Positions 1 through 64,000 of a stretch of 64,000 nt of DNA are shown here, one piece after another. This DNA comes from Pontibacillus sp. HMF3514 (GTDB lineage Bacteria > Bacillota > Bacilli > Bacillales > BH030062). The stretch's first letter is position 1. The number at the start of each line of letters is the position of its first letter. The stretch spans positions 930,001 through 994,000 of the forward strand of contig NZ_CP047393.1 in assembly GCF_009858175.1 (NCBI RefSeq), in the 5' to 3' direction. Made by a program: the position numbers and the translations under genes. The notes beneath the pieces were generated by a model. That model saw only the letters and a program-made list of their open reading frames with translations, was not told where the DNA came from and ran no database searches.

Positions 1-1514
<1,514 letters not shown>

Positions 1515-1523
1515 TTATTTTGA

Positions 1524-1535
1524 GCAAACGTTTGC
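1524..1535. promoter_or_regulatory. LacI-family operator, perfect palindrome (MalR or CcpA site)
   Basis: GCAAACGTTTGC is a perfect 12-base palindrome. It lies just upstream of the ribosome binding site of the leftward amylase gene, so it falls in that gene's leader. The AAACGTTT core fits LacI/GalR-family operators. I infer control by the LacI-type regulator encoded at 9385-10425; CcpA is an alternative. Confidence 0.65.
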
Positions 1536-1604
1536 GCTTTTTTGCGAATTTCATAGTGTAGTATAAGATCTGGAAATACAAAGAAGTATATAACATGAGA
1601 GTAG

Positions 1605-1618
1605 AGCAAGCGCTTTCA
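1605..1618. promoter_or_regulatory. cre-like site in maltose divergent promoter region
   Basis: AGCAAGCGCTTTCA matches the B. subtilis catabolite-responsive element TGAAAGCGCTTTCA, as I know it, at 12 of 14 positions. It sits between the two divergent maltodextrin transcription units, so CcpA-mediated glucose repression of either or both is likely. This is an inference from the motif alone. Confidence 0.6.
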
Positions 1619-1695
1619 AGTGTCAATTGATAATATATGAAATCTCTTTATAAATACTGCGTTTGCCTATGATTGTATAATTTCTATCAAAATAT

Positions 1696-1709
1696 TGAAA
1701 GCGCTTTAA
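1696..1709. promoter_or_regulatory. cre site upstream of malE promoter
   Basis: TGAAAGCGCTTTAA matches the classical cre consensus at 13 of 14 positions and contains the perfect palindrome AAAGCGCTTT. It ends 7 bases before the proposed -35 element of the malE operon, a position suited to CcpA repression. Confidence 0.7.
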
Positions 1710-1716
1710 AAAACTA

Positions 1717-1744
1717 TTGCTAAAATTTACAACTCGTGTATAAT
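1717..1744 (+). promoter_or_regulatory. Sigma-A-type promoter of the malE operon
   Basis: The -35 element TTGCTA (1717-1722) and the -10 element TATAAT (1739-1744) are separated by 16 bases. Transcription would start near 1751, about 105 bases before the malE start codon. An operator at 1762-1773 lies just downstream of the predicted start point. Confidence 0.6.
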
Positions 1745-1761
1745 GCTAATTAAGAAGTTGT

Positions 1762-1773
1762 GCAAACGTTTTC
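1762..1773. promoter_or_regulatory. LacI-family operator just downstream of the malE transcription start
   Basis: GCAAACGTTTTC is a near-palindrome closely related to the perfect site at 1524-1535. Its place just after the predicted transcription start suits repression by blocking initiation or early elongation. I infer binding by the operon's own LacI-type regulator. Confidence 0.6.
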
Positions 1774-1855
1774 CTAAATTGGTTTCATATCATCAAGACA
1801 TACTTGCTTTTGACGTTTGTACATAAATTTAATCTTATATCAGGAGGGGTCAAGC

Positions 1856-3154
1856 ATGAAAAAGGTTTTTGCTCTTTTCATGATGTTGGTTTTGGCTCTA
1901 GGTGTTCTTGCAGCATGTGCACCTGAACGACCAACTAACGAGGAATCGGAAGGTAACAATGAGGGGTCTTCAAATGAGAACACTGAAGGAGAAACGAGTT
2001 CTGATAAACCAGAGAAGCTAGTAATCTGGGAGGACAAAGAAAAAGGTGTTGGTCTTGAGCCAGCAATTAAAAGTTTCGAAGAGGAATATGGAATTAAAGT
2101 AGAGTATAAAGAAATGGATATGGCTTCAGAAATCCGTGAAAACCTTCGTCTTGATGGTCCAGCAGGAAGTGGGCCAGATGTACTTACATTACCGCACGAC
2201 CAAATCGGTCAGGTTGTTACAGAAGGCTTAATTGCACCAATTGAATCAAATGATGAAGTAGTTAATCGCTATACGGAGTCATCAATCCTAGCACAAACAT
2301 ACGATGGCACATTATATGGTCTACCGAAAGCTACTGAAACACCAGTGTTTATTTACAATAAAGATCATATGGAAAAACCACCTGAAAATTTTGAAGAGCT
2401 TTATAAGTTCTCTCAAGATTTTGGTGGAGACAAAGAATATGGTTTCTTAGCTTTATGGGATAACTATTACTTTGCTCATGCTGTTATTGGTGGATTTGGT
2501 GGGTATGTGTTTGAAAACAATGAAGGTGCACTTGACCCAACTAAAATCGGTTTGAACAATGAAGGTGCAATTAAAGGTGCCGAGTATATTGAAAAGTGGT
2601 ATGACAACATTTTCCCAAGTGGAATTGTTGGAGAGAGCGGTGGATCTACAAAAGGTGCTCTATTTGAGGAAGGTAAAGTTGCCTCACAGCAAGATGGACC
2701 ATGGGCATTCCAGGGACTCACTGACAAAGGTATCAATTATGGTGTAGCGCCAATGCCAAAATTACCAAATGGGGAATATCCTAAAACATTCATGGGTGTT
2801 AAAGGCTGGCATGTAAGTTCATTCTCTGACAACAAAGAATGGGCTACTAAACTAGTAGAGTGGATTGCAAATGAAGAAAACGCTAAAATCCGTTTTGAAA
2901 AAACATCTGAAATTCCACCAGTTAAATCTTTAATTGAAGACCCTATTATTGCAGAAGATCCAAAAGCAAAAGCTGTTGCCGTTCAATCTTCTCGTGCAAC
3001 TCCAATGCCTAATATCCCAGAAATGGCAGAGGTTTGGGGACCAATGGCACAAGCTCTTCAACTTGTAGCAACAGATAAGGCAGAACCAGAAGAAGCTTTA
3101 AATAGTGCTGTCGAAACAATTAAAGCAAATATTGAAGCAAATCATTCTGAATAA
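1856..3154 (+). CDS. malE: Maltose/maltodextrin ABC transporter substrate-binding lipoprotein
   Basis: This is the extracellular solute-binding subunit (SBP family 1) that delivers maltodextrins to MalFG. The ATG at 1856 follows AGGAGGGG and starts an N-terminal signal with lipobox LAAC; Cys21 would carry the lipid anchor. An upstream in-frame codon at 1817 lacks a ribosome binding site. A Ser/Asn/Glu-rich linker (about residues 25-50) is followed by the binding domain, 432 aa in all, the usual size. It is the first gene of the transporter operon. No MalK-type ATPase is encoded here, so a shared multi-sugar ATPase (MsmX type) elsewhere is likely, as known for B. subtilis mdxEFG. Confidence 0.92.
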   Translation: MKKVFALFMMLVLALGVLAACAPERPTNEESEGNNEGSSNENTEGETSSDKPEKLVIWEDKEKGVGLEPAIKSFEEEYGIKVEYKEMDMASEIRENLRLDGPAGSGPDVLTLPHDQIGQVVTEGLIAPIESNDEVVNRYTESSILAQTYDGTLYGLPKATETPVFIYNKDHMEKPPENFEELYKFSQDFGGDKEYGFLALWDNYYFAHAVIGGFGGYVFENNEGALDPTKIGLNNEGAIKGAEYIEKWYDNIFPSGIVGESGGSTKGALFEEGKVASQQDGPWAFQGLTDKGINYGVAPMPKLPNGEYPKTFMGVKGWHVSSFSDNKEWATKLVEWIANEENAKIRFEKTSEIPPVKSLIEDPIIAEDPKAKAVAVQSSRATPMPNIPEMAEVWGPMAQALQLVATDKAEPEEALNSAVETIKANIEANHSE

Positions 3155-3234
3155 AAAAGATAATGTTGTAAGCGGTGCCTCTCATAGAGAGGTGCTGCTT
3201 ATTCCATCATGGAGGCTAGAAAGGAGATTCCCAT

Positions 3235-4539
3235 ATGGAGCCAAACATCCAGACAGGTTATGAAACGGAAAAACCTGCATCCAAACACCGCAAACTAGCC
3301 ATGGGCTTATCCATAATTCCAGGGTTTGGTCAATTCTATAATCGTCAATTACTGAAGGGACTTATCTTTTTAGTTTTATGTGGTGCATTTATTGTTGCAT
3401 TTGCAGATATGATTAGTCTTGGTTTGTGGGGATTGGTTACGCTAGGTACTGATGTTAAATATGATCACTCTATATTTTTACTTGTTAAAGGGATCATTTC
3501 ATTACTTGTTATTTTATTAGGGCTTTTAGTTTACGCTTATAATTTATATGATGCTTATCAGAACGGTAAAAAACGAGACTTAGGAAATAAGCTGAACTCG
3601 GTACGTGAGCAGTACCGAACATTAGTTGATAGCGGGTTTCCTTATCTCATGATTTCTCCAGGATTTATCTTGCTTCTTTTTGTTGTAATATTTCCTATTA
3701 TATTCGTAGTCTTGCTTTCCTTTACAAACTACGATCTATATCATTCGCCTCCTGCAAAACTAGTTGATTGGATTGGTATTCAAAACTATATTGATATTTT
3801 TAAGCTAGATATTTGGAGGCAAACATTTTTCAGCGTTCTTTCTTGGACAATTATTTGGACCTTTGTAGCAACGACATTACAGGTTGCACTTGGAGTATTC
3901 TTAGCGGTTCTAGTAAATCAGAAAGACTTAATGTTTAAGAAAACTATTCGAACAGTTTTCATTTTACCTTGGGCTATACCAGCATTCGTTTCAATTCTTG
4001 TATTCGCAGGCATGTTTAATGAAACGGTTGGTACGATTAATGAAGACATTTTATCAGCATTGGGTGTAAGCATTCATTGGATGACAGATCCATTTTGGAC
4101 TAGATTTGCACTAATTATGATTCAAGGATGGCTAGGATTCCCATTTGTATTTGCTATGACAACCGGGGTCCTGCAATCGATTCCAGATGAATTATATGAA
4201 GCTGCAGATGTAGATGGAGCGAGTATTTTCCAAAAGTTTAAATCTATTACGTTACCGTTAATTCTTTATGCAACAGCGCCTATATTGATTACACAGTACA
4301 CGTTTAACTTCAATAACTTTAACGTAATCTTCCTGTTTAATGGTGGTGGTCCAGCTGTACCAAACCAAAACGCAGGTGGAACAGACATTTTAATCTCGTG
4401 GATATACGAACTGACGATGACAAGCGCTCAGTATGGAAAAGCTGCTGCCATAACGATGATGCTTTCATTAATTGTAATTTCAGTAGCCATTTGGCAGTTT
4501 AGAAAAACAAGGTCATTCCAAGAAGAGGATATGATGTAA
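3235..4539 (+). CDS. malF: Maltodextrin ABC transporter permease MalF/MdxF
   Basis: This is one of the two membrane subunits of the maltodextrin importer. The 434-aa protein has an N-terminal extension with two extra hydrophobic segments (about residues 40-60 and 80-102), typical of Bacillus MdxF. The binding-protein-dependent permease domain follows. The ATPase-contacting EAA loop is visible at about residues 321-341 (YEAADVDGASIFQKF). The start at 3235 follows AAGGAGA. It is followed after 2 bases by malG, so the two subunits are translationally coupled. Confidence 0.92.
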   Translation: MEPNIQTGYETEKPASKHRKLAMGLSIIPGFGQFYNRQLLKGLIFLVLCGAFIVAFADMISLGLWGLVTLGTDVKYDHSIFLLVKGIISLLVILLGLLVYAYNLYDAYQNGKKRDLGNKLNSVREQYRTLVDSGFPYLMISPGFILLLFVVIFPIIFVVLLSFTNYDLYHSPPAKLVDWIGIQNYIDIFKLDIWRQTFFSVLSWTIIWTFVATTLQVALGVFLAVLVNQKDLMFKKTIRTVFILPWAIPAFVSILVFAGMFNETVGTINEDILSALGVSIHWMTDPFWTRFALIMIQGWLGFPFVFAMTTGVLQSIPDELYEAADVDGASIFQKFKSITLPLILYATAPILITQYTFNFNNFNVIFLFNGGGPAVPNQNAGGTDILISWIYELTMTSAQYGKAAAITMMLSLIVISVAIWQFRKTRSFQEEDMM

Positions 4540-4541
4540 TT

Positions 4542-5378
4542 ATGAAGAATCAAAAAATCTTAAAATTAACCTTATCTTATTCGATTATTTTAATCATGTT
4601 TGCAGTGATTTTGTATCCCGTTATTTGGATCGTTGGCTCCTCCTTTAACCCAGGTGATAGTCTCTCAAGTTCTAAGCTGATCCCAGACAATGCTTCACTT
4701 ACTCACTATAAGAGTTTATTTAATTTAGAGGAGAGTGACTATTTACTATGGTACTGGAACACTCTTAAAATTTGTTCTATTACGATGGTGTTATCAGTAA
4801 CAATGGTCTGCTTAACAGGGTATAGTTTCTCTCGTTATCGCTTTGTGGGGAGAAAAAATGGTTTATTAACTTTCTTAATTCTGCAAATGATTCCGAATTT
4901 TGCAGCTCTAATTGCAATTTATGTTTTAGCATTAACAACAGGTTTATTGGATACACATTTTGCTCTAATTCTGGTATATACGGGTGGAGCTATTCCGATG
5001 AACACATGGCTTATGAAAGGTTACATTGATTCCATCCCAAGAGAGCTGGATGAGTCAGCTCGAATGGATGGAGCAGGACACTTCAGAATTTTCATTCAAA
5101 TCGTTATGCCATTAGCAAAACCGATTATAGCTGTTGTTTCGTTATTTACTTTTATTACGCCTTTTACAGATTTCATATTGGCAAGGGTCTTATTAAGATC
5201 TGAAGAAAAGTACACGTTAGCCGTGGGTCTTTACGATCTTATTGCAGACCAATTTGGAAACGAATTCACAAAATTCGCAGCTGGATCTGTACTAATTGCC
5301 ATTCCTATTTCGATTTTGTTCTTGTCCTTACAAAAATACTTCGTTTCCGGTTTGACGGCAGGCGGTACGAAAGGATAA
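4542..5378 (+). CDS. malG: Maltodextrin ABC transporter permease MalG/MdxG
   Basis: This is the second membrane subunit of the importer: 278 aa, six predicted transmembrane segments, and the usual length. The EAA-type loop reads ELDESARMDGAGHFRIF (about residues 168-184). It starts 2 bases after the malF stop codon and is followed after about 40 bases by the amylase gene, so all are likely on one transcript. The C-terminus ends LTAGGTKG, as is common in MalG. Confidence 0.92.
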   Translation: MKNQKILKLTLSYSIILIMFAVILYPVIWIVGSSFNPGDSLSSSKLIPDNASLTHYKSLFNLEESDYLLWYWNTLKICSITMVLSVTMVCLTGYSFSRYRFVGRKNGLLTFLILQMIPNFAALIAIYVLALTTGLLDTHFALILVYTGGAIPMNTWLMKGYIDSIPRELDESARMDGAGHFRIFIQIVMPLAKPIIAVVSLFTFITPFTDFILARVLLRSEEKYTLAVGLYDLIADQFGNEFTKFAAGSVLIAIPISILFLSLQKYFVSGLTAGGTKG

Positions 5379-5420
5379 TCTTAATGGCGTATGAAATTGT
5401 TTACATTGGAGGAGCGGAAA

Positions 5421-6962
5421 ATGAAAATCAGAGTGTTGTGTACGCTCATCATGATTCCGTTTCTTCTTTTTTACGCCTTTCCACAAACAGGAGCTGCTGA
5501 AAAAGAAGAAGGAAACTGGCAAGATGAGTCAATCTATTTTTTGATGGTGGATCGTTTCTACAACGGAAACCAGGAAAATGATTATGAAGTAAATACTAAA
5601 GACCCTAAAGCATACCATGGCGGTGATCTTCAAGGGGTTATTGAAAAGCTAGATTACATTAAGGAGTTAGGTTTTACTGCAATCTGGCTTACTCCGATTA
5701 TGGAGAACCAGCCCAAAGGTTATCACGGATATTGGATTACAGACTTCAAAAAAGTAGAAGAACACTTCGGTACGATGGCTGATGCCAAGAAGCTTGTTGA
5801 GGAAGCTCACAAGCGTGATATGAAAGTTATTTTTGATTTTGTTGTGAACCATACAGGTCAACAACACCCTTGGGTAGATGATCCTGAGAAGAAAGATTGG
5901 TTTCATGAAGAGTCCATGATTATGGGGAATAGCCAAACACAGCTTGAAGAAGGCTGGATTTATGGATTACCTGACTTGAAACAGGAGAATCCTGAAGTAA
6001 AGCAGTACTTTATGGATGTTGCAGAATACTGGATAGAAGAGACGGGTGTTGATGGTTTTCGTCTAGATACAGTGAAACACGTTCCGAAATCCTTTTGGAG
6101 AGATTTCAGTGATCATGTAAAAAGTATAGATGAAGATTTCTTCCTTTTGGGGGAGGTTTGGAGTGAAGATCCAAGCTATCTGGCAGAATACCAAAAAATC
6201 GGCATCGATTCTTTAGTAGATTATCCATTTTTCAATGCAGCAACTGAAGTGTTTCAGAAGTCAGGTGTTGATCTGGATGCTTTAAATAGAGCGTGGAAAC
6301 GAAATGAAGCCTTTTACGAAAGCCCGGCTTCACTAGGTACATTCTTAGATAATCATGACAATAAACGCTTTACTCGATTAGCTTTTAATAATGATCAAAA
6401 CCCCGTCACACGATGGAAACTAGCTTTAACATATATGTATGGTGCCCCTGGTATTCCAATTGTCTATTATGGAAGTGAAATACCGATGGATGGTGGGGAA
6501 GACCCAGATAACCGTCGTATGATGAACTTCAAATCTGGTGATACAGAGTTGAAGCAATACATGGAGCAACTTTCTGCGATTCGTAGTAAATTCCCATCTT
6601 TAACAAAAGGGAGCTTTGAACAAGTCGTAAGTGATGGAGCTTTTGGCGTATTTAAACGTACTTATGAAGATGAAACAGCTTATTTGGTTATCAATAATTC
6701 AGAAGAAACACAGGTAGCTCATCTCAAAGATATTCCTGAAGGCAAGCAATTACGTGGCTTAATCCATGATAATGTTGCCCGTAAAGATGGCAATGGTGAG
6801 GTCAAAGTTGCAATCGATCGTGAAATGGCTGATATCTTTATTCAAGAAGAAGAGCAAGGAGTTAACTTCTTATTTATCGGTGCCATGGTCATTATCATCG
6901 GAGGTTTTGTAGCCTTTGTTGCCATCGTCAGTCGCAAAAATAAACAAGAATCAACTGACTAG
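5421..6962 (+). CDS. Secreted, C-terminally membrane-anchored alpha-amylase (GH13)
   Basis: This enzyme degrades starch or maltodextrin outside the membrane and feeds the adjacent transporter. The start at 5421 follows GGAGGAG; a start at 5391 would lack one. Residues 1-26 form a signal peptide (cleavage after a GAA-like site). The GH13 catalytic residues are visible: Asp216 in DGFRLD, Glu245 in LLGEVW and Asp313 in DNHDNK. Unusually, residues after about 475 form a hydrophobic segment ending in SRKNKQESTD, which predicts a C-terminal membrane anchor with the catalytic domain outside. It lies between malG and the alpha-glucosidase gene in the operon. Confidence 0.88.
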   Translation: MKIRVLCTLIMIPFLLFYAFPQTGAAEKEEGNWQDESIYFLMVDRFYNGNQENDYEVNTKDPKAYHGGDLQGVIEKLDYIKELGFTAIWLTPIMENQPKGYHGYWITDFKKVEEHFGTMADAKKLVEEAHKRDMKVIFDFVVNHTGQQHPWVDDPEKKDWFHEESMIMGNSQTQLEEGWIYGLPDLKQENPEVKQYFMDVAEYWIEETGVDGFRLDTVKHVPKSFWRDFSDHVKSIDEDFFLLGEVWSEDPSYLAEYQKIGIDSLVDYPFFNAATEVFQKSGVDLDALNRAWKRNEAFYESPASLGTFLDNHDNKRFTRLAFNNDQNPVTRWKLALTYMYGAPGIPIVYYGSEIPMDGGEDPDNRRMMNFKSGDTELKQYMEQLSAIRSKFPSLTKGSFEQVVSDGAFGVFKRTYEDETAYLVINNSEETQVAHLKDIPEGKQLRGLIHDNVARKDGNGEVKVAIDREMADIFIQEEEQGVNFLFIGAMVIIIGGFVAFVAIVSRKNKQESTD

Positions 6963-6982
6963 AAAATAAAGGAGGGAATGGA

Positions 6983-9349
6983 ATGCTTGAAGATACAAGC
7001 TTTGCAATCCACCCAGGAAACAACCAGAACCTATCAGAAACACCCTACCAGGATATTGGAAATGTCATGCACGTTGAAAAAGACGAAAAAGGCTACACAT
7101 TTTATTGTGAAAATGGCTATGTGACCGTAACATTCAATCGTGCAGACATCATCCGAATCGTAATGAATCAGAAAGCAAAGCCATCTCTGAAATCAACACC
7201 AGCAGTCATTGCACCAACTGAAACGGTCGAAAAAGAGCTTAAAGAAGAATCGGACAGTTATATCATTTCTACAAGCAAACTTGACGCTCATATTCAAAAA
7301 GCTCCTTTCCGTATTCGCATCCAAGATAAAGACGGGCATATCATTGCCTCTGAACAGGAAAAAGGACTAGGGTTTCAGGAAAATGGTGAAGTCATTTGCT
7401 ATAAAGAAATGCTAGAACAGGACCGTTTTTATGGATTTGGTGAAAAAACAGGTTTCCTAGATAAACGTGGAGAATCTTATACCATGTGGAATTCAGATGT
7501 GTTCGCACCTCATAACCCAGAAACGGATCCACTCTATCAGTCTATTCCATATTTTATGTCTTTAAGAGATGGACGCGCACATGGTATCTTTTTCGACAAT
7601 AGTTATAAGTCCACCTTTGATATGAAAACGGAATCCGATCATTACTCCTTCCGTGCCGAAGGGGGCCAGCTCGATTACTATGTGTTTATTGGACCATCTC
7701 CTAAGGATGTTATTGAACAATACACACATATCACAGGACGTATGCCACTGCCTCCAAAATGGGCAATTGGTTATCACCAATCCCGTTATAGCTATAAGAG
7801 CGAACAAGAAGTACGTGAAGTAGCAAATGCATTCATTGAAAAGAACATTCCTGTTGATGTTTTATACTTAGACATTCATTATATGAACGAATATCGCGTG
7901 TTTACGTTTGATAAAGATCAATTCCCGACACCTGAAAAAATGATTCAGGACCTTAAAAACGCAGGGATTCGCATCGTACCGATTGTAGACCCAGGCGTAA
8001 AAAAAGATCCTGAGTACAGCATTTATCAAGAAGGTGTGCGTGAAGACCATTTTTGTAAGTACCTAGAAGGCAATATTTACACTGGTGATGTTTGGCCAGG
8101 AGAAAGCGCTTTCCTTGATTTTACAGATGAACGTACACGTAAATGGTGGGGTGAAAAACACCAATACTATGCTGATCTTGGTATCGAAGGTATCTGGAAT
8201 GATATGAACGAACCAGCTGTTTTCAACGAAACGAAAACGATGGATACCAATGTGATGCATAAAAATGATGGGGATCCTCAAACACACCGTGCCCTTCATA
8301 ACCTGTATGGATTATTAATGGGAGAAGCGACGTATGAGGGGATGAAGGAACAACTAGGCGGTAAACGCTCTTTCCTTCTAACACGTGCAGGTTATTCAGG
8401 TGTTCAGCGTTATGCATCAGTTTGGACAGGGGATAACCGTAGCTTCTGGGAGCATTTACAAATGGCACTCCCAATGTGTATGAACCTTGGATTATCTGGC
8501 ATTGCCTTCTCAGGGCCAGACGTTGGTGGCTTTGCCCACGATACAAACGGTGAACTTTTGACTCGCTGGACCCAAGTAGGAGCGTTTACACCATACTTCC
8601 GTAACCACTCTGCATTAGATACAGTGCGTCAGGAACCATGGCAGTTTGGTGAAAAATATGAAGCAATTATTCGCGATTATATTCAATTACGTTATCAGTG
8701 GCTTCCGCAGCTCTATTCTCTATTCCGTGAAGCGCACGAAACGGGCGTACCAGTAATGCGTCCATTAATGCTTGAGTATCCACATGATGAAAAGACATAC
8801 CAGCTTTACGATGAGTTCATGATTGGGGATAACACGTTAATTGCTCCAATTATGCACCCAGAAGTAACCGATCGCGCTGTGTACTTCCCAGAAGGCACAT
8901 GGGTGGATTACTTCACAGGTGAGGAATATAGCGGAAGTCAAACGCATTTAATTCATGCTGAGTTAGATAAATTACCAATGTTCATCAAGAAAGGTTCTTT
9001 TGTGGCGCTAAGTCCAGTCAGACAATCGACTATGCACAAGCAAGATAGCCTCATCCTCCAAGTATATGCAAGTGATAAAGGTGAATACAAAACTGTTTTC
9101 TATGATGATGATGGGGAAACGTATCAATATGAGGGAGACGAATCTATGAAACTCCCAGTAACGATCTCCTCAGCTCCAGACGAAGTGAGCATCACGTTTG
9201 GTGAAAAACAAGGTGGATTCAATCCGTCCTATCAAAACGTAGACGTGTATGTGCACGGTTTACAAGACAATCAGGTAATTACATTGAATGGTGAAAAGGT
9301 TTCAGGAGAGCATTCAGATCAAGGTGTTCACTTCCAGGCGAAACTATAA
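6983..9349 (+). CDS. Alpha-glucosidase, glycoside hydrolase family 31
   Basis: This cytoplasmic enzyme releases glucose from the non-reducing ends of imported maltodextrins. The 788-aa protein has the GH31 N-terminal beta-sandwich, the barrel and the C-terminal beta domains. The nucleophile is Asp407 in GIWNDMNEP, and the acid/base is Asp484 in WTGDNRSFWEH. There is no signal peptide. The start follows AGGAGGG by a suitable distance. It is fifth in the maltodextrin operon, 20 bases after the amylase gene. Substrate specificity (maltose, isomaltose or other alpha-glucosides) is inferred from context. Confidence 0.9.
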   Translation: MLEDTSFAIHPGNNQNLSETPYQDIGNVMHVEKDEKGYTFYCENGYVTVTFNRADIIRIVMNQKAKPSLKSTPAVIAPTETVEKELKEESDSYIISTSKLDAHIQKAPFRIRIQDKDGHIIASEQEKGLGFQENGEVICYKEMLEQDRFYGFGEKTGFLDKRGESYTMWNSDVFAPHNPETDPLYQSIPYFMSLRDGRAHGIFFDNSYKSTFDMKTESDHYSFRAEGGQLDYYVFIGPSPKDVIEQYTHITGRMPLPPKWAIGYHQSRYSYKSEQEVREVANAFIEKNIPVDVLYLDIHYMNEYRVFTFDKDQFPTPEKMIQDLKNAGIRIVPIVDPGVKKDPEYSIYQEGVREDHFCKYLEGNIYTGDVWPGESAFLDFTDERTRKWWGEKHQYYADLGIEGIWNDMNEPAVFNETKTMDTNVMHKNDGDPQTHRALHNLYGLLMGEATYEGMKEQLGGKRSFLLTRAGYSGVQRYASVWTGDNRSFWEHLQMALPMCMNLGLSGIAFSGPDVGGFAHDTNGELLTRWTQVGAFTPYFRNHSALDTVRQEPWQFGEKYEAIIRDYIQLRYQWLPQLYSLFREAHETGVPVMRPLMLEYPHDEKTYQLYDEFMIGDNTLIAPIMHPEVTDRAVYFPEGTWVDYFTGEEYSGSQTHLIHAELDKLPMFIKKGSFVALSPVRQSTMHKQDSLILQVYASDKGEYKTVFYDDDGETYQYEGDESMKLPVTISSAPDEVSITFGEKQGGFNPSYQNVDVYVHGLQDNQVITLNGEKVSGEHSDQGVHFQAKL

Positions 9350-9384
9350 TCTCTTCGCTGTTCGTCGTTAAAGGGTGAAGAAAA

Positions 9385-10425
9385 ATGGGGATTACAATCA
9401 AGGATGTAGCAAAAGCAGCAAATGTTGCACCCTCAACCGTATCGAGGGTTATTGCTAACAATTCAAGAATAAGTGAAAACACAAAAAAGCGCGTTCGAAA
9501 AGCGATGAAGGATTTAGGGTATCATCCAAACGTCAATGCGAGAAACCTAGCGAATAAATCCACTCAAGCTTTAGGCATCGTCATGAAATCTTCTACAGAC
9601 AAGGCGTTACAAAACCCTTTCTTCTCAGAAGTTCTTCGTGGTATTAGTGCCATCGCACATGAGGAGGAGCATTCTCTGTTTATTTCTACGGGCGAAACAG
9701 AGGAGGAAATCTATGAAAGCGTGGAACGTATGGTATATGGGAACCAAGTAGATGGTATTATTCTATTATACTCCCAGGTAAACGACCCAGTTTCAAACTT
9801 TTTAATCGAAAAAGATTTCCCGTTTGTTCTCATCGGTAAGCCTTACAATCAAGTGGACAGTATTACACATGTGGATAATGATAACGTTACAGCATCTGTG
9901 GATATTACGAATCACCTGATTGAACAAGGCCACGAACGAATTGCCTTTATCGGAGGCGACACAGATCTTGTGGTGACATTAGACCGTATGAGGGGCTATG
10001 AACTCGCACTTGAAAAGGCGGGACTACCAATCAAGGATGAATACCATATTCACCAGGAGTTCCTGAAATCAGGTGGACGAGAAGCCGTTCATCAATTGTT
10101 CCAACTCGATGAACCACCAACAGGTCTTGTCATTGTCGATGATTTGATGAGTATTGGTGTTATGACCATGCTTGAAGAACTAGGCTATCAGGTCCCACAA
10201 GATGTTTCGATCGTAAGCTTTAACAACGTGTATTTATCCGAAATATCCCGACCACCACTAACGACAGTAGATGTAAATATACACGGTCTGGGCTGCCAGG
10301 CAGCAAAATGCGTCATCGAAAAAGTGAACAACGTTGACGAACCAGCTAAACGCATCATTGTTCCATATGATATTAAGAAAAGACAATCCACAAGGGAAGC
10401 GAAAAGAGCTCCCTTTTCAGAATGA
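9385..10425 (+). CDS. malR: LacI/GalR-family transcriptional regulator of the maltodextrin operon
   Basis: This DNA-binding repressor has an N-terminal helix-turn-helix (TIKDVAKAANVAPSTVSRVI, residues 3-22), a hinge helix and a periplasmic-binding-protein-like sugar domain; its 346 aa is the usual size. It closes the operon, 35 bases after the alpha-glucosidase, and a terminator follows. The palindromes at 1524-1535 and 1762-1773 are its likely operators. The name malR is by context; which sugar is the inducer is inferred. Confidence 0.85.
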   Translation: MGITIKDVAKAANVAPSTVSRVIANNSRISENTKKRVRKAMKDLGYHPNVNARNLANKSTQALGIVMKSSTDKALQNPFFSEVLRGISAIAHEEEHSLFISTGETEEEIYESVERMVYGNQVDGIILLYSQVNDPVSNFLIEKDFPFVLIGKPYNQVDSITHVDNDNVTASVDITNHLIEQGHERIAFIGGDTDLVVTLDRMRGYELALEKAGLPIKDEYHIHQEFLKSGGREAVHQLFQLDEPPTGLVIVDDLMSIGVMTMLEELGYQVPQDVSIVSFNNVYLSEISRPPLTTVDVNIHGLGCQAAKCVIEKVNNVDEPAKRIIVPYDIKKRQSTREAKRAPFSE

Positions 10426-10449
10426 TTATCCCCTATGATCATATATGAG

Positions 10450-10479
10450 AGAAGCCCCTCTTAGGAGGGGCTTCTTTTT
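10450..10479 (+). terminator. Terminator of the maltodextrin operon
   Basis: A GC-rich stem (AAGCCCCTC paired with GAGGGGCTT) is followed by TCTTTTTG, 25 bases after the malR stop codon. Confidence 0.9.
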
Positions 10480-10510
10480 GTTGGGGGGATGAGGATCGCT
10501 CGTATATGGG

Positions 10511-10641
10511 AGCAGATCGACTGAAAAACGCAGTGAACCGCCTGAATCTTGACTTGTTGCGCCTGAATCAGTGTTGGGATAGCCTGCATAGAAGTTAGGA
10601 TCGCCTGAATCTACAATCAGACCGCCTGAAAAAGTGTCTCT
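10511..10641. repeat. 21-base tandem array A, core CGCCTGAA (6 units)
   Basis: The trinucleotide CTG of the core begins at 10521, 10542, 10563, 10584, 10605 and 10626, exactly 21 bases apart with no insertion or deletion. Only the core (mostly CGCCTGAATC) is conserved; the other 11-13 bases of each unit vary. The array fills the space between the operon terminator and the convergent ATPase gene. The same core recurs in the array at 40255-40420. Confidence 0.85.
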
Positions 10642-10655
10642 TCCTTATCCTAAAT

Positions 10656-11441
10656 CTACAAATGCCTCAAAAACTGCTCCGGATGATTCAAAAAATCCTT
10701 CGTCAGCTTCACATGCTCAAGCTCCTCATAGGATTTATGAATAAGCTCACCATCCTCAATCGATAAAAGATCTGCCTCTGGTAACGCCATCAACATGGGC
10801 GAATGAGTCGCAATAATAAATTGCGACCCTTCTCGAACCGAATCCATAATCAATGATATAAGAGATAATTGCTTTAATGGAGACAACGGTGCTTCAGGCT
10901 CATCCAAAATATAAAAACTATTCGGCCTTAGCCTTGCTTTGAAAAGATCCAGAAAACTTTCCCCATGAGATCGCACTTCAAGTCCATCTCCATAAAGGTT
11001 CTTTAGCTCACCAACTGTTCTCGCATAAGGAAGCACTTCATAACTATGGGGATCCTCTCTTCGAATACGTTCAAGCTGTTGTTCCGCATCTTCTCTATAC
11101 TCCGTTACCTTTTGAACATAGTTTCGAAAATCCTCCGCACGAAAAAAGAACCCTGATTTAGTCCGGGCATGCCAAGTAAGGTCAAGGTGAAGCGCTATTT
11201 TCCTAGCGGCCTGTAGTGTAGGGTCCTGATCAATCGTTTCTCCTCCAATTAAAATGCTATCACTCTCAAAAGCAATCGATTCAAGTAGAGTTGATTTTCC
11301 CGTACCATTTTCGCCTATGAGAATGGTGATGGGTTTTTCAAAATGGAACGTATCGAGTTGACGAAAGAGAGATAAGGAAAAAGGGAACTCCTCCTCTTGA
11401 AATGAAGGTTGCTTATACTGGACAGATTTTAAGTGAAGCAC
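10656..11441 (-). CDS. AAA family ATPase, ABC-type/COG3910-like
   Basis: This is a stand-alone cytoplasmic ATP-binding protein of unknown function. The Walker A motif GENGTGKST (about residue 42), a DEPEAPLS Walker B motif and a late THSP switch motif resemble predicted ATPases of COG3910. I chose GTG at 11441 because it follows GGGGGG; a longer frame to 11516 has no ribosome binding site. The protein is 261 aa. It is convergent with the maltodextrin operon and divergent from argS. It may be a lone overcoming-lysogenization-type or repair-type ATPase; the function is not known. Confidence 0.75.
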   Translation of the reverse strand: MLHLKSVQYKQPSFQEEEFPFSLSLFRQLDTFHFEKPITILIGENGTGKSTLLESIAFESDSILIGGETIDQDPTLQAARKIALHLDLTWHARTKSGFFFRAEDFRNYVQKVTEYREDAEQQLERIRREDPHSYEVLPYARTVGELKNLYGDGLEVRSHGESFLDLFKARLRPNSFYILDEPEAPLSPLKQLSLISLIMDSVREGSQFIIATHSPMLMALPEADLLSIEDGELIHKSYEELEHVKLTKDFLNHPEQFLRHL

Positions 11442-11507
11442 CGAAATCCCCCCTTTAACAGTTTTGAATTTACTATATCGTAAAAGATCAAAAAGGTAAA
11501 AGAATCC

Positions 11508-11536
11508 TTTACACAATTTTACTGTTCGGATATAAT
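11508..11536 (+). promoter_or_regulatory. Sigma-A promoter of the argS leader
   Basis: The -35 element TTTACA (11508-11513) and the -10 element TATAAT (11531-11536) are spaced by exactly 17 bases. Transcription would begin near 11543, just before the T-box leader. Confidence 0.8.
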
Positions 11537-11554
11537 AAGTTCAATATATGAAAA

Positions 11555-11810
11555 TCGCCTATGAAAAAGAGAGTAATCGTGTGGACACTAAAGCGAACCA
11601 GGGTTGGTGCGAGCCTGGAAGTGTGAAAGACGATGAACCGGACTTTTGAGGCATGACCCTGAACGCGTGAGTAGGGGCATCGGCAACTTGCCGTTATCAA
11701 GTACAAGAGCTGACCTTTCGTGTGTCTTTTTGGCGAAGGGTAATGAGAGTGGTACCGCGGATAACAACCCGTCTCTTTTCCTAATTGTTAGGGAAAGGGG
11801 CGGGTTTTTT
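11555..11810 (+). ncRNA. T-box riboswitch of argS
   Basis: This leader senses uncharged tRNA and controls read-through into argS. Seen directly: a stem I apical region of T-box type (GGTTGGTGCGAGCC, about 11605-11618), the conserved T-box sequence GAGTGGTACCGCGG (11747-11760), and a terminator stem AACCCG...CGGGTTTTTT (11766-11810) that competes with the antiterminator. A CGG followed by A near 11639 is a candidate arginine specifier codon, but I could not fold stem I to prove it. The leader is unusual in being followed by about 250 bases of extra 5' UTR with a tandem array before argS. Confidence 0.88.
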
Positions 11811-11827
11811 GTGTTTTTGTTAGAAAA

Positions 11828-12037
11828 GTGAGGAAGCAGTCGTAATAAGTGAAGAAGATAGCCAAAAAAGTGAGGAAGTAGCTGTAATAAGTGAAGAAGA
11901 TAGCCAGAAAAGTGAGGGAGTAGCTGTAATAAGTGAAGAAGATAGCAAGAAAAGTGAGGAAGTAGCTGTAATAAGTGAAGAAGATAATCAGAAAAGTGAG
12001 GAAGCAACCACAATTAATGAGAAAGTTGCCCTACCCA
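11828..12037. repeat. 21-base tandem array B in the argS 5' leader, core GTGARGAAG (10 units)
   Basis: The core GTGA(A/G)GAAG starts at 11828 and recurs every 21 bases up to 12017, ten units without a gap. Two unit types alternate, giving a 42-base higher-order period. The reverse complement of the core, CTTCYTCAC, equals the core of the larger array at 23797-24174. The array lies between the T-box terminator and the argS ribosome binding site, so it is transcribed whenever argS is expressed. Confidence 0.88.
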
Positions 12038-12074
12038 TACGTACGCAAAAGAGTGAATCTAAGGAGGAATCACA

Positions 12075-13772
12075 ATGAATTACCAAAACGACATAATCAC
12101 AATCCTACAAAAAGCATTACAAAACAACCTATCAACCGAACAAATCGAAAACCTACTCGAAACACCAAAACACACGCACATGGGGGATGTTGCCCTACCG
12201 TGTTTTGAACTAGCCAAAATTGAAAAGAAAAATCCAGCTCAAATTGCCCAAGAACTAGCCACTCAAATTAACCCTAAAAACACAATCATTTCCCATGTTG
12301 AAGCGGCTGGTCCCTATGTGAACCTTTTCTTAAATAAATCCCAATTTGCCACAGAGCTCCTTCAAACGATCATCACGGAAGGTCAACAATATGGAACGCA
12401 ATCATATGGTGCTGGTAAAACCATCACGATGGATGTATCGCACCCAAATATAGCGAAACCATTTTCAATGGGGCATCTCCGATCAACGGTGATCGGCAAT
12501 GCAATCGGAAACCTACTTGAGAAAACAGGTTACAACGTCGAGCGTCTCAACTACCTGGGGGATTGGGGGACCCAGTTCGGAAAACTTATTGCGGCTTATA
12601 AACTTTGGGGAGATGAGGAAAAAGTTCGTGCCAACCCCATCCAAGAACTCCTTAATCTCTATGTATATTTTCACGAAAAAGCAGAGGAGGACAACTCACT
12701 TGACCAGCTCGGCCGCGATTGGTTTAAAAAGCTAGAAAAGGGTGATGAAGAGGCAACGAAGATTTGGAAGTGGTTCCGTGAAGAGTCTTTAGAGGCGTTC
12801 CAAACGATTTATGATCTACTTAATGTCTCGTTTGACTCGTACAAAGGTGAATCCTCTTTCCATGCTCAATCCGATCAAATTATCGAGATGCTAAATCAAA
12901 AAGGATTGCTAGAAGAGTCGGATGGTGCACAAGTTGTTCGTCTTGATGATTTAGATATGCCACCAGCGCTTATCAAAAAATCCGATGGCACGACACTTTA
13001 TACAACCCGTGACCTTGCAGCTGCGATCTATCGTAAGGAAACCTATCAACATGCGGAATCCCTCTATGTGGTTGGAAATGAGCAAAGTCTTCACTTCAAT
13101 CAGGTAAGAGCTGTCCTTTATAAACTTGGGTATGAGTGGTCAGGTGAAATTACCCACATTTCTTTTGGTATGATGCTGAAGGATGGGAAGAAAATGTCCA
13201 CACGTAAAGGGAAAGTCGTATTTCTGGAGGAAGCACTAGAAAAAGCGATTCAATATGCCAAAGAAAATGTGGAAGAGAAAAATCCATACTTAGCCCAAAA
13301 AGATGAGGTTGCTCGCCAAATTGGTGTGGGAGCGGTGATCTTCCACGATCTGAAAAATGACCGTCGTAATGATATTGAGTTTTCCTATGATGAAATGCTG
13401 CGTTTTGATGGTGATACAGCACCGTATTTGCAGTACACCTATGCGCGTGCCAAGTCCATTTTACGTAAAGCTGGGGCTACTTCAACAAGCTATCAATTTC
13501 ATGAAGCGGATTGGGATTATTCGTGGCCGATTATTCAAAAAATGGCTTCCTTCCCTGATGTGATTCAACAAGCCGTTTATTATTACGATCCGTCTAAAAT
13601 GGCGAAGTACTTGCTGAAGCTTGCACAAAATTTTAATAGCTACTATGCCAACGTACGTATTTTAGAGGAAGGACCAAACCAATCTTCCCGCCTAGCACTA
13701 GTTCAGTCTGTAAGTGTAGTTATAAAAGAAGGATTATCCTTACTCGGAATTGAAGCACCTGAAGAGATGTAA
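12075..13772 (+). CDS. argS: Arginyl-tRNA synthetase
   Basis: This class I enzyme charges tRNA-Arg in the cytoplasm. Its 565 aa is close to the usual 556. The N-terminal Add-1 domain is followed by the HIGH-type motif (HPNIAKPFSMGHLRST, residues 123-138). A KMS-type loop KKMSTRKG lies near residue 372, and the C-terminal anticodon-binding domain follows, to the usual end. The ATG at 12075 follows AAGGAGGA. Expression is controlled by the T-box leader upstream. The first 40 codons are unusually A-rich. Confidence 0.95.
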   Translation: MNYQNDIITILQKALQNNLSTEQIENLLETPKHTHMGDVALPCFELAKIEKKNPAQIAQELATQINPKNTIISHVEAAGPYVNLFLNKSQFATELLQTIITEGQQYGTQSYGAGKTITMDVSHPNIAKPFSMGHLRSTVIGNAIGNLLEKTGYNVERLNYLGDWGTQFGKLIAAYKLWGDEEKVRANPIQELLNLYVYFHEKAEEDNSLDQLGRDWFKKLEKGDEEATKIWKWFREESLEAFQTIYDLLNVSFDSYKGESSFHAQSDQIIEMLNQKGLLEESDGAQVVRLDDLDMPPALIKKSDGTTLYTTRDLAAAIYRKETYQHAESLYVVGNEQSLHFNQVRAVLYKLGYEWSGEITHISFGMMLKDGKKMSTRKGKVVFLEEALEKAIQYAKENVEEKNPYLAQKDEVARQIGVGAVIFHDLKNDRRNDIEFSYDEMLRFDGDTAPYLQYTYARAKSILRKAGATSTSYQFHEADWDYSWPIIQKMASFPDVIQQAVYYYDPSKMAKYLLKLAQNFNSYYANVRILEEGPNQSSRLALVQSVSVVIKEGLSLLGIEAPEEM

Positions 13773-13848
13773 AAAGAAGGAAAATAGATAGGGGCTCCAG
13801 AACCTATTAAGGAGGGAATTTAATATCTAAAAGGAAGTTGGATCAATT

Positions 13849-14262
13849 TTGCTACAAGACTTTAAGGGGTTTTTAAGTGAGTATCGAGATTCTTGGAACA
13901 GCTTAGATGCAGAAAGAATGGCTGCTCATAACTCAAAGGGATTCAAAGCAATATGGGCTAATCCAGACTCTATCACTTCTGAATGGGGATATGATGAAGC
14001 TAAAGAGGGATGGATCCAAGCTTATCAACAGTATCAAGGTAGAAGTCCCATATGGCATTTTGAGGACGTTCTTATCAACATCAATAACCATGAGGAAGGC
14101 GTCGTTGTTTGTTGGGTAAGTTTTGAATTGGATGGGAAGATGACAGACGTTAAGTTGTTATTTACTCAAACCTTCAAGAAGGAAAATGGGGAATGGAAGA
14201 AAATTAGAGAATACGTTGAAAATAGTTTTGCGAATGAACGCCTAAAAACGTGTACTTCATAA
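13849..14262 (+). CDS. Small NTF2-like (SnoaL/DUF4440-type) protein
   Basis: This 137-aa soluble protein probably has the cone-shaped NTF2-like fold, given its pattern: a helical N-terminus with YRDSWNSLDAERMAAH, a middle helix, and late strands ending in GEWKKIREYVENSF. Such proteins often bind small ligands; no catalytic function can be assigned. The TTG start at 13849 is inferred from an AAGGAAG about 11 bases before it. It follows argS by 76 bases and may be cotranscribed; a terminator follows it. Confidence 0.65.
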   Translation: MLQDFKGFLSEYRDSWNSLDAERMAAHNSKGFKAIWANPDSITSEWGYDEAKEGWIQAYQQYQGRSPIWHFEDVLININNHEEGVVVCWVSFELDGKMTDVKLLFTQTFKKENGEWKKIREYVENSFANERLKTCTS

Positions 14263-14265
14263 AAG

Positions 14266-14295
14266 AAAAAGCTCAGAGCATCTCTGAGCTTTTTT
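14266..14295 (+). terminator. Terminator after the NTF2-like gene
   Basis: The hairpin AGCTCAGAG / CTCTGAGCT with a three-base loop is followed by six T residues, a few bases after the stop codon. Confidence 0.9.
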
Positions 14296-14351
14296 AGCTC
14301 TCTAGGAAATTATAAAATTCGTGGGCTTGTGTATAACTTATTTATGAGAGC

Positions 14352-14505
14352 GTGGCCACATCCAGCTCCAGCGCCCAGCAACGAATGGACTTCCCTCGCC
14401 TCCGTTCGATAAGTCAACATCAAATTGTTACACAATTTGTGTTTCCTTTATCTTACTACGGGCTCAGTCCAGTCCCTTCGTTGCTAAACGGGCGCTTGCG
14501 CTTTT
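14352..14505. repeat. Bacillaceae-type intergenic hairpin element, copy 1
   Basis: The ends pair over a long distance: AGCGCCCAGCAACGAATGGA near the left end matches the complement of CCCTTCGTTGCTAAACGGGC near the right end. The right end, GGGCGCTTGCGCTTTT, and the left CTCCAGCGCCC also occur in the copy at 39009-39164 and, more divergently, at 33658-33772. It abuts the 3' end of the leftward oxidoreductase gene. I recognise this type of element as common between genes in Bacillaceae; no function is known to me. Confidence 0.75.
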
Positions 14506-14509
14506 GTTC

Positions 14510-15622
14510 CTACTCAATATCCATATTAAGTTCCGTATCCTTAACATGAGCAATCGGGAATAGGATAGACTCTGCATCAAATTCTTTCAGTTCAAGGCCT
14601 TTTTGAACACGATGTGGTGTATCTGGGTTCGCAAGAGCACCTGTGCCAAGTGATACAAAATCGGCACCTTCTTCTTCAACAGCTTTTAATGCCTGGTCAG
14701 GGTCCCCCAGTTTTCCATTTGCAATCACAGGCTTGCCACCAAAATCTTTAGCGGCTTTTGCCATAGAACGAGATCCTTCTCCAAAACTTTCAGCTGTTCC
14801 ATCACCATCCGTAACATGAATATAGTCTATTGGAAGTTCTCCGATTGTAGAAAAAATCGTTTCAGCTGTCTCTTCACCGCCTGGCCATTTGTAAGCCTGA
14901 TCCGATACTTTTCCTTGAGAAAGACGAATTCCAACAACAAATTGACTTCCCACTACTCCACGAACTTCTTGAATCACTTCTTTTATAATTCGCAAGCTGT
15001 TTTCAACAGAATCACCGTACTCATCTGTACGCTGGTTCATATAGTCTGTTAGGAATTCATCAAGTAAGTAGCCGTTCGCTCCATGGATTTCTACGCCGTC
15101 AAATCCTGCTTTCTTTGCTTTAATTGCAGCGCGAGCGAAAGAGTCGATTACGTTTTGAATATCATCAAGGGTCATTTCGCGTGCAGTAGGGAATGGACCT
15201 GATCCACCATAAAAACCAAGTTGCTCTCCTTTTGGTGCTACGTTGGAAGGAGCAATTGTTTCATCTACATAAGGGTTACCTTGAACCTGTGCACCTGCAT
15301 GCATCAGCTGGGCGATCATTTTCGTACCATGCTCGTGAACAGTATCTACAATTGGCTTCCATGCTTCTGCATGTTCTTTTGTAGCAAGGCCAGGTTGATT
15401 ATCGTAACCTTGACTATGTTTTTTATCCGTATAGATACCTTCTGAAATAATGGCAGCAAAACCGCCTTTAGCATATCGCTCATAATACTCCTTCATGCGA
15501 TCATTAGCTCGTCCATCACTCTCTGCTGTAACTCGAGTCATTGGAGCTACAATATATCGATTATCGAGTGTTAAATTATTAAGCGTTTGTTCAGTAAAAA
15601 GGGATTCGTATTTGTTTGTCAT
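14510..15622 (-). CDS. Old yellow enzyme family NADH:flavin oxidoreductase
   Basis: This FMN-dependent ene-reductase-type enzyme is 370 aa with a TIM barrel. Visible family features are the N-terminal LFTEQTLNNLTLDNRYIVAPMTR, the substrate-site HGAN motif (VEIHGANGYLLDEFL) and a late phosphate-binding VSLGTGALANPD. The ATG at 15622 follows AGGAGG. It is likely monocistronic, since it is flanked by a hairpin element and by the SDR gene, which runs in the same direction with a 130-base gap. The physiological substrate is unknown; it is related to, but not the same as, YqjM. Confidence 0.87.
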   Translation of the reverse strand: MTNKYESLFTEQTLNNLTLDNRYIVAPMTRVTAESDGRANDRMKEYYERYAKGGFAAIISEGIYTDKKHSQGYDNQPGLATKEHAEAWKPIVDTVHEHGTKMIAQLMHAGAQVQGNPYVDETIAPSNVAPKGEQLGFYGGSGPFPTAREMTLDDIQNVIDSFARAAIKAKKAGFDGVEIHGANGYLLDEFLTDYMNQRTDEYGDSVENSLRIIKEVIQEVRGVVGSQFVVGIRLSQGKVSDQAYKWPGGEETAETIFSTIGELPIDYIHVTDGDGTAESFGEGSRSMAKAAKDFGGKPVIANGKLGDPDQALKAVEEEGADFVSLGTGALANPDTPHRVQKGLELKEFDAESILFPIAHVKDTELNMDIE

Positions 15623-15756
15623 ATAGAAACCTCCTGTAATCTTGATGTCGAAACATGAGCTATTATAATGAAAACTTTTAGATAAAGCTAAATATGTGCT
15701 TTGGTTATTATGTTCATTATTGTTATAGATATCCGTTTTGGTGAGGAGATAAACAA

Positions 15757-16629
15757 TTACCCATTAATAATAATCCCACCATTCACATGAATCATCTGAC
15801 CACTCACATAAGAAGAATCCTGACTAGCTAAATAAACATAAGCGGGAGCTAGCTCTTTCGGTTGTCCTGCTCGTTTCATTGGCGTACTTGTGCCAAATTG
15901 CGCGACTTTCTGTTCATCAAAAGTGGACGGGATTAGTGGTGTCCAGATTGGTCCAGGAGCTACACCATTTACCCGAATACCTTTTTCGATAATCGATTCA
16001 GATAGGGAGCGGGTAAAGGCCGTGATGGCTCCTTTTGTGGCAGAATAATCAACAAGATCTTTTGAGCCTTGGTATGCTGTGATAGAAGAAGTATTAATAA
16101 TAGAGCTCCCCGGTTTTAGGTGAGGGATTGCGGCTTTAGTCATGTAAAAATAGCCAAATAAGTTGGTTCGGAATGTCTGCTCGAGCTGTTCGCTGGTAAT
16201 ATCCATGAAATCCTGCTGTGGATGCTGTTCAGCTGCATTGTTTACGAGAATATCAAGTTGCCCAAATGTGTTAATTACCTGATTTACAGAAGACTCACAA
16301 AAGGCTTGGTTACCCATATCACCACTAATAAGAAGGGCGCGTTGACCTTCCTGTTCCACAAGGGATTTTGTTTTTTCTGCGTCACTATGTTCATCTAAGT
16401 ATAAAATCGCTACATCTGCGCCTTCTTTTGCAAAGTATAGGGAAACAGCACGTCCAATACCACTATCCCCACCTGTAACGAGTGCGACTTTTCCTTGGAG
16501 CTTTCCACTACCTTTATAGTTTGGATCCATATATTCTGGTTGAGGATTCATATCACTTTCAAGTCCAGGCTGCCTGTTTTGATGTTGAGGAGGCTGTCCT
16601 TGGCCTTGTTGCTTGTTTTGATTACTCAT
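15757..16629 (-). CDS. SDR-family oxidoreductase, general-stress type (YdaD/YhxD-like)
   Basis: This NAD(P)-dependent dehydrogenase is 290 aa. A polar, Gln-rich N-terminal tail (residues 1-42) precedes the Rossmann domain with TGGDSGIGRAV. Further motifs are NNAAEQ, the catalytic Ser...YSATKGA (YxxxK) and a C-terminal VSGQMIHVNGG. The tail is typical of Bacillus general stress proteins of the GSP39 group. The ATG at 16629 follows AAGGAG. The substrate is unknown. Confidence 0.87.
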   Translation of the reverse strand: MSNQNKQQGQGQPPQHQNRQPGLESDMNPQPEYMDPNYKGSGKLQGKVALVTGGDSGIGRAVSLYFAKEGADVAILYLDEHSDAEKTKSLVEQEGQRALLISGDMGNQAFCESSVNQVINTFGQLDILVNNAAEQHPQQDFMDITSEQLEQTFRTNLFGYFYMTKAAIPHLKPGSSIINTSSITAYQGSKDLVDYSATKGAITAFTRSLSESIIEKGIRVNGVAPGPIWTPLIPSTFDEQKVAQFGTSTPMKRAGQPKELAPAYVYLASQDSSYVSGQMIHVNGGIIING

Positions 16630-16773
16630 AACACCAACTCCTTTTCTTTACATCTTCCCCCGATCATTGAAATGTTACACTTGAATATTGCTATGGAACA
16701 AAGGTCTCTTATGTGTGAATGATACAAAAGTATAGAAGTGATTTTTTTGGAAAAAGTAAAAAAGGAAGTTTCA

Positions 16774-17580
16774 TTGAAAGGTTGTTACTGTGTGGATAAT
16801 TTCACAAATGATAATACAGCAAGGCGCTATAAAGCCCATGTTAGTATTTTAGGTACTACTCAATTACATTTAAGAAGTCCATATATCATTGCATGGTGGA
16901 GTGCTGCATTTCCTGGTTTTGGACATTTATTACTTTCAAAATACCTTAGAGGCTTTGTTTTGTTTATTTGGGAAGTTATTGTGAACATCCAAGCAAATGT
17001 GAACCTGGCAATGGTCTATTCATTTCAGGGCAATATTGGGATGGCTAAAGAAATATTAGATACGCGTTGGTTACTGATTTACATACCTGTTTATATTTTT
17101 GGCATTTGGGATAGCTATCGAACAACTACAGATATGAATCGTGTTTACATTCTAGCTGAGCTTGAAGAGCATCGCATTAACACGTTTAGTATGGGGGCGC
17201 TTGAAATAAATTACTTGGATAAGAGGAGCCCATGGATGTCTGTGATATGGTCATGTTTTGTACCGGGTTTAGGTCAACTTTATATTCATAGAATCGTTAC
17301 TGCATTCTTCGTCATTTTTTGGACAGTAATCTTTTTTTATTTCTCTTATGGTCTTGAAGCCATATCACTTTTATTTTTAGGGGAGATTCAAGAGGCAACC
17401 TCAAAAATCGATCCAGAATGGCTCTTATTTTTTCCTTCTCTATATGGATTTTCGATATATGATTCTTATGCGAATACAGTAGAAAACAATAAACTTTATG
17501 AGAAAGAACAAAGATTATTTCTGAAGAAGAACTATCAATCATCGAGTTTTCGTATCTTAAAAGGGAAAAAGGTGAATTGA
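16774..17580 (+). CDS. Unknown membrane protein with two repeated halves
   Basis: I do not recognise this gene. It encodes 268 aa with about six hydrophobic segments in two similar halves. Each half opens with a PGFGHLLL / PGLGQLYI-type segment (TM2-domain-like), has a WLLxxxP motif and ends with a YGFSIYDSY / FGIWDSYRTT motif. The TTG start at 16774 follows AAAGGAAG; a GTG at 16738 would extend it by 12 residues but has no ribosome binding site. It is followed after 2 bases by a second small membrane protein, so the two probably act together. The role is unknown. Confidence 0.7.
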   Translation: MKGCYCVDNFTNDNTARRYKAHVSILGTTQLHLRSPYIIAWWSAAFPGFGHLLLSKYLRGFVLFIWEVIVNIQANVNLAMVYSFQGNIGMAKEILDTRWLLIYIPVYIFGIWDSYRTTTDMNRVYILAELEEHRINTFSMGALEINYLDKRSPWMSVIWSCFVPGLGQLYIHRIVTAFFVIFWTVIFFYFSYGLEAISLLFLGEIQEATSKIDPEWLLFFPSLYGFSIYDSYANTVENNKLYEKEQRLFLKKNYQSSSFRILKGKKVN

Positions 17581-17582
17581 TC

Positions 17583-18041
17583 ATGCAAATATTCTCCACA
17601 TTTGAACATAACTCAACGCTAGAACTCGCAATTACAACTCTGGAAAAAAGGGGGATAAAAAAAGGGGCAATTTTTGCAGTTCCTTTAGACAATCGAACAG
17701 AGAAACGTAAATTATTTGATACAATGCATCGTTCTGATGGGATCTCTTTAATTGATATTGGAATGGCACTGGCCACAGCGTTTTCAGTAATCTGTGCAAG
17801 TATTGGATTTAAATTGGCTTGGGGACCTATATACTGGGGATTAATTGGAGCAGCAGGAGGATTCATAGTTGGCGTTCTCATTAAATTATTTATTGTATTG
17901 GTTTTGAAAAAGAAGAGAAGAACATTGAAAGGGAAGCATTCAGAAGTCATTTTAATTGTTGAATGTGAAGAGGACCAAAATGAACTTGTAGAGAACATTC
18001 TTTGGGAACATTTAGCTATAGGTGTAGCGAAGGTGAAGTAA
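17583..18041 (+). CDS. Unknown small membrane protein, partner of the upstream gene
   Basis: I do not recognise this gene. The 152-aa protein has a soluble N-terminal part (residues 1-60, beginning MQIFSTFEHNSTLELAITTLEKRGI, similar in layout to ACT- or PII-like sensory folds). Two hydrophobic, glycine-rich segments (about 63-80 and 85-113) follow, then a basic loop KKKRRTLKGKHSE and a short soluble C-terminus. The ATG at 17583 follows AGGTGA and sits 2 bases after the previous gene's stop codon. A lipid- or membrane-stress role is only a guess. Confidence 0.65.
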   Translation: MQIFSTFEHNSTLELAITTLEKRGIKKGAIFAVPLDNRTEKRKLFDTMHRSDGISLIDIGMALATAFSVICASIGFKLAWGPIYWGLIGAAGGFIVGVLIKLFIVLVLKKKRRTLKGKHSEVILIVECEEDQNELVENILWEHLAIGVAKVK

Positions 18042-18044
18042 CAT

Positions 18045-18080
18045 AAAAAAGCTGCCGAGTAAAGTCACTCAACAGCTTGA
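18045..18080 (-). terminator. Terminator of the YppF-like gene
   Basis: Read leftward, the stem AAGCTGTTGAGT / ACTCGGCAGCTT is followed by six T residues. It also lies directly after the rightward membrane-protein gene. Confidence 0.75.
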
Positions 18081-18094
18081 ATAAGTATAAAGTT

Positions 18095-18289
18095 TTAAAC
18101 AGGTTCGGTTTCTTTGTGAGGTGATTCTGCACCTTCTTGGTGGAGTTGCTGAAACAGTTCTCGGTAAGATTGAGAGGAAAGGCTGCCATTAATGTACTGC
18201 TTTTGACAAAAGTCCAGTAATTGATCAGCGGTTTCCGGGGCTTCCAATTTCTCTCTCTCATAGGCTTGAATCAGCTCGTTTAGGTGCAT
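18095..18289 (-). CDS. YppF-like small protein
   Basis: A 64-aa soluble helical protein that begins MHLNELIQAYEREKLEAP and contains ADQLLDFCQKQYINGSLSSQSY. This resembles the YppF family of Bacillaceae as I remember it. The ATG at 18289 follows AAAAGGAGG; the longer frame from 18379 lacks a ribosome binding site. The function is unknown. Confidence 0.7.
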   Translation of the reverse strand: MHLNELIQAYEREKLEAPETADQLLDFCQKQYINGSLSSQSYRELFQQLHQEGAESPHKETEPV

Positions 18290-18391
18290 AGGTGAAATCC
18301 TCCTTTTGATTATTAGTATTATCTTAACATAAACGAAAAGATATAAAAGGGGATTCTGAGTATTGGAGATATCCACCAATTAGGAGCTTAT

Positions 18392-19318
18392 TTACTCTTC
18401 TTGATGTCGCTTTCTTACATACCTTCTTACGAAGAAAATCAGCACACCAGCTAAGACAAATAAGACTAAAACAGGGGAGTAACCAACGATTCCAATAAAC
18501 AGGAAAGAGAAGAATTTTTGCATGTTTTGTACGGAATTGATAAACGTTTGTTTCGTTTTCGCCCATGTTTGTAGCTCTTCTTTTTCAGCTTTAGGGATGA
18601 TCACCTTCGTTTCTTGAATGTGAAGGGTGATGGTAGAAAAGTCACTTTGATTTTTCAAGTAATTCATCTTGCCTTGAATGACTTCAATTTCCTCTTGTAC
18701 GCGCTCCAAATCTTTTGAAACAGCTAATAGGTTATCCGTATTATCAGCTTTTTCTAAAAAGGTAAGCAGACGTTCCTCTACTTTTTTCTTAGCTGCCAAT
18801 CGTGATTTCAGATCGACATACTCCTTTGTTACATCCTGACCATCTGTATTACTAGAAACAATTTCTCCGTTTAATGGCTTAAGTCCATTTTTAAAAGGAT
18901 CAAATTGCTGTTGGGGTACTCTTAATTTAATTGTGGCTGTTGTTTGATCATTTTCTCCCTTACGAGTAGAGGAACTCACCATATAACCATTATGTTTTTG
19001 GATAAGCTTTCTGAGTTCAACATTGTATTGTTCATAATCCTTCGTTTCAATACTGATATTGGCTTTATAAATCATCATTTTCTCTTTTTGATTTGTTAAG
19101 TTCACGTCACTTTCTTCGCTTCCATTGGTAACGGAATCATACGATTGATTTCCTTCAGATTGCTTTGATTCTTCTTTGTTCATTTCACTATCTTTTGTAC
19201 TAGCTGATTCTCCTTCAGCGCTTCCGTCACTTGCGGCATCTTCATTACTTTGATCATTGCTGCAAGCGGCGAGCAAGAGAAGTAGTAAACACATTGACCC
19301 TATGATGATCTTTTTCAT
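18392..19318 (-). CDS. DUF4349 domain lipoprotein
   Basis: This 308-aa surface lipoprotein has a signal with lipobox LAAC (Cys19), an acidic Ser/Glu-rich linker (residues 20-75), a DUF4349 domain with a coiled-coil middle (KSRLAAKKKVEERLLTFLEKADN) and a C-terminal transmembrane helix before RRYVRKRHQEE. It is thus tethered to the membrane at both ends. The function of the family is unknown. The ATG at 19318 is preceded by AAGGGGGTC. Confidence 0.85.
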   Translation of the reverse strand: MKKIIIGSMCLLLLLLAACSNDQSNEDAASDGSAEGESASTKDSEMNKEESKQSEGNQSYDSVTNGSEESDVNLTNQKEKMMIYKANISIETKDYEQYNVELRKLIQKHNGYMVSSSTRKGENDQTTATIKLRVPQQQFDPFKNGLKPLNGEIVSSNTDGQDVTKEYVDLKSRLAAKKKVEERLLTFLEKADNTDNLLAVSKDLERVQEEIEVIQGKMNYLKNQSDFSTITLHIQETKVIIPKAEKEELQTWAKTKQTFINSVQNMQKFFSFLFIGIVGYSPVLVLFVLAGVLIFFVRRYVRKRHQEE

Positions 19319-19399
19319 TTTGTGACCCCCTTTAATAAAATTAGACGTATGGCAAATAGAGGGGGTTACATAAATGGAAAAATTTTTATTACATGTACA

Positions 19400-19430
19400 G
19401 AAAAAAGCTTGGGAAGATTCCCAAGCTTTA
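19400..19430 (-). terminator. Terminator overlapping the end of the small gene at 19428
   Basis: The perfect stem AAGCTTGGGAA / TTCCCAAGCTT with a 2-base loop is followed on the leftward strand by six T residues. The stop codon of the small gene lies at the foot of the stem. Confidence 0.85.
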
Positions 19431-19568
19431 GATTTTCGTATTTTTTCGTTTTGCGCGTTCTTCTAATTGCGATTTTGCTTGTTGATCCACCACATCTTCG
19501 GAGTTTCCTTGTGGGTTTACATTGGCTGAGTTTTTCATGCCACGGTTTTGATTTTTGCGTTTGCTCAT
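19428..19568 (-). CDS. Small basic hydrophilic protein, unknown
   Basis: A 46-aa protein (MSKRKNQNRGMKNSANVNPQ...) that is lysine- and asparagine-rich, with a helical QLEERAKRKN tail. The layout resembles the small spore-associated proteins of Bacillaceae, but I cannot assign it to a family. The ATG at 19568 follows GGAGGTG. It has its own terminator and lies between the CoA-disulfide reductase and the DUF4349 gene. Confidence 0.7.
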   Translation of the reverse strand: MSKRKNQNRGMKNSANVNPQGNSEDVVDQQAKSQLEERAKRKNTKI

Positions 19569-19611
19569 ATTAACTCACCTCCACGTATATTGTGTGGAAG
19601 AGAGGAGGCAT

Positions 19612-21270
19612 TTATCCAACAGTGATTTTAGCTCCCAATCCTTTAGCAATAGAATAAGTTCTCCAACCACCATCGACATTTCGAACTTCAAAGCCGTTTA
19701 GCCACAAAACTTTAGAAGCTAGATAACCGCGAAGGCCAGCTTGACACATGACATTGATACGCTGCCCTTTAGGGATTTCATCAAGGCGGTCACGCAATTC
19801 GTCTAATGGAATATTAAGTGAGCCAGATAGGAATCCTTTTTCAAATTCATTTGGATTTCGAACATCAATTAGCACTTCACCATCACTTATGGCTTGATCA
19901 ATCTCATCCCAGTGAATAATTTCAATATCTCCATCTAATACGTTGGTGGCCACATAACCTGCCATATTAATTGGATCCTTGGCAGAAGAATAAGGTGGTG
20001 CATAGGCAAGCTCAAGGTTTGGTAGGTCACGTACACTCAATCCGCCTTTGATAGCTGTAGCAATCACATCTATACGTTTATCTGCACCTTTTTTAGAAAC
20101 AATTTGCGCTCCAAAAATGTCACCAACAGGGCTAAATAGTAACTTGATTGCCATTTGTTCAGCTCCAGGATAATAACCTGCGTGAGAACCAGGGTGAATG
20201 TGGATCGTTTGATAAGGGATACCAGATGCTTTTAACCTTTTCTCATTCACACCCGTAGTTGCCACTGTATAATCAAAAACCTTCACAATGGATGTTCCTA
20301 ACGTGCCAGGGTAGGATTGGTCCCCACCATAGATATTATCAGCAACAATGCGACCTTGACGATTGGCTGGCCATGCTAGAGGAACCATAGTAGGTTGTTT
20401 TAAAATATAATCCTGAACTTCAATTGCATCTCCAATTGCATAAATGGATATATCATTGGTGCGGAGATGGTCATCTACTACAATACCTCCACGGCTTCCT
20501 GTTTCTAATCCAGCTTCTTGGGCTAGTGTACTCTCAGGTTTTACACCGATAGAAAGAATCGTCATATCGGTTTCGATTCGTTTGCCACTTTCCAGAATAA
20601 CAGTGTTTTTTTCAAAAGATTTCACACCATCTTGTAGGAGAAGTTCAACACCATGTGCTGATAATTCTTGATGGACATAGGCAGCCATTTCAGGATCAAC
20701 AGGACCCATTACCTGATCACCCTTTTCTACAAGAGATACCTTCATGCCTCTTTCGACAAGGTTTTCAGCCATTTCAATACCAATGAAACCACCACCAATA
20801 ATCGTGGCGTGCTTCGGCTGTTTATCGTCTACATAACCTTTGATTTTATCCGTATCCGGAATATTGCGTAAGGTAAATACATTGGCTTCACGAATTCCAG
20901 GTATAGGCGGTACGATTGGTTTAGCGCCAGGGGAGAGGATGAGTTGATCGTAGCTTTCTTCATAAACCTCTCCTGTTATCAAGTTTTTGGCCTTTATCAT
21001 TTTTTGTTCTCGGTCAATTTCTGTGGCTTCTGTTAAGTTTCGTATATCGAGATTGAATCGTTGTTTCATACCTTCTACTGTTTGAACGAGAAGCTTTTGA
21101 CGATCGTGTATCGTTTCTCCTATATAGTAAGGTAATCCACAATTGGCAAAAGATATGTGTTCACCACGCTCTATTAAAACGATATGACTTTCTTCATCCA
21201 AGCGTCTAAGACGTGCAGCAGCAGTAGCTCCCCCAGCAACACCGCCGATAATAACGATTTTTTTAGTCAT
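19612..21270 (-). CDS. cdr: CoA-disulfide reductase with C-terminal rhodanese domain
   Basis: This flavoenzyme reduces CoA disulfide and may also reduce per- or polysulfides. The 552-aa protein starts with a FAD-binding GGVAGGATAAARLRR, carries the active-site Cys44 in SFANCGLPYYIG and has a second NAD(P) Rossmann motif (IIGGGFIGIEMAENL). Its C-terminus is a rhodanese domain with the catalytic Cys in NVMCQAGLRG. The fused form is known in Bacilli as CoADR-Rhd. In organisms that use CoA or bacillithiol as thiols this helps keep redox balance. It is monocistronic. Confidence 0.9.
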   Translation of the reverse strand: MTKKIVIIGGVAGGATAAARLRRLDEESHIVLIERGEHISFANCGLPYYIGETIHDRQKLLVQTVEGMKQRFNLDIRNLTEATEIDREQKMIKAKNLITGEVYEESYDQLILSPGAKPIVPPIPGIREANVFTLRNIPDTDKIKGYVDDKQPKHATIIGGGFIGIEMAENLVERGMKVSLVEKGDQVMGPVDPEMAAYVHQELSAHGVELLLQDGVKSFEKNTVILESGKRIETDMTILSIGVKPESTLAQEAGLETGSRGGIVVDDHLRTNDISIYAIGDAIEVQDYILKQPTMVPLAWPANRQGRIVADNIYGGDQSYPGTLGTSIVKVFDYTVATTGVNEKRLKASGIPYQTIHIHPGSHAGYYPGAEQMAIKLLFSPVGDIFGAQIVSKKGADKRIDVIATAIKGGLSVRDLPNLELAYAPPYSSAKDPINMAGYVATNVLDGDIEIIHWDEIDQAISDGEVLIDVRNPNEFEKGFLSGSLNIPLDELRDRLDEIPKGQRINVMCQAGLRGYLASKVLWLNGFEVRNVDGGWRTYSIAKGLGAKITVG

Positions 21271-21384
21271 AGATTATCCCTCCATCAGCTTAACTTTTAT
21301 ACCCCTAACCGTATTTTAATTTTAATTAGGAGGGAAGTAAATAGGTTTTGATGGATAGATGTGACAGTTCTGTTGCAATTCATA

Positions 21385-21420
21385 AAAATAGAGCAAACCT
21401 TGTTTTAAGGTCTGCTCTAT
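21385..21420 (-). terminator. Terminator of the beta-propeller gene
   Basis: Read leftward, ATAGAGCAGACCTT pairs with AAGGTTTGCTCTAT and is followed by a T-rich run, 7 bases after the stop codon. Confidence 0.88.
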
Positions 21421-21426
21421 TGAAAA

Positions 21427-23652
21427 TTATTTATATAGATCTTCTGGAAACTGAACCTCTGAGATCTTTTCTTCTGTATTTAAATCCATTGCTTCCATTC
21501 TATTATTAGAAAACGTGTAGAACGTATCTCCAATGGACATCATTCGTGCGATGCGGTGGTCCCATTCTGGGTAGTGAAGCTCTTTGTCTGGCTGATGTGT
21601 AACTCTTGTTTTGAAGGTGAATCCTTCTTCTGGTGTTACCGAATATAAGTACGCGCCTTCAAAAACAAACTCATGCATACCAGGTGTCGTATCTTCACTT
21701 AGTTCGATCTTTTCATTCACCATAATCGGGAAACCGAATAAGTTTTTGTCTGCATGATAGTAAAGGGCTTTGTGGTTGTGACTCAATTCAGAGTTGGTAC
21801 CACGACCTCCGATTAACTCGACATCTTTTTCAATTGGATTGTTTACATCACTGATATCAAATAAGGAAAGTTTAACACCATCTGTTGTAATACGACCGTC
21901 ACTTAACTGTTTGGTTTGTTTTCCGAATCCAACCACATGATTATCTCCAATTGGATGCAGGTAGTTACTAAAACCAGGGATTTTTAACTTCCCTAATACT
22001 TTAGGGGACTCAGCATTTTGTAGGTCGATAACAAATAACGGGTCCACTTGTTTAAAGGTTACAAGGTAAGCTCGGTTTTGCATGAATCGAACACTATAGA
22101 TACGTTCTCCTTCAGCTAGCCCTTCAAGTTTGCCTAGGCGATTTAATGAGCTATCGAATGTGTATAGATTATTTTCAGATGGGTTTTGATCATCCCACAT
22201 ATGGCCTTTCGTTGTGGCAACACGGAATGTACCTTCTCGTTCATCCATCGCGAACTGGTTAATGAGGGTGCCAGGCACTTTTGCTTCTGCATCATATGTT
22301 ACATTCGTGCCATCAACACCAAATTGATAGATTTTTGTATCAGGTGTTGTAGCCTGTTCACGAGGCATTGTGGAAGCCTGCTTTAGGTTAGGATAATCAC
22401 GAACAGCCATATAGATATGCTCTTTTGACATATAAACGGTTTGGCCTGATCCGAGATACGTTTTGACATTTGCTTTTTCCTTGTCTTTTGTCACGTCAAA
22501 AGATGTAATCGTAACGAATGTTGTATCATCACTATCGGGTAACTTATGCATGCGATCATAGGAGATAGGCATGGATTCAGAGCTAACGGCTGAGTCCTTG
22601 TATCTCGGACGAGGATCTTCTTGTTCTTGAGTTCCATCTTCAAGTTTGGTATCACGTGTCATGATGTGAAAAGGAGGATGCTCATTTGTGATGAAATACA
22701 GGTTTTCATCAATAAGTCTTGATGTCATATAACTTCCTTGAACGGCAACTTCACGAATTTTTTGTGGAGCGGCTGGATTAGAGATGTCATAGACGTAAAC
22801 AGCTGTTTGTCCTCGGTGATAAGGGAGGACCATTTCCTTTGTTACGCCGTCCTCGGTTGTTTGTTTTTGTTTATAAAAGGCTTCTCGTTTATGGCCCATC
22901 ACGACAAGTCGGTCTTCATAGATGTAAATTTCATTAGGATTGAAGTCTTTCTCTTGTATTGTGCTTAGAAGCTTACTGTCTTCAGCAGGATGTGCTTTGG
23001 TAATCGTGATGTCGGTGTTACGTACATAATAGAAGTTCTCACCATCTGATTTTAGAACGTCTGCTTCATCTACGCCTTTTACTTGTGTGTTGGTTTTAGA
23101 GCCGTCATCTCCACTACTTGTGCTTTTGGATTGTTCGGCTGCTGAGTCATTTGTAGCTTCTAATGTTGCTTCATCTCCTCCAGAGAAAGCCTGGTAACGT
23201 AATTCTTGCTTCTTTTGTAACTCTGCTAGAATGTTCATGAAGTTTTCTTTTGAGCCAACTGCAGGAAGCTCATCACGCGTTTGGAAATCAAACTCAAAGT
23301 CATTTGCAAGTTTGTAACCATTTTCTGATTCAACCTTTTGAGAAATGATGAGCTTGAAATGTTGGTTCATCGTATAACCTTCGTCAGGGGATTGGATCGT
23401 TAAAACTTTTCCATCTTGAGATAGTTCGTACGTAACCTCAACTTTTTCATCATTTTCGTTTAATACTCGTACCGTTTCATCTGTGAAGCTGTCTGGTTTC
23501 ATCGACTTTGTGAATGTAACCGTCCAATTTTTATGGACAGGTACGACTTTGGCATCATCATTTACATTAGCTGAGACCATGGTTTGCTGAAGAGCGAACA
23601 CAGTAAATAACGCTACAATGACAGCAGCAACTCCTACATACAATCGTTTCAT
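21427..23652 (-). CDS. Secreted beta-propeller domain protein (COG4880-type)
   Basis: This is a large extracellular protein of 741 aa. The N-terminal signal peptide (MKRLYVGVAAVIVALFTVFA...) is followed by an Ig-like domain (about residues 35-130, VTFTKSMKPDSFTDETVRVL, like bacterial Big_5 or SbsA repeats), a short linker and a long C-terminal beta-propeller domain. The function is unknown; such proteins are often surface-attached or calcium-binding. The ATG at 23652 is preceded by GAGGTG. Confidence 0.85.
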   Translation of the reverse strand: MKRLYVGVAAVIVALFTVFALQQTMVSANVNDDAKVVPVHKNWTVTFTKSMKPDSFTDETVRVLNENDEKVEVTYELSQDGKVLTIQSPDEGYTMNQHFKLIISQKVESENGYKLANDFEFDFQTRDELPAVGSKENFMNILAELQKKQELRYQAFSGGDEATLEATNDSAAEQSKSTSSGDDGSKTNTQVKGVDEADVLKSDGENFYYVRNTDITITKAHPAEDSKLLSTIQEKDFNPNEIYIYEDRLVVMGHKREAFYKQKQTTEDGVTKEMVLPYHRGQTAVYVYDISNPAAPQKIREVAVQGSYMTSRLIDENLYFITNEHPPFHIMTRDTKLEDGTQEQEDPRPRYKDSAVSSESMPISYDRMHKLPDSDDTTFVTITSFDVTKDKEKANVKTYLGSGQTVYMSKEHIYMAVRDYPNLKQASTMPREQATTPDTKIYQFGVDGTNVTYDAEAKVPGTLINQFAMDEREGTFRVATTKGHMWDDQNPSENNLYTFDSSLNRLGKLEGLAEGERIYSVRFMQNRAYLVTFKQVDPLFVIDLQNAESPKVLGKLKIPGFSNYLHPIGDNHVVGFGKQTKQLSDGRITTDGVKLSLFDISDVNNPIEKDVELIGGRGTNSELSHNHKALYYHADKNLFGFPIMVNEKIELSEDTTPGMHEFVFEGAYLYSVTPEEGFTFKTRVTHQPDKELHYPEWDHRIARMMSIGDTFYTFSNNRMEAMDLNTEEKISEVQFPEDLYK

Positions 23653-23796
23653 ATGGACACCTCATTTTCTGCTTGTTTAGTTATGTAGTCGTTGGTGGTG
23701 TGAAAAAGTTACAGTTGAGGGAGAATTTTTATTTGGGGGATGATAAGAGGTAAAAGGGAGTATTGTGGAAAAAGTGTTATTACAGACAACCTCCAC

Positions 23797-24174
23797 ACTA
23801 AGTGGATGATGTTCTTAACTAAATCAGAGGACTTTTACACTAAATGGATGGCGTTCTTCACTAAATCAGAGGACTTCCACACTAAATGGATGGCGTTCTT
23901 AACTAAATCAGAGGACTTCCACACTAAATGGATGGCGTTCTTCACTAAATCAGGGAACTTCTACACTAAATGGATGATGTTCTTCACTAAATCAGAGGAC
24001 TTCCACACTAAATGGATGGTGTTCTTCACTAAATCAGAGGACTTCCACACTAATTAGTTGATGTTCTTCACTAAACCAGAGAACTTCCTCACTAATTAGT
24101 TAATATTCTTCACTAAATTAGAGAACTTCCTCACTTCTATACTGCTTTTCTACACTATTTGATCATTTTCCTGA
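23797..24174. repeat. 21-base tandem array C, core CTTCNNCACTAAAT (18 units)
   Basis: ACTA of the core begins at 23797 and recurs every 21 bases to 24154, 18 units with no insertion or deletion (one copy reads ACTT). Two unit types alternate, one with CAGAGGA and one with GGATGRYG after the core, giving a 42-base super-period over most of the array; the right end decays. It lies upstream of the beta-propeller gene. The core equals the reverse complement of that in array B, 12 kb away. Confidence 0.92.
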
Positions 24175-24212
24175 AGAACTAGCACAGCAGCAATATTGCA
24201 GAGCCTAAAAAA

Positions 24213-24244
24213 TAAAAGCCGTTGGAGCAACTCCAACAGCTTTT
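24213..24244 (-). terminator. Terminator after the small gene at 24254
   Basis: AAAAGCTGTTGGAG pairs with CTCCAACGGCTTTT and is followed on the leftward strand by a T-rich run. Confidence 0.88.
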
Positions 24245-24253
24245 AATCCATAC

Positions 24254-24391
24254 CTATTTATGATCGGTTTTCTTAGAAAATTGACGCTCGCCGCGTTGTC
24301 TTGCTGCTTCGCGTTCTTCATTTTTTTGAGCACGCTTAGCATTGTTGTCGAACGGCTTTTTGTTATCATCTTTTGTATTCTTTGTAGCCAT
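24254..24391 (-). CDS. Small hydrophilic protein, unknown
   Basis: A 45-aa very polar protein (MATKNTKDDNKKPFDNNAKR...) with a basic Arg/Glu-rich helix. It lacks a signal peptide. The KPFDNNAKRAQKN pattern is one I associate with a conserved small-protein family of Bacillaceae that is often mis-named; the function is unknown. The ATG at 24391 is preceded by AAGGAGTG. A terminator follows. The DegV gene lies 50 bases upstream in the same direction. Confidence 0.7.
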   Translation of the reverse strand: MATKNTKDDNKKPFDNNAKRAQKNEEREAARQRGERQFSKKTDHK

Positions 24392-24444
24392 GGAATCCCA
24401 CTCCTTTCAACATTCTGTCTTAGAATGTGTAGAAAGAGGGGAGA

Positions 24445-25305
24445 CTACTCATAAGACTTGTTTAAGAAAAAGAGTGCAATCGTTCCAGGACCCGCGTGAG
24501 CACCGATGGCAGATCCGATCTGATGGATAATAATTTCTTTTGTTCCATGTTCTTCACGAATCATTTCAGCCAGCTGTTCAGCACGCTCAGCATCGTCACC
24601 GTGTGAAATAGCTATTGGTTGATTTCCTAGGTCCTCACCGCGTTCATTCATAAGTTCAAGCATACGCTTAAGAACCTTTTTCTGTCCACGAATTTTTTCT
24701 AATGGAATAAGCTGCCCATTTTCCACGTGGAGTAATGGCTTGATTTTAAGCATGGTACCGACAAAAGCAGCTGCAGCACTTACACGACCACCGCGCTTTA
24801 GGTACTCTAAATCATCTACGGTAAAGATATGTTCCATATGATTCATATGGCTTTCTGCTTTTTTAAGTAAAGTTTCCATATCAGCGCTTTCTTGAGCGAG
24901 TTGAGCTACACGGCGCACGACAAGACCATACCCTAATGAAGCACAATGAGTATCTATTACTTCTAATTGAAAGTCAGGATACTCTTCTAATACTTCCTGT
25001 TGCATCATTTTGGCGGTTTGATACGTACCTGATAGTTCGGATGATAAAGCTAAATAAAGACAAGGTTGTCCTTTTTTTGCATACTCCTCGAATAAATCTT
25101 TAAAAGTGTGTGGGGAAACCTGAGAGGTCTTAGGTGCTTTGCCATTACGCATCGCATCGTATACATCTTTCGATTGGATGTCTACCGCATCTAAATAATC
25201 TTGATCATCTAAATGAACGGTAAGTGAAACACGTTTGATGCCATACTGTTCTATGTAGGAATCCGGTAAATCACTAGCTGAATCAGCTATAATTTGAACG
25301 TTCAT
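24445..25305 (-). CDS. yitS: DegV family fatty-acid-binding protein (YitS)
   Basis: This 286-aa protein has the two-domain DegV fold and, in known members (FakB), binds fatty acids and presents them to the kinase FakA. The N-terminus IIADSASDLPDSYIEQY and the GKAPKTSQVS motif fit. I chose ATG 25305 over the GTG three codons upstream because the GTG lies inside the AGAGGTGG ribosome binding site. It diverges from the yitT gene, as in B. subtilis where yitS and yitT are neighbours. Confidence 0.85.
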   Translation of the reverse strand: MNVQIIADSASDLPDSYIEQYGIKRVSLTVHLDDQDYLDAVDIQSKDVYDAMRNGKAPKTSQVSPHTFKDLFEEYAKKGQPCLYLALSSELSGTYQTAKMMQQEVLEEYPDFQLEVIDTHCASLGYGLVVRRVAQLAQESADMETLLKKAESHMNHMEHIFTVDDLEYLKRGGRVSAAAAFVGTMLKIKPLLHVENGQLIPLEKIRGQKKVLKRMLELMNERGEDLGNQPIAISHGDDAERAEQLAEMIREEHGTKEIIIHQIGSAIGAHAGPGTIALFFLNKSYE

Positions 25306-25501
25306 TTTTTCCACCTCTTTAATTTTAGACCTTTTGACCTTAGTTTAAGCCTAAGGCGAAAGGTAGTCAAAGTTTTTATTTTCAACTAGGACTATAGTAT
25401 GATTTTACAATAAAACACAATTTAACCTAAAGAGTCTTGATTTTCCATTCAAAAGGGTGATACAAAGAAGAAAGGGAATTGTCGAACTGAAGGAGGACTT
25501 T

Positions 25502-26347
25502 ATGTTTTTTATTGAAATAAGACGAATTATGGTAGTCATTTTAGGAGCTGTACTTAACGCTATCTCGCTAAACCTCTTCCTAATCAAGGCTAACGTGTAT
25601 GCGAGCGGTTTTACTGGTGTAGCTCAGTTAATTTCTAGTGTGTTCCAAGATAAATTAGGAATCGGTATTACAACTGGTGTGCTATTATTCATCTTAAACA
25701 TACCTGTTATCATTCTAGGTTGGTTAAAAGTTGGTAAAGGATTTACCATTTATAGTATGATTTCGGTCATTTTTACCACTTTATTCCTAGAGATTATTCC
25801 AGTCCAACAACTATCTACTGACATCCTTCTAAACGCCGTTTTTGGCGGTGTAATAGGGGCTGTAGGCGTTGGGATTACCCTGAAATGGGGTGCTTCAACG
25901 GGTGGTATGGACATCGTAGCCATGCTTTTATCAAGGATTAAGGATCGCCCAATTGGGACTTATTTCTTTATTTTGAATGGAATGATTATCATTTTGGCTG
26001 GTTTGTTGTATGATGAGGAAAAGGCCCTTTATACGATTGTGACACTTTATGTTTCTACTCGTGTGATCGATGCAATTCATACACGTCACGAAAAACTAAC
26101 AGCAATGATCATTACAACCAAAGCAGAAGAGTTACAACAAGCAATTCACGCTAAAATGGTAAGGGGAATTACACAGGTTCCTGCGAAGGGTGCATTTACC
26201 AAACAGGACAAGGATATGCTAATCATGGTAATTACCCGTTACGAACTTTACGATCTAGAGCACATTATTAAAGATGTTGACCCACATGCATTCACGAACA
26301 TTGTACAAACTACAGGCATCTTCGGATTCTTTCGACGTGATGACTAA
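25502..26347 (+). CDS. yitT: YitT family membrane protein (DUF161/DUF2179)
   Basis: This 281-aa protein has about five N-terminal transmembrane segments (VVILGAVLNAISLNLFLIKANVYASGFTG at the start) and a cytoplasmic C-terminal DUF2179 domain (residues ~215-280, ending VVQTTGIFGFFRRDD-like). The ATG at 25502 follows AAGGAGG; the longer frame is not supported. The function of the family is unknown. It neighbours yitS and the BsuPI lipoprotein gene, as in B. subtilis. Confidence 0.87.
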   Translation: MFFIEIRRIMVVILGAVLNAISLNLFLIKANVYASGFTGVAQLISSVFQDKLGIGITTGVLLFILNIPVIILGWLKVGKGFTIYSMISVIFTTLFLEIIPVQQLSTDILLNAVFGGVIGAVGVGITLKWGASTGGMDIVAMLLSRIKDRPIGTYFFILNGMIIILAGLLYDEEKALYTIVTLYVSTRVIDAIHTRHEKLTAMIITTKAEELQQAIHAKMVRGITQVPAKGAFTKQDKDMLIMVITRYELYDLEHIIKDVDPHAFTNIVQTTGIFGFFRRDD

Positions 26348-26414
26348 AATGAAACTAAAATGCATGTCATTCCGACTAATAGGGTGAATAATAAGAAAAG
26401 GATGTGTGACGAGC

Positions 26415-27269
26415 ATGAAAAAACTTCTTGTTCTTGTCATGGCAATGCTGTTTGTTGCTGCCGGTTGCTCCGGAACAAATGAAGCAAATGGCAAAGAAGA
26501 CACAAATTCCTCTGATAACACGAACAAAAACGATGAAACAAAAGAGGAAGTAAACCTTGAACAATTACTGCAGCAACTAGAAATGACAGCCGATGTACAA
26601 GCAGACGCCGATAAAGTAGATTTTAATTTCCAAATGAAAAACACAGGTGAAAAAGCGGTAAAGCTTACCTTCCCATCTGGTCAGCAATACGAAGTAATCG
26701 TGAAAAATGCTGAAGGTGAAGAAGTATATCGCTATTCAAAAGGAAAAGCCTTCACTGAAGCTTTAGTAAATAAGGAAATTAAGCCAGGTGAAGCACTATC
26801 CTGGAAATCTTCATGGAACTACAAGCAAGATGGTGAACGTGTGGAAGCAGGCACATACACTGCTGATATCACAATACTACCAGCTAAAATTAATAAACAA
26901 ACCATTGACGCTCAACCATTCCAATTAACTCAAAACTTTGAAGTTCCATCTGGTGAGCAAACGTTCCGTAACGTGAAAGTTACTGAAAATGCAAATGGTG
27001 ATTATACCGTTACAGGTGAAGCTCGTGCATTTGAAGCTTCATTTGCTTATAACGTTGAAGATGGACATAACTTGTTAGTGCCAGAGCAAAACGTAACAGC
27101 AAGCAAAGGTGCTCCAAACTGGGGAACATTTGAGTTTGATGTAAAGATTGCTAAGGATAAGCTTCCTTCAAATGGAACACTTACACTAACTCTTTACACG
27201 AAGAGTGCCAAAGACGGTTCTGTTGAAAATGTTAAATTTGTAAAACTAGATACTTTCCAACCTGAATAA
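26415..27269 (+). CDS. BsuPI and Gmad2 domain lipoprotein
   Basis: This 284-aa surface lipoprotein has a lipobox VAAGC (Cys at about 19) and a Glu/Asn-rich linker. A BsuPI-type domain (about residues 60-165: VDFNFQMKNTGEKAVKLTFPSGQQYEVIV) is followed by a Gmad2/Ig-like domain (about 175-280: FRNVKVTENANGDYTVTGEARAFEASF). B. subtilis Ipi, the intracellular proteinase inhibitor, is encoded next to yitT; this copy is larger, exported and fused to Gmad2, so an inhibitor role is uncertain. ATG 26415 is preferred over GTG 26406. A terminator follows. Confidence 0.82.
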   Translation: MKKLLVLVMAMLFVAAGCSGTNEANGKEDTNSSDNTNKNDETKEEVNLEQLLQQLEMTADVQADADKVDFNFQMKNTGEKAVKLTFPSGQQYEVIVKNAEGEEVYRYSKGKAFTEALVNKEIKPGEALSWKSSWNYKQDGERVEAGTYTADITILPAKINKQTIDAQPFQLTQNFEVPSGEQTFRNVKVTENANGDYTVTGEARAFEASFAYNVEDGHNLLVPEQNVTASKGAPNWGTFEFDVKIAKDKLPSNGTLTLTLYTKSAKDGSVENVKFVKLDTFQPE

Positions 27270-27289
27270 TAGAAGGTTGTTTATAAAAG

Positions 27290-27324
27290 AATCCGCTACT
27301 CCTTTTGAGGAGAGCGGATTTTTT
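27290..27324 (+). terminator. Terminator of the BsuPI lipoprotein gene
   Basis: AATCCGCT pairs with AGCGGATT and is followed by T residues, with a small internal CCT/AGG stem, 20 bases after the stop codon. Confidence 0.9.
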
Positions 27325-27370
27325 ATGGTTTACCTTTAGTTGTTTATAAAACACAATGGCTGCCATAGCT

Positions 27371-27406
27371 TTTTAAAAAACGCACTCCCTAAAGTAAGAG
27401 AGTGCG
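27371..27406 (-). terminator. Terminator of the Nfu-N gene
   Basis: Read leftward, CGCACTC / GAGTGCG forms a stem that ends in six T residues, 15 bases after the stop codon. Confidence 0.8.
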
Positions 27407-27420
27407 CTCTTCATACTTGC

Positions 27421-27684
27421 TTAGTAACCGTATTTCTCAAGCGTATTCTTCACTTCATCTGTCAGGGCATCCCAATCAGCGTCGAACTTTTTGTTAACCG
27501 TGATGAAGTTTTGGAAACCGAAGACATTGTCTACTCCTTCAAGCTCCATTAGGTCATTCAAAATATCATGTTCACTGGTTTGACCAGGCATAACAGAGAC
27601 TGATCCATCTCCTTGGAAAATCATTCGGTCTGTAGTGAATTTCATTGCGTTCGGATTTGGTGTTGGTTGTGCTTGTACAGCCAT
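27421..27684 (-). CDS. NifU/Nfu N-terminal domain protein
   Basis: This 87-aa protein consists of the Nfu N-terminal scaffold domain alone (QPTPNPNAMKF near the start, then EGVDNVFGFQNFITVNK). It lacks the C-terminal CxxC iron-sulfur domain of full Nfu proteins. Such single-domain proteins are known in Bacilli; the role in iron-sulfur assembly is inferred only. The ATG at 27684 is preceded by GAGGAGGG. It is monocistronic with a terminator. Confidence 0.82.
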   Translation of the reverse strand: MAVQAQPTPNPNAMKFTTDRMIFQGDGSVSVMPGQTSEHDILNDLMELEGVDNVFGFQNFITVNKKFDADWDALTDEVKNTLEKYGY

Positions 27685-27840
27685 ACAAAAATCCCTCCTC
27701 TATTTAATCCAATTTTATCTTAGCATGAATTGCGCGATCAACAAAGCATGTCCTTTTCGTGAACAATCATGAATTCTTTCAATATTAAAAAGAATTTGTG
27801 ATAAAATGGAAGCGAAACGAGGGAAAGGTGTGAGACGAAG

Positions 27841-28662
27841 ATGCAAACGGTACAAACGTTAAAGCAAAAACTGCAATCTTTTGATAACTTTGAACATGTT
27901 GCACAGCAAGAATCACACACCTTATTAGACGATATGTTAAAACATATAGGGAGTCCAGATCCGGTGTTAAGGGACGAGCTAATTTATAGCGCACTAGCGA
28001 TTTGGGTTTTAAATGAAAAATTTGATCAGGATCATTTACGAGAATTATATGATCTGGCATTAAGCGATGATTATCTTTTCTATCAAATCGGGAACAGAGG
28101 AGACGATTCAGTCTTCACTCGCAGTTTTTCTGTGTTATTATTACCTCCTATTTTACAAATCCATAAACAAAGCTCATTCCTATCACGAGAAGAGCTAACA
28201 AATGGAGTAGAAACACTGATTCATTATTTTAAGAAAGAACAAGATACCAGGGGTTATGTAGCGGAGAAAGGATGGGCTCACAGTATCGCTCATGCAGCTG
28301 ATGCACTTGAATCCTTCGCAAGCTGTAAGGAAATTGAAGAACAGGACTTGTTGTCCGTTTTTAATGCGGTAAAAAAAGTCATAACACAACCTTCTCAATA
28401 TATTAACGGTGAGGATGAACGCCTTATCAATGCCCTTGAAACGATTTTTCCAAAGGTAGCTGATTGCTTTATCATTGAATGGATCCAATCATTTGGATCA
28501 GTTCTTGATAAAGTTGAAGGCCATGAGGAGGATGCCATTCACTTCAATATCAAGACGTTTCTTCGCTCTATGTATTTCCGGTTCGTTTGGAGAGAGGAAA
28601 AACGATACAGAGAGGCTATTTTGGATACGTTAGAACCAATCGAGAAAATAGGAGCCTATTAA
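27841..28662 (+). CDS. DUF2785 family protein
   Basis: This 273-aa soluble, helix-rich protein carries the DUF2785 signature YVAEKGWAHSIAHAADALESF (about residues 138-158) and LYDLALSDDYLFYQIG. Its function is unknown; it is often encoded near resistance or accessory genes. The ATG at 27841 follows AAAGGTG. It is followed after 57 bases by a small membrane protein gene in the same direction. Confidence 0.8.
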   Translation: MQTVQTLKQKLQSFDNFEHVAQQESHTLLDDMLKHIGSPDPVLRDELIYSALAIWVLNEKFDQDHLRELYDLALSDDYLFYQIGNRGDDSVFTRSFSVLLLPPILQIHKQSSFLSREELTNGVETLIHYFKKEQDTRGYVAEKGWAHSIAHAADALESFASCKEIEEQDLLSVFNAVKKVITQPSQYINGEDERLINALETIFPKVADCFIIEWIQSFGSVLDKVEGHEEDAIHFNIKTFLRSMYFRFVWREEKRYREAILDTLEPIEKIGAY

Positions 28663-28719
28663 GTTGTTATCATCTATCAAAGAGGGAATGGTTTAGTAAA
28701 ACATAGAAAAGAAGGCGAT

Positions 28720-29148
28720 ATGATGATTAAAAAGGGACTCTGGTTAGGAATAGCTACAGGTGTAATATTGGGGGCCGTATTGTGGCTTGTTGAAGCTGTA
28801 ACTGGCGAAGAAGTATATACGCTACTAATGAATATTGATTTTATACCTGTGTTAGGGGATATCGCATGGCCCGTTTGGATGGAATGGGTATTTCATCTTC
28901 TGCTTTCATGGGCTATTGCTATCGTATACCTTGCATGGATTGCGTTTCAAACAGAAGGCGAAACAAGTGCTCGTTGGGCAACGTCTCTTTTATTATCTGT
29001 TTTGGCCGCGCTTACCTATTTTCCGCTAACAGACTTAGCGATAAAGGAAACACCACCCCTTGATGATGTAACAGCTATTATTTATTGGTTTATCGCTCAC
29101 TTAATCTATGCGGTAGCTTTGGTGAAATTGGACGAATGGAGCGAGTAA
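28720..29148 (+). CDS. YagU-like small membrane protein
   Basis: This 142-aa protein has four predicted transmembrane segments and a DUF1440/YagU-like pattern (GLWLGIATGVILGAVLWLVE, then HLLLSWAIAIVYL). Two ATG codons occur in tandem at 28720 and 28723; I keep the first. It is 1 base from the next gene, so the two membrane proteins are probably coupled. The function is unknown. Confidence 0.7.
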   Translation: MMIKKGLWLGIATGVILGAVLWLVEAVTGEEVYTLLMNIDFIPVLGDIAWPVWMEWVFHLLLSWAIAIVYLAWIAFQTEGETSARWATSLLLSVLAALTYFPLTDLAIKETPPLDDVTAIIYWFIAHLIYAVALVKLDEWSE

Positions 29149-29149
29149 T

Positions 29150-29791
29150 GTGAAAGGGAATAGAATTGTCTTTTGGGATGTTATTTGTTATCTCGTATTT
29201 CCATTACTCGTATGGAATTTTATACGTGATGATATCGGGGATTACTATTCGATGTTACTATCCTCAGTACCAGGGATTATTTATACAGTAATACGATTCT
29301 ACTATATCCGAAGCCTGCAATTTTTCGGGATTTTTATGCTCGCTAACTTAGTGTTGAGTACAGTTGTTGATGTCTTGTCGGGATCAGCCATCAACCTGCT
29401 TTGGAATCGGGTTTATTTTGCGGTGGGGGTAGGACTATTCTTTTTAGGAAGTATGCTAGTGAAAAAACCTGTTGCTCTACTTTTTGCTCTCGATATTATG
29501 GAGATGCAGGGACAGTCTAGAAAACCTCTAAAACAAATCTTTTATCAAAAGAAGATCTTTCTTGTATTTCAGGCGATCACATTCGTTTTTGTGTTTCGTG
29601 AAGGATTTTTTGCAGCTTGGAAAGCATGGCTCATCAAAGAGTATGGAGTAGAAGCATTCGATCAGGCCTTAATCTTACGACAGGTATTAAGTTGGGTCCT
29701 GACTGGAGTGACGGTTCTTGGTTATCTGTATGTTGGCAAAGTCATGCATGATCAAAGCAAACGACCAGTGGATCCTCCAGCTTCGACATAA
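29150..29791 (+). CDS. VC0807-like membrane protein
   Basis: This 213-aa protein has about six transmembrane segments and begins MKGNRIVFWDVICYLVFPLLVWN. A polar loop DIMEMQGQSRKPLKQIF lies near residue 120. It resembles the VC0807 family of unknown function. The GTG start at 29150 follows the previous stop codon by 1 base and uses GCGAGTAATG-like context, so translational coupling is likely. Confidence 0.7.
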   Translation: MKGNRIVFWDVICYLVFPLLVWNFIRDDIGDYYSMLLSSVPGIIYTVIRFYYIRSLQFFGIFMLANLVLSTVVDVLSGSAINLLWNRVYFAVGVGLFFLGSMLVKKPVALLFALDIMEMQGQSRKPLKQIFYQKKIFLVFQAITFVFVFREGFFAAWKAWLIKEYGVEAFDQALILRQVLSWVLTGVTVLGYLYVGKVMHDQSKRPVDPPAST

Positions 29792-29810
29792 TAGAATAGG
29801 AAGTGAAAAC

Positions 29811-31064
29811 ATGCCCAACATCCAATCCATTCAAGAAAAAGATTATGATGAACTAGCAAGGATCGTAGGCAATGCATACCCTGCGTTTGAAATGCATAAA
29901 GACGAAACACGTCAGAAATTTATCGAAAAGGTAGACGATCGTCAAAAGAACTTCCCTGATGTAAATCATTTTGGATATTTTGATGAAGAGCAATTAAAAG
30001 GCACATTTAGGTTTCATGACTTTCAGATGAACCTGTATGGAGAAACGATTCCAGTTGGTGGGATTGGGTTAGTTGCTGTTGATTTACTACATAAAAAAGA
30101 AAGAATTGCTAAGCATATGCTGTTGGATTTCATAGATCGATGCCGTGAAAAAGGGTATGATCTAGCAGCTCTTTACCCATTCAGACCTGATTTTTATCAG
30201 AAAATGGGCTTTGGGTTTGGGTCTAAAAAGCATGAATATCGAATTGAATCAAAGCATTTGCCAAATGCAGGATCGAAACAATATATTGTAAATGTAACGA
30301 CTGAGGAGCAAGTCCAATTGGTCAAGGACTGTTATAACACTTATGTAAGCCAACAGCATGGTATGATGTATCGTGATCAAGAGGCTTTTAAAAATCTCAT
30401 TGAACAAAAAGAGACTCAAACCGTAGCGTTTCAACGAAATGGAAAAATTGAAGGATATGCTTCATTTTCTTTTCAAAAGAGTGAGGAAAACTTTCTCAAA
30501 AATCACATCATCATAAAAGAGCTTGTGTATTTGCATTCTGAAGCTTTAGGAGAACTGATGACGTTCTTCCACCTTCAACAGGATCAAATTGATCGGATCA
30601 TTTTCCATACTTCAGACGAAGATTTTCACTTCTTACCTCACGATGTTCGAAACGGAAGTGAGCACATCATACCTTCTGTTTATCATGAAGCTCATACTTC
30701 AGGGGTGGGATTAATGTATCGTGTCCTTGATGTGAAGCAGTTTTTATCCTCATTAACGAATCATACATTTAGTACCGAAGATGTTACGGTGAAGTTTAAA
30801 GTACAAGAAACCTTGATTAATGAATCAAATGTAGAAGTGGTAGTTCAATTTAAGGATAGACAGCTGCAATTAATTGAAGAAGATCGATATGACGTAGAAG
30901 TGGAAATGAATATTTCAGAGTTTTCTTCTCTAATGATGGGGGCAGTATCCTTTAATACTTTACACCGATATGGACTGATTAAGATATCCCATTCTACTTA
31001 TAACAAGGTGCTTAACCGATTGTTTTCCTGTCTAGAAAAGCCAGAATGTATGACTGCGTTTTAA
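29811..31064 (+). CDS. Eis-like GNAT acetyltransferase
   Basis: This 417-aa enzyme has an N-terminal GNAT domain (residues 1-160: GIGLVAVDLLHKKERIAKHML with the acetyl-CoA loop), a second GNAT-like domain and a C-terminal SCP2-like domain (about 300-417). This is the Eis architecture, known to acetylate amines such as aminoglycosides or proteins. The substrate here is unknown. ATG 29811 follows TAGGAAGTG; the frame upstream overlaps the previous gene and is not used. A strong terminator follows. Confidence 0.82.
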   Translation: MPNIQSIQEKDYDELARIVGNAYPAFEMHKDETRQKFIEKVDDRQKNFPDVNHFGYFDEEQLKGTFRFHDFQMNLYGETIPVGGIGLVAVDLLHKKERIAKHMLLDFIDRCREKGYDLAALYPFRPDFYQKMGFGFGSKKHEYRIESKHLPNAGSKQYIVNVTTEEQVQLVKDCYNTYVSQQHGMMYRDQEAFKNLIEQKETQTVAFQRNGKIEGYASFSFQKSEENFLKNHIIIKELVYLHSEALGELMTFFHLQQDQIDRIIFHTSDEDFHFLPHDVRNGSEHIIPSVYHEAHTSGVGLMYRVLDVKQFLSSLTNHTFSTEDVTVKFKVQETLINESNVEVVVQFKDRQLQLIEEDRYDVEVEMNISEFSSLMMGAVSFNTLHRYGLIKISHSTYNKVLNRLFSCLEKPECMTAF

Positions 31065-31066
31065 AA

Positions 31067-31103
31067 AAAGACCGACTTCCTCCCTGGAAGTCGGTCTTTT
31101 TTT
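31067..31103 (+). terminator. Terminator of the Eis-like gene
   Basis: AAGACCGACTTCC pairs with GGAAGTCGGTCTT, with a 5-base loop, followed by seven T residues. It can also end the convergent alkylsulfatase transcript, since the other strand has seven T residues too. Confidence 0.92.
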
Positions 31104-31136
31104 ATTCTCAACAGGATAATATTTATGGTAAGGGGG

Positions 31137-33077
31137 TTATTTATCTAAAGGTGTCATAATTGGGAAGTCAGTATCAATCTGGTCAAGAGCCCATAAGAAC
31201 TGATGCCATTTTTGGATGTCTCCAATTACTTTTATGGAAGAAGGACTCGGACGATTATTTGTAGTCGCTAATTCATACAAGGATGCTTGATCCATAATGA
31301 CTTTTACTTCGTCTTCCTTTAATTCATTGGATAAATACCTGAAAATACCTCTTTTCACCTCTGTTAATGCTTTTTCTTTTCGATCTGTAATAATAAAATT
31401 TAATTTAAAATCATATTCACCAGCAATTATTCCATTTAACCGGATACTTAGCATATTTAATACTTGCTCTAATGTCATGATATCTAGAACTTCGTTTGTT
31501 ATGGTAGACCGTTTAATCGGGATGATGCCATAACGTAATTCTTGAGCACCCATTAAATATTCATTTCTCCATGGGCCAGACTCTGCAATATAGGCTAGTT
31601 GTTCCAATGCATCTGCACAAAGGTATTTTGCTTTATAGTTGGAAGGGTTAGAGTAGATAAGATGTTTTGTCACTTCAGCCACCCATTGATAGTCACCTTC
31701 CTTAAAGGATCTCTTTGCTTTCTTCAGTAATTCATCCTCACCGCCCATGTATTCAACGTATTTTTTAGAAGATTCTTCAGGAATTAATTTATTTAAGTCC
31801 ACTGGATTCCCGTTATACCACCCCATATACTTTTGATAGACGGCTTTTGCATTATGATTTACGGTTCCATAAAAGGGACTGTTATACCATTCTTTTCTGA
31901 GACTTTCAGGAAATGTTACCATCCTTCCTACTTGATCAATTGTGTACCCTTGATTGATTAGTCTCAGCGTTTGATCATTGATATATTGATACATGTCTCG
32001 TTGCTTTTCCATGTAACTGATACAATAGTCTCTTCCATGTCTTGGCCAGGTGTGAACTTCAAACAACGATGTCATATGATCGCCAAATAAATCAATAGCT
32101 TGCTGGATATAGGTTGCCCACGCAACAGGATCACGTACCTCAGCTCCGCGGAGTGTATAAATATTATGAAGGGAAGCGGTACAGTTTTCTGCAATACATA
32201 AACTATGTTCCTCAGGTATATAAATATTCATTTCAGCTGGTGCCTCAGTGTCCGGGGTTAACTGAAACTGCATTCGAACACCATCTATGAATTTTTCCAC
32301 ATAGGATTCCTGATCTGATAAGGTGATTTCTTCAGCAGAATTCACTAAGGTTACAACACCTGTAGAAACGTACTTTCCAATTCCACAATCGACTTGCCCT
32401 TTTTCACCACGAGGTAATACTTCACCATACATGTAAAAACCTCGGCGAGACATAGCGACACCAGCAGTCACGTTTTCTTCCAGTGCAGCATTTAAAAATC
32501 CACTAGGTGCATAAATCTTAACATCATCGGTTGTTCCACTTTCGAGGACACCATCCACTCCACCATAGTGGTCCACATGTGAATGGGAGAATATAATTGC
32601 GCTAACAGGAGATTCTCCAAAATAACTGTTAATTAACTCAAAAGCAGCTTGAGCTGTCTCTCTAGAAGTTAAACAATCAATCACAATCCATCCACTTTTT
32701 CCGCGAATGATACTTAAATTAGCAAGATCGTATCCTCGTACTTGATAGATGTTTTCAGTTACTTGAAAAAGACCGGCATTCAAATTTAATTTACCTTGGT
32801 ACCATAACTTCGGATTTACGGTAGAGGGGATATCATCTTTTTGTAGAAATTCATATCGTTTTAAGTCCCATACAGGGAGGAGAGAGTTATTCGGTTTTAT
32901 GACAGGATAAGGTACACTTTTTAACACATTTCTCGTTGCCCATTCTTGCTCTAACTTTAGTCGTTTCCAATGGATATTCTTTTTAAATTCTGCGTTTATT
33001 TTCTTTGTTTCCTCAGTAGCATCTTTTCGAAAAGGGGTGAATTTCTCTTCAAGACAGTTTTCATCATAATTGTTCAT
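31137..33077 (-). CDS. Alkylsulfatase (SdsA1/BDS1 family, metallo-beta-lactamase fold)
   Basis: This zinc enzyme cleaves alkyl sulfate esters to alcohol and sulfate. The 646-aa protein has the metallo-beta-lactamase motif HSHVDH (His165, His167, Asp169, His170) in its N-terminal part, the alkylsulfatase dimerisation domain in the middle, and a SCP2-like C-terminal domain (about 510-646). There is no signal peptide. The ATG at 33077 follows GGAGGTGGG; the reading frame happens to stay open upstream through a repeat array to 33530, which I reject as coding. The substrate could be a detergent-like or natural alkyl sulfate. Confidence 0.88.
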   Translation of the reverse strand: MNNYDENCLEEKFTPFRKDATEETKKINAEFKKNIHWKRLKLEQEWATRNVLKSVPYPVIKPNNSLLPVWDLKRYEFLQKDDIPSTVNPKLWYQGKLNLNAGLFQVTENIYQVRGYDLANLSIIRGKSGWIVIDCLTSRETAQAAFELINSYFGESPVSAIIFSHSHVDHYGGVDGVLESGTTDDVKIYAPSGFLNAALEENVTAGVAMSRRGFYMYGEVLPRGEKGQVDCGIGKYVSTGVVTLVNSAEEITLSDQESYVEKFIDGVRMQFQLTPDTEAPAEMNIYIPEEHSLCIAENCTASLHNIYTLRGAEVRDPVAWATYIQQAIDLFGDHMTSLFEVHTWPRHGRDYCISYMEKQRDMYQYINDQTLRLINQGYTIDQVGRMVTFPESLRKEWYNSPFYGTVNHNAKAVYQKYMGWYNGNPVDLNKLIPEESSKKYVEYMGGEDELLKKAKRSFKEGDYQWVAEVTKHLIYSNPSNYKAKYLCADALEQLAYIAESGPWRNEYLMGAQELRYGIIPIKRSTITNEVLDIMTLEQVLNMLSIRLNGIIAGEYDFKLNFIITDRKEKALTEVKRGIFRYLSNELKEDEVKVIMDQASLYELATTNNRPSPSSIKVIGDIQKWHQFLWALDQIDTDFPIMTPLDK

Positions 33078-33225
33078 CAGATCCCACCTCCATAAAACAT
33101 AGTATTCAGGTAGATATCTGTTCATACATGGAAAAGAGCATTGATTTGCAGGGGGAATCAATGTTCTAGTGTATATCTCTAAACCAATTTTCTTCTTATT
33201 AAAGCAGAGAATAGTAAGTGAGTTT

Positions 33226-33568
33226 GGATAGAATGTTTCTAATTCTGTATAGGAAGTGAATGATTTTGGATAGAGGGTTTCTAATTCTGTATAGGAAGTG
33301 AATGATTTTGGATAGAGGGTTTCTAATTCTGTATAGGAAGTGAATGATTTTGGATAGAGGGTTTCTAATTCTGTATAGGAAGTGAATGATTTTGGATAGA
33401 GCGTTTCTAGTTCTGTATAGGAAGTGAATGATTTTGGATAGAGCGTTTCTAATTCTGGATAGGAAGAGAATACTTTTGGATAGAGCGTTTCTAATTCTGG
33501 ATAGGAAGAGAATACTTTTGGATAGAGCATTTCTAATTCTGGATATGAGCTGTCCTAATTCAGGATAG
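33226..33568. repeat. 21-base tandem array D, core GGATAG/GTATAG (16-17 units)
   Basis: The hexamer G(G/T)ATAG begins at 33226 and recurs every 21 bases through 33541, 16 units without a gap; a 17th at 33563 is shifted by 1 base. Two types alternate: GGATAGAGNGTTTCTA and G(T/G)ATAGGAAGNGAAT, giving a 42-base super-period. It lies upstream of the alkylsulfatase gene. Because 21 is divisible by 3, the leftward frame stays open and runs into the alkylsulfatase frame. Confidence 0.92.
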
Positions 33569-33585
33569 AGCAGCATTATAAAACA

Positions 33586-33620
33586 AAAAAGCAGCCGCCC
33601 CAAAAGGCGAGCTGCTTTTT
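33586..33620. terminator. Bidirectional terminator between repeat array D and hairpin element
   Basis: AAAAAGCAGC pairs with GCTGCTTTTT, with an inner GCC/GGC. T residues flank both ends. It probably ends the leftward DUF3813 transcript. Confidence 0.8.
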
Positions 33621-33657
33621 GTGTGAAAGAGTGTCGACTCCTAAATTGTGAGCCTTT

Positions 33658-33772
33658 GTCCAACTCCGGCTTCCAGCGGCTATCGTATAGGCAATATCTC
33701 CTTCAGTGGTTACTCCACTTACGGATATCTTGCCTATTCGTACGCCACTAAACGGTCGCCTTCGCTTTTCTT
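33658..33772. repeat. Intergenic hairpin element, copy 2 (divergent, shorter)
   Basis: The left end CCAACTCCGGCTTCCAGCGG and the right end ACTAAACGGTCGCCTTCGCT resemble the ends of the copies at 14352 and 39009. The inner GTATAGGCAATATC pairs with GATATCTTGCCTATTC. It ends 2 bases before the stop codon of the DUF3813 gene, like copy 1, which also sits tight against a 3' gene end. Confidence 0.68.
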
Positions 33773-33774
33773 AA

Positions 33775-33975
33775 CTACTTCAACCCTTCGTGGCGTTCGA
33801 TTTGCTGTTGCAGTTGTTGTAATTGCTGTTGCTCCTCTTGGGAAGCATTAGCGCGTGCAGAGTTGATCGCGTTACGTGCTTGACGGACCTCTTCTTCACG
33901 TGCTTGACCATTGCGGTTGGTGATATTGCTGACAGCTTGTTTCGCTTGTTGGAATAAGTTATTGTTGTTTTGCAA
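33775..33975 (-). CDS. DUF3813-like small protein
   Basis: This 66-aa soluble protein is Gln/Asn-rich, with a helical C-terminal half (QEEQQQLQQLQQQIERHEG) and an N-terminus MQNNNNLFQQAKQAVSNI that fits DUF3813 proteins of Bacilli. The start is TTG at 33975, 7 bases after GGGAGGG; no ATG is available. It follows the 33977 gene by 1 base, and the ribosome binding site overlaps that gene's end, so the two are coupled. Confidence 0.72.
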   Translation of the reverse strand: MQNNNNLFQQAKQAVSNITNRNGQAREEEVRQARNAINSARANASQEEQQQLQQLQQQIERHEGLK

Positions 33976-33976
33976 C

Positions 33977-34126
33977 TTAAAACCCTCCCAAAGTATGATT
34001 GTCGACTTCTTCATTTTTGCGCTCTACATCAGAGTAGCGCTCACGATACGGAAATCGTTCCGCATGTTTTTGAACGGCATCTTTTCCTTGCTGAACAAAA
34101 CGCTTGGATTTACTTTTTTTGCTCAA
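33977..34126 (-). CDS. Small basic protein, unknown, coupled to the DUF3813 gene
   Basis: I do not recognise this gene. It encodes a 49-aa highly charged protein (SKKSKSKRFVQQGKDAVQKH..., ending HTLGGF). The TTG at 34126 follows GGGGGGAATCAGG; an ATG at 34141 lies within that ribosome binding site and would give 54 aa. Its stop codon overlaps the region of the next gene's start. It lies between the yitU terminator and DUF3813. Confidence 0.6.
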   Translation of the reverse strand: MSKKSKSKRFVQQGKDAVQKHAERFPYRERYSDVERKNEEVDNHTLGGF

Positions 34127-34146
34127 CCTGATTCCCCCCATGGAAT

Positions 34147-34182
34147 AAAAAAGCCTGAACGCAATGTATTACGTTCAAGCTT
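34147..34182 (-). terminator. Terminator of yitU
   Basis: Read leftward, AAGCTTGAACG / CGTTCAGGCTT forms a stem followed by six T residues, about 55 bases after the yitU stop codon. Confidence 0.82.
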
Positions 34183-34236
34183 AGTATAGGCTGATATCAA
34201 ACTTTCATAAGTCGCAAATACTGGGATAGGTCTAAG

Positions 34237-35058
34237 TTAGATGGCTTTTGAGGATAATTTTAGATAATTCTCTAAAAAGACAGCGATTCCGTCACCCTCA
34301 TTTGATTCTGTTGTATAATCTGAAACGTCTTTTAACTCTGAAATCGCATTATCCATTGCAACACCAACACCAGCATATTTAAGCATTTCTAAATCGTTAT
34401 CTTCATCACCAAAAGCGATAATGCGCTCTTGCGGAATGTGGTAATAGTGAGCAATTTTATGAAGACCAACCGCTTTATTTAAGCCAGTTCGAACAACTTC
34501 AATAACGTGCCAAGGTGCGCCCCATTTGCGATGATCAATCAGTTCTGCATGTTGATCATCCAAATGCTTTCGTAGATCAGGCACTTGTTCGGGATGTGGA
34601 TGAATCAAAATGGAAGTTGGGTCCTCGTTTAGATGGTGCTGTATATCACCGATCGTAATAGGTGTACCAGACGTATGGAAAATTTCTAATAACTCTTCAT
34701 CATAACGGTCTAAAAATACATCATCACGTACTTCAGCGAGTACATTTTTCACGCCTAATTCTTTACATGTATGTACAATTTTACGTGCTGTACGAATGGA
34801 CATCGGGGAGTGAATGGAGTCCCACATGCTGTTATTCGGATGGTGAATGAGGGCTCCGTTAAAATTCACCATCGGCGTATCGAGGTCCATCTCATTATAG
34901 TAATCAATACTTGCACGATGAGGTCGCCCAGTTGCAATGGCTACAATATGACCTTCTTGTCTAGCTTTTTGAATAGCTTGTTTATTTCGTTCGCTAATCT
35001 TCTTATCATCCGTTAACAAAGTTCCGTCTAAATCTAATGCAATTAAATGCTTTTCCAT
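34237..35058 (-). CDS. yitU: Cof-type HAD-IIB family phosphatase (YitU)
   Basis: This 273-aa sugar-phosphate-type phosphatase has the HAD nucleophile motif LDLDGTL (Asp9, Asp11), motif II in AIATGRPH, and the late GDEDNDLEM motif (motif IV). A C2 cap lies between. Members dephosphorylate sugar phosphates, FMN or pyridoxal phosphate; the substrate is unknown. ATG 35058 follows CGAGGTGATG-like sequence. In B. subtilis yitU-yitV-yitW are neighbours; here yitU diverges from yitV. Confidence 0.87.
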   Translation of the reverse strand: MEKHLIALDLDGTLLTDDKKISERNKQAIQKARQEGHIVAIATGRPHRASIDYYNEMDLDTPMVNFNGALIHHPNNSMWDSIHSPMSIRTARKIVHTCKELGVKNVLAEVRDDVFLDRYDEELLEIFHTSGTPITIGDIQHHLNEDPTSILIHPHPEQVPDLRKHLDDQHAELIDHRKWGAPWHVIEVVRTGLNKAVGLHKIAHYYHIPQERIIAFGDEDNDLEMLKYAGVGVAMDNAISELKDVSDYTTESNEGDGIAVFLENYLKLSSKAI

Positions 35059-35201
35059 TAATTCATCACCTCGTATGACCTTAAGTTTATAACTTGTTTC
35101 ATATCTATGTAAAGGATCATTATTCTTTCTTTTCCCAATTTGGAGTGTTAGCATATGGATATCAATATGCAATTTTGTGAAAAAGGAAGGGACCAGAAAG
35201 C

Positions 35202-35966
35202 ATGATTGGAATAAAACGTGAAACAATAGCACACATACCTGCCCTTATTATTGAAGATTCAAAAAAAGAGGGACAGCCACTTCCGGTTATAACGTACATA
35301 CATGGGATAACAAGTGCTAAGGAACAAAATTTACCACTAGCTTATTTATTAGCAGAAAAAGGGTATCGCGTCATTTTGCCCGATTGTTACTTACATGGAG
35401 AGCGAGCAGAGGGGCTTTCTAATCAAGAAGTTTCCTATAAGTTATGGGAAGTTGTTTTACAGAATCTAAAAGAACTTCCAATGCTCTATCAAGAACTTCA
35501 GGCACAAAATCTTATCTTAGAGGATAAGTTCGGATTGGCCGGTACAAGTATGGGTGGTATTACAACAAGCGCTGCCTTAACTCAGTTTGATTGGATTAAA
35601 GTCGCGGCAGTTCTAATGGGATCGCCTCAACCTGTGCGTTTTGCAGAAGAACAAGTAGCTATGCTAAAACAAATGGAAGTAGAAGTGCCATTATCGGAAG
35701 AAGAACAGCAACAACTTATTCGCTCGTTGGAAAAAATCGATCTCTCGAAACAAGTTGATAAGTTAGTAGGTCGTCCAATCTTTTTCTGGCACGGTGAAGA
35801 AGATCAAGTTGTGCCATTTGATCATTCATATAGTTTTTACAATGATGCGATTTCCCATTACAAAAACCCTGAAAATATTCGTTTTTTACGTGAAGTGGGA
35901 CGAGATCATAAAGTTTCGCTATATGCGATTCATGAAACTGTGAATTGGTTTGATCTACATATGTAG
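35202..35966 (+). CDS. yitV: Alpha/beta hydrolase, prolyl-oligopeptidase-like esterase (YitV)
   Basis: This 254-aa serine hydrolase has the nucleophile elbow GTSMGG (Ser about residue 116) and a late catalytic His in GRDHKVS. The opening HGITSAKEQNLPLAYLLA forms the oxyanion region. There is no signal peptide. It is followed by yitW after about 100 bases, as in B. subtilis. The substrate is unknown. Confidence 0.85.
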   Translation: MIGIKRETIAHIPALIIEDSKKEGQPLPVITYIHGITSAKEQNLPLAYLLAEKGYRVILPDCYLHGERAEGLSNQEVSYKLWEVVLQNLKELPMLYQELQAQNLILEDKFGLAGTSMGGITTSAALTQFDWIKVAAVLMGSPQPVRFAEEQVAMLKQMEVEVPLSEEEQQQLIRSLEKIDLSKQVDKLVGRPIFFWHGEEDQVVPFDHSYSFYNDAISHYKNPENIRFLREVGRDHKVSLYAIHETVNWFDLHM

Positions 35967-36069
35967 GGTTTGGTGGCTATACACGTCACTACCCGGAGGC
36001 TTGCGCATTTGAGAGATTTTTCGTTATAATGGTGGTTAAGAATGTAACGAAGGGGGATAAACCAAAATT

Positions 36070-36384
36070 ATGACTACTGAAGCAATGAAAGAAAATATGT
36101 TTGGTGCACTTGAGAATGTAATCGACCCCGAGCTTGGAATCGACATCGTCAATCTCGGTTTAGTATATGATGTAGAGCTAGACAATGAAGGACTAGCAAA
36201 CGTAACGATGACACTTACAGCTATGGGGTGCCCGCTAGCTGCTACAATTGAACAAGATGTGAAACGTTGCTTAACAGATCTTCCAGAAGTCAGAGATGTA
36301 GACGTAAACATTGTATGGAATCCACCTTGGACGAAAGACAAAATGTCACGCTATGCGAAAATCGCTCTAGGTATTCCGGATTGA
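36070..36384 (+). CDS. yitW: MIP18/PaaD-like metal-sulfur cluster protein (YitW/SufT-like)
   Basis: This 104-aa DUF59 protein (NVIDPELGIDIVNLGLVYDVEL; cysteine in TAMGCPLA) belongs to the family that helps assemble or insert iron-sulfur clusters (SufT). The ATG at 36070 follows GAAGGGGGA. It ends 65 bases before the molybdopterin cluster. Placement after yitV matches B. subtilis. Confidence 0.88.
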   Translation: MTTEAMKENMFGALENVIDPELGIDIVNLGLVYDVELDNEGLANVTMTLTAMGCPLAATIEQDVKRCLTDLPEVRDVDVNIVWNPPWTKDKMSRYAKIALGIPD

Positions 36385-36449
36385 TCTTTTCAACCATTCC
36401 CTTGTTGGCACGTCCAGCAAGGGAATTTTTATTATAAGGGGAGATAGAA

Positions 36450-36974
36450 ATGAGGGAATACCCTTTTGTGATTCTGCAGGTTGTTGGATACAAAAATAGT
36501 GGCAAAACCTCTGTTATCACATCATTAATTAAAGCATTGCAAAAAGAGGGATTAAAAGTTGGTACCCTAAAGCATCATGGTCATGGTGGAGAACCTGACA
36601 AGCTTGATCATGGTACAGATAGTTCACGACATTTTGATGCAGGGGCAGTAGTGAGTGGTGTAGAAGGGGAAGGAGTCTTTCAGTGGAATGTTCGGGAAAA
36701 GAGCTGGAGTTTGGATGAACTACTTAACCTTTATCAACCTCTAGGATTGGATGTTGTGCTAGTGGAAGGGTATAAATCTGAACCATATCCCAAGTGGGTG
36801 CTGTTGCGTGATGATCGTGATGTGAAATTGTTAAAAGAAGTAAAGAACATTTATGGCATTGTGACTAGTGGAACCATTTCACATGATTCTGTCCCTTGTG
36901 TACCAAGGGAAGAAGAAGAAACATACATAAGGATAATCAAAAATCAGATCAAGGGGGAGTTGGATGGAAAATAA
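36450..36974 (+). CDS. mobB: Molybdopterin-guanine dinucleotide biosynthesis protein B
   Basis: This 174-aa P-loop GTPase (Walker A GYKNSGKTS, residues 13-21) assists the guanylylation of molybdopterin. The motif LVEGYKSEPYPK is typical of MobB. ATG 36450 follows AGGGGAGA. It overlaps moaE by 11 bases, so the cluster is coupled. The rest of the cofactor pathway (moaA, moaC, moeA, mobA) is not in the window. Confidence 0.9.
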   Translation: MREYPFVILQVVGYKNSGKTSVITSLIKALQKEGLKVGTLKHHGHGGEPDKLDHGTDSSRHFDAGAVVSGVEGEGVFQWNVREKSWSLDELLNLYQPLGLDVVLVEGYKSEPYPKWVLLRDDRDVKLLKEVKNIYGIVTSGTISHDSVPCVPREEEETYIRIIKNQIKGELDGK

Positions 36975-37431
36975 ACGATTTTGGATTACCGATAAGTTTA
37001 TCTCTATTGATGATGTGGTAAAAAACATTGTAAGGCCAGAGGCTGGCGCAATTAATACATTTATCGGCACGGTACGCGAATTCACGAAAGGGAAACGCAC
37101 CCTATATTTAAAGTATGATGCGTACGTGCCAATGGCTGAAAAGAAATTAGCACAGATCGGAGATGAGATTCAGGAAAGGTGGCCGGAAGCTAGATGTTCG
37201 ATTGCCCATCGAATTGGCGAGCTTTCTATATCGGACATAGCTGTAGTCATTGCCGTATCTACACCCCACAGAGCGGATTCTTATGACGCTAGCCGATATG
37301 CCATTGAACGAATCAAAGAAATTGTACCGATCTGGAAAAAAGAGCATTGGGAAGATGGAGAACAATGGATCGGGGATCAACTCGAGACCATAGCTTACCC
37401 ATCCGGACATCCAGAACAGGAGGATCTATAA
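36964..37431 (+). CDS. moaE: Molybdopterin synthase catalytic subunit MoaE
   Basis: This 155-aa subunit transfers sulfur from MoaD to precursor Z to make molybdopterin. Family motifs seen are GAINTFIGTVREFTKG, IAHRIGELSISDIAV and FWK-like VPIWKKEHWEDGEQWI. The ATG at 36964 lies inside the mobB end, behind AAGGGGGAG. It is directly followed by moaD. Confidence 0.92.
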   Translation: MENKRFWITDKFISIDDVVKNIVRPEAGAINTFIGTVREFTKGKRTLYLKYDAYVPMAEKKLAQIGDEIQERWPEARCSIAHRIGELSISDIAVVIAVSTPHRADSYDASRYAIERIKEIVPIWKKEHWEDGEQWIGDQLETIAYPSGHPEQEDL

Positions 37432-37665
37432 ATGGTTAAAGTATTATTATTTGCACAATTCCAAGAAGCAGCAGGACGTGAATCAGTAGATGTAGACGCA
37501 GCGGGACAACCTGTTGGTCACGTAAAATCGATTTTAAAAGAAAACTACGGCTTACTTGATTTAGACAACGCAACAGTAGCTGTAAACCAAGAATACACAG
37601 ATATGGATACGGAACTGAAAGAAGGAGACACCGTAGCCTTTATTCCACCCGTATCTGGAGGCTGA
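37432..37665 (+). CDS. moaD: Molybdopterin synthase sulfur carrier subunit MoaD
   Basis: This 77-aa ubiquitin-like protein ends in PPVSGG; the C-terminal Gly-Gly becomes thiocarboxylated and enters the MoaE active site. The ATG follows the moaE stop codon directly (AGGAGGATCTATAA precedes). A terminator follows 10 bases later. Confidence 0.93.
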   Translation: MVKVLLFAQFQEAAGRESVDVDAAGQPVGHVKSILKENYGLLDLDNATVAVNQEYTDMDTELKEGDTVAFIPPVSGG

Positions 37666-37677
37666 TTTTTCTACAAA

Positions 37678-37707
37678 CTGACCGCTCATAAGAGTGGTCA
37701 GTTTTTT
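37678..37707 (+). terminator. Terminator of mobB-moaE-moaD
   Basis: ACTGACCGCTC pairs with GAGTGGTCAGT, with a 4-base loop, and is followed by six T residues. Confidence 0.92.
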
Positions 37708-37784
37708 AGTGGAGAAAGTAGTGCCTACACGAGAGAATCCATTCTCTCTTTGTTACTAAAAGGATAGATTTTTTATAAAAATAA

Positions 37785-37819
37785 AAATTCCAACCTATAT
37801 AAAGTGTAGGTTGGAATTA
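37785..37819 (-). terminator. Terminator of the small lmo0937-like gene
   Basis: The perfect 12-bp stem AATTCCAACCTA / TAGGTTGGAATT has a 9-base loop and is followed leftward by T-rich sequence. Confidence 0.85.
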
Positions 37820-37849
37820 TTTGTTCAGTGTTTGAGTTCAGGTTTTACG

Positions 37850-37987
37850 TCAAGGTTTTCTTCCTTGGATAAGGCGCACAATAAGTAATACAAGTGCGAA
37901 TACAAGTAAGAAGTGAACTAGGCCATTACCTATAATTGTGAAGCCAAGTAACCACAAGATAATCAAAATAATAATTGCCCAAAACAT
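37850..37987 (-). CDS. Small membrane protein (lmo0937-like)
   Basis: A 45-aa protein with two hydrophobic segments (MFWAIIILIILWLLGFTIIG and VHFLLVFALVLLIVRLI) and a C-terminal QGRKP. This matches the pattern of the lmo0937 family of small membrane proteins. The ATG at 37987 follows AGGAGG. The function is unknown; some members are stress-induced. Confidence 0.75.
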   Translation of the reverse strand: MFWAIIILIILWLLGFTIIGNGLVHFLLVFALVLLIVRLIQGRKP

Positions 37988-38060
37988 GACTTGAACCTCC
38001 TTTTAGTATTAATTTATCCCTAAATGAAGAAAGTGAAACATAAAAGATGTGTGCAAAAGA

Positions 38061-38093
38061 AAAAGCAGCATCTCAATAAGAGATACTGCTTTA
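38061..38093 (-). terminator. Terminator of uppP
   Basis: AAAGCAG plus ATCTC pairs with GAGAT plus CTGCTTT, a few bases after the uppP stop codon; T residues follow on the leftward strand. Confidence 0.85.
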
Positions 38094-38100
38094 ATATTCA

Positions 38101-38931
38101 TTAAAGAAATAAGAAAACCAATGTCCCTACAATGAAGCAGTAGAATGCAAAGTACTTTAGGTTACCTTCTTTCATAACATTGATAAACCACTTAAGCGCA
38201 AAGTAGGATGCAACGATCGACCCTAGGAATGCTAGCAAGTATGGGATCAGCATTGTGGAAAAGACGCCACTGTTGATAAATTCATCAATGTTAAGCACAA
38301 CCGTTCCTAGACTAACAGGGATATAAAGTAAGAATGAAAAACGAAGGGCTGTAGCTTTTTTCGTCCCAATCAGCATTGCAGCTACAATGGTAGCTCCTGA
38401 ACGACTGATACCTGGCATTAATGCAACAGCTTGGGCAAATCCTACGATGAGCGCATCCCATATGGAAAGGTCACCATCACCTTTGCTTCCTTTTAAATTA
38501 CGTATAATCCATAGCGCGATCCCTGTAACAATTAGAGTGATTCCAACTAACTTGGCAGATTCACCGAACGTATTTTCAATCCAATCCCCAAATACAATAC
38601 CTAACACGGCAGCTGGGATGGTTCCGATAATGAGATATAGAATGAAACGAAAATCATTAGAAGTTTCTTCATCACGCTGATTTTGGAACAGAAATCCCCA
38701 ACCATTTTTTATCAGTCGGATCAGATCATTGCGATAGACAATTAAAACAGCAACCAAGGAACCGAAGTTTACGAAGACCTCGAACATCAACCCACCTAGT
38801 TCAAGATTAAAGAGATCACGTAAAATAACAAGGTGACCACTTGAAGAGATCGGGATTGGTTCTGTAAATCCTTGAAACACGCCTAAGAATAAGTATTGGA
38901 ATAAAAGTATGAGCTTGTCCACAAGTTCCAT
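38101..38931 (-). CDS. uppP: Undecaprenyl-diphosphatase
   Basis: This membrane enzyme dephosphorylates undecaprenyl pyrophosphate and so recycles the peptidoglycan lipid carrier; extra copies give bacitracin resistance. The 276-aa protein has two diagnostic motifs, GFTEPIPISSSGHL (about residues 21-34) and MPGISRSGAT, and about eight membrane segments. I choose ATG 38931, 8 bases after AGGAGG; two upstream ATGs (38937 and 38949) lie too close to or within that site. Confidence 0.9.
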   Translation of the reverse strand: MELVDKLILLFQYLFLGVFQGFTEPIPISSSGHLVILRDLFNLELGGLMFEVFVNFGSLVAVLIVYRNDLIRLIKNGWGFLFQNQRDEETSNDFRFILYLIIGTIPAAVLGIVFGDWIENTFGESAKLVGITLIVTGIALWIIRNLKGSKGDGDLSIWDALIVGFAQAVALMPGISRSGATIVAAMLIGTKKATALRFSFLLYIPVSLGTVVLNIDEFINSGVFSTMLIPYLLAFLGSIVASYFALKWFINVMKEGNLKYFAFYCFIVGTLVFLFL

Positions 38932-39008
38932 CGACATTTCCTCCTTCAATATCTATATGAGTTCGTTTTTTATGAGTAGTTCTTGTCCTTAAATCGTATA
39001 TTTTTAGA

Positions 39009-39164
39009 TGTCTAGCTCCAGCGCCCAGAAACGAATGGACTTGGGCAAAGTACCACGGCAACTAAGCTTCTGTCTTCGCCTACCGGCTTGCCAATCATCA
39101 AGTTTGGTTAATCTCACTACGGGCTCAGTCCAGTCCCTTCGTTGCTAAACGGGCGCTTGCGCTT
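39009..39164. repeat. Intergenic hairpin element, copy 3
   Basis: The left end CTAGCTCCAGCGCCCAGAAA and the right end GTTGCTAAACGGGCGCTTGC are nearly the same as in copy 1 at 14352-14505, as is CTACGGGCTCAGTCCAGTCC; the middle differs. The left and right ends can pair. It lies between divergent uppP and the rightward Gly/Tyr-rich gene. Confidence 0.8.
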
Positions 39165-39222
39165 TTCTTTTTTCACACATTCCTCCATGGGTGAATACCC
39201 TAACGATAAGGAGGTTGTTCGC

Positions 39223-39618
39223 ATGAAAAAAGGGAGAAAGAATCAAAATACGAATTATCACCATATGTATTCCTTATGTAATAAACATATGAATCAATAT
39301 GTCCTTGCCCAAACGGTAGATGGCCAAAACATTGATGGCATTGTAACTGGGGTAGATGGTGATTACCTTTACTTAGCTGTCCCTCTAACGGATGAAGAGC
39401 GAAAACAACAAGAGCAGCAACAATCCCAAACGAGAGATACAGATGAACGCCAATATGGATACGGTTATGCGCCAGGCGGATATGGCGGATATGGAGCTTA
39501 TGGCGGTTATGGATATGGCGCACCATACGGATATGGTTATGCTCCACCAAACCGATTCAGACGTCTTATCTTACCACTTGCAGCACTCGTTGCCATCAGC
39601 GCATTACCGTGGTACTAA
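39223..39618 (+). CDS. Gly/Tyr-rich protein, possibly spore-surface
   Basis: This 131-aa protein has an N-terminal Sm-like or YlxM-like small domain (residues 10-55: QYVLAQTVDGQNIDGIVTGVDGDYLYLAV), a Gln-rich linker, a Gly/Tyr-rich stretch with GGYGGYGAYGGYGYG (residues ~80-107) and a hydrophobic C-terminus (RLILPLAALVAISALPWY). The pattern resembles Bacillus spore coat or surface proteins, but I do not recognise it. ATG 39223 follows AAGGAGG; the frame upstream runs through the hairpin element and is not coding. The YjzC gene follows in the same direction. Confidence 0.75.
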   Translation: MKKGRKNQNTNYHHMYSLCNKHMNQYVLAQTVDGQNIDGIVTGVDGDYLYLAVPLTDEERKQQEQQQSQTRDTDERQYGYGYAPGGYGGYGAYGGYGYGAPYGYGYAPPNRFRRLILPLAALVAISALPWY

Positions 39619-39693
39619 ATCCTTCCACCCGTATAATTCTACACCACTGAGTCAAACTAGACCTATATCCTATACCAAAAAGGAGTATGAGAT

Positions 39694-39873
39694 ATGGGAC
39701 AGAGACATCAGTTTAAGCATGGCGACAAAGCACCAAATAACGGAGTGTATGTAGAAATTGGAGAAACAGGAAGTATGGTTAAAGGGCCAAAGCAAATTCA
39801 CTTAAATGCAGGCCAAAGCTTTCCGTCAAACTCCAATAAAGACCGTGTTTGGACATACAAACGTAAGCCTTGA
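39694..39873 (+). CDS. yjzC: YjzC family small protein
   Basis: This 59-aa protein (MGQRHQFKHGDKAPNNGVYVEIG..., ending VWTYKRKP) fits the YjzC family. The ATG at 39694 follows AAAAAGGAG. In B. subtilis yjzC and yjzD lie next to each other upstream of yjaU, as here. The function is unknown. Confidence 0.85.
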   Translation: MGQRHQFKHGDKAPNNGVYVEIGETGSMVKGPKQIHLNAGQSFPSNSNKDRVWTYKRKP

Positions 39874-39925
39874 TTTTCTCATAATAAAAGCATCCATCAC
39901 AGTAGGATGCATGCTCAAGAGTCAA

Positions 39926-39963
39926 AAAAATCCTCCTTCCTCAAATGGAAGGAGGATCTTTTA
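39926..39963. terminator. Bidirectional terminator between yjzC and yjzD
   Basis: ATCCTCCTTCC pairs with GGAAGGAGGAT, with a 6-base loop, and is followed by CTTTTATT on the + strand and TTTTTTGAC on the other. The yjzD stop codon lies at its edge. Confidence 0.88.
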
Positions 39964-40137
39964 TTCGGCTTCTTCTTTTAGAGCCCCTTCACCTAAAGCA
40001 ACAACGGCTAGTACAAATGCAATCGTAGATACGATAACAGCCGACCATGTAAAGGAACCACCTTGCATGGAGCTAACTACATATGTAACCATGCTGCTTA
40101 GTAAAAAACTCCAAATAATAGTCCATAACAAACGCAT
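39961..40137 (-). CDS. yjzD: YjzD family membrane protein (DUF2929)
   Basis: This 58-aa protein has two transmembrane segments (RLLWTIIWSFLLSSMVTYVV and FTWSAVIVSTIAFVLAVVAL) and an acidic tail. The DUF2929 pattern is clear. The ATG at 40137 follows GAGGTGAGA. The gene order yjzC, yjzD, yjaU is that of B. subtilis, except that yjzD is convergent with yjzC. Confidence 0.82.
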   Translation of the reverse strand: MRLLWTIIWSFLLSSMVTYVVSSMQGGSFTWSAVIVSTIAFVLAVVALGEGALKEEAE

Positions 40138-40254
40138 ATCGATCTCACCTCTGTTTCGACATTCTGATTTAAGTTTATCAAACGTTTACAAAAAAATAAA
40201 TAAAATTCCATCGTTCTTGTGAGAGTTTTTCTGACCAAGGGGTACGACCATTAG

Positions 40255-40420
40255 GTGCTTTCGCCTGAATAGGTATAATAACCGTCCGAATCTGTGGTGA
40301 AACCGCTCGAATTTAAACAAAGACCACCCACATACAAGTCAAAACAGCCTGAACTTAACCAAAGAGCGCCCGAACAAAGGGGAAAACCGCCCGAACCAGA
40401 GCTCAGATCGCCATCAAAAC
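40255..40420. repeat. 21-base tandem array E, core CCGCCCGAA (8 units)
   Basis: The CG at the start of the core recurs exactly every 21 bases from 40263 to 40410: eight units with no insertion or deletion. Cores read CGCCTGAA, CGTCCGAA, CGCTCGAA, AGCCTGAA or CGCCCGAA; the flanks vary. This is the same family as array A at 10511-10641, 30 kb away. It lies between divergent yjzD and yjaU. Confidence 0.88.
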
Positions 40421-40537
40421 AAAAAAATCTTTCACCAAATCACATTCTTTTTCATACAAAGGCGTGTAACCATACGAATTTTTAACAATAACATACATTA
40501 TAGAGGATAGAATCCCTTTAAAAAGGATGATAAAAAC

Positions 40538-41296
40538 ATGTACGAATCGTCAACATCAATGACAAGAGCATTCCGCCTGGATAACCAGCCTTGTCTTCTC
40601 CATATTCCAGAAAAACCTAATGGATATCTTGTTCTTTACCTCGGGGATTCAGGACACTACGTTGAAGACAACCAAGCGTTTTGGCTGGAACATCCGGAAC
40701 GCTCGAAGTTCATTCACTATCTCTTAGATAAAGGATACACCTTATTTACAAGTCACCTGTATGGAAATGCATGGGGGAATAAAAAGTCTGTACACTTACT
40801 GAATCAACTTTATCAACACGTTCGTCGTCAAGTGACAGTAAACCCTTATATTCATGTTGTTGCAGAAGGTATGGGAGCTTTAACAGCTTTGCATTGGCAA
40901 GAGAAACACAATATGGCTTTCCGCTCACTGACATTCTTTACACCCTGTCTCAGCTTAAAAGCTCTTTATGAACAAGAACAAATGAACCAGCTATATTTTA
41001 AACGTTTTAAAAAAGAATTAGCTCAATCTTATGAAGTTGATGAAAACCATATTGATCATGAAATTATAAACAACTATCAAATGCCTGAAACATCTTCCCC
41101 TGTGCTTATTTTTCATGATGTAGCGAACCCATATTATACGGTTCACAATCATAGTCGACGTTTTGAAGAGCAACAACAAGAAGCGGAACACACAGTTGAA
41201 TTAAAGCTGGCTATCCAGCCTATTTTGCCAAGAGTCACATCAACTGTTCTTCAGTTTTTAAGATCTTATGAATCAACGCTCGAACACCCTTATTAA
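40538..41296 (+). CDS. yjaU: Alpha/beta hydrolase-like protein (YjaU)
   Basis: This 252-aa predicted alpha/beta hydrolase has a nucleophile-elbow-like sequence VVAEGMGALTALH, but the usual Ser is replaced by Glu-Gly-Met, so it may be catalytically inactive. A late HDVANPYYTVHNHS holds candidate His residues. Gene order before yjaV and med matches B. subtilis. ATG 40538 follows AAAGGATG. The function is unknown. Confidence 0.75.
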   Translation: MYESSTSMTRAFRLDNQPCLLHIPEKPNGYLVLYLGDSGHYVEDNQAFWLEHPERSKFIHYLLDKGYTLFTSHLYGNAWGNKKSVHLLNQLYQHVRRQVTVNPYIHVVAEGMGALTALHWQEKHNMAFRSLTFFTPCLSLKALYEQEQMNQLYFKRFKKELAQSYEVDENHIDHEIINNYQMPETSSPVLIFHDVANPYYTVHNHSRRFEEQQQEAEHTVELKLAIQPILPRVTSTVLQFLRSYESTLEHPY

Positions 41297-41346
41297 ACTC
41301 ATGTCTGTGAATAACATTTCATAGGATGCAATAGGAGGGGAACGTT

Positions 41347-41937
41347 ATGACGAAAATGGTATGGGGATGTTTTCAATGGGTAGGTTTTCACTTGATAAGA
41401 GAGTGGCTAGATGACGGTGAGACCGTAATTGGAATTGATTTAGTTGATACGGAACAAAAGGAAACACTTGAGATGTTTGTAGGACGAAACGCTAACTTTT
41501 CACGAGTTGAATCAGTTGAAGAAGCTCTAAAAATGGATGCAGGAGAACATATCGATGCCCTAATCGTAATTGATGATCAAAATAATAACCCTCCATTCGA
41601 AAAGCTAACAGAAATTCCTGCATCCAACTATATTTGCTTGAATTTAGACGGACCGTGCCGATCTAAACATTTATGGACCACTATAGAATTACCTCACGTG
41701 TATGGACCCTGGATGACAAGTGATACAACATCTATAACCGAGAAAAGTGTTTATATTACAGATATAACCCAAGCTTTAAAGTCAATTGTTACACAACCAT
41801 GGGATGGTGGTCTCATCAAAGTCGGAATGGAAAGCAATGAAGATCGGAATGATAAGTGCATAGCTCCAACAGTATCTCTAGAAAAAGGGATGAAAATGGT
41901 GAATGATCATCAAAAAAGATTTCCATCCTATTATTAA
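41347..41937 (+). CDS. yjaV: NAD-dependent epimerase-like protein, shortened (YjaV)
   Basis: This 196-aa protein has a Rossmann-like N-terminus (WGCFQWVGFHLIREWLDDGETVIGIDL) in which the normal GxxGxxG dinucleotide motif is replaced. An LPHVYGPWM stretch is like extended SDR epimerases, but the C-terminal catalytic part is missing or short. This is probably a degenerate or non-catalytic member. It sits between yjaU and med, as in B. subtilis. RBS AGGAGGGG precedes. Confidence 0.75.
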   Translation: MTKMVWGCFQWVGFHLIREWLDDGETVIGIDLVDTEQKETLEMFVGRNANFSRVESVEEALKMDAGEHIDALIVIDDQNNNPPFEKLTEIPASNYICLNLDGPCRSKHLWTTIELPHVYGPWMTSDTTSITEKSVYITDITQALKSIVTQPWDGGLIKVGMESNEDRNDKCIAPTVSLEKGMKMVNDHQKRFPSYY

Positions 41938-41956
41938 GATTCAGTAAACGATTATG

Positions 41957-41970
41957 TGCAAACGTTTACG
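41957..41970. promoter_or_regulatory. cre/LacI-type palindrome upstream of med
   Basis: TGCAAACGTTTACG contains the AAACGTTT palindromic core of cre and MalR-like sites. It lies in the short gap after yjaV and about 77 bases before the med start, so carbon-source control of med is possible. This is based on one motif only. Confidence 0.4.
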
Positions 41971-42046
41971 AGCCTAGGGATTAACGATACAATATGACTA
42001 GATTAAGTTGCGACAGGAATGACAGAGTTTAAGTGGGGTGCGCTAT

Positions 42047-43003
42047 ATGTTGCCGCGTTTGCTTCTCATATCCGTCCTAGTGATGGGTGTATTATCGGGT
42101 TGTGCTGATACGATGGGAAAAGGCAAAATTCAAAAGGTAGGCATGCTTGTGGAGAATACAGTCCATGATCAAGCTTGGGGTCAAAAAGGATATAAGGGCC
42201 TTCTTCAAATAAAAGAAGAGCTCGATGTTGATGTGTATTTTAAAGAACATATTCAAACGAAAAAGGCTACACATAAAGCCGTCCAAGAATTCTCGCAAAA
42301 AGGTGTAAATCTTGTATTCGGTCATGGCAGTCATTTTGGACAGTATTTTGATGAAATACAAAAAGCCTATCCTGATATTCATTTTGTATATTTTAATGGG
42401 AATATAAAAGGCGAAAACATTACAAGCTTAAATTTTAGCGCACATGCTATGGGCTTCTTTGGTGGTATGGTTGCAGGTGGTTTTTCAAAGACAAACCACG
42501 TGGGGATAATTGCTGCTTATGAGTGGCAACCTGAAGTTGAAGGATTTTATGAAGGAGTCAAGTATCAAAACCCAAATGTAGATGTAACTATTCGATACGT
42601 AAGAAGTTGGGACAACAAAATGCGGGCGAAACAGATTTACAATCAGATGAAGTCTCAAAATGTGGATGTTTATTATCCAGCAGGTGATAGCTTTAGCGTA
42701 CCTTTAATTAGGCAAATGAATGAAGATGGATTTCATGCTATTGGGTATGTAAGTGACCAATCAGACATTGCTCCAAATACCATCTTAACAAGTACGATTC
42801 AGCATGTAGATCGTTTATATGTTCAAACGGCGAAACAGTTTAACAAAGGGGAATTGAAATCAGGCATTTTAACGTTTGATTTTCAAGACAATGCGATTAC
42901 GTTAGGGAAATTTAGCCCAAATATACCTGAACCATTAGTTGATAAAGTTAAATCAGCTGTCCAACAATACAAAAAAACTGGACAACTCCCACATGAGATG
43001 TGA
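42047..43003 (+). CDS. med: Med-like BMP-family lipoprotein, positive competence regulator
   Basis: In B. subtilis Med raises comK expression after transcription. This 318-aa protein (B. subtilis 317) has a lipobox LSGC (Cys19) and a basic membrane lipoprotein (BMP) domain: QKVGMLVENTVHDQAWGQKGYKGL, then VYFNGNIKGENITSLNFSAHAMGFFGGMVAG. I choose ATG 42047; GTG 42038 forms part of the ribosome binding site. It is not followed by a comZ gene, which is its partner in B. subtilis; a large hairpin follows instead. Confidence 0.85.
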   Translation: MLPRLLLISVLVMGVLSGCADTMGKGKIQKVGMLVENTVHDQAWGQKGYKGLLQIKEELDVDVYFKEHIQTKKATHKAVQEFSQKGVNLVFGHGSHFGQYFDEIQKAYPDIHFVYFNGNIKGENITSLNFSAHAMGFFGGMVAGGFSKTNHVGIIAAYEWQPEVEGFYEGVKYQNPNVDVTIRYVRSWDNKMRAKQIYNQMKSQNVDVYYPAGDSFSVPLIRQMNEDGFHAIGYVSDQSDIAPNTILTSTIQHVDRLYVQTAKQFNKGELKSGILTFDFQDNAITLGKFSPNIPEPLVDKVKSAVQQYKKTGQLPHEM

Positions 43004-43006
43004 AAA

Positions 43007-43073
43007 CATGGTACCGCGTACGCCCCGTTTTTTGTCGAATTACACGACAAAACACGGGTCGTTCACGGTACCA
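43007..43073. terminator. Long hairpin between med and the convergent small gene
   Basis: GGTACCG plus GCCCCGTTTTTTGTCG pairs imperfectly with CGACAAAACACGGG plus CACGGTACC, a stem of more than 25 bases with a 7-base loop. The + strand continues ATTATTTC. It serves as terminator for both genes and is unusually long. Confidence 0.75.
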
Positions 43074-43289
43074 TTATTTCATTTTTTTGATCATATTCGT
43101 GATATGTTCAAAGTAAGGAGAAAGTTGGCGGTAAGTTTCAAATATGGTAGAGGTCGTATCAAAGATATCAAATGACTCGTCGTCTTCTTGTTGAGAAGTT
43201 GATTGCTTCTCATTAGCCGGCCGCCCGAACATAAATTGGTTAAAATCCAGGGGTTCATGACTCTTGGATGAATCATTTTGTTTCGCCAC
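43074..43289 (-). CDS. Small protein, unknown (in the yjzB position)
   Basis: A 71-aa soluble protein with an acidic Gln/Ser-rich N-terminal half (FNQFMFGRPANEKQSTSQQEDD) and a helical C-terminus (IFDTTSTIFETYRQLSPYFE, ending MIKKMK). The layout is like that of YppG-like proteins of Bacilli. The GTG start at 43289 follows AAGGAGGTG. B. subtilis has yjzB in this position on the opposite strand; I cannot confirm homology. Confidence 0.65.
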   Translation of the reverse strand: MAKQNDSSKSHEPLDFNQFMFGRPANEKQSTSQQEDDESFDIFDTTSTIFETYRQLSPYFEHITNMIKKMK

Positions 43290-43400
43290 GGTGCACACCT
43301 CCTTATGAGTATAGTATGGGTAAATGCTTGACCGAGAAAGGGCTAGTGTCTAATGATGACGAAGAGATCCACTTGCAAGTTAAAAAAAGATCACTTAAAA

Positions 43401-43417
43401 TTAGTACCAAGTCATAA
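43401..43417. promoter_or_regulatory. FapR operator in front of fabH
   Basis: TTAGTACCAAGTCATAA closely matches the FapR box that I remember from B. subtilis (TTAGTACCTAGTCTTAA), 15 of 17 positions. FapR represses fatty acid genes and is released by malonyl-CoA. The site is 39 bases before the fabH start codon and overlaps the likely promoter (-10-like TATTAT or TATACT at 43425-43435). Confidence 0.75.
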
Positions 43418-43455
43418 GAATTGATATTATATACTACCATTAAGGGGATGACCAT

Positions 43456-44400
43456 ATGAGGAGTGCAGGTATTTTAGGGACTGGACATTATGTCCCTGAA
43501 CGAGTTTTTACCAATTTTGATATGGAAAAACTCGTGGATACAAATGATGAATGGATTCGTACCCGAACTGGGATCGAGGAACGTCGTTTTGCCACTGATG
43601 AAATGGAAACATCAGATATGGCTTATGAAGCAGCCGTTAAAGCTTTAGACAAAGCAAACTTATCTGGTGAAGACTTGGATTTAATTCTAGTTGCCACCGT
43701 AACACCAGATCAGCCTTTCCCATCTGTAGCGAATCATATACAAGCTCGACTAGGTGCAAAAAACGCTGCATCCATGGATTTAGCTGCAGCATGTGCCGGG
43801 TTTATGTACGGAGTGATTACAGCTAAGCAATTTATTGAAACAGGTGCTTATGAGAACGTCCTAATCATTGGTGCTGAAAAATTATCAAAAATTACAGACT
43901 GGACAGACCGAAATACCTGTGTTTTATTTGGAGATGGAGCAGGAGCTACCGTTCTCGGTCCGGTAAGTGAAGGAAAAGGAATTCTATCATTTGAATTGGG
44001 TTCAGATGGTACAGGAGCTGAGCACCTGTACCAATCAAAAGAAGATGCCTTCATTAAAATGAGTGGACGTGATGTCTTTAAGTTTGCTGTTCGACAAATG
44101 CCTGAATCATCGATCAGTGTTATTGAAAAAGCAGGCTTAACAAAAGAAGATGTAGATTTCTTAATCCCGCACCAAGCGAACATTCGTATTATGGAAGCAG
44201 CGCGTCAACGCTTAGAAATTCCAGAAGATAAAATGGCTGATTCCGTAAGACGTTATGGAAATACATCATCTGCATCTATCCCAATTGCCTTATCAGAGAA
44301 CGTAGAAAACGGTAAAATAAAAGATAACGATCTTGTAGTGCTTGTCGGCTTCGGTGGAGGTTTAACCTGGGGCGCTGTCGCATTACGATATGGAATCTAA
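43456..44400 (+). CDS. fabH: Beta-ketoacyl-ACP synthase III
   Basis: This enzyme starts fatty acid synthesis by condensing acyl-CoA with malonyl-ACP; in Bacilli it prefers branched precursors. The 314-aa protein has the catalytic triad Cys113 (AACAGFMYG), His239 (PHQANIRI) and Asn269 (RYGNTSSAS). The ATG at 43456 follows AAGGGGATG. It is in an operon with fabF, with a likely FapR operator upstream. Confidence 0.95.
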
Positions 44401-44418
44401 TTGGAGGAGGATATTCAA

Positions 44419-45660
44419 ATGGGTTCAAGACGTGTAGTAGTTACAGGAATGGGGGCTGTTTCCCCACTCGGTAACGACGTGAATACAATGTGGAAAAGCT
44501 TATTAGAAGGACAATCAGGTATTGCACCTGTAACAAAAGTGGACAAGGATGAATTCCCTGCAAAAGTAGCAGCAGAATTAAAGGAATTCGAGCCAGGCGA
44601 TTATTTTGATAAAAAAGAAGCTCGCCGTATGGATCCATTCACGCAATATGCACTAGCAGCAGCTCTAATGGCTATTAAAGATGCTGACCTAGACATTAAT
44701 GAAGATATTGCACACCGTACAGGCGTATGGATTGGTTCTGGAATTGGAGGTATGACAACGTACGATGATCAGTTCCGTAAGTACATGGATAAAGGAGCTC
44801 GTCGTGTAAGTCCTTTCTTCGTACCGATGCTTATTCCAGACATGGCTGCTGGACAAGTTTCCATTGCTACGGGAGCAAAAGGAATTAACTCTTGTTCCGT
44901 AACAGCTTGTGCATCAGGCGCAAACTCAATTGGTGATGCATTTAAAGTCATCGAACGTGGAGATGCTGACTACATGATCGCAGGTGGAGCAGAAGCACCG
45001 ATCACACCAATGTCATTTGCAGGTTTCTCTTCTATGAAGGCACTATCTACAGTAGAAGATCCTAACAAAGCAAGCCGTCCATTCGATAAAGAACGTTCTG
45101 GCTTCGTAATGGGTGAGGGTTCTGGAATTCTTGTACTTGAGACTCTAGAATCTGCGCAAGCGCGTGGCGCAACAATCTATGCTGAAATCGTAGGTTACGG
45201 CTCAACAGGTGATGCTTATCACATCACATCTCCAGCGCCAACAGGCGAAGGAGCAGCTCGTGCTATGACGCAAGCTCTGGAAGACGCTGAGTTAGATCCG
45301 AACCAAGTAGATTACGTGAACGCTCACGGAACAGGAACAGCCCTAAATGATAAGTATGAAACAGAAGCAGTGAAATCTGTATTCGGTGACCATGCTTATG
45401 AGTTGGCAATGAGTTCTACAAAATCTATGACGGGACACTTACTTGGAGCAGCTGGCGCAATTGAAGCGGTCATCTCCATTAAGTCCATCTTGGATCAAAC
45501 GGTACCACCAACAACAAACTACGAAAATCCAGATCCCGACTGTGACCTGGACGTCGTACCAAATGAACCGAAGAAGCTTGATGTAGGAGCTGTATTGAGT
45601 AACTCATTAGGTTTCGGCGGTCACAACGCAACACTGATCTTTAAAAAGTATGAAGCGTAA
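44419..45660 (+). CDS. fabF: Beta-ketoacyl-ACP synthase II
   Basis: This condensing enzyme elongates acyl-ACP. The 413-aa protein has the catalytic Cys164 in [11 protein letters not shown] and two His in VNAHGTGT and [15 protein letters not shown] choose ATG 44419, behind GGAGGAGG; the TTG at 44401 has no ribosome binding site. Fifteen bases separate it from fabH, so both share the FapR-controlled promoter. A terminator follows. Confidence 0.95.
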
Positions 45661-45669
45661 ATAAGTGGA

Positions 45670-45706
45670 GAACACATGGTTTCCTTTGGAGGCCATGTGT
45701 TTTTTT
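45670..45706 (+). terminator. Terminator of fabHF
   Basis: AACACATGG pairs with CCATGTGTT and is followed by seven T residues; the loop has a CTTTGGAGG sub-stem. Confidence 0.92.
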
Positions 45707-45746
45707 GATGCTTTATGTGGGGAGAGAAAGTTTGCACACAATTATG

Positions 45747-45850
45747 ACGCTCACAGGTGGTGGACAGACGCACAAAAATAGAGAGTCATGCCAAATTCAA
45801 TGAGACCGACGCAAAGACAAAATAATGGACGCCAAAATATAATTCACCCC
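45747..45850. repeat. 20/21-base tandem array F, core GACGC(A/C) (5 units)
   Basis: ACGC (ATGC once) begins at 45747, 45768, 45788, 45809 and 45829: steps of 21, 20, 21 and 20 bases. It fills the gap between the fabF terminator and the convergent LCP gene. This is the least regular of the arrays and could be called chance if it stood alone. Confidence 0.65.
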
Positions 45851-45881
45851 ATTCAATATGCTCACATAATACACAAAAAAA

Positions 45882-45909
45882 CGGAGATCCAGCTTAGCTG
45901 GCGTCTCCG
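45882..45909 (-). terminator. Terminator overlapping the LCP gene end
   Basis: CGGAGA plus CCAGC pairs with GCTGG plus TCTCCG; leftward it is followed by seven T residues. It covers the last codons of the LCP gene. Confidence 0.85.
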
Positions 45910-46934
45910 CTTTCTTCTTTCTTAGCAACTTCTTCTTTTTTAACACCTAAAAACTCTTGTAAAGCATCGCGGTTCGTTTTCTCATTGTGAGCTAGAACTG
46001 CGCCAACACCTTCATATCTTTCGTTCCAATAAGAACCTTCTACAGGGATGCGTAATTTTTGAATGTTATCATCATGATTTGTAATGAATTTTGTTCCATA
46101 ACCACCGATTTCTGCTTTTGTCATGTCTGTATTCACATAAGAGGTAACCATCCCTATAGCTTTAGGGATTTTGTGAATTTTAGTAAGAGATAACATTTCT
46201 TCTTTTAGTCTTGTTATGACTTTTTGTTGACGCTCTACACGTCCGAAATCACTCTGAGCATCTGCTCTAAAGCGAGCATAATCCAGTAACTGAGCACCAT
46301 CTAGGCGTTGTACACCAGGCTGTAGGTCAATATTAACGTCTCCAGCATTATCTTGGTATTTCATACGTTTTTCTACATTTATTTTTATACCTTTTGGTGA
46401 AATTTCATCTACGATATGTTTGAAACCTTCAAAGTTTACTTCGGCAAAATGATCAATTTGAATACCGAAATTCTGTTGAATGGTTTTCGTTAACAATGGA
46501 ATATCACCATAAGCATATGATGCGTTAATTTTATTGTAACCATAACCTGGAATGTTCACATAAGTGTCTCTCATTATAGAAACAAGTTTAGTTTCACCTG
46601 AATCTTTATCATATTGACCAATCATTATAGTGTCTGTACGATCCACTTCTTTATCACGTTGGTCACTTCCGACAAGAAGAACGTTTATTTTATTGTCTTC
46701 TAGTTGCTCTTTATCTCCATTTTTATTTTGCTCTTTTTCGAAATCAGTCTTATCGTCATTCTCTTTTTCATTTTTAGTATAACCACCATTTTCAGCACCT
46801 TGGTCCTGACCGGCGGCTACCTGAAATGCTGTATACCCAACCATACCTAAGAAAAGTACAATCATGATGGAAAAGAGAAGCTTTCTTCTACGTTTTCTCA
46901 ATCTTTTTCGTCTTACGATGCGGCCTCCAGCCAT
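45894..46934 (-). CDS. LytR-CpsA-Psr (LCP) family cell-wall glycopolymer ligase
   Basis: These enzymes attach teichoic acids or other glycopolymers to peptidoglycan. The 346-aa protein has a basic N-terminus (RIVRRKRLRKRRRKLL), one transmembrane helix (about residues 20-40), an acidic linker and the LCP domain (VLLVGSDQRDKEVDRTDTIM, then YVNIPGYGYNKINASYAYGD). ATG 46934 follows GAGGAGGT. It corresponds to TagU/LytR-type proteins; the polymer is unknown. Confidence 0.87.
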   Translation of the reverse strand: MAGGRIVRRKRLRKRRRKLLFSIMIVLFLGMVGYTAFQVAAGQDQGAENGGYTKNEKENDDKTDFEKEQNKNGDKEQLEDNKINVLLVGSDQRDKEVDRTDTIMIGQYDKDSGETKLVSIMRDTYVNIPGYGYNKINASYAYGDIPLLTKTIQQNFGIQIDHFAEVNFEGFKHIVDEISPKGIKINVEKRMKYQDNAGDVNIDLQPGVQRLDGAQLLDYARFRADAQSDFGRVERQQKVITRLKEEMLSLTKIHKIPKAIGMVTSYVNTDMTKAEIGGYGTKFITNHDDNIQKLRIPVEGSYWNERYEGVGAVLAHNEKTNRDALQEFLGVKKEEVAKKEESGDAS

Positions 46935-47116
46935 CTTGTACCTCCTCTTCATAAAAACCACTTAGTTATTAATTTACTCTTTCTTCCGTCTGAAGTAAAG
47001 AGGCTTTTTTTTAAATGAAATAAGTCTTAGCATTTTTATCTAGACTTCAAAAACTTTCCTAAGGTTACGCTTTTCTTATCCCATATTATCACCTATTCGT
47101 ATAAAGAGAGGGGAAT

Positions 47117-47392
47117 ATGGGGGTGATGTCGTTCATATATTATAGAAGAAACTGGTGCGGACAAGCTTTAGGAGGGGTGTTCTTGGGACCAATATTCATG
47201 TTTCTAATTGGCTTCGGATTTGCGGTGTCAGGTGGTGTCACCATGATAACGTATTTAAATTTATTACCTGCTGGGTTTGGGTGGATGGACTATTTGATAT
47301 TCTTGAAATCACGACCAGAATGTTACCTTTTTCCACTCGGAATCTTCATGATTACGCTAGCTACATTTTTTTTACCTCAAGAATCCTCCTAA
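47117..47392 (+). CDS. Small membrane protein, unknown
   Basis: A protein of up to 91 aa with two hydrophobic segments (GGVFLGPIFMFLIGFGFAV and YLFPLGIFMITLATFFL). The start is uncertain: ATG 47117 is only 2 bases after AGAGGGGA, and ATG 47126 is better spaced (88 aa). It lies between the LCP gene and yjbA. I do not recognise it. Confidence 0.5.
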   Translation: MGVMSFIYYRRNWCGQALGGVFLGPIFMFLIGFGFAVSGGVTMITYLNLLPAGFGWMDYLIFLKSRPECYLFPLGIFMITLATFFLPQESS

Positions 47393-47479
47393 ATCTTACA
47401 TTCATTCGAATAAAATTTCCATGCTTGGTCATACTGATGGCTACAGAAGAAAACGTTTAGAAAAAAGTGGGGGTTTCAT

Positions 47480-48235
47480 ATGCTATATTTACATGACGTA
47501 TGGGTGAATTGGTTTGAAGGAGAAGAGAACGGATATAATGTTTGTCCATTTCATGAATGGCGTAAGGAAGATGGAATTGAGCTTTTGGACCAGGTACCAT
47601 TATTATATGTACAAGCATCACTTTATAACTACATTGAAAACGACCTCCAAGACTTACCACAATCATTGTTAGATCATGTTTATAAACGAGCGTATCTTCG
47701 AAAAAATCAGGAACGTATATCACTTGAATATGCATTCGTGGTTACAGATGGATCCAATGTGTTAGCTGTAGACACGATGGGATACAACCTTCCTGTACGA
47801 AAAAGTAGGCTCATTCCAAGACAGGAGAGACTAGTCTATGACATGATCGAATCACATGATCCGGAGTCCTACCAATTTAAAAAGGCCTTGGATAAGAAGG
47901 AATATCACATTCTTTCACCACATCCAGAGCATATGATTGGGTTGACCCGAAAAGAAAGACAACTTAAACAACTTCTCATGATGACACTTGATCAACTCAA
48001 AACAACGCAAAACTTACCTGAAGTCCGCTATTGGTTAACGGAATGGGATCCTACTCAGTTTGCGTTCATTCACAAATTGAATTTCGAGCAGGCGTGGAAG
48101 ACATTATATGATGGCATTCAGGATGGGTGGAGCCCGGCACACGCAGAGCTTTGTCGAAAACTTGTAAAAGGACAACCTTTCTTTGAAAAGCTATGGGAGC
48201 TAGAACATAACCAAGAAGTAAATAAAGGGGTCTGA
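47480..48235 (+). CDS. yjbA: YjbA family protein (UPF0736/DUF3603)
   Basis: A 251-aa cytoplasmic protein of unknown function. The N-terminus [32 protein letters not shown]-like pattern and the position before trpS match B. subtilis yjbA. ATG 47480 follows AAGTGGGGG. A hairpin overlaps its 3' end and serves as a terminator for it and the convergent trpS. Confidence 0.85.
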
Positions 48236-48270
48236 CACCACTACATATAGTGGGTCAGCCCCCTTTATTG
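48220..48270. terminator. Bidirectional terminator of yjbA and trpS
   Basis: ATAAAGGGG plus CTGAC plus CCACTA pairs with TAGTGG plus GTCAG plus CCCCTTTAT, with a 4-base loop. It includes the yjbA stop codon. Confidence 0.88.
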
Positions 48271-48281
48271 TTACTTAGCTT

Positions 48282-49560
<1,279 letters not shown>

Positions 49561-49571
49561 TTGTTGTTCAA

Positions 49572-49600
49572 ATTATAGATAATAATCCAATTGAAATCAA
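49572..49600 (-). promoter_or_regulatory. Sigma-A promoter of the trpS leader
   Basis: On the leftward strand TTGATT (49600-49595) and TATAAT (49577-49572) are spaced by 17 bases. It lies directly after the stop codon of the DUF3899 gene, so trpS has its own promoter. Confidence 0.8.
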
Positions 49601-49608
49601 GTAACAAA

Positions 49609-49980
49609 TTACATTTGATAAAAATAACCAAGTAACAGCAACATAGCAATCGTTAAGACAGTACCCTGGAAAAAGAACATTTTCATAACAGATGGACTCA
49701 CAACTTCTGAAGGCATCGGTTTACTTTCCCAATCATCAAGATAATCGGTATTCTTTGAAAGCCTGTTACCGACTCGTCGGAAACTATAAGTGATCCCATC
49801 CAAGAATTTCCCTTTTATTACGAACATGATGAGCCCAAAGAAGAGGTAGAAGTAAGAAACATAAAAAAGACTATTAATGTACCTCTGCAGATCATAAACA
49901 GGAGAGATGAATGCAAAAAGGATAAGACTAAGTGCAACATTCAAAGATAAGAATGACCACTTGTTTTGAAAAAGCGCCAT
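49609..49980 (-). CDS. DUF3899 family membrane protein
   Basis: This 123-aa protein has three hydrophobic segments (about residues 7-27, 38-58 and 103-121). A central cytoplasmic stretch FLDGITYSFRRVGNRLSK is the conserved part of DUF3899. ATG 49980 follows AAAGGTTG by 9 bases. The function is unknown; it lies between opp and trpS. Confidence 0.8.
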   Translation of the reverse strand: MALFQNKWSFLSLNVALSLILFAFISPVYDLQRYINSLFYVSYFYLFFGLIMFVIKGKFLDGITYSFRRVGNRLSKNTDYLDDWESKPMPSEVVSPSVMKMFFFQGTVLTIAMLLLLGYFYQM

Positions 49981-50460
49981 AAATATCAACCTTTCTTAAA
50001 TGATTTTTACCGTAAGAACATGTAATTGTAATTATGCCCTTATATAGAAAGAAATAAAATCTTAGAGCGTTTTTATCTAATAAGATTATACCACGATTAC
50101 ATTTTTTTAAAAGGATATGATGAATGTAAATAGACAGAAAATTGTTGAAGTAAAGAAAATTGCATGCTATATGCAAAGCTATACAAATATGAATTGATAG
50201 AATGCTGATAAAAAAATAGAATGATGTGAAATTATGCAGTTCACTTTATAAATAGAAAAAAGCAAAATACAAAATATTAAAAAACATAGGATAATAGACC
50301 TATTTTTTGTCATTGAAACGTAATTTTTAAAGGATTTTATAAAATTTTTGCAAAAAAAGTGGTGCAAAATTGTCCGAAAACTTGTATAATTCTAGTTGTG
50401 GCAGATAGAACTGCTGCAAAAACTTTTGAACATAATCATTAGGGGAGGTCATTTTTTACA
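49981..50460. other. AT-rich intergenic control region of DUF3899 and oppA
   Basis: The 480 bases between divergent DUF3899 and oppA are very AT-rich and show no convincing gene. The region near 50385-50390 (TATAAT) is a likely -10 element for oppA, with a weak GTGCAA -35 at 50362-50367. The leader between it and the oppA start contains GGGGAGGT as the ribosome binding site. I see no riboswitch. Confidence 0.55.
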
Positions 50461-52212
50461 ATGAAACAGACAAAATGGTTGTTGTTAGTACTAACTCTAG
50501 TACTATCTATGTTTCTAGCTGCTTGTTCCGGCGGTGACAGCGAAAACGCTGGTGAAGGCGACGGAAACGGCGAAACAGAAACAGGCGAAAATAATGAAGG
50601 CGAAGACACTGAAGGTAATGGCAATGAAGGCGACGGAGAAGAAACTAAATCCGACGGCCCTAACGGCGAACAAGTACTTAACTTAACTGAAGGTGCTGAC
50701 ATTCCTACACTAGATCCATCAATGGCAACTGACGCGGTTGCATTCCAAGTACTTGGTTCTACTATGGAAGGTCTTTACCGTCTAGGTGAAAATGCACAAA
50801 TCAAACCAGGTATTGCTAAAGATCACGAAGTAAGTGAAGACGCTCTTACTTGGACGTTCAACTTACGTGAAGATGCAACTTGGTCTAACGGTGACCCTGT
50901 TGTAGCTAGCGACTTCGTATATGCTTGGAAACGTGCAGTAGATCCAGAAACAGGTTCTGAGTACGGTCCATACATGATGGGTGGCGTTATTAAAAACGCA
51001 ACAGCAATCAACAAAGGCGAAATGGAATTAGATAAGCTTGGTGTTGAAGCTGTAGACGAAACAACTCTTAAAGTAACTCTTGAAAAACCAATTCCTTATT
51101 TCGAATCTCTAACAGCTTTCGGTACATTCCTACCGATCAACAAAAAAGCTGTTGAAGAATTCGGCGAAGATTTCGCTCTTGAAGCAGGCAACATTTACTA
51201 TAATGGACCATTCGTTCTTTCTGAGTGGAACCATGGTGAAGGTTGGACATTCAAGAAAAACTCTGATTACTGGGATGCTGATGCTGTAAGTCTTGAACAA
51301 ATCAACTTCAAAGTTGTAAAAGACGTTGCAACTTCTGTAAACCTTTATGAAACTGACAAGGTTGACGCTACTGGTCTATCTGCAGAATTCGTAGATGAGT
51401 ATCGTAACAACCCTAACTTTGAAATTAATCCACAAAACGTGTTGTTCTACTTCAAGTACAACCAAGAACACCACGAAGCACTTGCAAACACAAATGCTCG
51501 TAAAGCACTAACTATGGCAATTGACAAAAACGGTTTAGTTAACGTTATCTTAAATAACGGCTCTCTTGTAGCAACAGGTGATATTCCACAGGATTTCGTA
51601 ACTCACCCTGAAACAGGTGAAGATTTCCGTGATATCAATGGAGATTTCCTAACTTACGACAAAGAAAAAGCTCAAGAGCTTTGGAAAAAAGCTAAAGAAG
51701 AACTTGGAAAAGACGAACTCACTATTGAACTTCTTGCTGGTGACAGTGAAACTGGTAAGAACATGAACGCTTACTTCAAGAACCAGTGGGAATCTAATCT
51801 TGAAGGACTTACAATTGAACTTAAGCAGGTTCCATTTAAAGAGCGTCTACGCCTAGACACGAACATGGAATATGACATTCAGTTCTCTGGTTGGGGTCCT
51901 GACTACCTTGATCCAAACACATTCTTAAACATGTGGGTAACAGGTGGCGGAAACAACAAGATGGGTTACTCTAATGAAGAGTATGATGCTCTAATTGAAA
52001 AAGCGAACACTGAGTACGCTACTCAGCCTGTTAAGCGTTTCGAAACGTTCCTTGAAGCAGAAAAAGTTCTTATGAACGACGCTGCTATTGGACCACTTTA
52101 CCAACGTGCTTCTGCTTCTGTATGGAAGCCATATGTTAAGGATGTAATCAGAAACCCAATGGGTCCTGACTTCACATTCAAATGGGCTTACATCAACAAG
52201 AATGCTGAGTAA
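50461..52212 (+). CDS. oppA: Oligopeptide ABC transporter substrate-binding lipoprotein
   Basis: This SBP family 5 protein captures oligopeptides outside the membrane. The 583-aa protein has a lipobox LAAC (Cys22), a long acidic Gly/Glu/Asn-rich linker (residues ~25-62), and the binding domain with GAD..TLDPSMATD and DATWSNGDPVVASDFVYAWKR. The linker is longer and more acidic than in non-halophilic relatives, as far as I know. It heads the opp operon. Codon usage is biased like that of a highly expressed gene. Confidence 0.93.
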   Translation: MKQTKWLLLVLTLVLSMFLAACSGGDSENAGEGDGNGETETGENNEGEDTEGNGNEGDGEETKSDGPNGEQVLNLTEGADIPTLDPSMATDAVAFQVLGSTMEGLYRLGENAQIKPGIAKDHEVSEDALTWTFNLREDATWSNGDPVVASDFVYAWKRAVDPETGSEYGPYMMGGVIKNATAINKGEMELDKLGVEAVDETTLKVTLEKPIPYFESLTAFGTFLPINKKAVEEFGEDFALEAGNIYYNGPFVLSEWNHGEGWTFKKNSDYWDADAVSLEQINFKVVKDVATSVNLYETDKVDATGLSAEFVDEYRNNPNFEINPQNVLFYFKYNQEHHEALANTNARKALTMAIDKNGLVNVILNNGSLVATGDIPQDFVTHPETGEDFRDINGDFLTYDKEKAQELWKKAKEELGKDELTIELLAGDSETGKNMNAYFKNQWESNLEGLTIELKQVPFKERLRLDTNMEYDIQFSGWGPDYLDPNTFLNMWVTGGGNNKMGYSNEEYDALIEKANTEYATQPVKRFETFLEAEKVLMNDAAIGPLYQRASASVWKPYVKDVIRNPMGPDFTFKWAYINKNAE

Positions 52213-52393
52213 GTTATCGAAGGTATAGATTTTAATCTAACTTCAAAACCAATTTAATTGGAAGAGAGTATATGTCCACCTAGAGTTGGCGTATACTCTC
52301 TTTTACCTTGTAAAGGTAATATTTTCACAATGGTGAATTTTCCGTCAACTTTCGACAAGAAATGTCATTCAAATGTAAATTGGAGGTGTTGGA

Positions 52394-53323
52394 ATGGCGC
52401 GTTATATTTTTCAAAGAATTGTTTATATGTTACTTACAATGTTAGTAATTGCAACATTTTCATTCTTCTTAATGAAACTTTTACCTGGTTCTCCATTAAT
52501 GATGGAGGATAAGTTATCAGAAGAACAAGTTACAATCGTTAAAGAAAAGTATGGATTAAATGACCCTGTTCCTGTTCAATATGTAAACTATTTAGCCAAT
52601 CTTGCTCAAGGTGACCTAGGGGTTTCCTTCCAACAGGATAACCGAGGCGTAACACAAATTATTATTGACCGCGTAGGCCCATCTGCACAGCTGGGTGCAC
52701 AAGGATTAATATTTGGTCTTGCATTTGGTCTATTACTCGGGATATTTTCAGCTTTATATCATAATAGCCCGATAGATTATGGATCTACTTTTTTAGCTGT
52801 TATAGGTAAGTCAATACCGTCCTTTGTATTTGCAGGCTTATTACAGTACTACATTGGAGTTAAATTAGGGTGGCTACCAGTTGCCTTTTGGGAAGGCTTT
52901 GAATATACCATCATGCCTACGATTGCAGTAGCAATGTTCCCAATTGCCATAGGAGCGCGCTTTATGAGAACTGAAATGCTAGAAGTATTAGGTTCAGACT
53001 TTATTACAACGGCAAGAGCAAAGGGAGTTAACCGTTTAGGGGTACTATTTAAACATGGACTTCGTAACGCCTTAATTCCACTAGTCACAATCATTGGACC
53101 AATGGCGATTTCTCTGTTTACTGGAAACCTAGTAATTGAAAAGATATTTGCAATCCCAGGGATAGGTGATACATTCGTTCAAGCTGTTATGACGAATGAC
53201 TTTCCTGTAATAATGGGGATTACATTGATAATCGGTTTTCTATTCATTGTAATTGTACTACTAATCGATTTACTTTACGGTTTAATCGATCCTAGAATTC
53301 GACTTGCTGGAGGGGAGAAGTAA
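52394..53323 (+). CDS. oppB: Oligopeptide ABC transporter permease OppB
   Basis: This 309-aa permease has six transmembrane segments and the EAA-type loop FITTARAKGVNRLGVLFKHGLRNALIPL (about residues 200-227). The N-terminus MARYIFQRIVYMLLTMLVI is typical. The ATG follows GGAGGTG. A 180-base gap after oppA, without a strong terminator, allows read-through at lower level, as known for opp operons. Confidence 0.93.
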   Translation: MARYIFQRIVYMLLTMLVIATFSFFLMKLLPGSPLMMEDKLSEEQVTIVKEKYGLNDPVPVQYVNYLANLAQGDLGVSFQQDNRGVTQIIIDRVGPSAQLGAQGLIFGLAFGLLLGIFSALYHNSPIDYGSTFLAVIGKSIPSFVFAGLLQYYIGVKLGWLPVAFWEGFEYTIMPTIAVAMFPIAIGARFMRTEMLEVLGSDFITTARAKGVNRLGVLFKHGLRNALIPLVTIIGPMAISLFTGNLVIEKIFAIPGIGDTFVQAVMTNDFPVIMGITLIIGFLFIVIVLLIDLLYGLIDPRIRLAGGEK

Positions 53324-53326
53324 GGT

Positions 53327-54469
53327 ATGGCTAACAAAGATTACGATAAAGACTTATTTGTTCCCTTAGAAAGGGAAGATGACACCAGCGAAAAAATTAG
53401 TAGACCTAGTTTAACCTTTTGGCAGGATTCTTGGATGCGTCTAAAGAAAAATACGGGTGCTCTTATTGGAGTATGGGTATTAATTTTCATCACATTCATG
53501 GCGTTAGCTGCTCCGTTTTTTAATGACTATGGATTTGATGACCAGAACTTGATTCGTTCTAAATTACCACCAAAGGTTCAAGGTCTTGAAAATGTTGATT
53601 GGTTACCCTTCCAAGGAACCATGGAAAGAACATTTGAAGCTCCAACATTAGAAGAGGCAAAAGAGCGAGCTATAAATCGCTTTAAGCGTGATGAAGAAAA
53701 TATTGAAATGACAGTTGTTAACGATGGTTCAAATGGTGAACCAGCTATTGTTGACGCTGAATTCGATGTGTATGCAAACCAGGGATTTGAAGATGACTAT
53801 TTCTGGTTCGGTACAGATACATTAGGCCGTGACCAATGGACACGTGTTTGGAAAGGTACACAAATCTCATTATATATTGCAGTGTTAGCTGCTTTTATTG
53901 ACATGGTTATTGGTGTAGCATATGGTGGTATTTCTGCTTACTACGGTGGGCGTGTCGATGACTACATGCAGCGTATTATTGAGATCTTGGTTGGTATTCC
54001 GAACCTTGTAGTTGTAATCTTGATGATATTAATCCTAAGTCCAGGTATATTATCAATCACAATTGCCTTAACCATAACCGGTTGGATACCGATGGCCCGT
54101 ATCATACGTGGGCAAGTATTGAAGTTAAAGAACCAGGAGTTTATTCTTGCATCTAGAACTTTAGGATCTTCTGACTCTCGTATTATAATGAAACACTTAG
54201 TTCCAAACGTAACGGGCCTAATTGTGATTAATACGATGTTTACGATCCCAGGTGCAATATTCTTTGAAGCATTCTTAAGCTTTATCGGATTAGGCTTACA
54301 GCCACCGGTGGCATCATTAGGTACGTTAATTGATGAAGGTTTCCAATCCCTTCAAACATTCCCATACTTGATGATCTATCCAGCGATTATTATTTCCTTA
54401 ATAATGGTTGCATTTAACATTGTGGCAGACGGTCTTCGTGACGCATTTGATCCGAAGATGCGTGAGTAG
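53327..54469 (+). CDS. oppC: Oligopeptide ABC transporter permease OppC with large periplasmic-side insertion
   Basis: This 380-aa permease is about 75 residues longer than the usual 300-305. The extra part (about residues 95-155) lies between transmembrane segment 1 and the conserved FGTDTLGRD, so it should face the outside. It reads GTMERTFEAPTLEEAKERAI then FKRDEENIEMTVVNDG: charged and partly helical. The EAA loop FILASRTLGSSDSRIIMKHLVPNV is normal. It starts 3 bases after oppB. Confidence 0.92.
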   Translation: MANKDYDKDLFVPLEREDDTSEKISRPSLTFWQDSWMRLKKNTGALIGVWVLIFITFMALAAPFFNDYGFDDQNLIRSKLPPKVQGLENVDWLPFQGTMERTFEAPTLEEAKERAINRFKRDEENIEMTVVNDGSNGEPAIVDAEFDVYANQGFEDDYFWFGTDTLGRDQWTRVWKGTQISLYIAVLAAFIDMVIGVAYGGISAYYGGRVDDYMQRIIEILVGIPNLVVVILMILILSPGILSITIALTITGWIPMARIIRGQVLKLKNQEFILASRTLGSSDSRIIMKHLVPNVTGLIVINTMFTIPGAIFFEAFLSFIGLGLQPPVASLGTLIDEGFQSLQTFPYLMIYPAIIISLIMVAFNIVADGLRDAFDPKMRE

Positions 54470-54487
54470 AAAGGTAGGTGTTGAATA

Positions 54488-55546
54488 ATGGAAAATATAC
54501 TAGAAGTAAATGATCTACATGTATCATTTGACACATATGGTGGAGAAGTAAAAGCTGTCCGTGGTGTTAGCTTTGAACTTCGAAAAGGGGAGACACTAGC
54601 CATTGTAGGTGAGTCTGGATCAGGTAAATCTGTTACAACAAAAGCCTTAATGGGTCTGATCCCGCAACCACCAGGACGAATTAAACAAGGTGAAGTTCTG
54701 CTTGAAGGTAAAGACTTAGCCAGAATGAACGAACGCCAATTACAAAAAATTCGCGGACGCGATATATCTATGATTTTCCAGGACCCTATGACGTCCTTGA
54801 ACCCAACGATGAAAGTTGGAAACCAGATTATGGAGGGGCTTATTAAACACCAAAAAATGAGCCGTTCTCAAGCGAAAAAACGTGCTGTCGAATTGTTGGA
54901 AATGGTTGGTATACCGAATCCGAAAGCACGTATTAACCAATACCCTCACCAATTCTCTGGTGGTATGCGTCAGCGTGTTGTAATCGCCATTGCACTAGCT
55001 TGTAATCCAAAAGTGTTAATTGCCGATGAGCCAACAACGGCCCTTGACGTTACAATTCAAGCTCAAATCTTAGAACTTATGAAAGATTTACAGCATAAAA
55101 CAGAAACTTCGATCATCTTCATTACACACGACTTAGGTGTTGTTGCAAACGTTGCAGACCGTGTAGCCGTAATGTATGCAGGTAAAATTGTAGAACTAGG
55201 AACTGTTGATGATATTTTCTATAATCCTCAACACCCATACACATGGGGGCTTCTAGGTTCTATGCCTACACTAGATGATGAAGAAAGTGAATTATTTGCC
55301 ATTCCTGGTACACCACCAGACTTGTTAAACCCTCCAAAAGGAGATGCCTTTGCTGCACGTAACGAGTATGCAATGAAAATAGATGAAGAAGAGCAACCAC
55401 CATTCTTCCAAGTTTCAGATACCCATTACGCAGCAACTTGGTTATTACACGAAAATGCGCCAAAAGTTGAGCCACCTGAATCTGTTAAGAAACGTATGCA
55501 AGGTTTTGCAAACACTGGCGCCTCAGAAAAAGGTGATAACGCATGA
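54488..55546 (+). CDS. oppD: Oligopeptide ABC transporter ATPase OppD
   Basis: This 352-aa ATPase has Walker A GESGSGKS (residues 41-48), signature FSGGMRQRV and Walker B VLIADEPTTALD. The C-terminal oligopeptide/dipeptide-transporter domain is present, but its metal-cluster cysteines are not seen. It drives peptide import together with OppF. It overlaps oppF by 4 bases (ATGA). Confidence 0.94.
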   Translation: MENILEVNDLHVSFDTYGGEVKAVRGVSFELRKGETLAIVGESGSGKSVTTKALMGLIPQPPGRIKQGEVLLEGKDLARMNERQLQKIRGRDISMIFQDPMTSLNPTMKVGNQIMEGLIKHQKMSRSQAKKRAVELLEMVGIPNPKARINQYPHQFSGGMRQRVVIAIALACNPKVLIADEPTTALDVTIQAQILELMKDLQHKTETSIIFITHDLGVVANVADRVAVMYAGKIVELGTVDDIFYNPQHPYTWGLLGSMPTLDDEESELFAIPGTPPDLLNPPKGDAFAARNEYAMKIDEEEQPPFFQVSDTHYAATWLLHENAPKVEPPESVKKRMQGFANTGASEKGDNA

Positions 55547-56472
55547 GCCAGGAAAAATTAGTAGAGATTAAAGACTTAAAACAACATTTTAAAACAGGTC
55601 GTCATAGTGTCGTTAAAGCTGTTGATGGTCTGACATTTGATATTTATAAAGGGGAAACGTTCGGACTTGTAGGTGAGTCTGGTTGCGGTAAATCTACAAC
55701 AGGTCGTACGATTATTCGTCTTTATGACGCTACAGACGGTGAAGTTTTATTTGATGGTGAGAATGTACACGGAAAGAAAAACCGTGATGAAATGAAGAAG
55801 TTCAACCAAAAAATGCAGATGATCTTCCAGGACCCATATGCATCCCTAAACCCTCGTATGACGGTTGAGGACATCATTGCAGAGGGATTAGATATTCATG
55901 GACTGGCGAAAGACCACAAAGCTCGAAAAGCTAGAGTTCATGAATTACTTGAAACAGTTGGTCTAAATAAAGAGCACGCACAACGTTACCCACACGAGTT
56001 CAGTGGTGGTCAACGTCAACGTATTGGTATTGCACGTGCTTTAGCTGTTGACCCTGACTTCATTATTGCGGATGAGCCAATTTCTGCGTTGGACGTATCC
56101 ATTCAAGCGCAGGTTGTTAACTTATTGAAAAAGCTTCAGCAAGAAAAAGAGTTAACCTACCTGTTTATCGCTCACGACTTATCCATGGTAAAATACATCT
56201 CTGACCGTATTGGTGTAATGTACTTTGGTAGGCTTGTTGAGGTAGCAGATAGTGATGAGTTGTATAAGAATCCTTTGCACCCCTACACGCAATCCCTTCT
56301 ATCTGCAATTCCATTACCGGATCCTGACTATGAGCGTAACCGCCAACGTTTCAATTACGATCCATCTAAGCATGATACAAGTGAAGAGCCTGAGTTCCGT
56401 GAAGTGAAACCAGGTCACTGGGTACTGTGTACAACGAAAGAATTTGAACAGTACAAAAAAGAAATTAAATAA
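55543..56472 (+). CDS. oppF: Oligopeptide ABC transporter ATPase OppF
   Basis: This 309-aa ATPase has Walker A GESGCGKS (residues 44-51), signature FSGGQRQRIG and Walker B FIIADEPISALD. The C-terminal GHWVLC is typical of OppF. Its start overlaps the oppD end by 4 bases. In B. subtilis Opp imports signalling peptides for competence and sporulation; that role is likely here but not shown. Confidence 0.94.
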   Translation: MSQEKLVEIKDLKQHFKTGRHSVVKAVDGLTFDIYKGETFGLVGESGCGKSTTGRTIIRLYDATDGEVLFDGENVHGKKNRDEMKKFNQKMQMIFQDPYASLNPRMTVEDIIAEGLDIHGLAKDHKARKARVHELLETVGLNKEHAQRYPHEFSGGQRQRIGIARALAVDPDFIIADEPISALDVSIQAQVVNLLKKLQQEKELTYLFIAHDLSMVKYISDRIGVMYFGRLVEVADSDELYKNPLHPYTQSLLSAIPLPDPDYERNRQRFNYDPSKHDTSEEPEFREVKPGHWVLCTTKEFEQYKKEIK

Positions 56473-56477
56473 TAATG

Positions 56478-56508
56478 TAAGCCTCATCTTTTCTTAAGGT
56501 GAGGCTTA
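56478..56508 (+). terminator. Terminator of the opp operon
   Basis: TAAGCCTCA pairs with TGAGGCTTA, with a loop of 13 bases that has an internal CTT/AAG pair, followed by TTTAAA. The T run is short, so its strength is uncertain. Confidence 0.75.
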
Positions 56509-56703
56509 TTTAAAACATCGAATTTCCATATTTAGGTTTTTGTTTTGAAAATAGTGGTAAAGTTAGATCATGGAGTACATAGAGTTAAGTCAAAGGACTT
56601 ATTTTATATACAGATAAGGAAAAATTTAAAAATCTTTCCCAAAAGGTGTTTGTTCTCTTTTATAATGGAAGTAAATCAAAAAAATTCAGGAGTCGATGCG
56701 TGT

Positions 56704-57942
56704 ATGGAGAAAAAACAACTAAAGATTTTGTCCCTCATAGGAATTCTCCTAGTTAGTCTTGTTTACCCGTTACATACGGAAGCGAAACAGTCAGATGAAG
56801 AAACGAAAGTACAAAAAGTAGTCTTTCATTCTGGTAATCAAATGAAACTTCAATCTAGAGAATTACCAGACCCAGTACCACGTTTTGTCTATGATTCTGG
56901 TTTTGATTTTGAATATCCAGATGCGGTTAGAGGCATTTATGTTACTGGTCCAAGTGCGGGTGGAAGTCGTTTTGAAAAATTACTGAAGCTTGTTGATGAG
57001 ACAGATCTAAATAGTATGGTCATTGATATTAAAGAAGATGCCGGCATTTTAACATTTAAACCAGAAGAAGGTTCTCCTTATGAGGATGTGGGCATTAACT
57101 ATATCAAAGATGTAAGAGAAGTGTTAAAAACGTTAGAGAAGCATGATATTTATCCAATTGCTAGAGTTGTAGTATTTAAGGATTCTAAATTAGCTAAAAA
57201 ACGTCCAGACCTTTCATTTACGAAGAACGGTCAGGTTTGGGAAAATGGTAAAGGCGAGTCTTTTGTAAACCCATTCCTAAAAGAGGTATGGGACTACAAC
57301 GTTGAAGTTGCTAAGATGGCCGCTAAAATGGGCTTTAAAGATATCCAATTTGACTACGTTCGTTTCCCAGAAGGATTCGAAAAACGGGATGACGTTTTAA
57401 ATTATGATCAAGGAAAATATAAAGATCTAGAATTAGACGATGTACAAAAACGAGTAACAGCAGTCACAGATTTTGTTGAGTATGCTAGAAAAGAATTAGA
57501 GTATTATGGTGTTGATGTATCTGTAGATATTTTTGGTTATTCAGCGACTATACCTGAAGCACCAGGAATTGGTCAAAACTTCACTAAAATCTCTAAAAAC
57601 GTAGATGTGATATCTTCCATGATTTATCCATCACACTGGACATCGTACTTTGGCATCCCATTCCCTGATAAAGAGCCTTATCGTTTGGTTACAGAGTATG
57701 CGAAAGTTGAAAACGAGCGTTTAGGTGAGCTTGAAGATCCACCAACTTCTCGTCCGTGGATTCAAGACTTTAGTGCACCTTGGTTATACTATAACGAACC
57801 TACAAAATATTATGATAAAGAGGATGTAGAGGCTCAAATCCGTGCCCTTAATGAAAATGGCATTCAAGAGTTCTTGTTATGGAATCCATTGAACTCTTAC
57901 TCGGAAAATGTTGATTATACACCTTTAGATAAAGAATCATAA
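56704..57942 (+). CDS. Putative secreted glycoside hydrolase (DUF4015)
   Basis: This 412-aa protein has an N-terminal signal (residues 1-29, MEKKQLKILSLIGILLVSLV...), then a DUF4015 TIM-barrel-like domain (about 70-400: YVTGPSAGGSRFEKLLKLVD, IQFDYVRFPEGF, LLWNPLNSYSE). The IQFDYVRFPEG motif holds likely acidic catalytic residues. I choose ATG 56704: a TATAAT at about 56660 makes an earlier start unlikely. The substrate is unknown. Confidence 0.82.
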   Translation: MEKKQLKILSLIGILLVSLVYPLHTEAKQSDEETKVQKVVFHSGNQMKLQSRELPDPVPRFVYDSGFDFEYPDAVRGIYVTGPSAGGSRFEKLLKLVDETDLNSMVIDIKEDAGILTFKPEEGSPYEDVGINYIKDVREVLKTLEKHDIYPIARVVVFKDSKLAKKRPDLSFTKNGQVWENGKGESFVNPFLKEVWDYNVEVAKMAAKMGFKDIQFDYVRFPEGFEKRDDVLNYDQGKYKDLELDDVQKRVTAVTDFVEYARKELEYYGVDVSVDIFGYSATIPEAPGIGQNFTKISKNVDVISSMIYPSHWTSYFGIPFPDKEPYRLVTEYAKVENERLGELEDPPTSRPWIQDFSAPWLYYNEPTKYYDKEDVEAQIRALNENGIQEFLLWNPLNSYSENVDYTPLDKES

Positions 57943-57966
57943 TCGAGTATAAAATACTGCAAAACG

Positions 57967-58005
57967 AAAAAGCCTACCACTAGAATGTTAAGTGGTAGGC
58001 TTTTT
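57967..58005. terminator. Terminator between the DUF4015 gene and the small convergent gene
   Basis: AAAAAGCCTACCACT pairs with AGTGGTAGGCTTTTT. It is nearly symmetrical, so it may work in both directions. Confidence 0.92.
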
Positions 58006-58006
58006 A

Positions 58007-58192
58007 TCATGATTTTTTTCCGCCAATTCCGCGCCAATGCGTTTGAAAGGATCTCGATTTACTGAGGTATTCATCTTGTTGATTTCGTCCAAATAGTCCT
58101 TGTCCAATTCCTTGTACGATTACGGCCAGGAATGCTGTCAATCCAATGATCGAAAAACCGACTAACATCATATCCAAGATTAAGCTACTCAG
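58007..58192 (-). CDS. Small membrane protein, unknown, possible CTG start
   Basis: The frame encodes one hydrophobic segment (MLVGFSIIGLTAFLAVIVQG) and a polar basic tail (QDEYLSKSRSFQTHWRGIGGKKS). The best ribosome binding site, GGAGGCGATG, is followed after 9 bases by CTG at 58192 (61 aa). The first ATG of the frame is at 58171 (54 aa), 27 or more bases from that site. A start with CTG is therefore inferred. I do not recognise the protein. Confidence 0.55.
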   Translation of the reverse strand: MSSLILDMMLVGFSIIGLTAFLAVIVQGIGQGLFGRNQQDEYLSKSRSFQTHWRGIGGKKS

Positions 58193-58353
58193 GGATCATC
58201 GCCTCCTTGTGTATCTAATGCTATTGTAGCTTATGTTTATATATATGAAAAGGTGGGGTATAGTTGACGTGAAATTGATATATTTGGTTGAAATTTAACA
58301 AAAGAGTGAAATTTCGTTATAATGATAGAGACTACACAAAAAGGAGTAGATCA

Positions 58354-58950
58354 ATGAATTGGTATGAGAAGCTGAATAAGTATTTCCCGGTAGAGGAAAT
58401 GAAGTCACGCGAGCATATGGAAATGCTACTAAAAGAAAAAGGCGATGTGTACAGAAAAGATGAAAGTGAAAATCATGTACTCATGTACGCCGAGTTTGAT
58501 TCCTTTATCTTTATTGATTATGTATGGGTCTCTACGAAAACACGAGGCCAAGGAATTGGGCACCAACTGATTGAAAAACTGAAGGCTAAAGGGAAACCAA
58601 TTATCCTTGAGGTCGAACCGGTTGATTATGATGATACTGACACTGAGAAACGCCTCCGATTCTACCAGAAAGAAGGGTTCGAACACGCACAGTCCATTGG
58701 TTATTCACGACGTTCCCTTGCAACCAATGAACTGAACCATATGGAAATCCTCTATTGGTCCCCAGAACACGAACCTGAAGAATCCATTTACGAGAAGATG
58801 AAAGAGATGTATGAAAATATTCATACGTACAAGGATAAAGAGCTCTACGGAAAGTCCTACCAGCCTGTAGAAGAAGTATTAACGTTAGATGATGACCGGG
58901 ATATGGGAGATATCCTTAGTGCTTTAGAGGAACCAGAAAAAGCAAAATAA
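58354..58950 (+). CDS. yjbC: GNAT acetyltransferase (YjbC)
   Basis: This 198-aa acetyltransferase has the acetyl-CoA motif STKTRGQGIGHQLIEKLK (about residues 68-85) and a long charged C-terminal tail ending DMGDILSALEEPEKAK. ATG 58354 follows AAGGAGT. It precedes spx, as in B. subtilis, where yjbC and spx can be cotranscribed; here a terminator lies between them. The substrate is unknown. Confidence 0.85.
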   Translation: MNWYEKLNKYFPVEEMKSREHMEMLLKEKGDVYRKDESENHVLMYAEFDSFIFIDYVWVSTKTRGQGIGHQLIEKLKAKGKPIILEVEPVDYDDTDTEKRLRFYQKEGFEHAQSIGYSRRSLATNELNHMEILYWSPEHEPEESIYEKMKEMYENIHTYKDKELYGKSYQPVEEVLTLDDDRDMGDILSALEEPEKAK

Positions 58951-58957
58951 CAAAATA

Positions 58958-59000
58958 AACAAGCAGGTTGATGCTATTAAAGCCACCTGCTTGTTTTTTT
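58958..59000 (+). terminator. Terminator of yjbC
   Basis: AACAAGCAGGT pairs with ACCTGCTTGTT and is followed by five or more T residues, 8 bases after the stop codon. Confidence 0.9.
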
Positions 59001-59304
59001 GTTTTATTTTGAAACCTTAAGGGTAATATTTACGTATAAGGAAATAGAACATATAGGTTAGAAAAAATCGATATTTATCAAAAAAAGAAGTTTATTGAGA
59101 ATACTCACGGGGAAATGTACATATATATTAGGCCTTGTATAAGTTTTGTTACAGAAAAATTATATTTTTTTCTATACCTATCGTTTTTGGAGGAAATGTA
59201 GTATACTTAATTTAAGCATAGCTACATTACATTTATTTTAATCTAATAAGTGATTAAAAGAATACATTTTTTATAAATTTAAAAAATTGAGGAGTGAAGA
59301 TTGT
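59001..59304. other. spx upstream control region
   Basis: About 300 bases that are AT-rich and without a gene. TATACT near 59211 is a candidate -10 element, but I see no good -35 element. The spx promoters of B. subtilis are controlled by several sigma factors and by PerR and YodB; I could not identify those sites with confidence here. GAGGAGTG is the ribosome binding site for spx. Confidence 0.45.
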
Positions 59305-59700
59305 ATGGTAACACTTTATACTTCTCCAAGTTGTACATCATGTCGTAAAGCAAAAGCATGGTTAGAGGAACATGATATTCCGTTCCAAGAACGTAACATC
59401 TTCTCGGAGCCATTGTCTATTGATGAGATTAAAGAAGTCTTACGTATGACAGAGGACGGAACGGATGAAATTATCTCTACCCGTTCGAAAGTATTTCAGA
59501 AGATGGATGTTGATTTAGATCAGCTTCCGTTAAAAGATCTTTTTGATATGATTACAGAACATCCTGGTCTACTTAGAAGACCTATTATCGTTGATGAAAA
59601 GCGTTTACAGGTTGGATATAACGAAGATGAAATCCGTCGCTTCCTACCTCGTAAAGTACGTTCTTTCCAACTACAAGAAGCTCAGCGTCTAGTGAACTAA
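59305..59700 (+). CDS. spx: Global stress regulator Spx
   Basis: Spx binds the alpha-subunit C-terminal domain of RNA polymerase and redirects transcription during thiol stress. The 131-aa protein has the redox CxxC (Cys10, Cys13 in [10 protein letters not shown]) and the [25 protein letters not shown] stretch typical of ArsC-like Spx. The length equals that of B. subtilis Spx. ATG 59305 follows GAGGAGTG. mecA, encoded downstream, is not its adaptor; YjbH would be. Confidence 0.95.
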
Positions 59701-59703
59701 TAA

Positions 59704-59745
59704 AAACCACTGCACCTTTGCCTACATAGGTGCAGTGGTTTTTTG
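59704..59745 (+). terminator. Terminator of spx
   Basis: AACCACTGCACC pairs with GGTGCAGTGGTT and is followed by TTTTGG, 4 bases after the stop codon. Confidence 0.92.
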
Positions 59746-59843
59746 GTTATAATATTATTTAATTCCGTTAATTGGTAGTTATCTGGAATAATGTATTTTG
59801 ATGAAAGGGGGGCATTGCGTTTGAGAAGAGGGCTAGGGGCTTT

Positions 59844-59927
59844 CGGTTAAGCACTGTATTCTGCCGGGTAGAAGCTGCTTTTCGTCGGGTAGGCACTGTA
59901 TTCCATCGGTTAGCCCCCTGCATTGTC
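59844..59927. repeat. 21-base tandem array G, core CGG(G/T)TAG (4 units)
   Basis: CGG(T/G)TA begins at 59844, 59865, 59886 and 59907, exactly 21 bases apart. Types alternate: units 1 and 3 continue with GCACTGTATTC, unit 2 with GAAGCTGC, a 42-base super-period. It lies between the spx terminator and the convergent yjbE gene. Confidence 0.8.
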
Positions 59928-59930
59928 CCG

Positions 59931-59976
59931 CATTATCTCAAATCCAAGTCTTCACCAATAGGGGGCTATAGTAAAG
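59931..59976. repeat. Short intergenic repeat shared with 63474-63520
   Basis: The sequence TTATCTCAAATCCAAGTCTT followed by a TAGGGGGCTATA end recurs in the opposite orientation at 63474-63520. It follows array G directly. Confidence 0.65.
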
Positions 59977-60041
59977 TACCCCTTCAAATAAAAAATGTCT
60001 AAGCAACTCATTCACCTAGACATTTTCATAAATTAATAGAT

Positions 60042-60707
60042 TTATGCCTCACTAGTACTACGTTTGTTAAAGAAATAACCAAGTAAAAGTACGAATGCAA
60101 TGGTTGCGATAGGTATAATCCACTCTAAAGAAGCGTATTCATGGAAAAAGGACTCTAAATTCCTCTCCCCTAAAATCATCTCAGCAGCAGTATAAGCTAA
60201 AATCGCTGATCCGATATAGACCAACACAGGAAACTTCTCCATAAGAGTAAGGATTAACTTACTTCCCCAAATGATAATTGGTACAGAAACAAGAAGACCA
60301 ATTACAACTAACCAAATGTTACCATGTGCTGCACCTGCAATGGCTAGTACATTGTCAAATCCCATAACAAGATCTGCAAATACAATTGTTTTAATGGCAC
60401 TCATGAGACTGTCGCCGGCTTCTATATCTGGATCATCATCATGATCCGTTAATAACTTAACCGCAATGTAAATAAGTAGTAAGCCACCGATTAGACTTAA
60501 GAATGGAATCTTTAATAAGTAAACAGCTACCGCTGTAAGTAGCACGCGAATACCAATTGCTAAGCCTGTTCCCCAGAAAATTGCTTTGTTACGTTGGTGC
60601 TCTGGTAGGTTTCGACTGGCCAACGCGATTACAATGGCGTTATCTCCACCTAACACAATGTCAATCCCAATGATGATAAGGATCGACTGAATAATCTCCC
60701 AATCCAC
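60042..60707 (-). CDS. yjbE: TerC family membrane protein (YjbE)
   Basis: This 221-aa protein has seven transmembrane segments. The conserved metal-site Asp residues occur in GGDNAIVIALA (Asp22) and MGFDNVLAIAGA. TerC-family members in Bacilli export manganese or supply it to exoenzymes. GTG at 60707 follows AGGAGG. It lies between spx and mecA, as in B. subtilis. No yybP-ykoY riboswitch is seen in its short leader. Confidence 0.87.
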   Translation of the reverse strand: MDWEIIQSILIIIGIDIVLGGDNAIVIALASRNLPEHQRNKAIFWGTGLAIGIRVLLTAVAVYLLKIPFLSLIGGLLLIYIAVKLLTDHDDDPDIEAGDSLMSAIKTIVFADLVMGFDNVLAIAGAAHGNIWLVVIGLLVSVPIIIWGSKLILTLMEKFPVLVYIGSAILAYTAAEMILGERNLESFFHEYASLEWIIPIATIAFVLLLGYFFNKRSTSEA

Positions 60708-60797
60708 GAAAAAAACCTCCTAATCCCTAGTGACAAAGAAAGTAAGATAAGATACAATATAAAATTAACTCTAGACGATTATAGCCTCGACTTTCTC

Positions 60798-60826
60798 AAT
60801 ATAGTCGAAGGGGATAATGATGTCAA
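60798..60826 (-). promoter_or_regulatory. Sigma-A promoter of yjbE with overlapping dyad
   Basis: Leftward, a perfect TTGACA (60826-60821) and TATATT (60803-60798) have a 17-base spacer. An inverted repeat TCGAC/GTCGA (60787-60808, 12-base centre) overlaps the -10 element and could be an operator. Confidence 0.75.
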
Positions 60827-61051
60827 GGAGTACTGAAGTAGGTCATTCGTTTGTTTTTCATCATATTGAGCAATTCTATTTTCAATATGCCTTCATGTAT
60901 CATAAAATAATAACAAAGAACATCAAACATGAAGCACATCGAATGGTTGAAACTACCCATATTAGGGTAAGGTGAATAGTAAAGAGGTAATGATATGAAG
61001 GTGAAGTTATCCCTTCCACCTAAAATAAACGAACAGAAGGGAGCGAGTTCA

Positions 61052-61750
61052 ATGGAAATCGAACGTATTAATGAGAACACCGTGAAGTTTTATGTATCTT
61101 ATATGGATATTGAAGATCGTGGGTTTGACCGTGAAGAGATCTGGTACAACAGAGATAAAAGTGAACAGCTCTTCTGGCAGATGATGGATGAAGTGAACGA
61201 CGAAGAAGATTTTAATATAGACGGTCCATTATGGATTCAAGTACAGGCTATGGATAAAGGCCTAGAAATAGTGGTAACCAAAGCCCAGATTTCGAAGGAT
61301 GGACATAAGCTAGAGTTACCATCTGAGGATGGTAAGACCATTGATATGCCAATGGATGAAAAACTTGAGGCTATGTTAGATTCTGAATCAAGCAAATCAA
61401 AAGAAGGTAAGGAAGAGGATGAAAGCGAAGAACTTGAATCCGAAAGTACAGCACCTTTATCATTTGTTATCGGATTCGAAGACTTCGAACATGTAATTCA
61501 GCTCAGTCATTACTTCCAAAACAATAGCTATGTTGATGATCAATTATATCATTATGAAGGAACGTACTATTTATTCGTACAATTCCCTGATGGTGTATTG
61601 ACAGATGAGCAACAAGAAAATGTGCTAAGCCAAGTTCTTGAATTTGGTCATGAATCACAATTAACTGTTCATCGCTTAGCCGAATATGGGAAAGTCATAT
61701 TCCCATCCGATGCGTTAAACAATCTAAGTCACTACTTCCCAGAGAAGTAA
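61052..61750 (+). CDS. mecA: ClpC adaptor protein MecA
   Basis: MecA delivers ComK and other substrates to the ClpCP protease. The 232-aa protein has the N-terminal substrate domain (MEIERINENTVKFYVSY), an acidic linker (ESSKSKEGKEEDESEELES, about 113-135) and the C-terminal ClpC-binding domain. ATG 61052 follows AGAAGGGAG; the frame upstream is not coding. It stands before cls here instead of coiA. Confidence 0.93.
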   Translation: MEIERINENTVKFYVSYMDIEDRGFDREEIWYNRDKSEQLFWQMMDEVNDEEDFNIDGPLWIQVQAMDKGLEIVVTKAQISKDGHKLELPSEDGKTIDMPMDEKLEAMLDSESSKSKEGKEEDESEELESESTAPLSFVIGFEDFEHVIQLSHYFQNNSYVDDQLYHYEGTYYLFVQFPDGVLTDEQQENVLSQVLEFGHESQLTVHRLAEYGKVIFPSDALNNLSHYFPEK

Positions 61751-61759
61751 AGCAATAAA

Positions 61760-61796
61760 AAACGCGGCAACCAAGTAAGAGGTTGCCGCGTTTTTC
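61760..61796 (+). terminator. Terminator of mecA
   Basis: AACGCGGCAACC pairs with GGTTGCCGCGTT, with an 8-base loop, and is followed by TTTC. Confidence 0.92.
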
Positions 61797-61901
61797 TTGG
61801 TTAATCCCAATGATGAATGTAAAATGAAAGAGAAACATGTTATTTATTTGGTACATATATATAGCTTAAAAAGTATGGTATCACTAGAAAGGAACACGCT
61901 T

Positions 61902-63413
61902 ATGTTCAAACGGATTCAAGTCTTAGTTTTCTTGGCACTTGTATTAACAACTTTATATTTAACGCAACAGTACTGGCAGGGATGGCTTCTTGGTACAATC
62001 TCCATTCTCTTTACAATGTCTGCTGTATTTATTGGGATTTTAATTTTCTTTGAGAATCGCCAACCTTCTCAGACAGTAACTTGGCTTCTTGTATTGGCTG
62101 CTTTTCCGATAGTAGGCTTCTTCTTTTACATTATATTTGGTCAGAACTATCGTAAACGGAAAATGTTCCAACAAAAAGGCGAGCTAGATGAGCAAGCTTT
62201 TCGCAAAATTGAAGGGGATCAACATATCGAACACGAACAAATGGCTCAAATGGGAGATCACCAAAAGCTTTTGTTTCGTCTAGCTCAAAGACTTGGTCAT
62301 TCACCTATAACGTTCAATACAGAAACAAAAGTATTAACAAATGGAGAAGAGACGTTCCGTTGGTTACTCCATGAACTACGCAAAGCAAAGCACCACATTC
62401 ATATGGAATATTATATTGTCCGTCATGATGAAATTGGTAAAGAGATAAAAGACATTCTGATTGAAAAAGCTCAAGAGGGTGTTGAGGTACGGTTTTTATA
62501 TGATGCAGTTGGTAGTTGGAAGTTATCAAACGACTACAAACAAGAAATGAAAGAAGCAGGGGTTGAAGTTGTTCCGTTCTCTCCTGTGCGATTGCCGTTT
62601 TTAAACAACAAGATTAACTTTCGAAATCATAGAAAAATCGTAGTTGTTGATGGGGATGCTGCGTTTGTCGGAGGGTTAAATGTTGGAGATGAATATTTAG
62701 GACGGCACGCTTACTTTGGTTTTTGGCGCGATACGCACTTATATGTAAAAGGTGAGTCAGTAAGAAGTTTGCAATTGATCTTTTTGCAAGACTGGTATTA
62801 CATGACAGGCCATGCCCACTTAACATCCGAATATTTATCACCTACCCTAGTTGATTATGAAGGTTTAGGTGGGGTCCAAATGATTGCGAGTGGACCGGAT
62901 AATGAATGGGAAGTTATAAAGCATGTTTTCTTTTCCATGATTGTATCGGCAAAGCATTCGATTTGGATTGCCTCTCCATACTTCATACCAGACGATGATA
63001 TTTTAGAAGCGTTAAAAGTAGCAGCATTAAGCGGCATCGACGTAAGGATTCTTGTCCCAAATCGCCCTGATAAACGCATTGTTTATTATGCATCTCGTTC
63101 TTATTTTACAGAGCTATTGGAAGCGGGGATTAAAGTCTTTGCTTATAAAGAAGGTTTCATGCACGGGAAAATCATGATTGTTGATAGTGAATTAGCTTCG
63201 ATAGGTACTTCCAATATGGACATGAGAAGTTTTCATTTGAACTTTGAAGTCAATGCATTCTTATACCGCACAAAGAGCACACACACGCTAGTAAATGATT
63301 ATTTAAATGATCTAACTTGTTCAGAGGAAATCGTGCTTGAAACGTTCCGAAAAAGACCAATATGGAAACGAATGCTGGAATCAACTTCACGATTATTATC
63401 ACCGTTATTGTAA
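61902..63413 (+). CDS. cls: Cardiolipin synthase
   Basis: This membrane enzyme makes cardiolipin from phosphatidylglycerol, and may matter in salt-stressed cells. The 503-aa protein has two N-terminal transmembrane helices, a PLDc_N segment (RQPSQTVTWLLVLAAFPIVGF-like) and two HKD motifs, HRKIVVVDGD (about residue 243) and HGKIMIVDS (about residue 421). ATG 61902 follows AGAAAGGAA. A terminator follows directly. Confidence 0.93.
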   Translation: MFKRIQVLVFLALVLTTLYLTQQYWQGWLLGTISILFTMSAVFIGILIFFENRQPSQTVTWLLVLAAFPIVGFFFYIIFGQNYRKRKMFQQKGELDEQAFRKIEGDQHIEHEQMAQMGDHQKLLFRLAQRLGHSPITFNTETKVLTNGEETFRWLLHELRKAKHHIHMEYYIVRHDEIGKEIKDILIEKAQEGVEVRFLYDAVGSWKLSNDYKQEMKEAGVEVVPFSPVRLPFLNNKINFRNHRKIVVVDGDAAFVGGLNVGDEYLGRHAYFGFWRDTHLYVKGESVRSLQLIFLQDWYYMTGHAHLTSEYLSPTLVDYEGLGGVQMIASGPDNEWEVIKHVFFSMIVSAKHSIWIASPYFIPDDDILEALKVAALSGIDVRILVPNRPDKRIVYYASRSYFTELLEAGIKVFAYKEGFMHGKIMIVDSELASIGTSNMDMRSFHLNFEVNAFLYRTKSTHTLVNDYLNDLTCSEEIVLETFRKRPIWKRMLESTSRLLSPLL

Positions 63414-63441
63414 AGCTCTCTTTTATAAGAGAGCTTTTTTG
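63413..63441 (+). terminator. Terminator of cls
   Basis: AAGCTCTC pairs with GAGAGCTT and is followed by six T residues; it starts at the stop codon. Confidence 0.9.
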
Positions 63442-63473
63442 TTTTGGTTATTATAGAGATTAGTTGGTGAATC

Positions 63474-63520
63474 ATTATAGCCCCTAATACGGAAGACTTG
63501 GAATCGAGATAAGTTGAGAG
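63474..63520. repeat. Short intergenic repeat shared with 59931-59976 (inverted)
   Basis: TATAGCCCCTA followed by GAAGACTTGGA and GAGATAAG is the reverse complement of the sequence at 59931-59976, with a few changes. Both copies lie in intergenic space about 3.5 kb apart. Confidence 0.65.
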
Positions 63521-63546
63521 CAGTCCGTTGCTTTTATGAGAGGTAG

Positions 63547-63664
63547 GGGTTCAGTGAAACGGCAATACTCCTGCGGAAGACCAGCTGAGCCTCCTCGTTC
63601 ACTCCGTTCTCTGTGGAGTCTCATCTGCCCTTTCTACCGCGGGAGTTTGCCGTTTCCCTCACCC
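63547..63664. repeat. Large Bacillaceae-type hairpin repeat element
   Basis: The ends GTGAAACGGCAATACTCCTG and GGGAGTTTGCCGTTTCCCTC pair over about 28 bases with few mismatches. A second inner stem pairs CAGCTGAGCCTCC with GGAGTCTCATCTG. The pattern of ACTCCTGCGG near GAGCCTCCTCG is one I know from intergenic repeats in Bacillaceae genomes. No ORF lies inside. Confidence 0.72.
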
Positions 63665-63708
63665 TTTTGCTTTTATGGAGATTAACGGACCCTAGTTACT
63701 TGAGCTCT

Positions 63709-63905
63709 AAACGTTACGGACATCTGTTCCGTTATTTTGAACTTTTAAGGCATTTCGAGAGTCGTTACGGACATATGGTACCTTATTTGTGACAAAATGG
63801 GCTTTTTCAAGGTGATTTGAAGCAAATAACGGAATGAATGTCCGTAAGATCTTCATAAAAGTCATATTAAGATCAAATAACGGAACTGATGTCCGTAAGC
63901 ATCTC
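63709..63905. repeat. 51-base dimeric repeats in inverted array
   Basis: TTACGGACAT starts at 63714 and again at 63765; its inverted partner AAATAACGGAA occurs at 63824 and 63875. Both spacings are exactly 51. The left pair and the right pair are imperfect reverse complements of each other over about 90 bases, giving a large palindrome with a short centre. The element lies downstream of cls near the window end, with a partial motif (GTAACGGAACCACTCC) near 63957. Confidence 0.78.
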
Positions 63906-64000
63906 CTCTCCATATCACTGCGGTTCCGTTCCACAGCCCGCCGATCTGCATAAACGTAACGGAACCACTCCGCACAAGCTTATTCAACATAACTGCCATA

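Follow-up and report, generated by a model that had tools for sequence, protein, structure and literature searches.

Intergenic DNA of the salt-loving bacterium Pontibacillus (strain Pontibacillus sp. HMF3514) holds arrays with a 21-base period, and we confirmed that these arrays are real. An array consists of short cores strung in a row, with nearly free spacers between them, and the step from core to core is held at 21 and sometimes 20 bases. The arrays often stand directly behind intrinsic transcription terminators, and many of their positions are kept between sister species. They are non-coding, as is seen from 20-base steps that break the reading frame and from where the arrays lie, and they are the Pontibacillus members of a 20-21 nt class of satellites with constant size and variable sequence.

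A first-pass annotation of a 64,000-nucleotide stretch of this genome (the window) had listed seven intergenic 21-base arrays, here called A to G (Table 1). Scanning the window for self-similarity at lags 8-129 in 63-base frames with at least 36 matches, we recovered six of the seven; array F fell under the threshold and is the sole one without statistical support. Lone matches at lags 15, 24, 33, 51 and 111 fall outside the arrays. The strict spacing described earlier was borne out in A (4 of 4 steps), B (8/8) and C (14/15, the last step being 42), as was the shift at the end of D, where 21 is kept over 15 steps before the phase changes; the cores of F (GACGC/CATGCC at 45746, 45767, 45787, 45808 and 45828) follow the alternating steps of 21, 20, 21 and 20 that had been reported. 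A 42-base super-period was found by TRF in B, C and D (92, 90 and 96% matches) and by lag 42 in E. Shared cores were likewise seen, CGCCTGAAT being common to A and E, and AGTGARGAAG to B and C in opposite orientation. At least four repeats are clear in A-D, while E is degenerate and F and G are borderline.

Table 1. Arrays of the window and the neighbouring terminators and leader (window coordinates).
Feature	Position	Strand	Basis and remarks
Intrinsic terminator of LacI-family gene 9385-10425, preceding array A	10447..10479	+	
Array A, family F2 (core CGCCTGAAT), ~6 units of 21	10511..10636	+	Lag scan (lag 21, 10518-10631); shared with P. marinus
argS T-box leader (RF00230)	11552..11779	+	Rfam scan
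T-box attenuator terminator hairpin and T-run, shortly before array B	11765..11810	+	dG -27.9
Array B, family F1 (core AGTGARGAAG), ~10 units, 42-base super-period, inside argS leader	11822..12031	+	TRF; lag 21 (11816-12033) and lag 42, multiples follow; P. marinus array at equivalent position
Array C, family F1, ~17 units	23791..24156	-	TRF; lag 21 (23797-24095) and lag 42, multiples follow; shared with P. marinus
Terminator hairpin of small minus-strand gene 24254-24391, 35 bases ahead of array C	24218..24243	-	
Array D, family F4 (core TTNTGGATAGAG), ~17 units with a terminal phase shift	33221..33577	+	TRF; lag 21 (33210-33554) and lag 42, multiples follow; ~4 units at equivalent position in P. 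marinus
Terminator hairpin of DUF3813 gene 33775-33975, abutting array D	33590..33616	-	
Array E, family F2, ~7-8 degenerate units	40261..40415	+	Lag 42 (40260-40429), multiples follow; aligned with P. marinus
Array F, weak, GACGC core, steps 21/20/21/20, after fabF terminator	45741..45850	unassigned	No P. marinus counterpart
Array G, family F3 (TCGGGTAGGC), ~4 units, adjoining conserved end of dispersed element	59843..59923	+	Lag 21 (59829-59923); no P. marinus counterpart

The period is not peculiar to the window. In a 1.264 Mb sample of the Pontibacillus sp. HMF3514 genome, one third of the whole, 635 intergenic spans (262 kb) gave 27 matches at lag 21, against 0, 1, 0 and 0 at lags 19, 20, 22 and 23 and a mean of 0.6 in five Markov shuffles of the same sequence; 15 matches are left once the window and four stretches picked for known arrays are removed. 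The observation thus stands against shuffled sequence, in which lag 21 is nearly absent. This intergenic count is an undercount, since the gene model labelled some arrays as genes (e.g. L022, L172). Within arrays, identity is 0.585 at lag 21, 0.243 at lag 7 and 0.238 at lag 14. Seven intergenic matches at lag 51 resembled a published 52-nt class but were not counted as arrays, because the six listed share the motif ACGGACAT of a dispersed element.

The cores are about 9-13 bases long, with one sequence per family, and families F1-F4 and others coexist in one genome with equal length and different sequence. Unrelated array families of one genus have an identical step. When the core-to-core gap was left free (nine gap lengths allowed), the step was 21 or 20 in 187 of 188 F1 and F2 core pairs. 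Steps of 20 bases made up 11 of 72 pairs in F2, where one array alternates 21 and 20, and 9 of 116 in F1, among them all 7 pairs of the sister species G005; F4 had a step of 21 in 18/18 triples. Steps other than 20, 21 or their multiples were absent from F1 (0/186) and rare in F2 (4/156, with L188 excluded), and the spacers of both families hold little information; the search expression itself imposes conservation on the core positions that it specifies, but not on those adjoining. Average-linkage clustering of array profiles gave 27 clusters, 15 of them from Pontibacillus; single linkage was dropped because it joined 86 of the 93 arrays in a single chained cluster. We also saw an A/T modulation at 10.5 bp (z 5.4 with 35 arrays treated as independent; mean power 0.185 versus 0.1 over 15 clusters, p 0.0012), which patchy composition explains equally well because power at 21 bp is higher still (0.229).

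The arrays are not decayed fragments of one ordinary gene, because their cores differ and their neighbours are unrelated. The genes around them have ordinary functions with no common theme (10 upstream genes checked, one without a family), and the only Rfam matches at gathering score in the window are two T-boxes, neither inside an array.

The arrays often have a similar place. Among 42 arrays flanked by same-strand genes in the two species pooled, a terminator lies between gene and array in 34, and in 26 of the 42 the array is at most 45 nt from it; the median distance is 5 bases from T-run to array and 176 from array to the next gene. Array placement departs from uniform (Kolmogorov-Smirnov, p=3e-8, n=33; window genome alone p=9e-4, n=17), and a sign test for nearness to the terminator is modest (23/33, p=0.035; window genome 12/17, p=0.14), the pooled loci of the two species not being independent. 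A terminator at the gene end is common in any case, arrays aside. The terminator is more than 100 bases away in 6 of the 34, none was found ahead of the array in 8 of the 42, and in L011, its counterpart L066, and L254 it comes after the array instead: the L011 array lies between stop codon and terminator, and that of L012 directly after the stop codon. Array B, within the leader of argS, comes after the terminator of the T-box attenuator, in support of a position behind terminators. Where both neighbours of an array were called (70 arrays), the genes converge in 22 cases and diverge in 6, compared with 75 and 129 of all 595 intergenic spans. Four arrays with other cores in G004, G005 and G007 lie 18-41 bases behind terminators; no terminator was found within 80 bases for G006 (L078) and three G005 arrays (L073), and arrays of other phyla showed no regular terminator link. 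Before these counts we dropped duplicates (L242, L196), a tRNA pair (L009), three coding-looking stretches (two of L187, one of L194), two dispersed-element matches at lag 42 (L182, L204) and arrays with fewer than two called neighbours.

Each family also has one polarity relative to its neighbouring genes (19 of 21 arrays, P=0.0017), in a test that counted L188 as F2 despite its atypical core, included in F3 the L204 array adjoining the dispersed element, and took in 18 arrays without hand curation. Relative to replication, F2 lies on the leading strand in 12/12 cases and F1 in 6/8, F3 and F4 are mixed, and all families together give P=0.023; F2 polarity therefore fits replication and neighbouring genes equally well. 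Array C is oriented against replication, and the F1 array of L176 runs against both gene and replication polarity. No consistent RNA folding signal was found on either strand of 54 arrays (20 shuffles each): mean z ranged from -1.1 to 0.9 by family and strand, with single outliers in F1 (-10.5) and F4 (-4.6).

To compare species, we aligned 14 array pairs between two of them. Cores differed at 78/938 positions (8%) and spacers at 699/2139 (33%), an approximately fourfold lower change in cores, although units possibly misaligned across species would inflate the spacer figure and deflate that for cores; around the arrays, flanking non-coding DNA differed at 481/2026 and coding DNA at 144/1799 positions. 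Sister species differ by whole units. Of 26 mapped P. marinus arrays, a set enriched by the fetching procedure, 23 had an array near equivalent flanks in the window genome. Among eight Pontibacillus genomes, F2 and F4 are confined to the window genome and P. marinus, where F1 also occurs, with a 20-base relative in G005 and one stray pair in G007. A search of 397 genomes of the order for the F1 core matched 42, of which 38 belong to other genera and have no more than two matches each; we rejected it as a widespread element, as these extra-genus matches have varied gaps where they were listed and by eye resemble the reversed-pattern control. A collection-wide scan for 21-base arrays gave 76 stretches, eight from P. 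marinus, the others listed comprising coding repeats, period-7 arrays (Prevotella) and 21-base arrays of other phyla; its pattern fixed the step, so it is uninformative on how common 21 is.

Several known repeats resemble these arrays in part. The REP/BIME elements of enterobacteria, to which gyrase or other proteins bind, form tandem clusters at the 3' ends of genes and where convergent genes meet, and avoid divergent promoters, a placement that the Pontibacillus arrays share, but REP units are palindromic, whereas the cores here are direct, non-palindromic and without a consistent folding signal. Iterons of plasmid origins are protein-bound direct repeats of about 20-22 bp, or two helical turns; the arrays are likewise direct repeats of about two turns but occupy many chromosomal loci with several core sequences, and 19 queries around the window arrays gave no plasmid replication gene among their family matches. 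Heptanucleotide repeats (STRR) are intergenic with a short unit, and 21 is three times seven, but the arrays have no period-7 signal. CRISPR arrays, which have cas genes nearby, combine a conserved short part with a variable part at fixed length; here the core is about 10 bases, the loci are many per genome and the units are repeated many times.

The first-pass annotation knew of no described element of this form, a view that must be given up. It has been reported by Subirana and Messeguer that non-coding bacterial repeats of constant size (20-21 nt), variable sequence and unknown function, with a short conserved sequence, occur in Bacillus and other bacteria (PMC8161180). In the parts of that report consulted, these satellites agree with ours in their step, their non-coding nature, the several families of one length per genome, the short sequence in every repeat, families that are species-specific but may be shared by close relatives, and, clearly in A-D, a minimum of four repeats per array. 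The same parts do not treat terminator position, polarity or the comparison of arrays between sister species, and the words "terminator", "termination", "downstream", "orientation", "intergenic" and "Pontibacillus" have no occurrence in the main text. Nor did we find terminator adjacency, family polarity or a comparison of 21-nt arrays across sister species in the literature searched.

We tentatively favour, at somewhat short of an even chance, a reading in which proteins bound in rows along one face of the helix coat the DNA behind terminators, perhaps as an insulator or roadblock. Each core would be the putative site of a DNA-binding protein; because the step equals two helical turns, all sites would fall on one face, where the proteins could line up as a chain. 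Such a coated stretch might serve as a roadblock or insulator sensitive to direction, blocking polymerase read-through and keeping apart transcription units that are neighbours or converge. Arrays would lengthen and shorten as units are gained and lost in register, with core and step maintained by selection. At least four core families in one genome count against this, since several proteins or one of loose specificity would be needed, and the absence of F and G from P. marinus indicates that not all arrays are essential.

It is doubtful, if still a serious contender, that the arrays are functionless satellites, whose cores would be slippage sites, whose units would be gained and lost in register with a step inherited from the founding unit, and which would survive only at sites that tolerate insertion, such as those behind terminators or between genes that converge. 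Whole-unit differences between species, the 42-base super-periods and the lack of F and G in P. marinus agree with this, and depletion between divergent genes fits promoter avoidance; but a single founder fails to explain a step shared by unrelated families of the genus and, as far as the report was consulted, by 20-21 nt repeats of other bacteria (PMC8161180), and the slow change of cores, the rarity of off-steps between low-information spacers and the 19/21 polarity also speak against it. A broader form of the protein-row reading, in which such satellites are a general, sequence-agnostic helical ruler bound every two turns behind terminators by a different protein in each species, with fixed polarity, as a transcription insulator, seems to us rather unlikely; the sequence would then be free to drift while step, place and polarity are kept.

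An element acting as RNA, in which an array in a read-through, 3'-UTR or leader transcript would offer a row of motifs to an RNA-binding protein or serve as a sponge, is unlikely. Polarity that tracks neighbouring genes, array C against replication, and the positions of array B and of the L011 and L012 arrays speak for it, as does the transcription reported for 52-nt satellites of B. coagulans in the portion of that study consulted (PMC8625621). However, many arrays stand behind a strong terminator, where they would be transcribed only if polymerase read through or came in from the opposite gene, no consistent folding signal is seen, and a step of 20-21 has no obvious meaning in single-stranded RNA. 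Less likely again is a length dictated by whatever machinery makes the arrays, with the ruler in an amplifying enzyme or a terminator-targeting mobile element, rather than by the function of the product: orientation is by eye identical beside terminators of differing sequence, and the conserved end of the dispersed element comes after the F3 arrays of L010, L194, L204 and the window (G), but no shared flanks were noticed by eye for F1, F2 and F4 in the flanks listed, and the 23 of 26 matched arrays, in that enriched set, suggest that new insertions are infrequent. Of the length-reading functions proposed earlier, two helical turns fit the strict spacing and weak sequence constraint, whereas heptapeptide repeats of seven codons per unit are hardly credible and, for the families F1 and F2 as wholes, refuted: three divides 21 and some frames are open across arrays (ORF 33199-33663), but 20-base steps, including those of the alternating F2 array, break the frame, stops interrupt the AGT GAR GAA frame of some F1 units, and the arrays sit behind terminators.

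Reports from across bacteria describe repeats of constant length and free sequence but give them no function, and the frequent terminator position, polarity and sister-species retention seen in Pontibacillus make their role experimentally approachable in a marine member of the genus. If a protein lattice were found on these arrays, they would represent a kind of transcription insulator in which length, and not sequence, is what is read.

The 21-base step was evident well beyond the window. We scanned 635 intergenic spans, with genes called by a codon model trained on the sampled stretches, in 1.264 Mb of the window's genome (a single contig of 3.98 Mb), comprising the window (positions 930,001-994,000) and 60 extra stretches of 20 kb. 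Lags 21, 42 and 63 gave 27, 23 and 17 matches, and the control lags 19, 20, 22 and 23 gave 0, 1, 0 and 0. Markov shuffles of the intergenic sequence produced 0.6 matches at lag 21, compared with the 27 real ones. Without the window and four stretches picked for known arrays, 15 matches remained at lag 21, and the remaining 1.12 Mb held 18 uncurated arrays at lag 20 or 21 (~16 per Mb). Six of the seven window arrays listed in the first-pass annotation were recovered at lag 21 or 42; for the seventh, array F (45.7 kb), the step itself was borne out, with cores at 21, 20, 21 and 20 bases, but the array fell below the scan threshold. The proposed 42-base super-period was found in arrays B, C and D by unit tables and TRF, and in E at lag 42.

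The first-pass annotation knew of no described element of this form. It has been previously reported, however: the arrays share the form of Subirana and Messeguer's constant-size, variable-sequence bacterial repeats (PMC8161180), and that they belong to this kind is close to certain. That paper sorts its repeats into two lengths, 20-21 and 51-53 nt, and into species-specific families with a short conserved sequence, also remarks that 21 nt equals two turns, and proposes either proteins that form polymers along DNA or small RNAs. A word search of the accessible texts of PMC8161180 and PMC6749651 returned no mention of terminators, and in the open-licence literature we found neither a repeat-terminator link nor Pontibacillus repeats, although earlier mention elsewhere is possible.

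Four core families (F1-F4) are listed in the table, and further cores are also present. Conserved A/T-rich positions surround the F1 core, and ~7-9 unit positions carry near-zero information in F1 and F2, less clearly in F4. In a core-pair search that left the gap free over nine lengths, F1 pairs from four Pontibacillus genomes (n=116) stepped by 21 in 106 cases, 20 in 9 and 24 in 1; F2 pairs from two genomes (n=72) stepped by 21 in 61 and 20 in 11, and F4 triples by 21 in 18/18. Core-to-core distances in detected arrays, which were chosen by lag, were concordant (n=186, 156, 51). In one F2 array the step switches back and forth between 21 and 20, and some arrays of another Pontibacillus genome, G005, show all of the lags 20, 21, 41, 82 and 102, with a mean step of ~20.4-20.5. 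Because steps of 20 occur as well as 21, the suggested seven-codon unit is excluded, and two helical turns of DNA fit the measured steps.

Core families, other repeats and further features in the window and in sampled loci (L-numbers)
Feature	Core or motif	Location
Family F1	AGTGARGAAG	window arrays B, C
Family F2	CGCCTGAAT	window arrays A, E
Family F3	CTCGGGTAGGC	window array G
Family F4	TTNTGGATAGAG	window array D
Dispersed element	conserved end TATCTCGATTCCAAGTCTTCC...AAGGGGGCTTTAATGGAATAA	window 63400-63900 (-); L007, L013, L014, L016, L020, L177, L178, L180, L182, L184, L188, L191, L200, L202, L204
Long hairpin terminator	GTGCCTGACCCCCA...TGGGG(G/A)TCAGGCAC	L012:6855-6910; L254; L243:3820-3870
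Second T-box leader		window 49343-49555 (-)
Mechanical ORF 31137-33530, part through array D		window 33078-33530 (-)
20-base-unit array (G005)	AGTGAMGAAAG type	L073:9740-10680
Bhargavaea cecembensis 21-base repeats	F1-like	L152:1968-6998
Period-7 arrays	TGAAGAR or TGAGGAR	L095, L097, L110, L122, L123 and others

A frequent order was upstream gene end, intrinsic terminator, array start. Between same-strand neighbours a terminator preceded the array in 34/42 cases, within 45 bases in 26/42; the median distance was 5 bases from T-run to array and 176 to the next gene. Relative placement was non-uniform (KS p=3e-8, n=33; sign test 23/33, p=0.035). Restricted to the window's own genome, the terminator came first in 18/23, with 15 of these no further than 45 bases from the array (KS p=9e-4, n=17; sign test 12/17, p=0.14). 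No terminator was found between gene and array in 8/42 same-strand cases, three of which have one behind the array. We regard array B, directly behind the argS T-box terminator, as telling. Among 70 arrays with two called neighbours, a set that includes orthologous loci of two species, 22 were convergent, 42 same-strand and 6 divergent, versus 75, 391 and 129 of 595 background spans; the own-genome figures were 12, 23 and 4 (n=39). The terminator link was present for four arrays in other Pontibacillus genomes (G004, G005 and G007); it was not seen in G006, for three G005 arrays, or as a regular feature of arrays in other phyla. Almost identical copies of one long hairpin terminator lie next to arrays that belong to different families. 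A second T-box leader had no adjacent array detected in the window lag scan.

Each family kept one core orientation relative to same-strand neighbours (19/21, P=0.0017), sense for F1 (5/6) and F2 (8/8), antisense for F3 (3/3) and F4 (3/4). Replication accounts equally well for F2 (12/12), but not for F4. Array C, among lagging-strand genes, agrees with transcription; the F1 array of L176 agrees with neither.

The sister species P. marinus has arrays A, B, C and E and a remnant of D; F and G are absent there. Of its 33 array calls, 26 were placed by their flanks in sampled parts of the window's genome, a set enriched because core patterns largely guided fetching of both genomes, and 23/26 had an array, mostly of the same family, within 1.8 kb, a measure of nearness that does not prove the same position for each. 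Across 14 aligned array pairs, 78/938 core positions differed and 699/2139 spacer positions, compared with 481/2026 in flanking non-coding sequence and 144/1799 in genes. Units 1-7 of array E pair one to one, with one 1-base gap. Other Pontibacillus species carry different cores, such as TCACGCATATCGGG immediately 3' of argS in G006 and G007.

Several other repeats were met. The end motif of a dispersed element of ~400-500 bases had 23 matches in sampled loci, all from the window's own genome; an Rfam Bacillaceae-1 RNA lies within its L177 copy, and its conserved end comes directly after four F3 arrays (L010, L194, L204 and window G). The G005 array of 20-base units has, by eye, a ~180-base repeat resembling higher-order satellite repeats. 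Bhargavaea, represented by B. cecembensis, is a second genus with dense arrays (four matches in 8 kb, one possibly coding), and period-7 arrays in Prevotella and other bacteria were met via the F1 pattern search. The mechanical ORF is over-extended upstream through array D, where the 42-base unit by chance leaves the frame open; for this alkyl sulfatase-like gene (-), a start near 33077 is the better choice.

RNA folding gave no consistent signal in the arrays. An inert satellite surviving in harmless places only is somewhat unlikely, and would account for just part of the anatomy. A protein lattice, our tentative preference, would account for all of it. A putative factor would recognise the core at two-turn intervals along the DNA, tolerating one base of slack and indifferent to the spacer, and would matter behind a terminator, in one direction. 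The chain of putative DNA-bound proteins might act as a roadblock or insulator.
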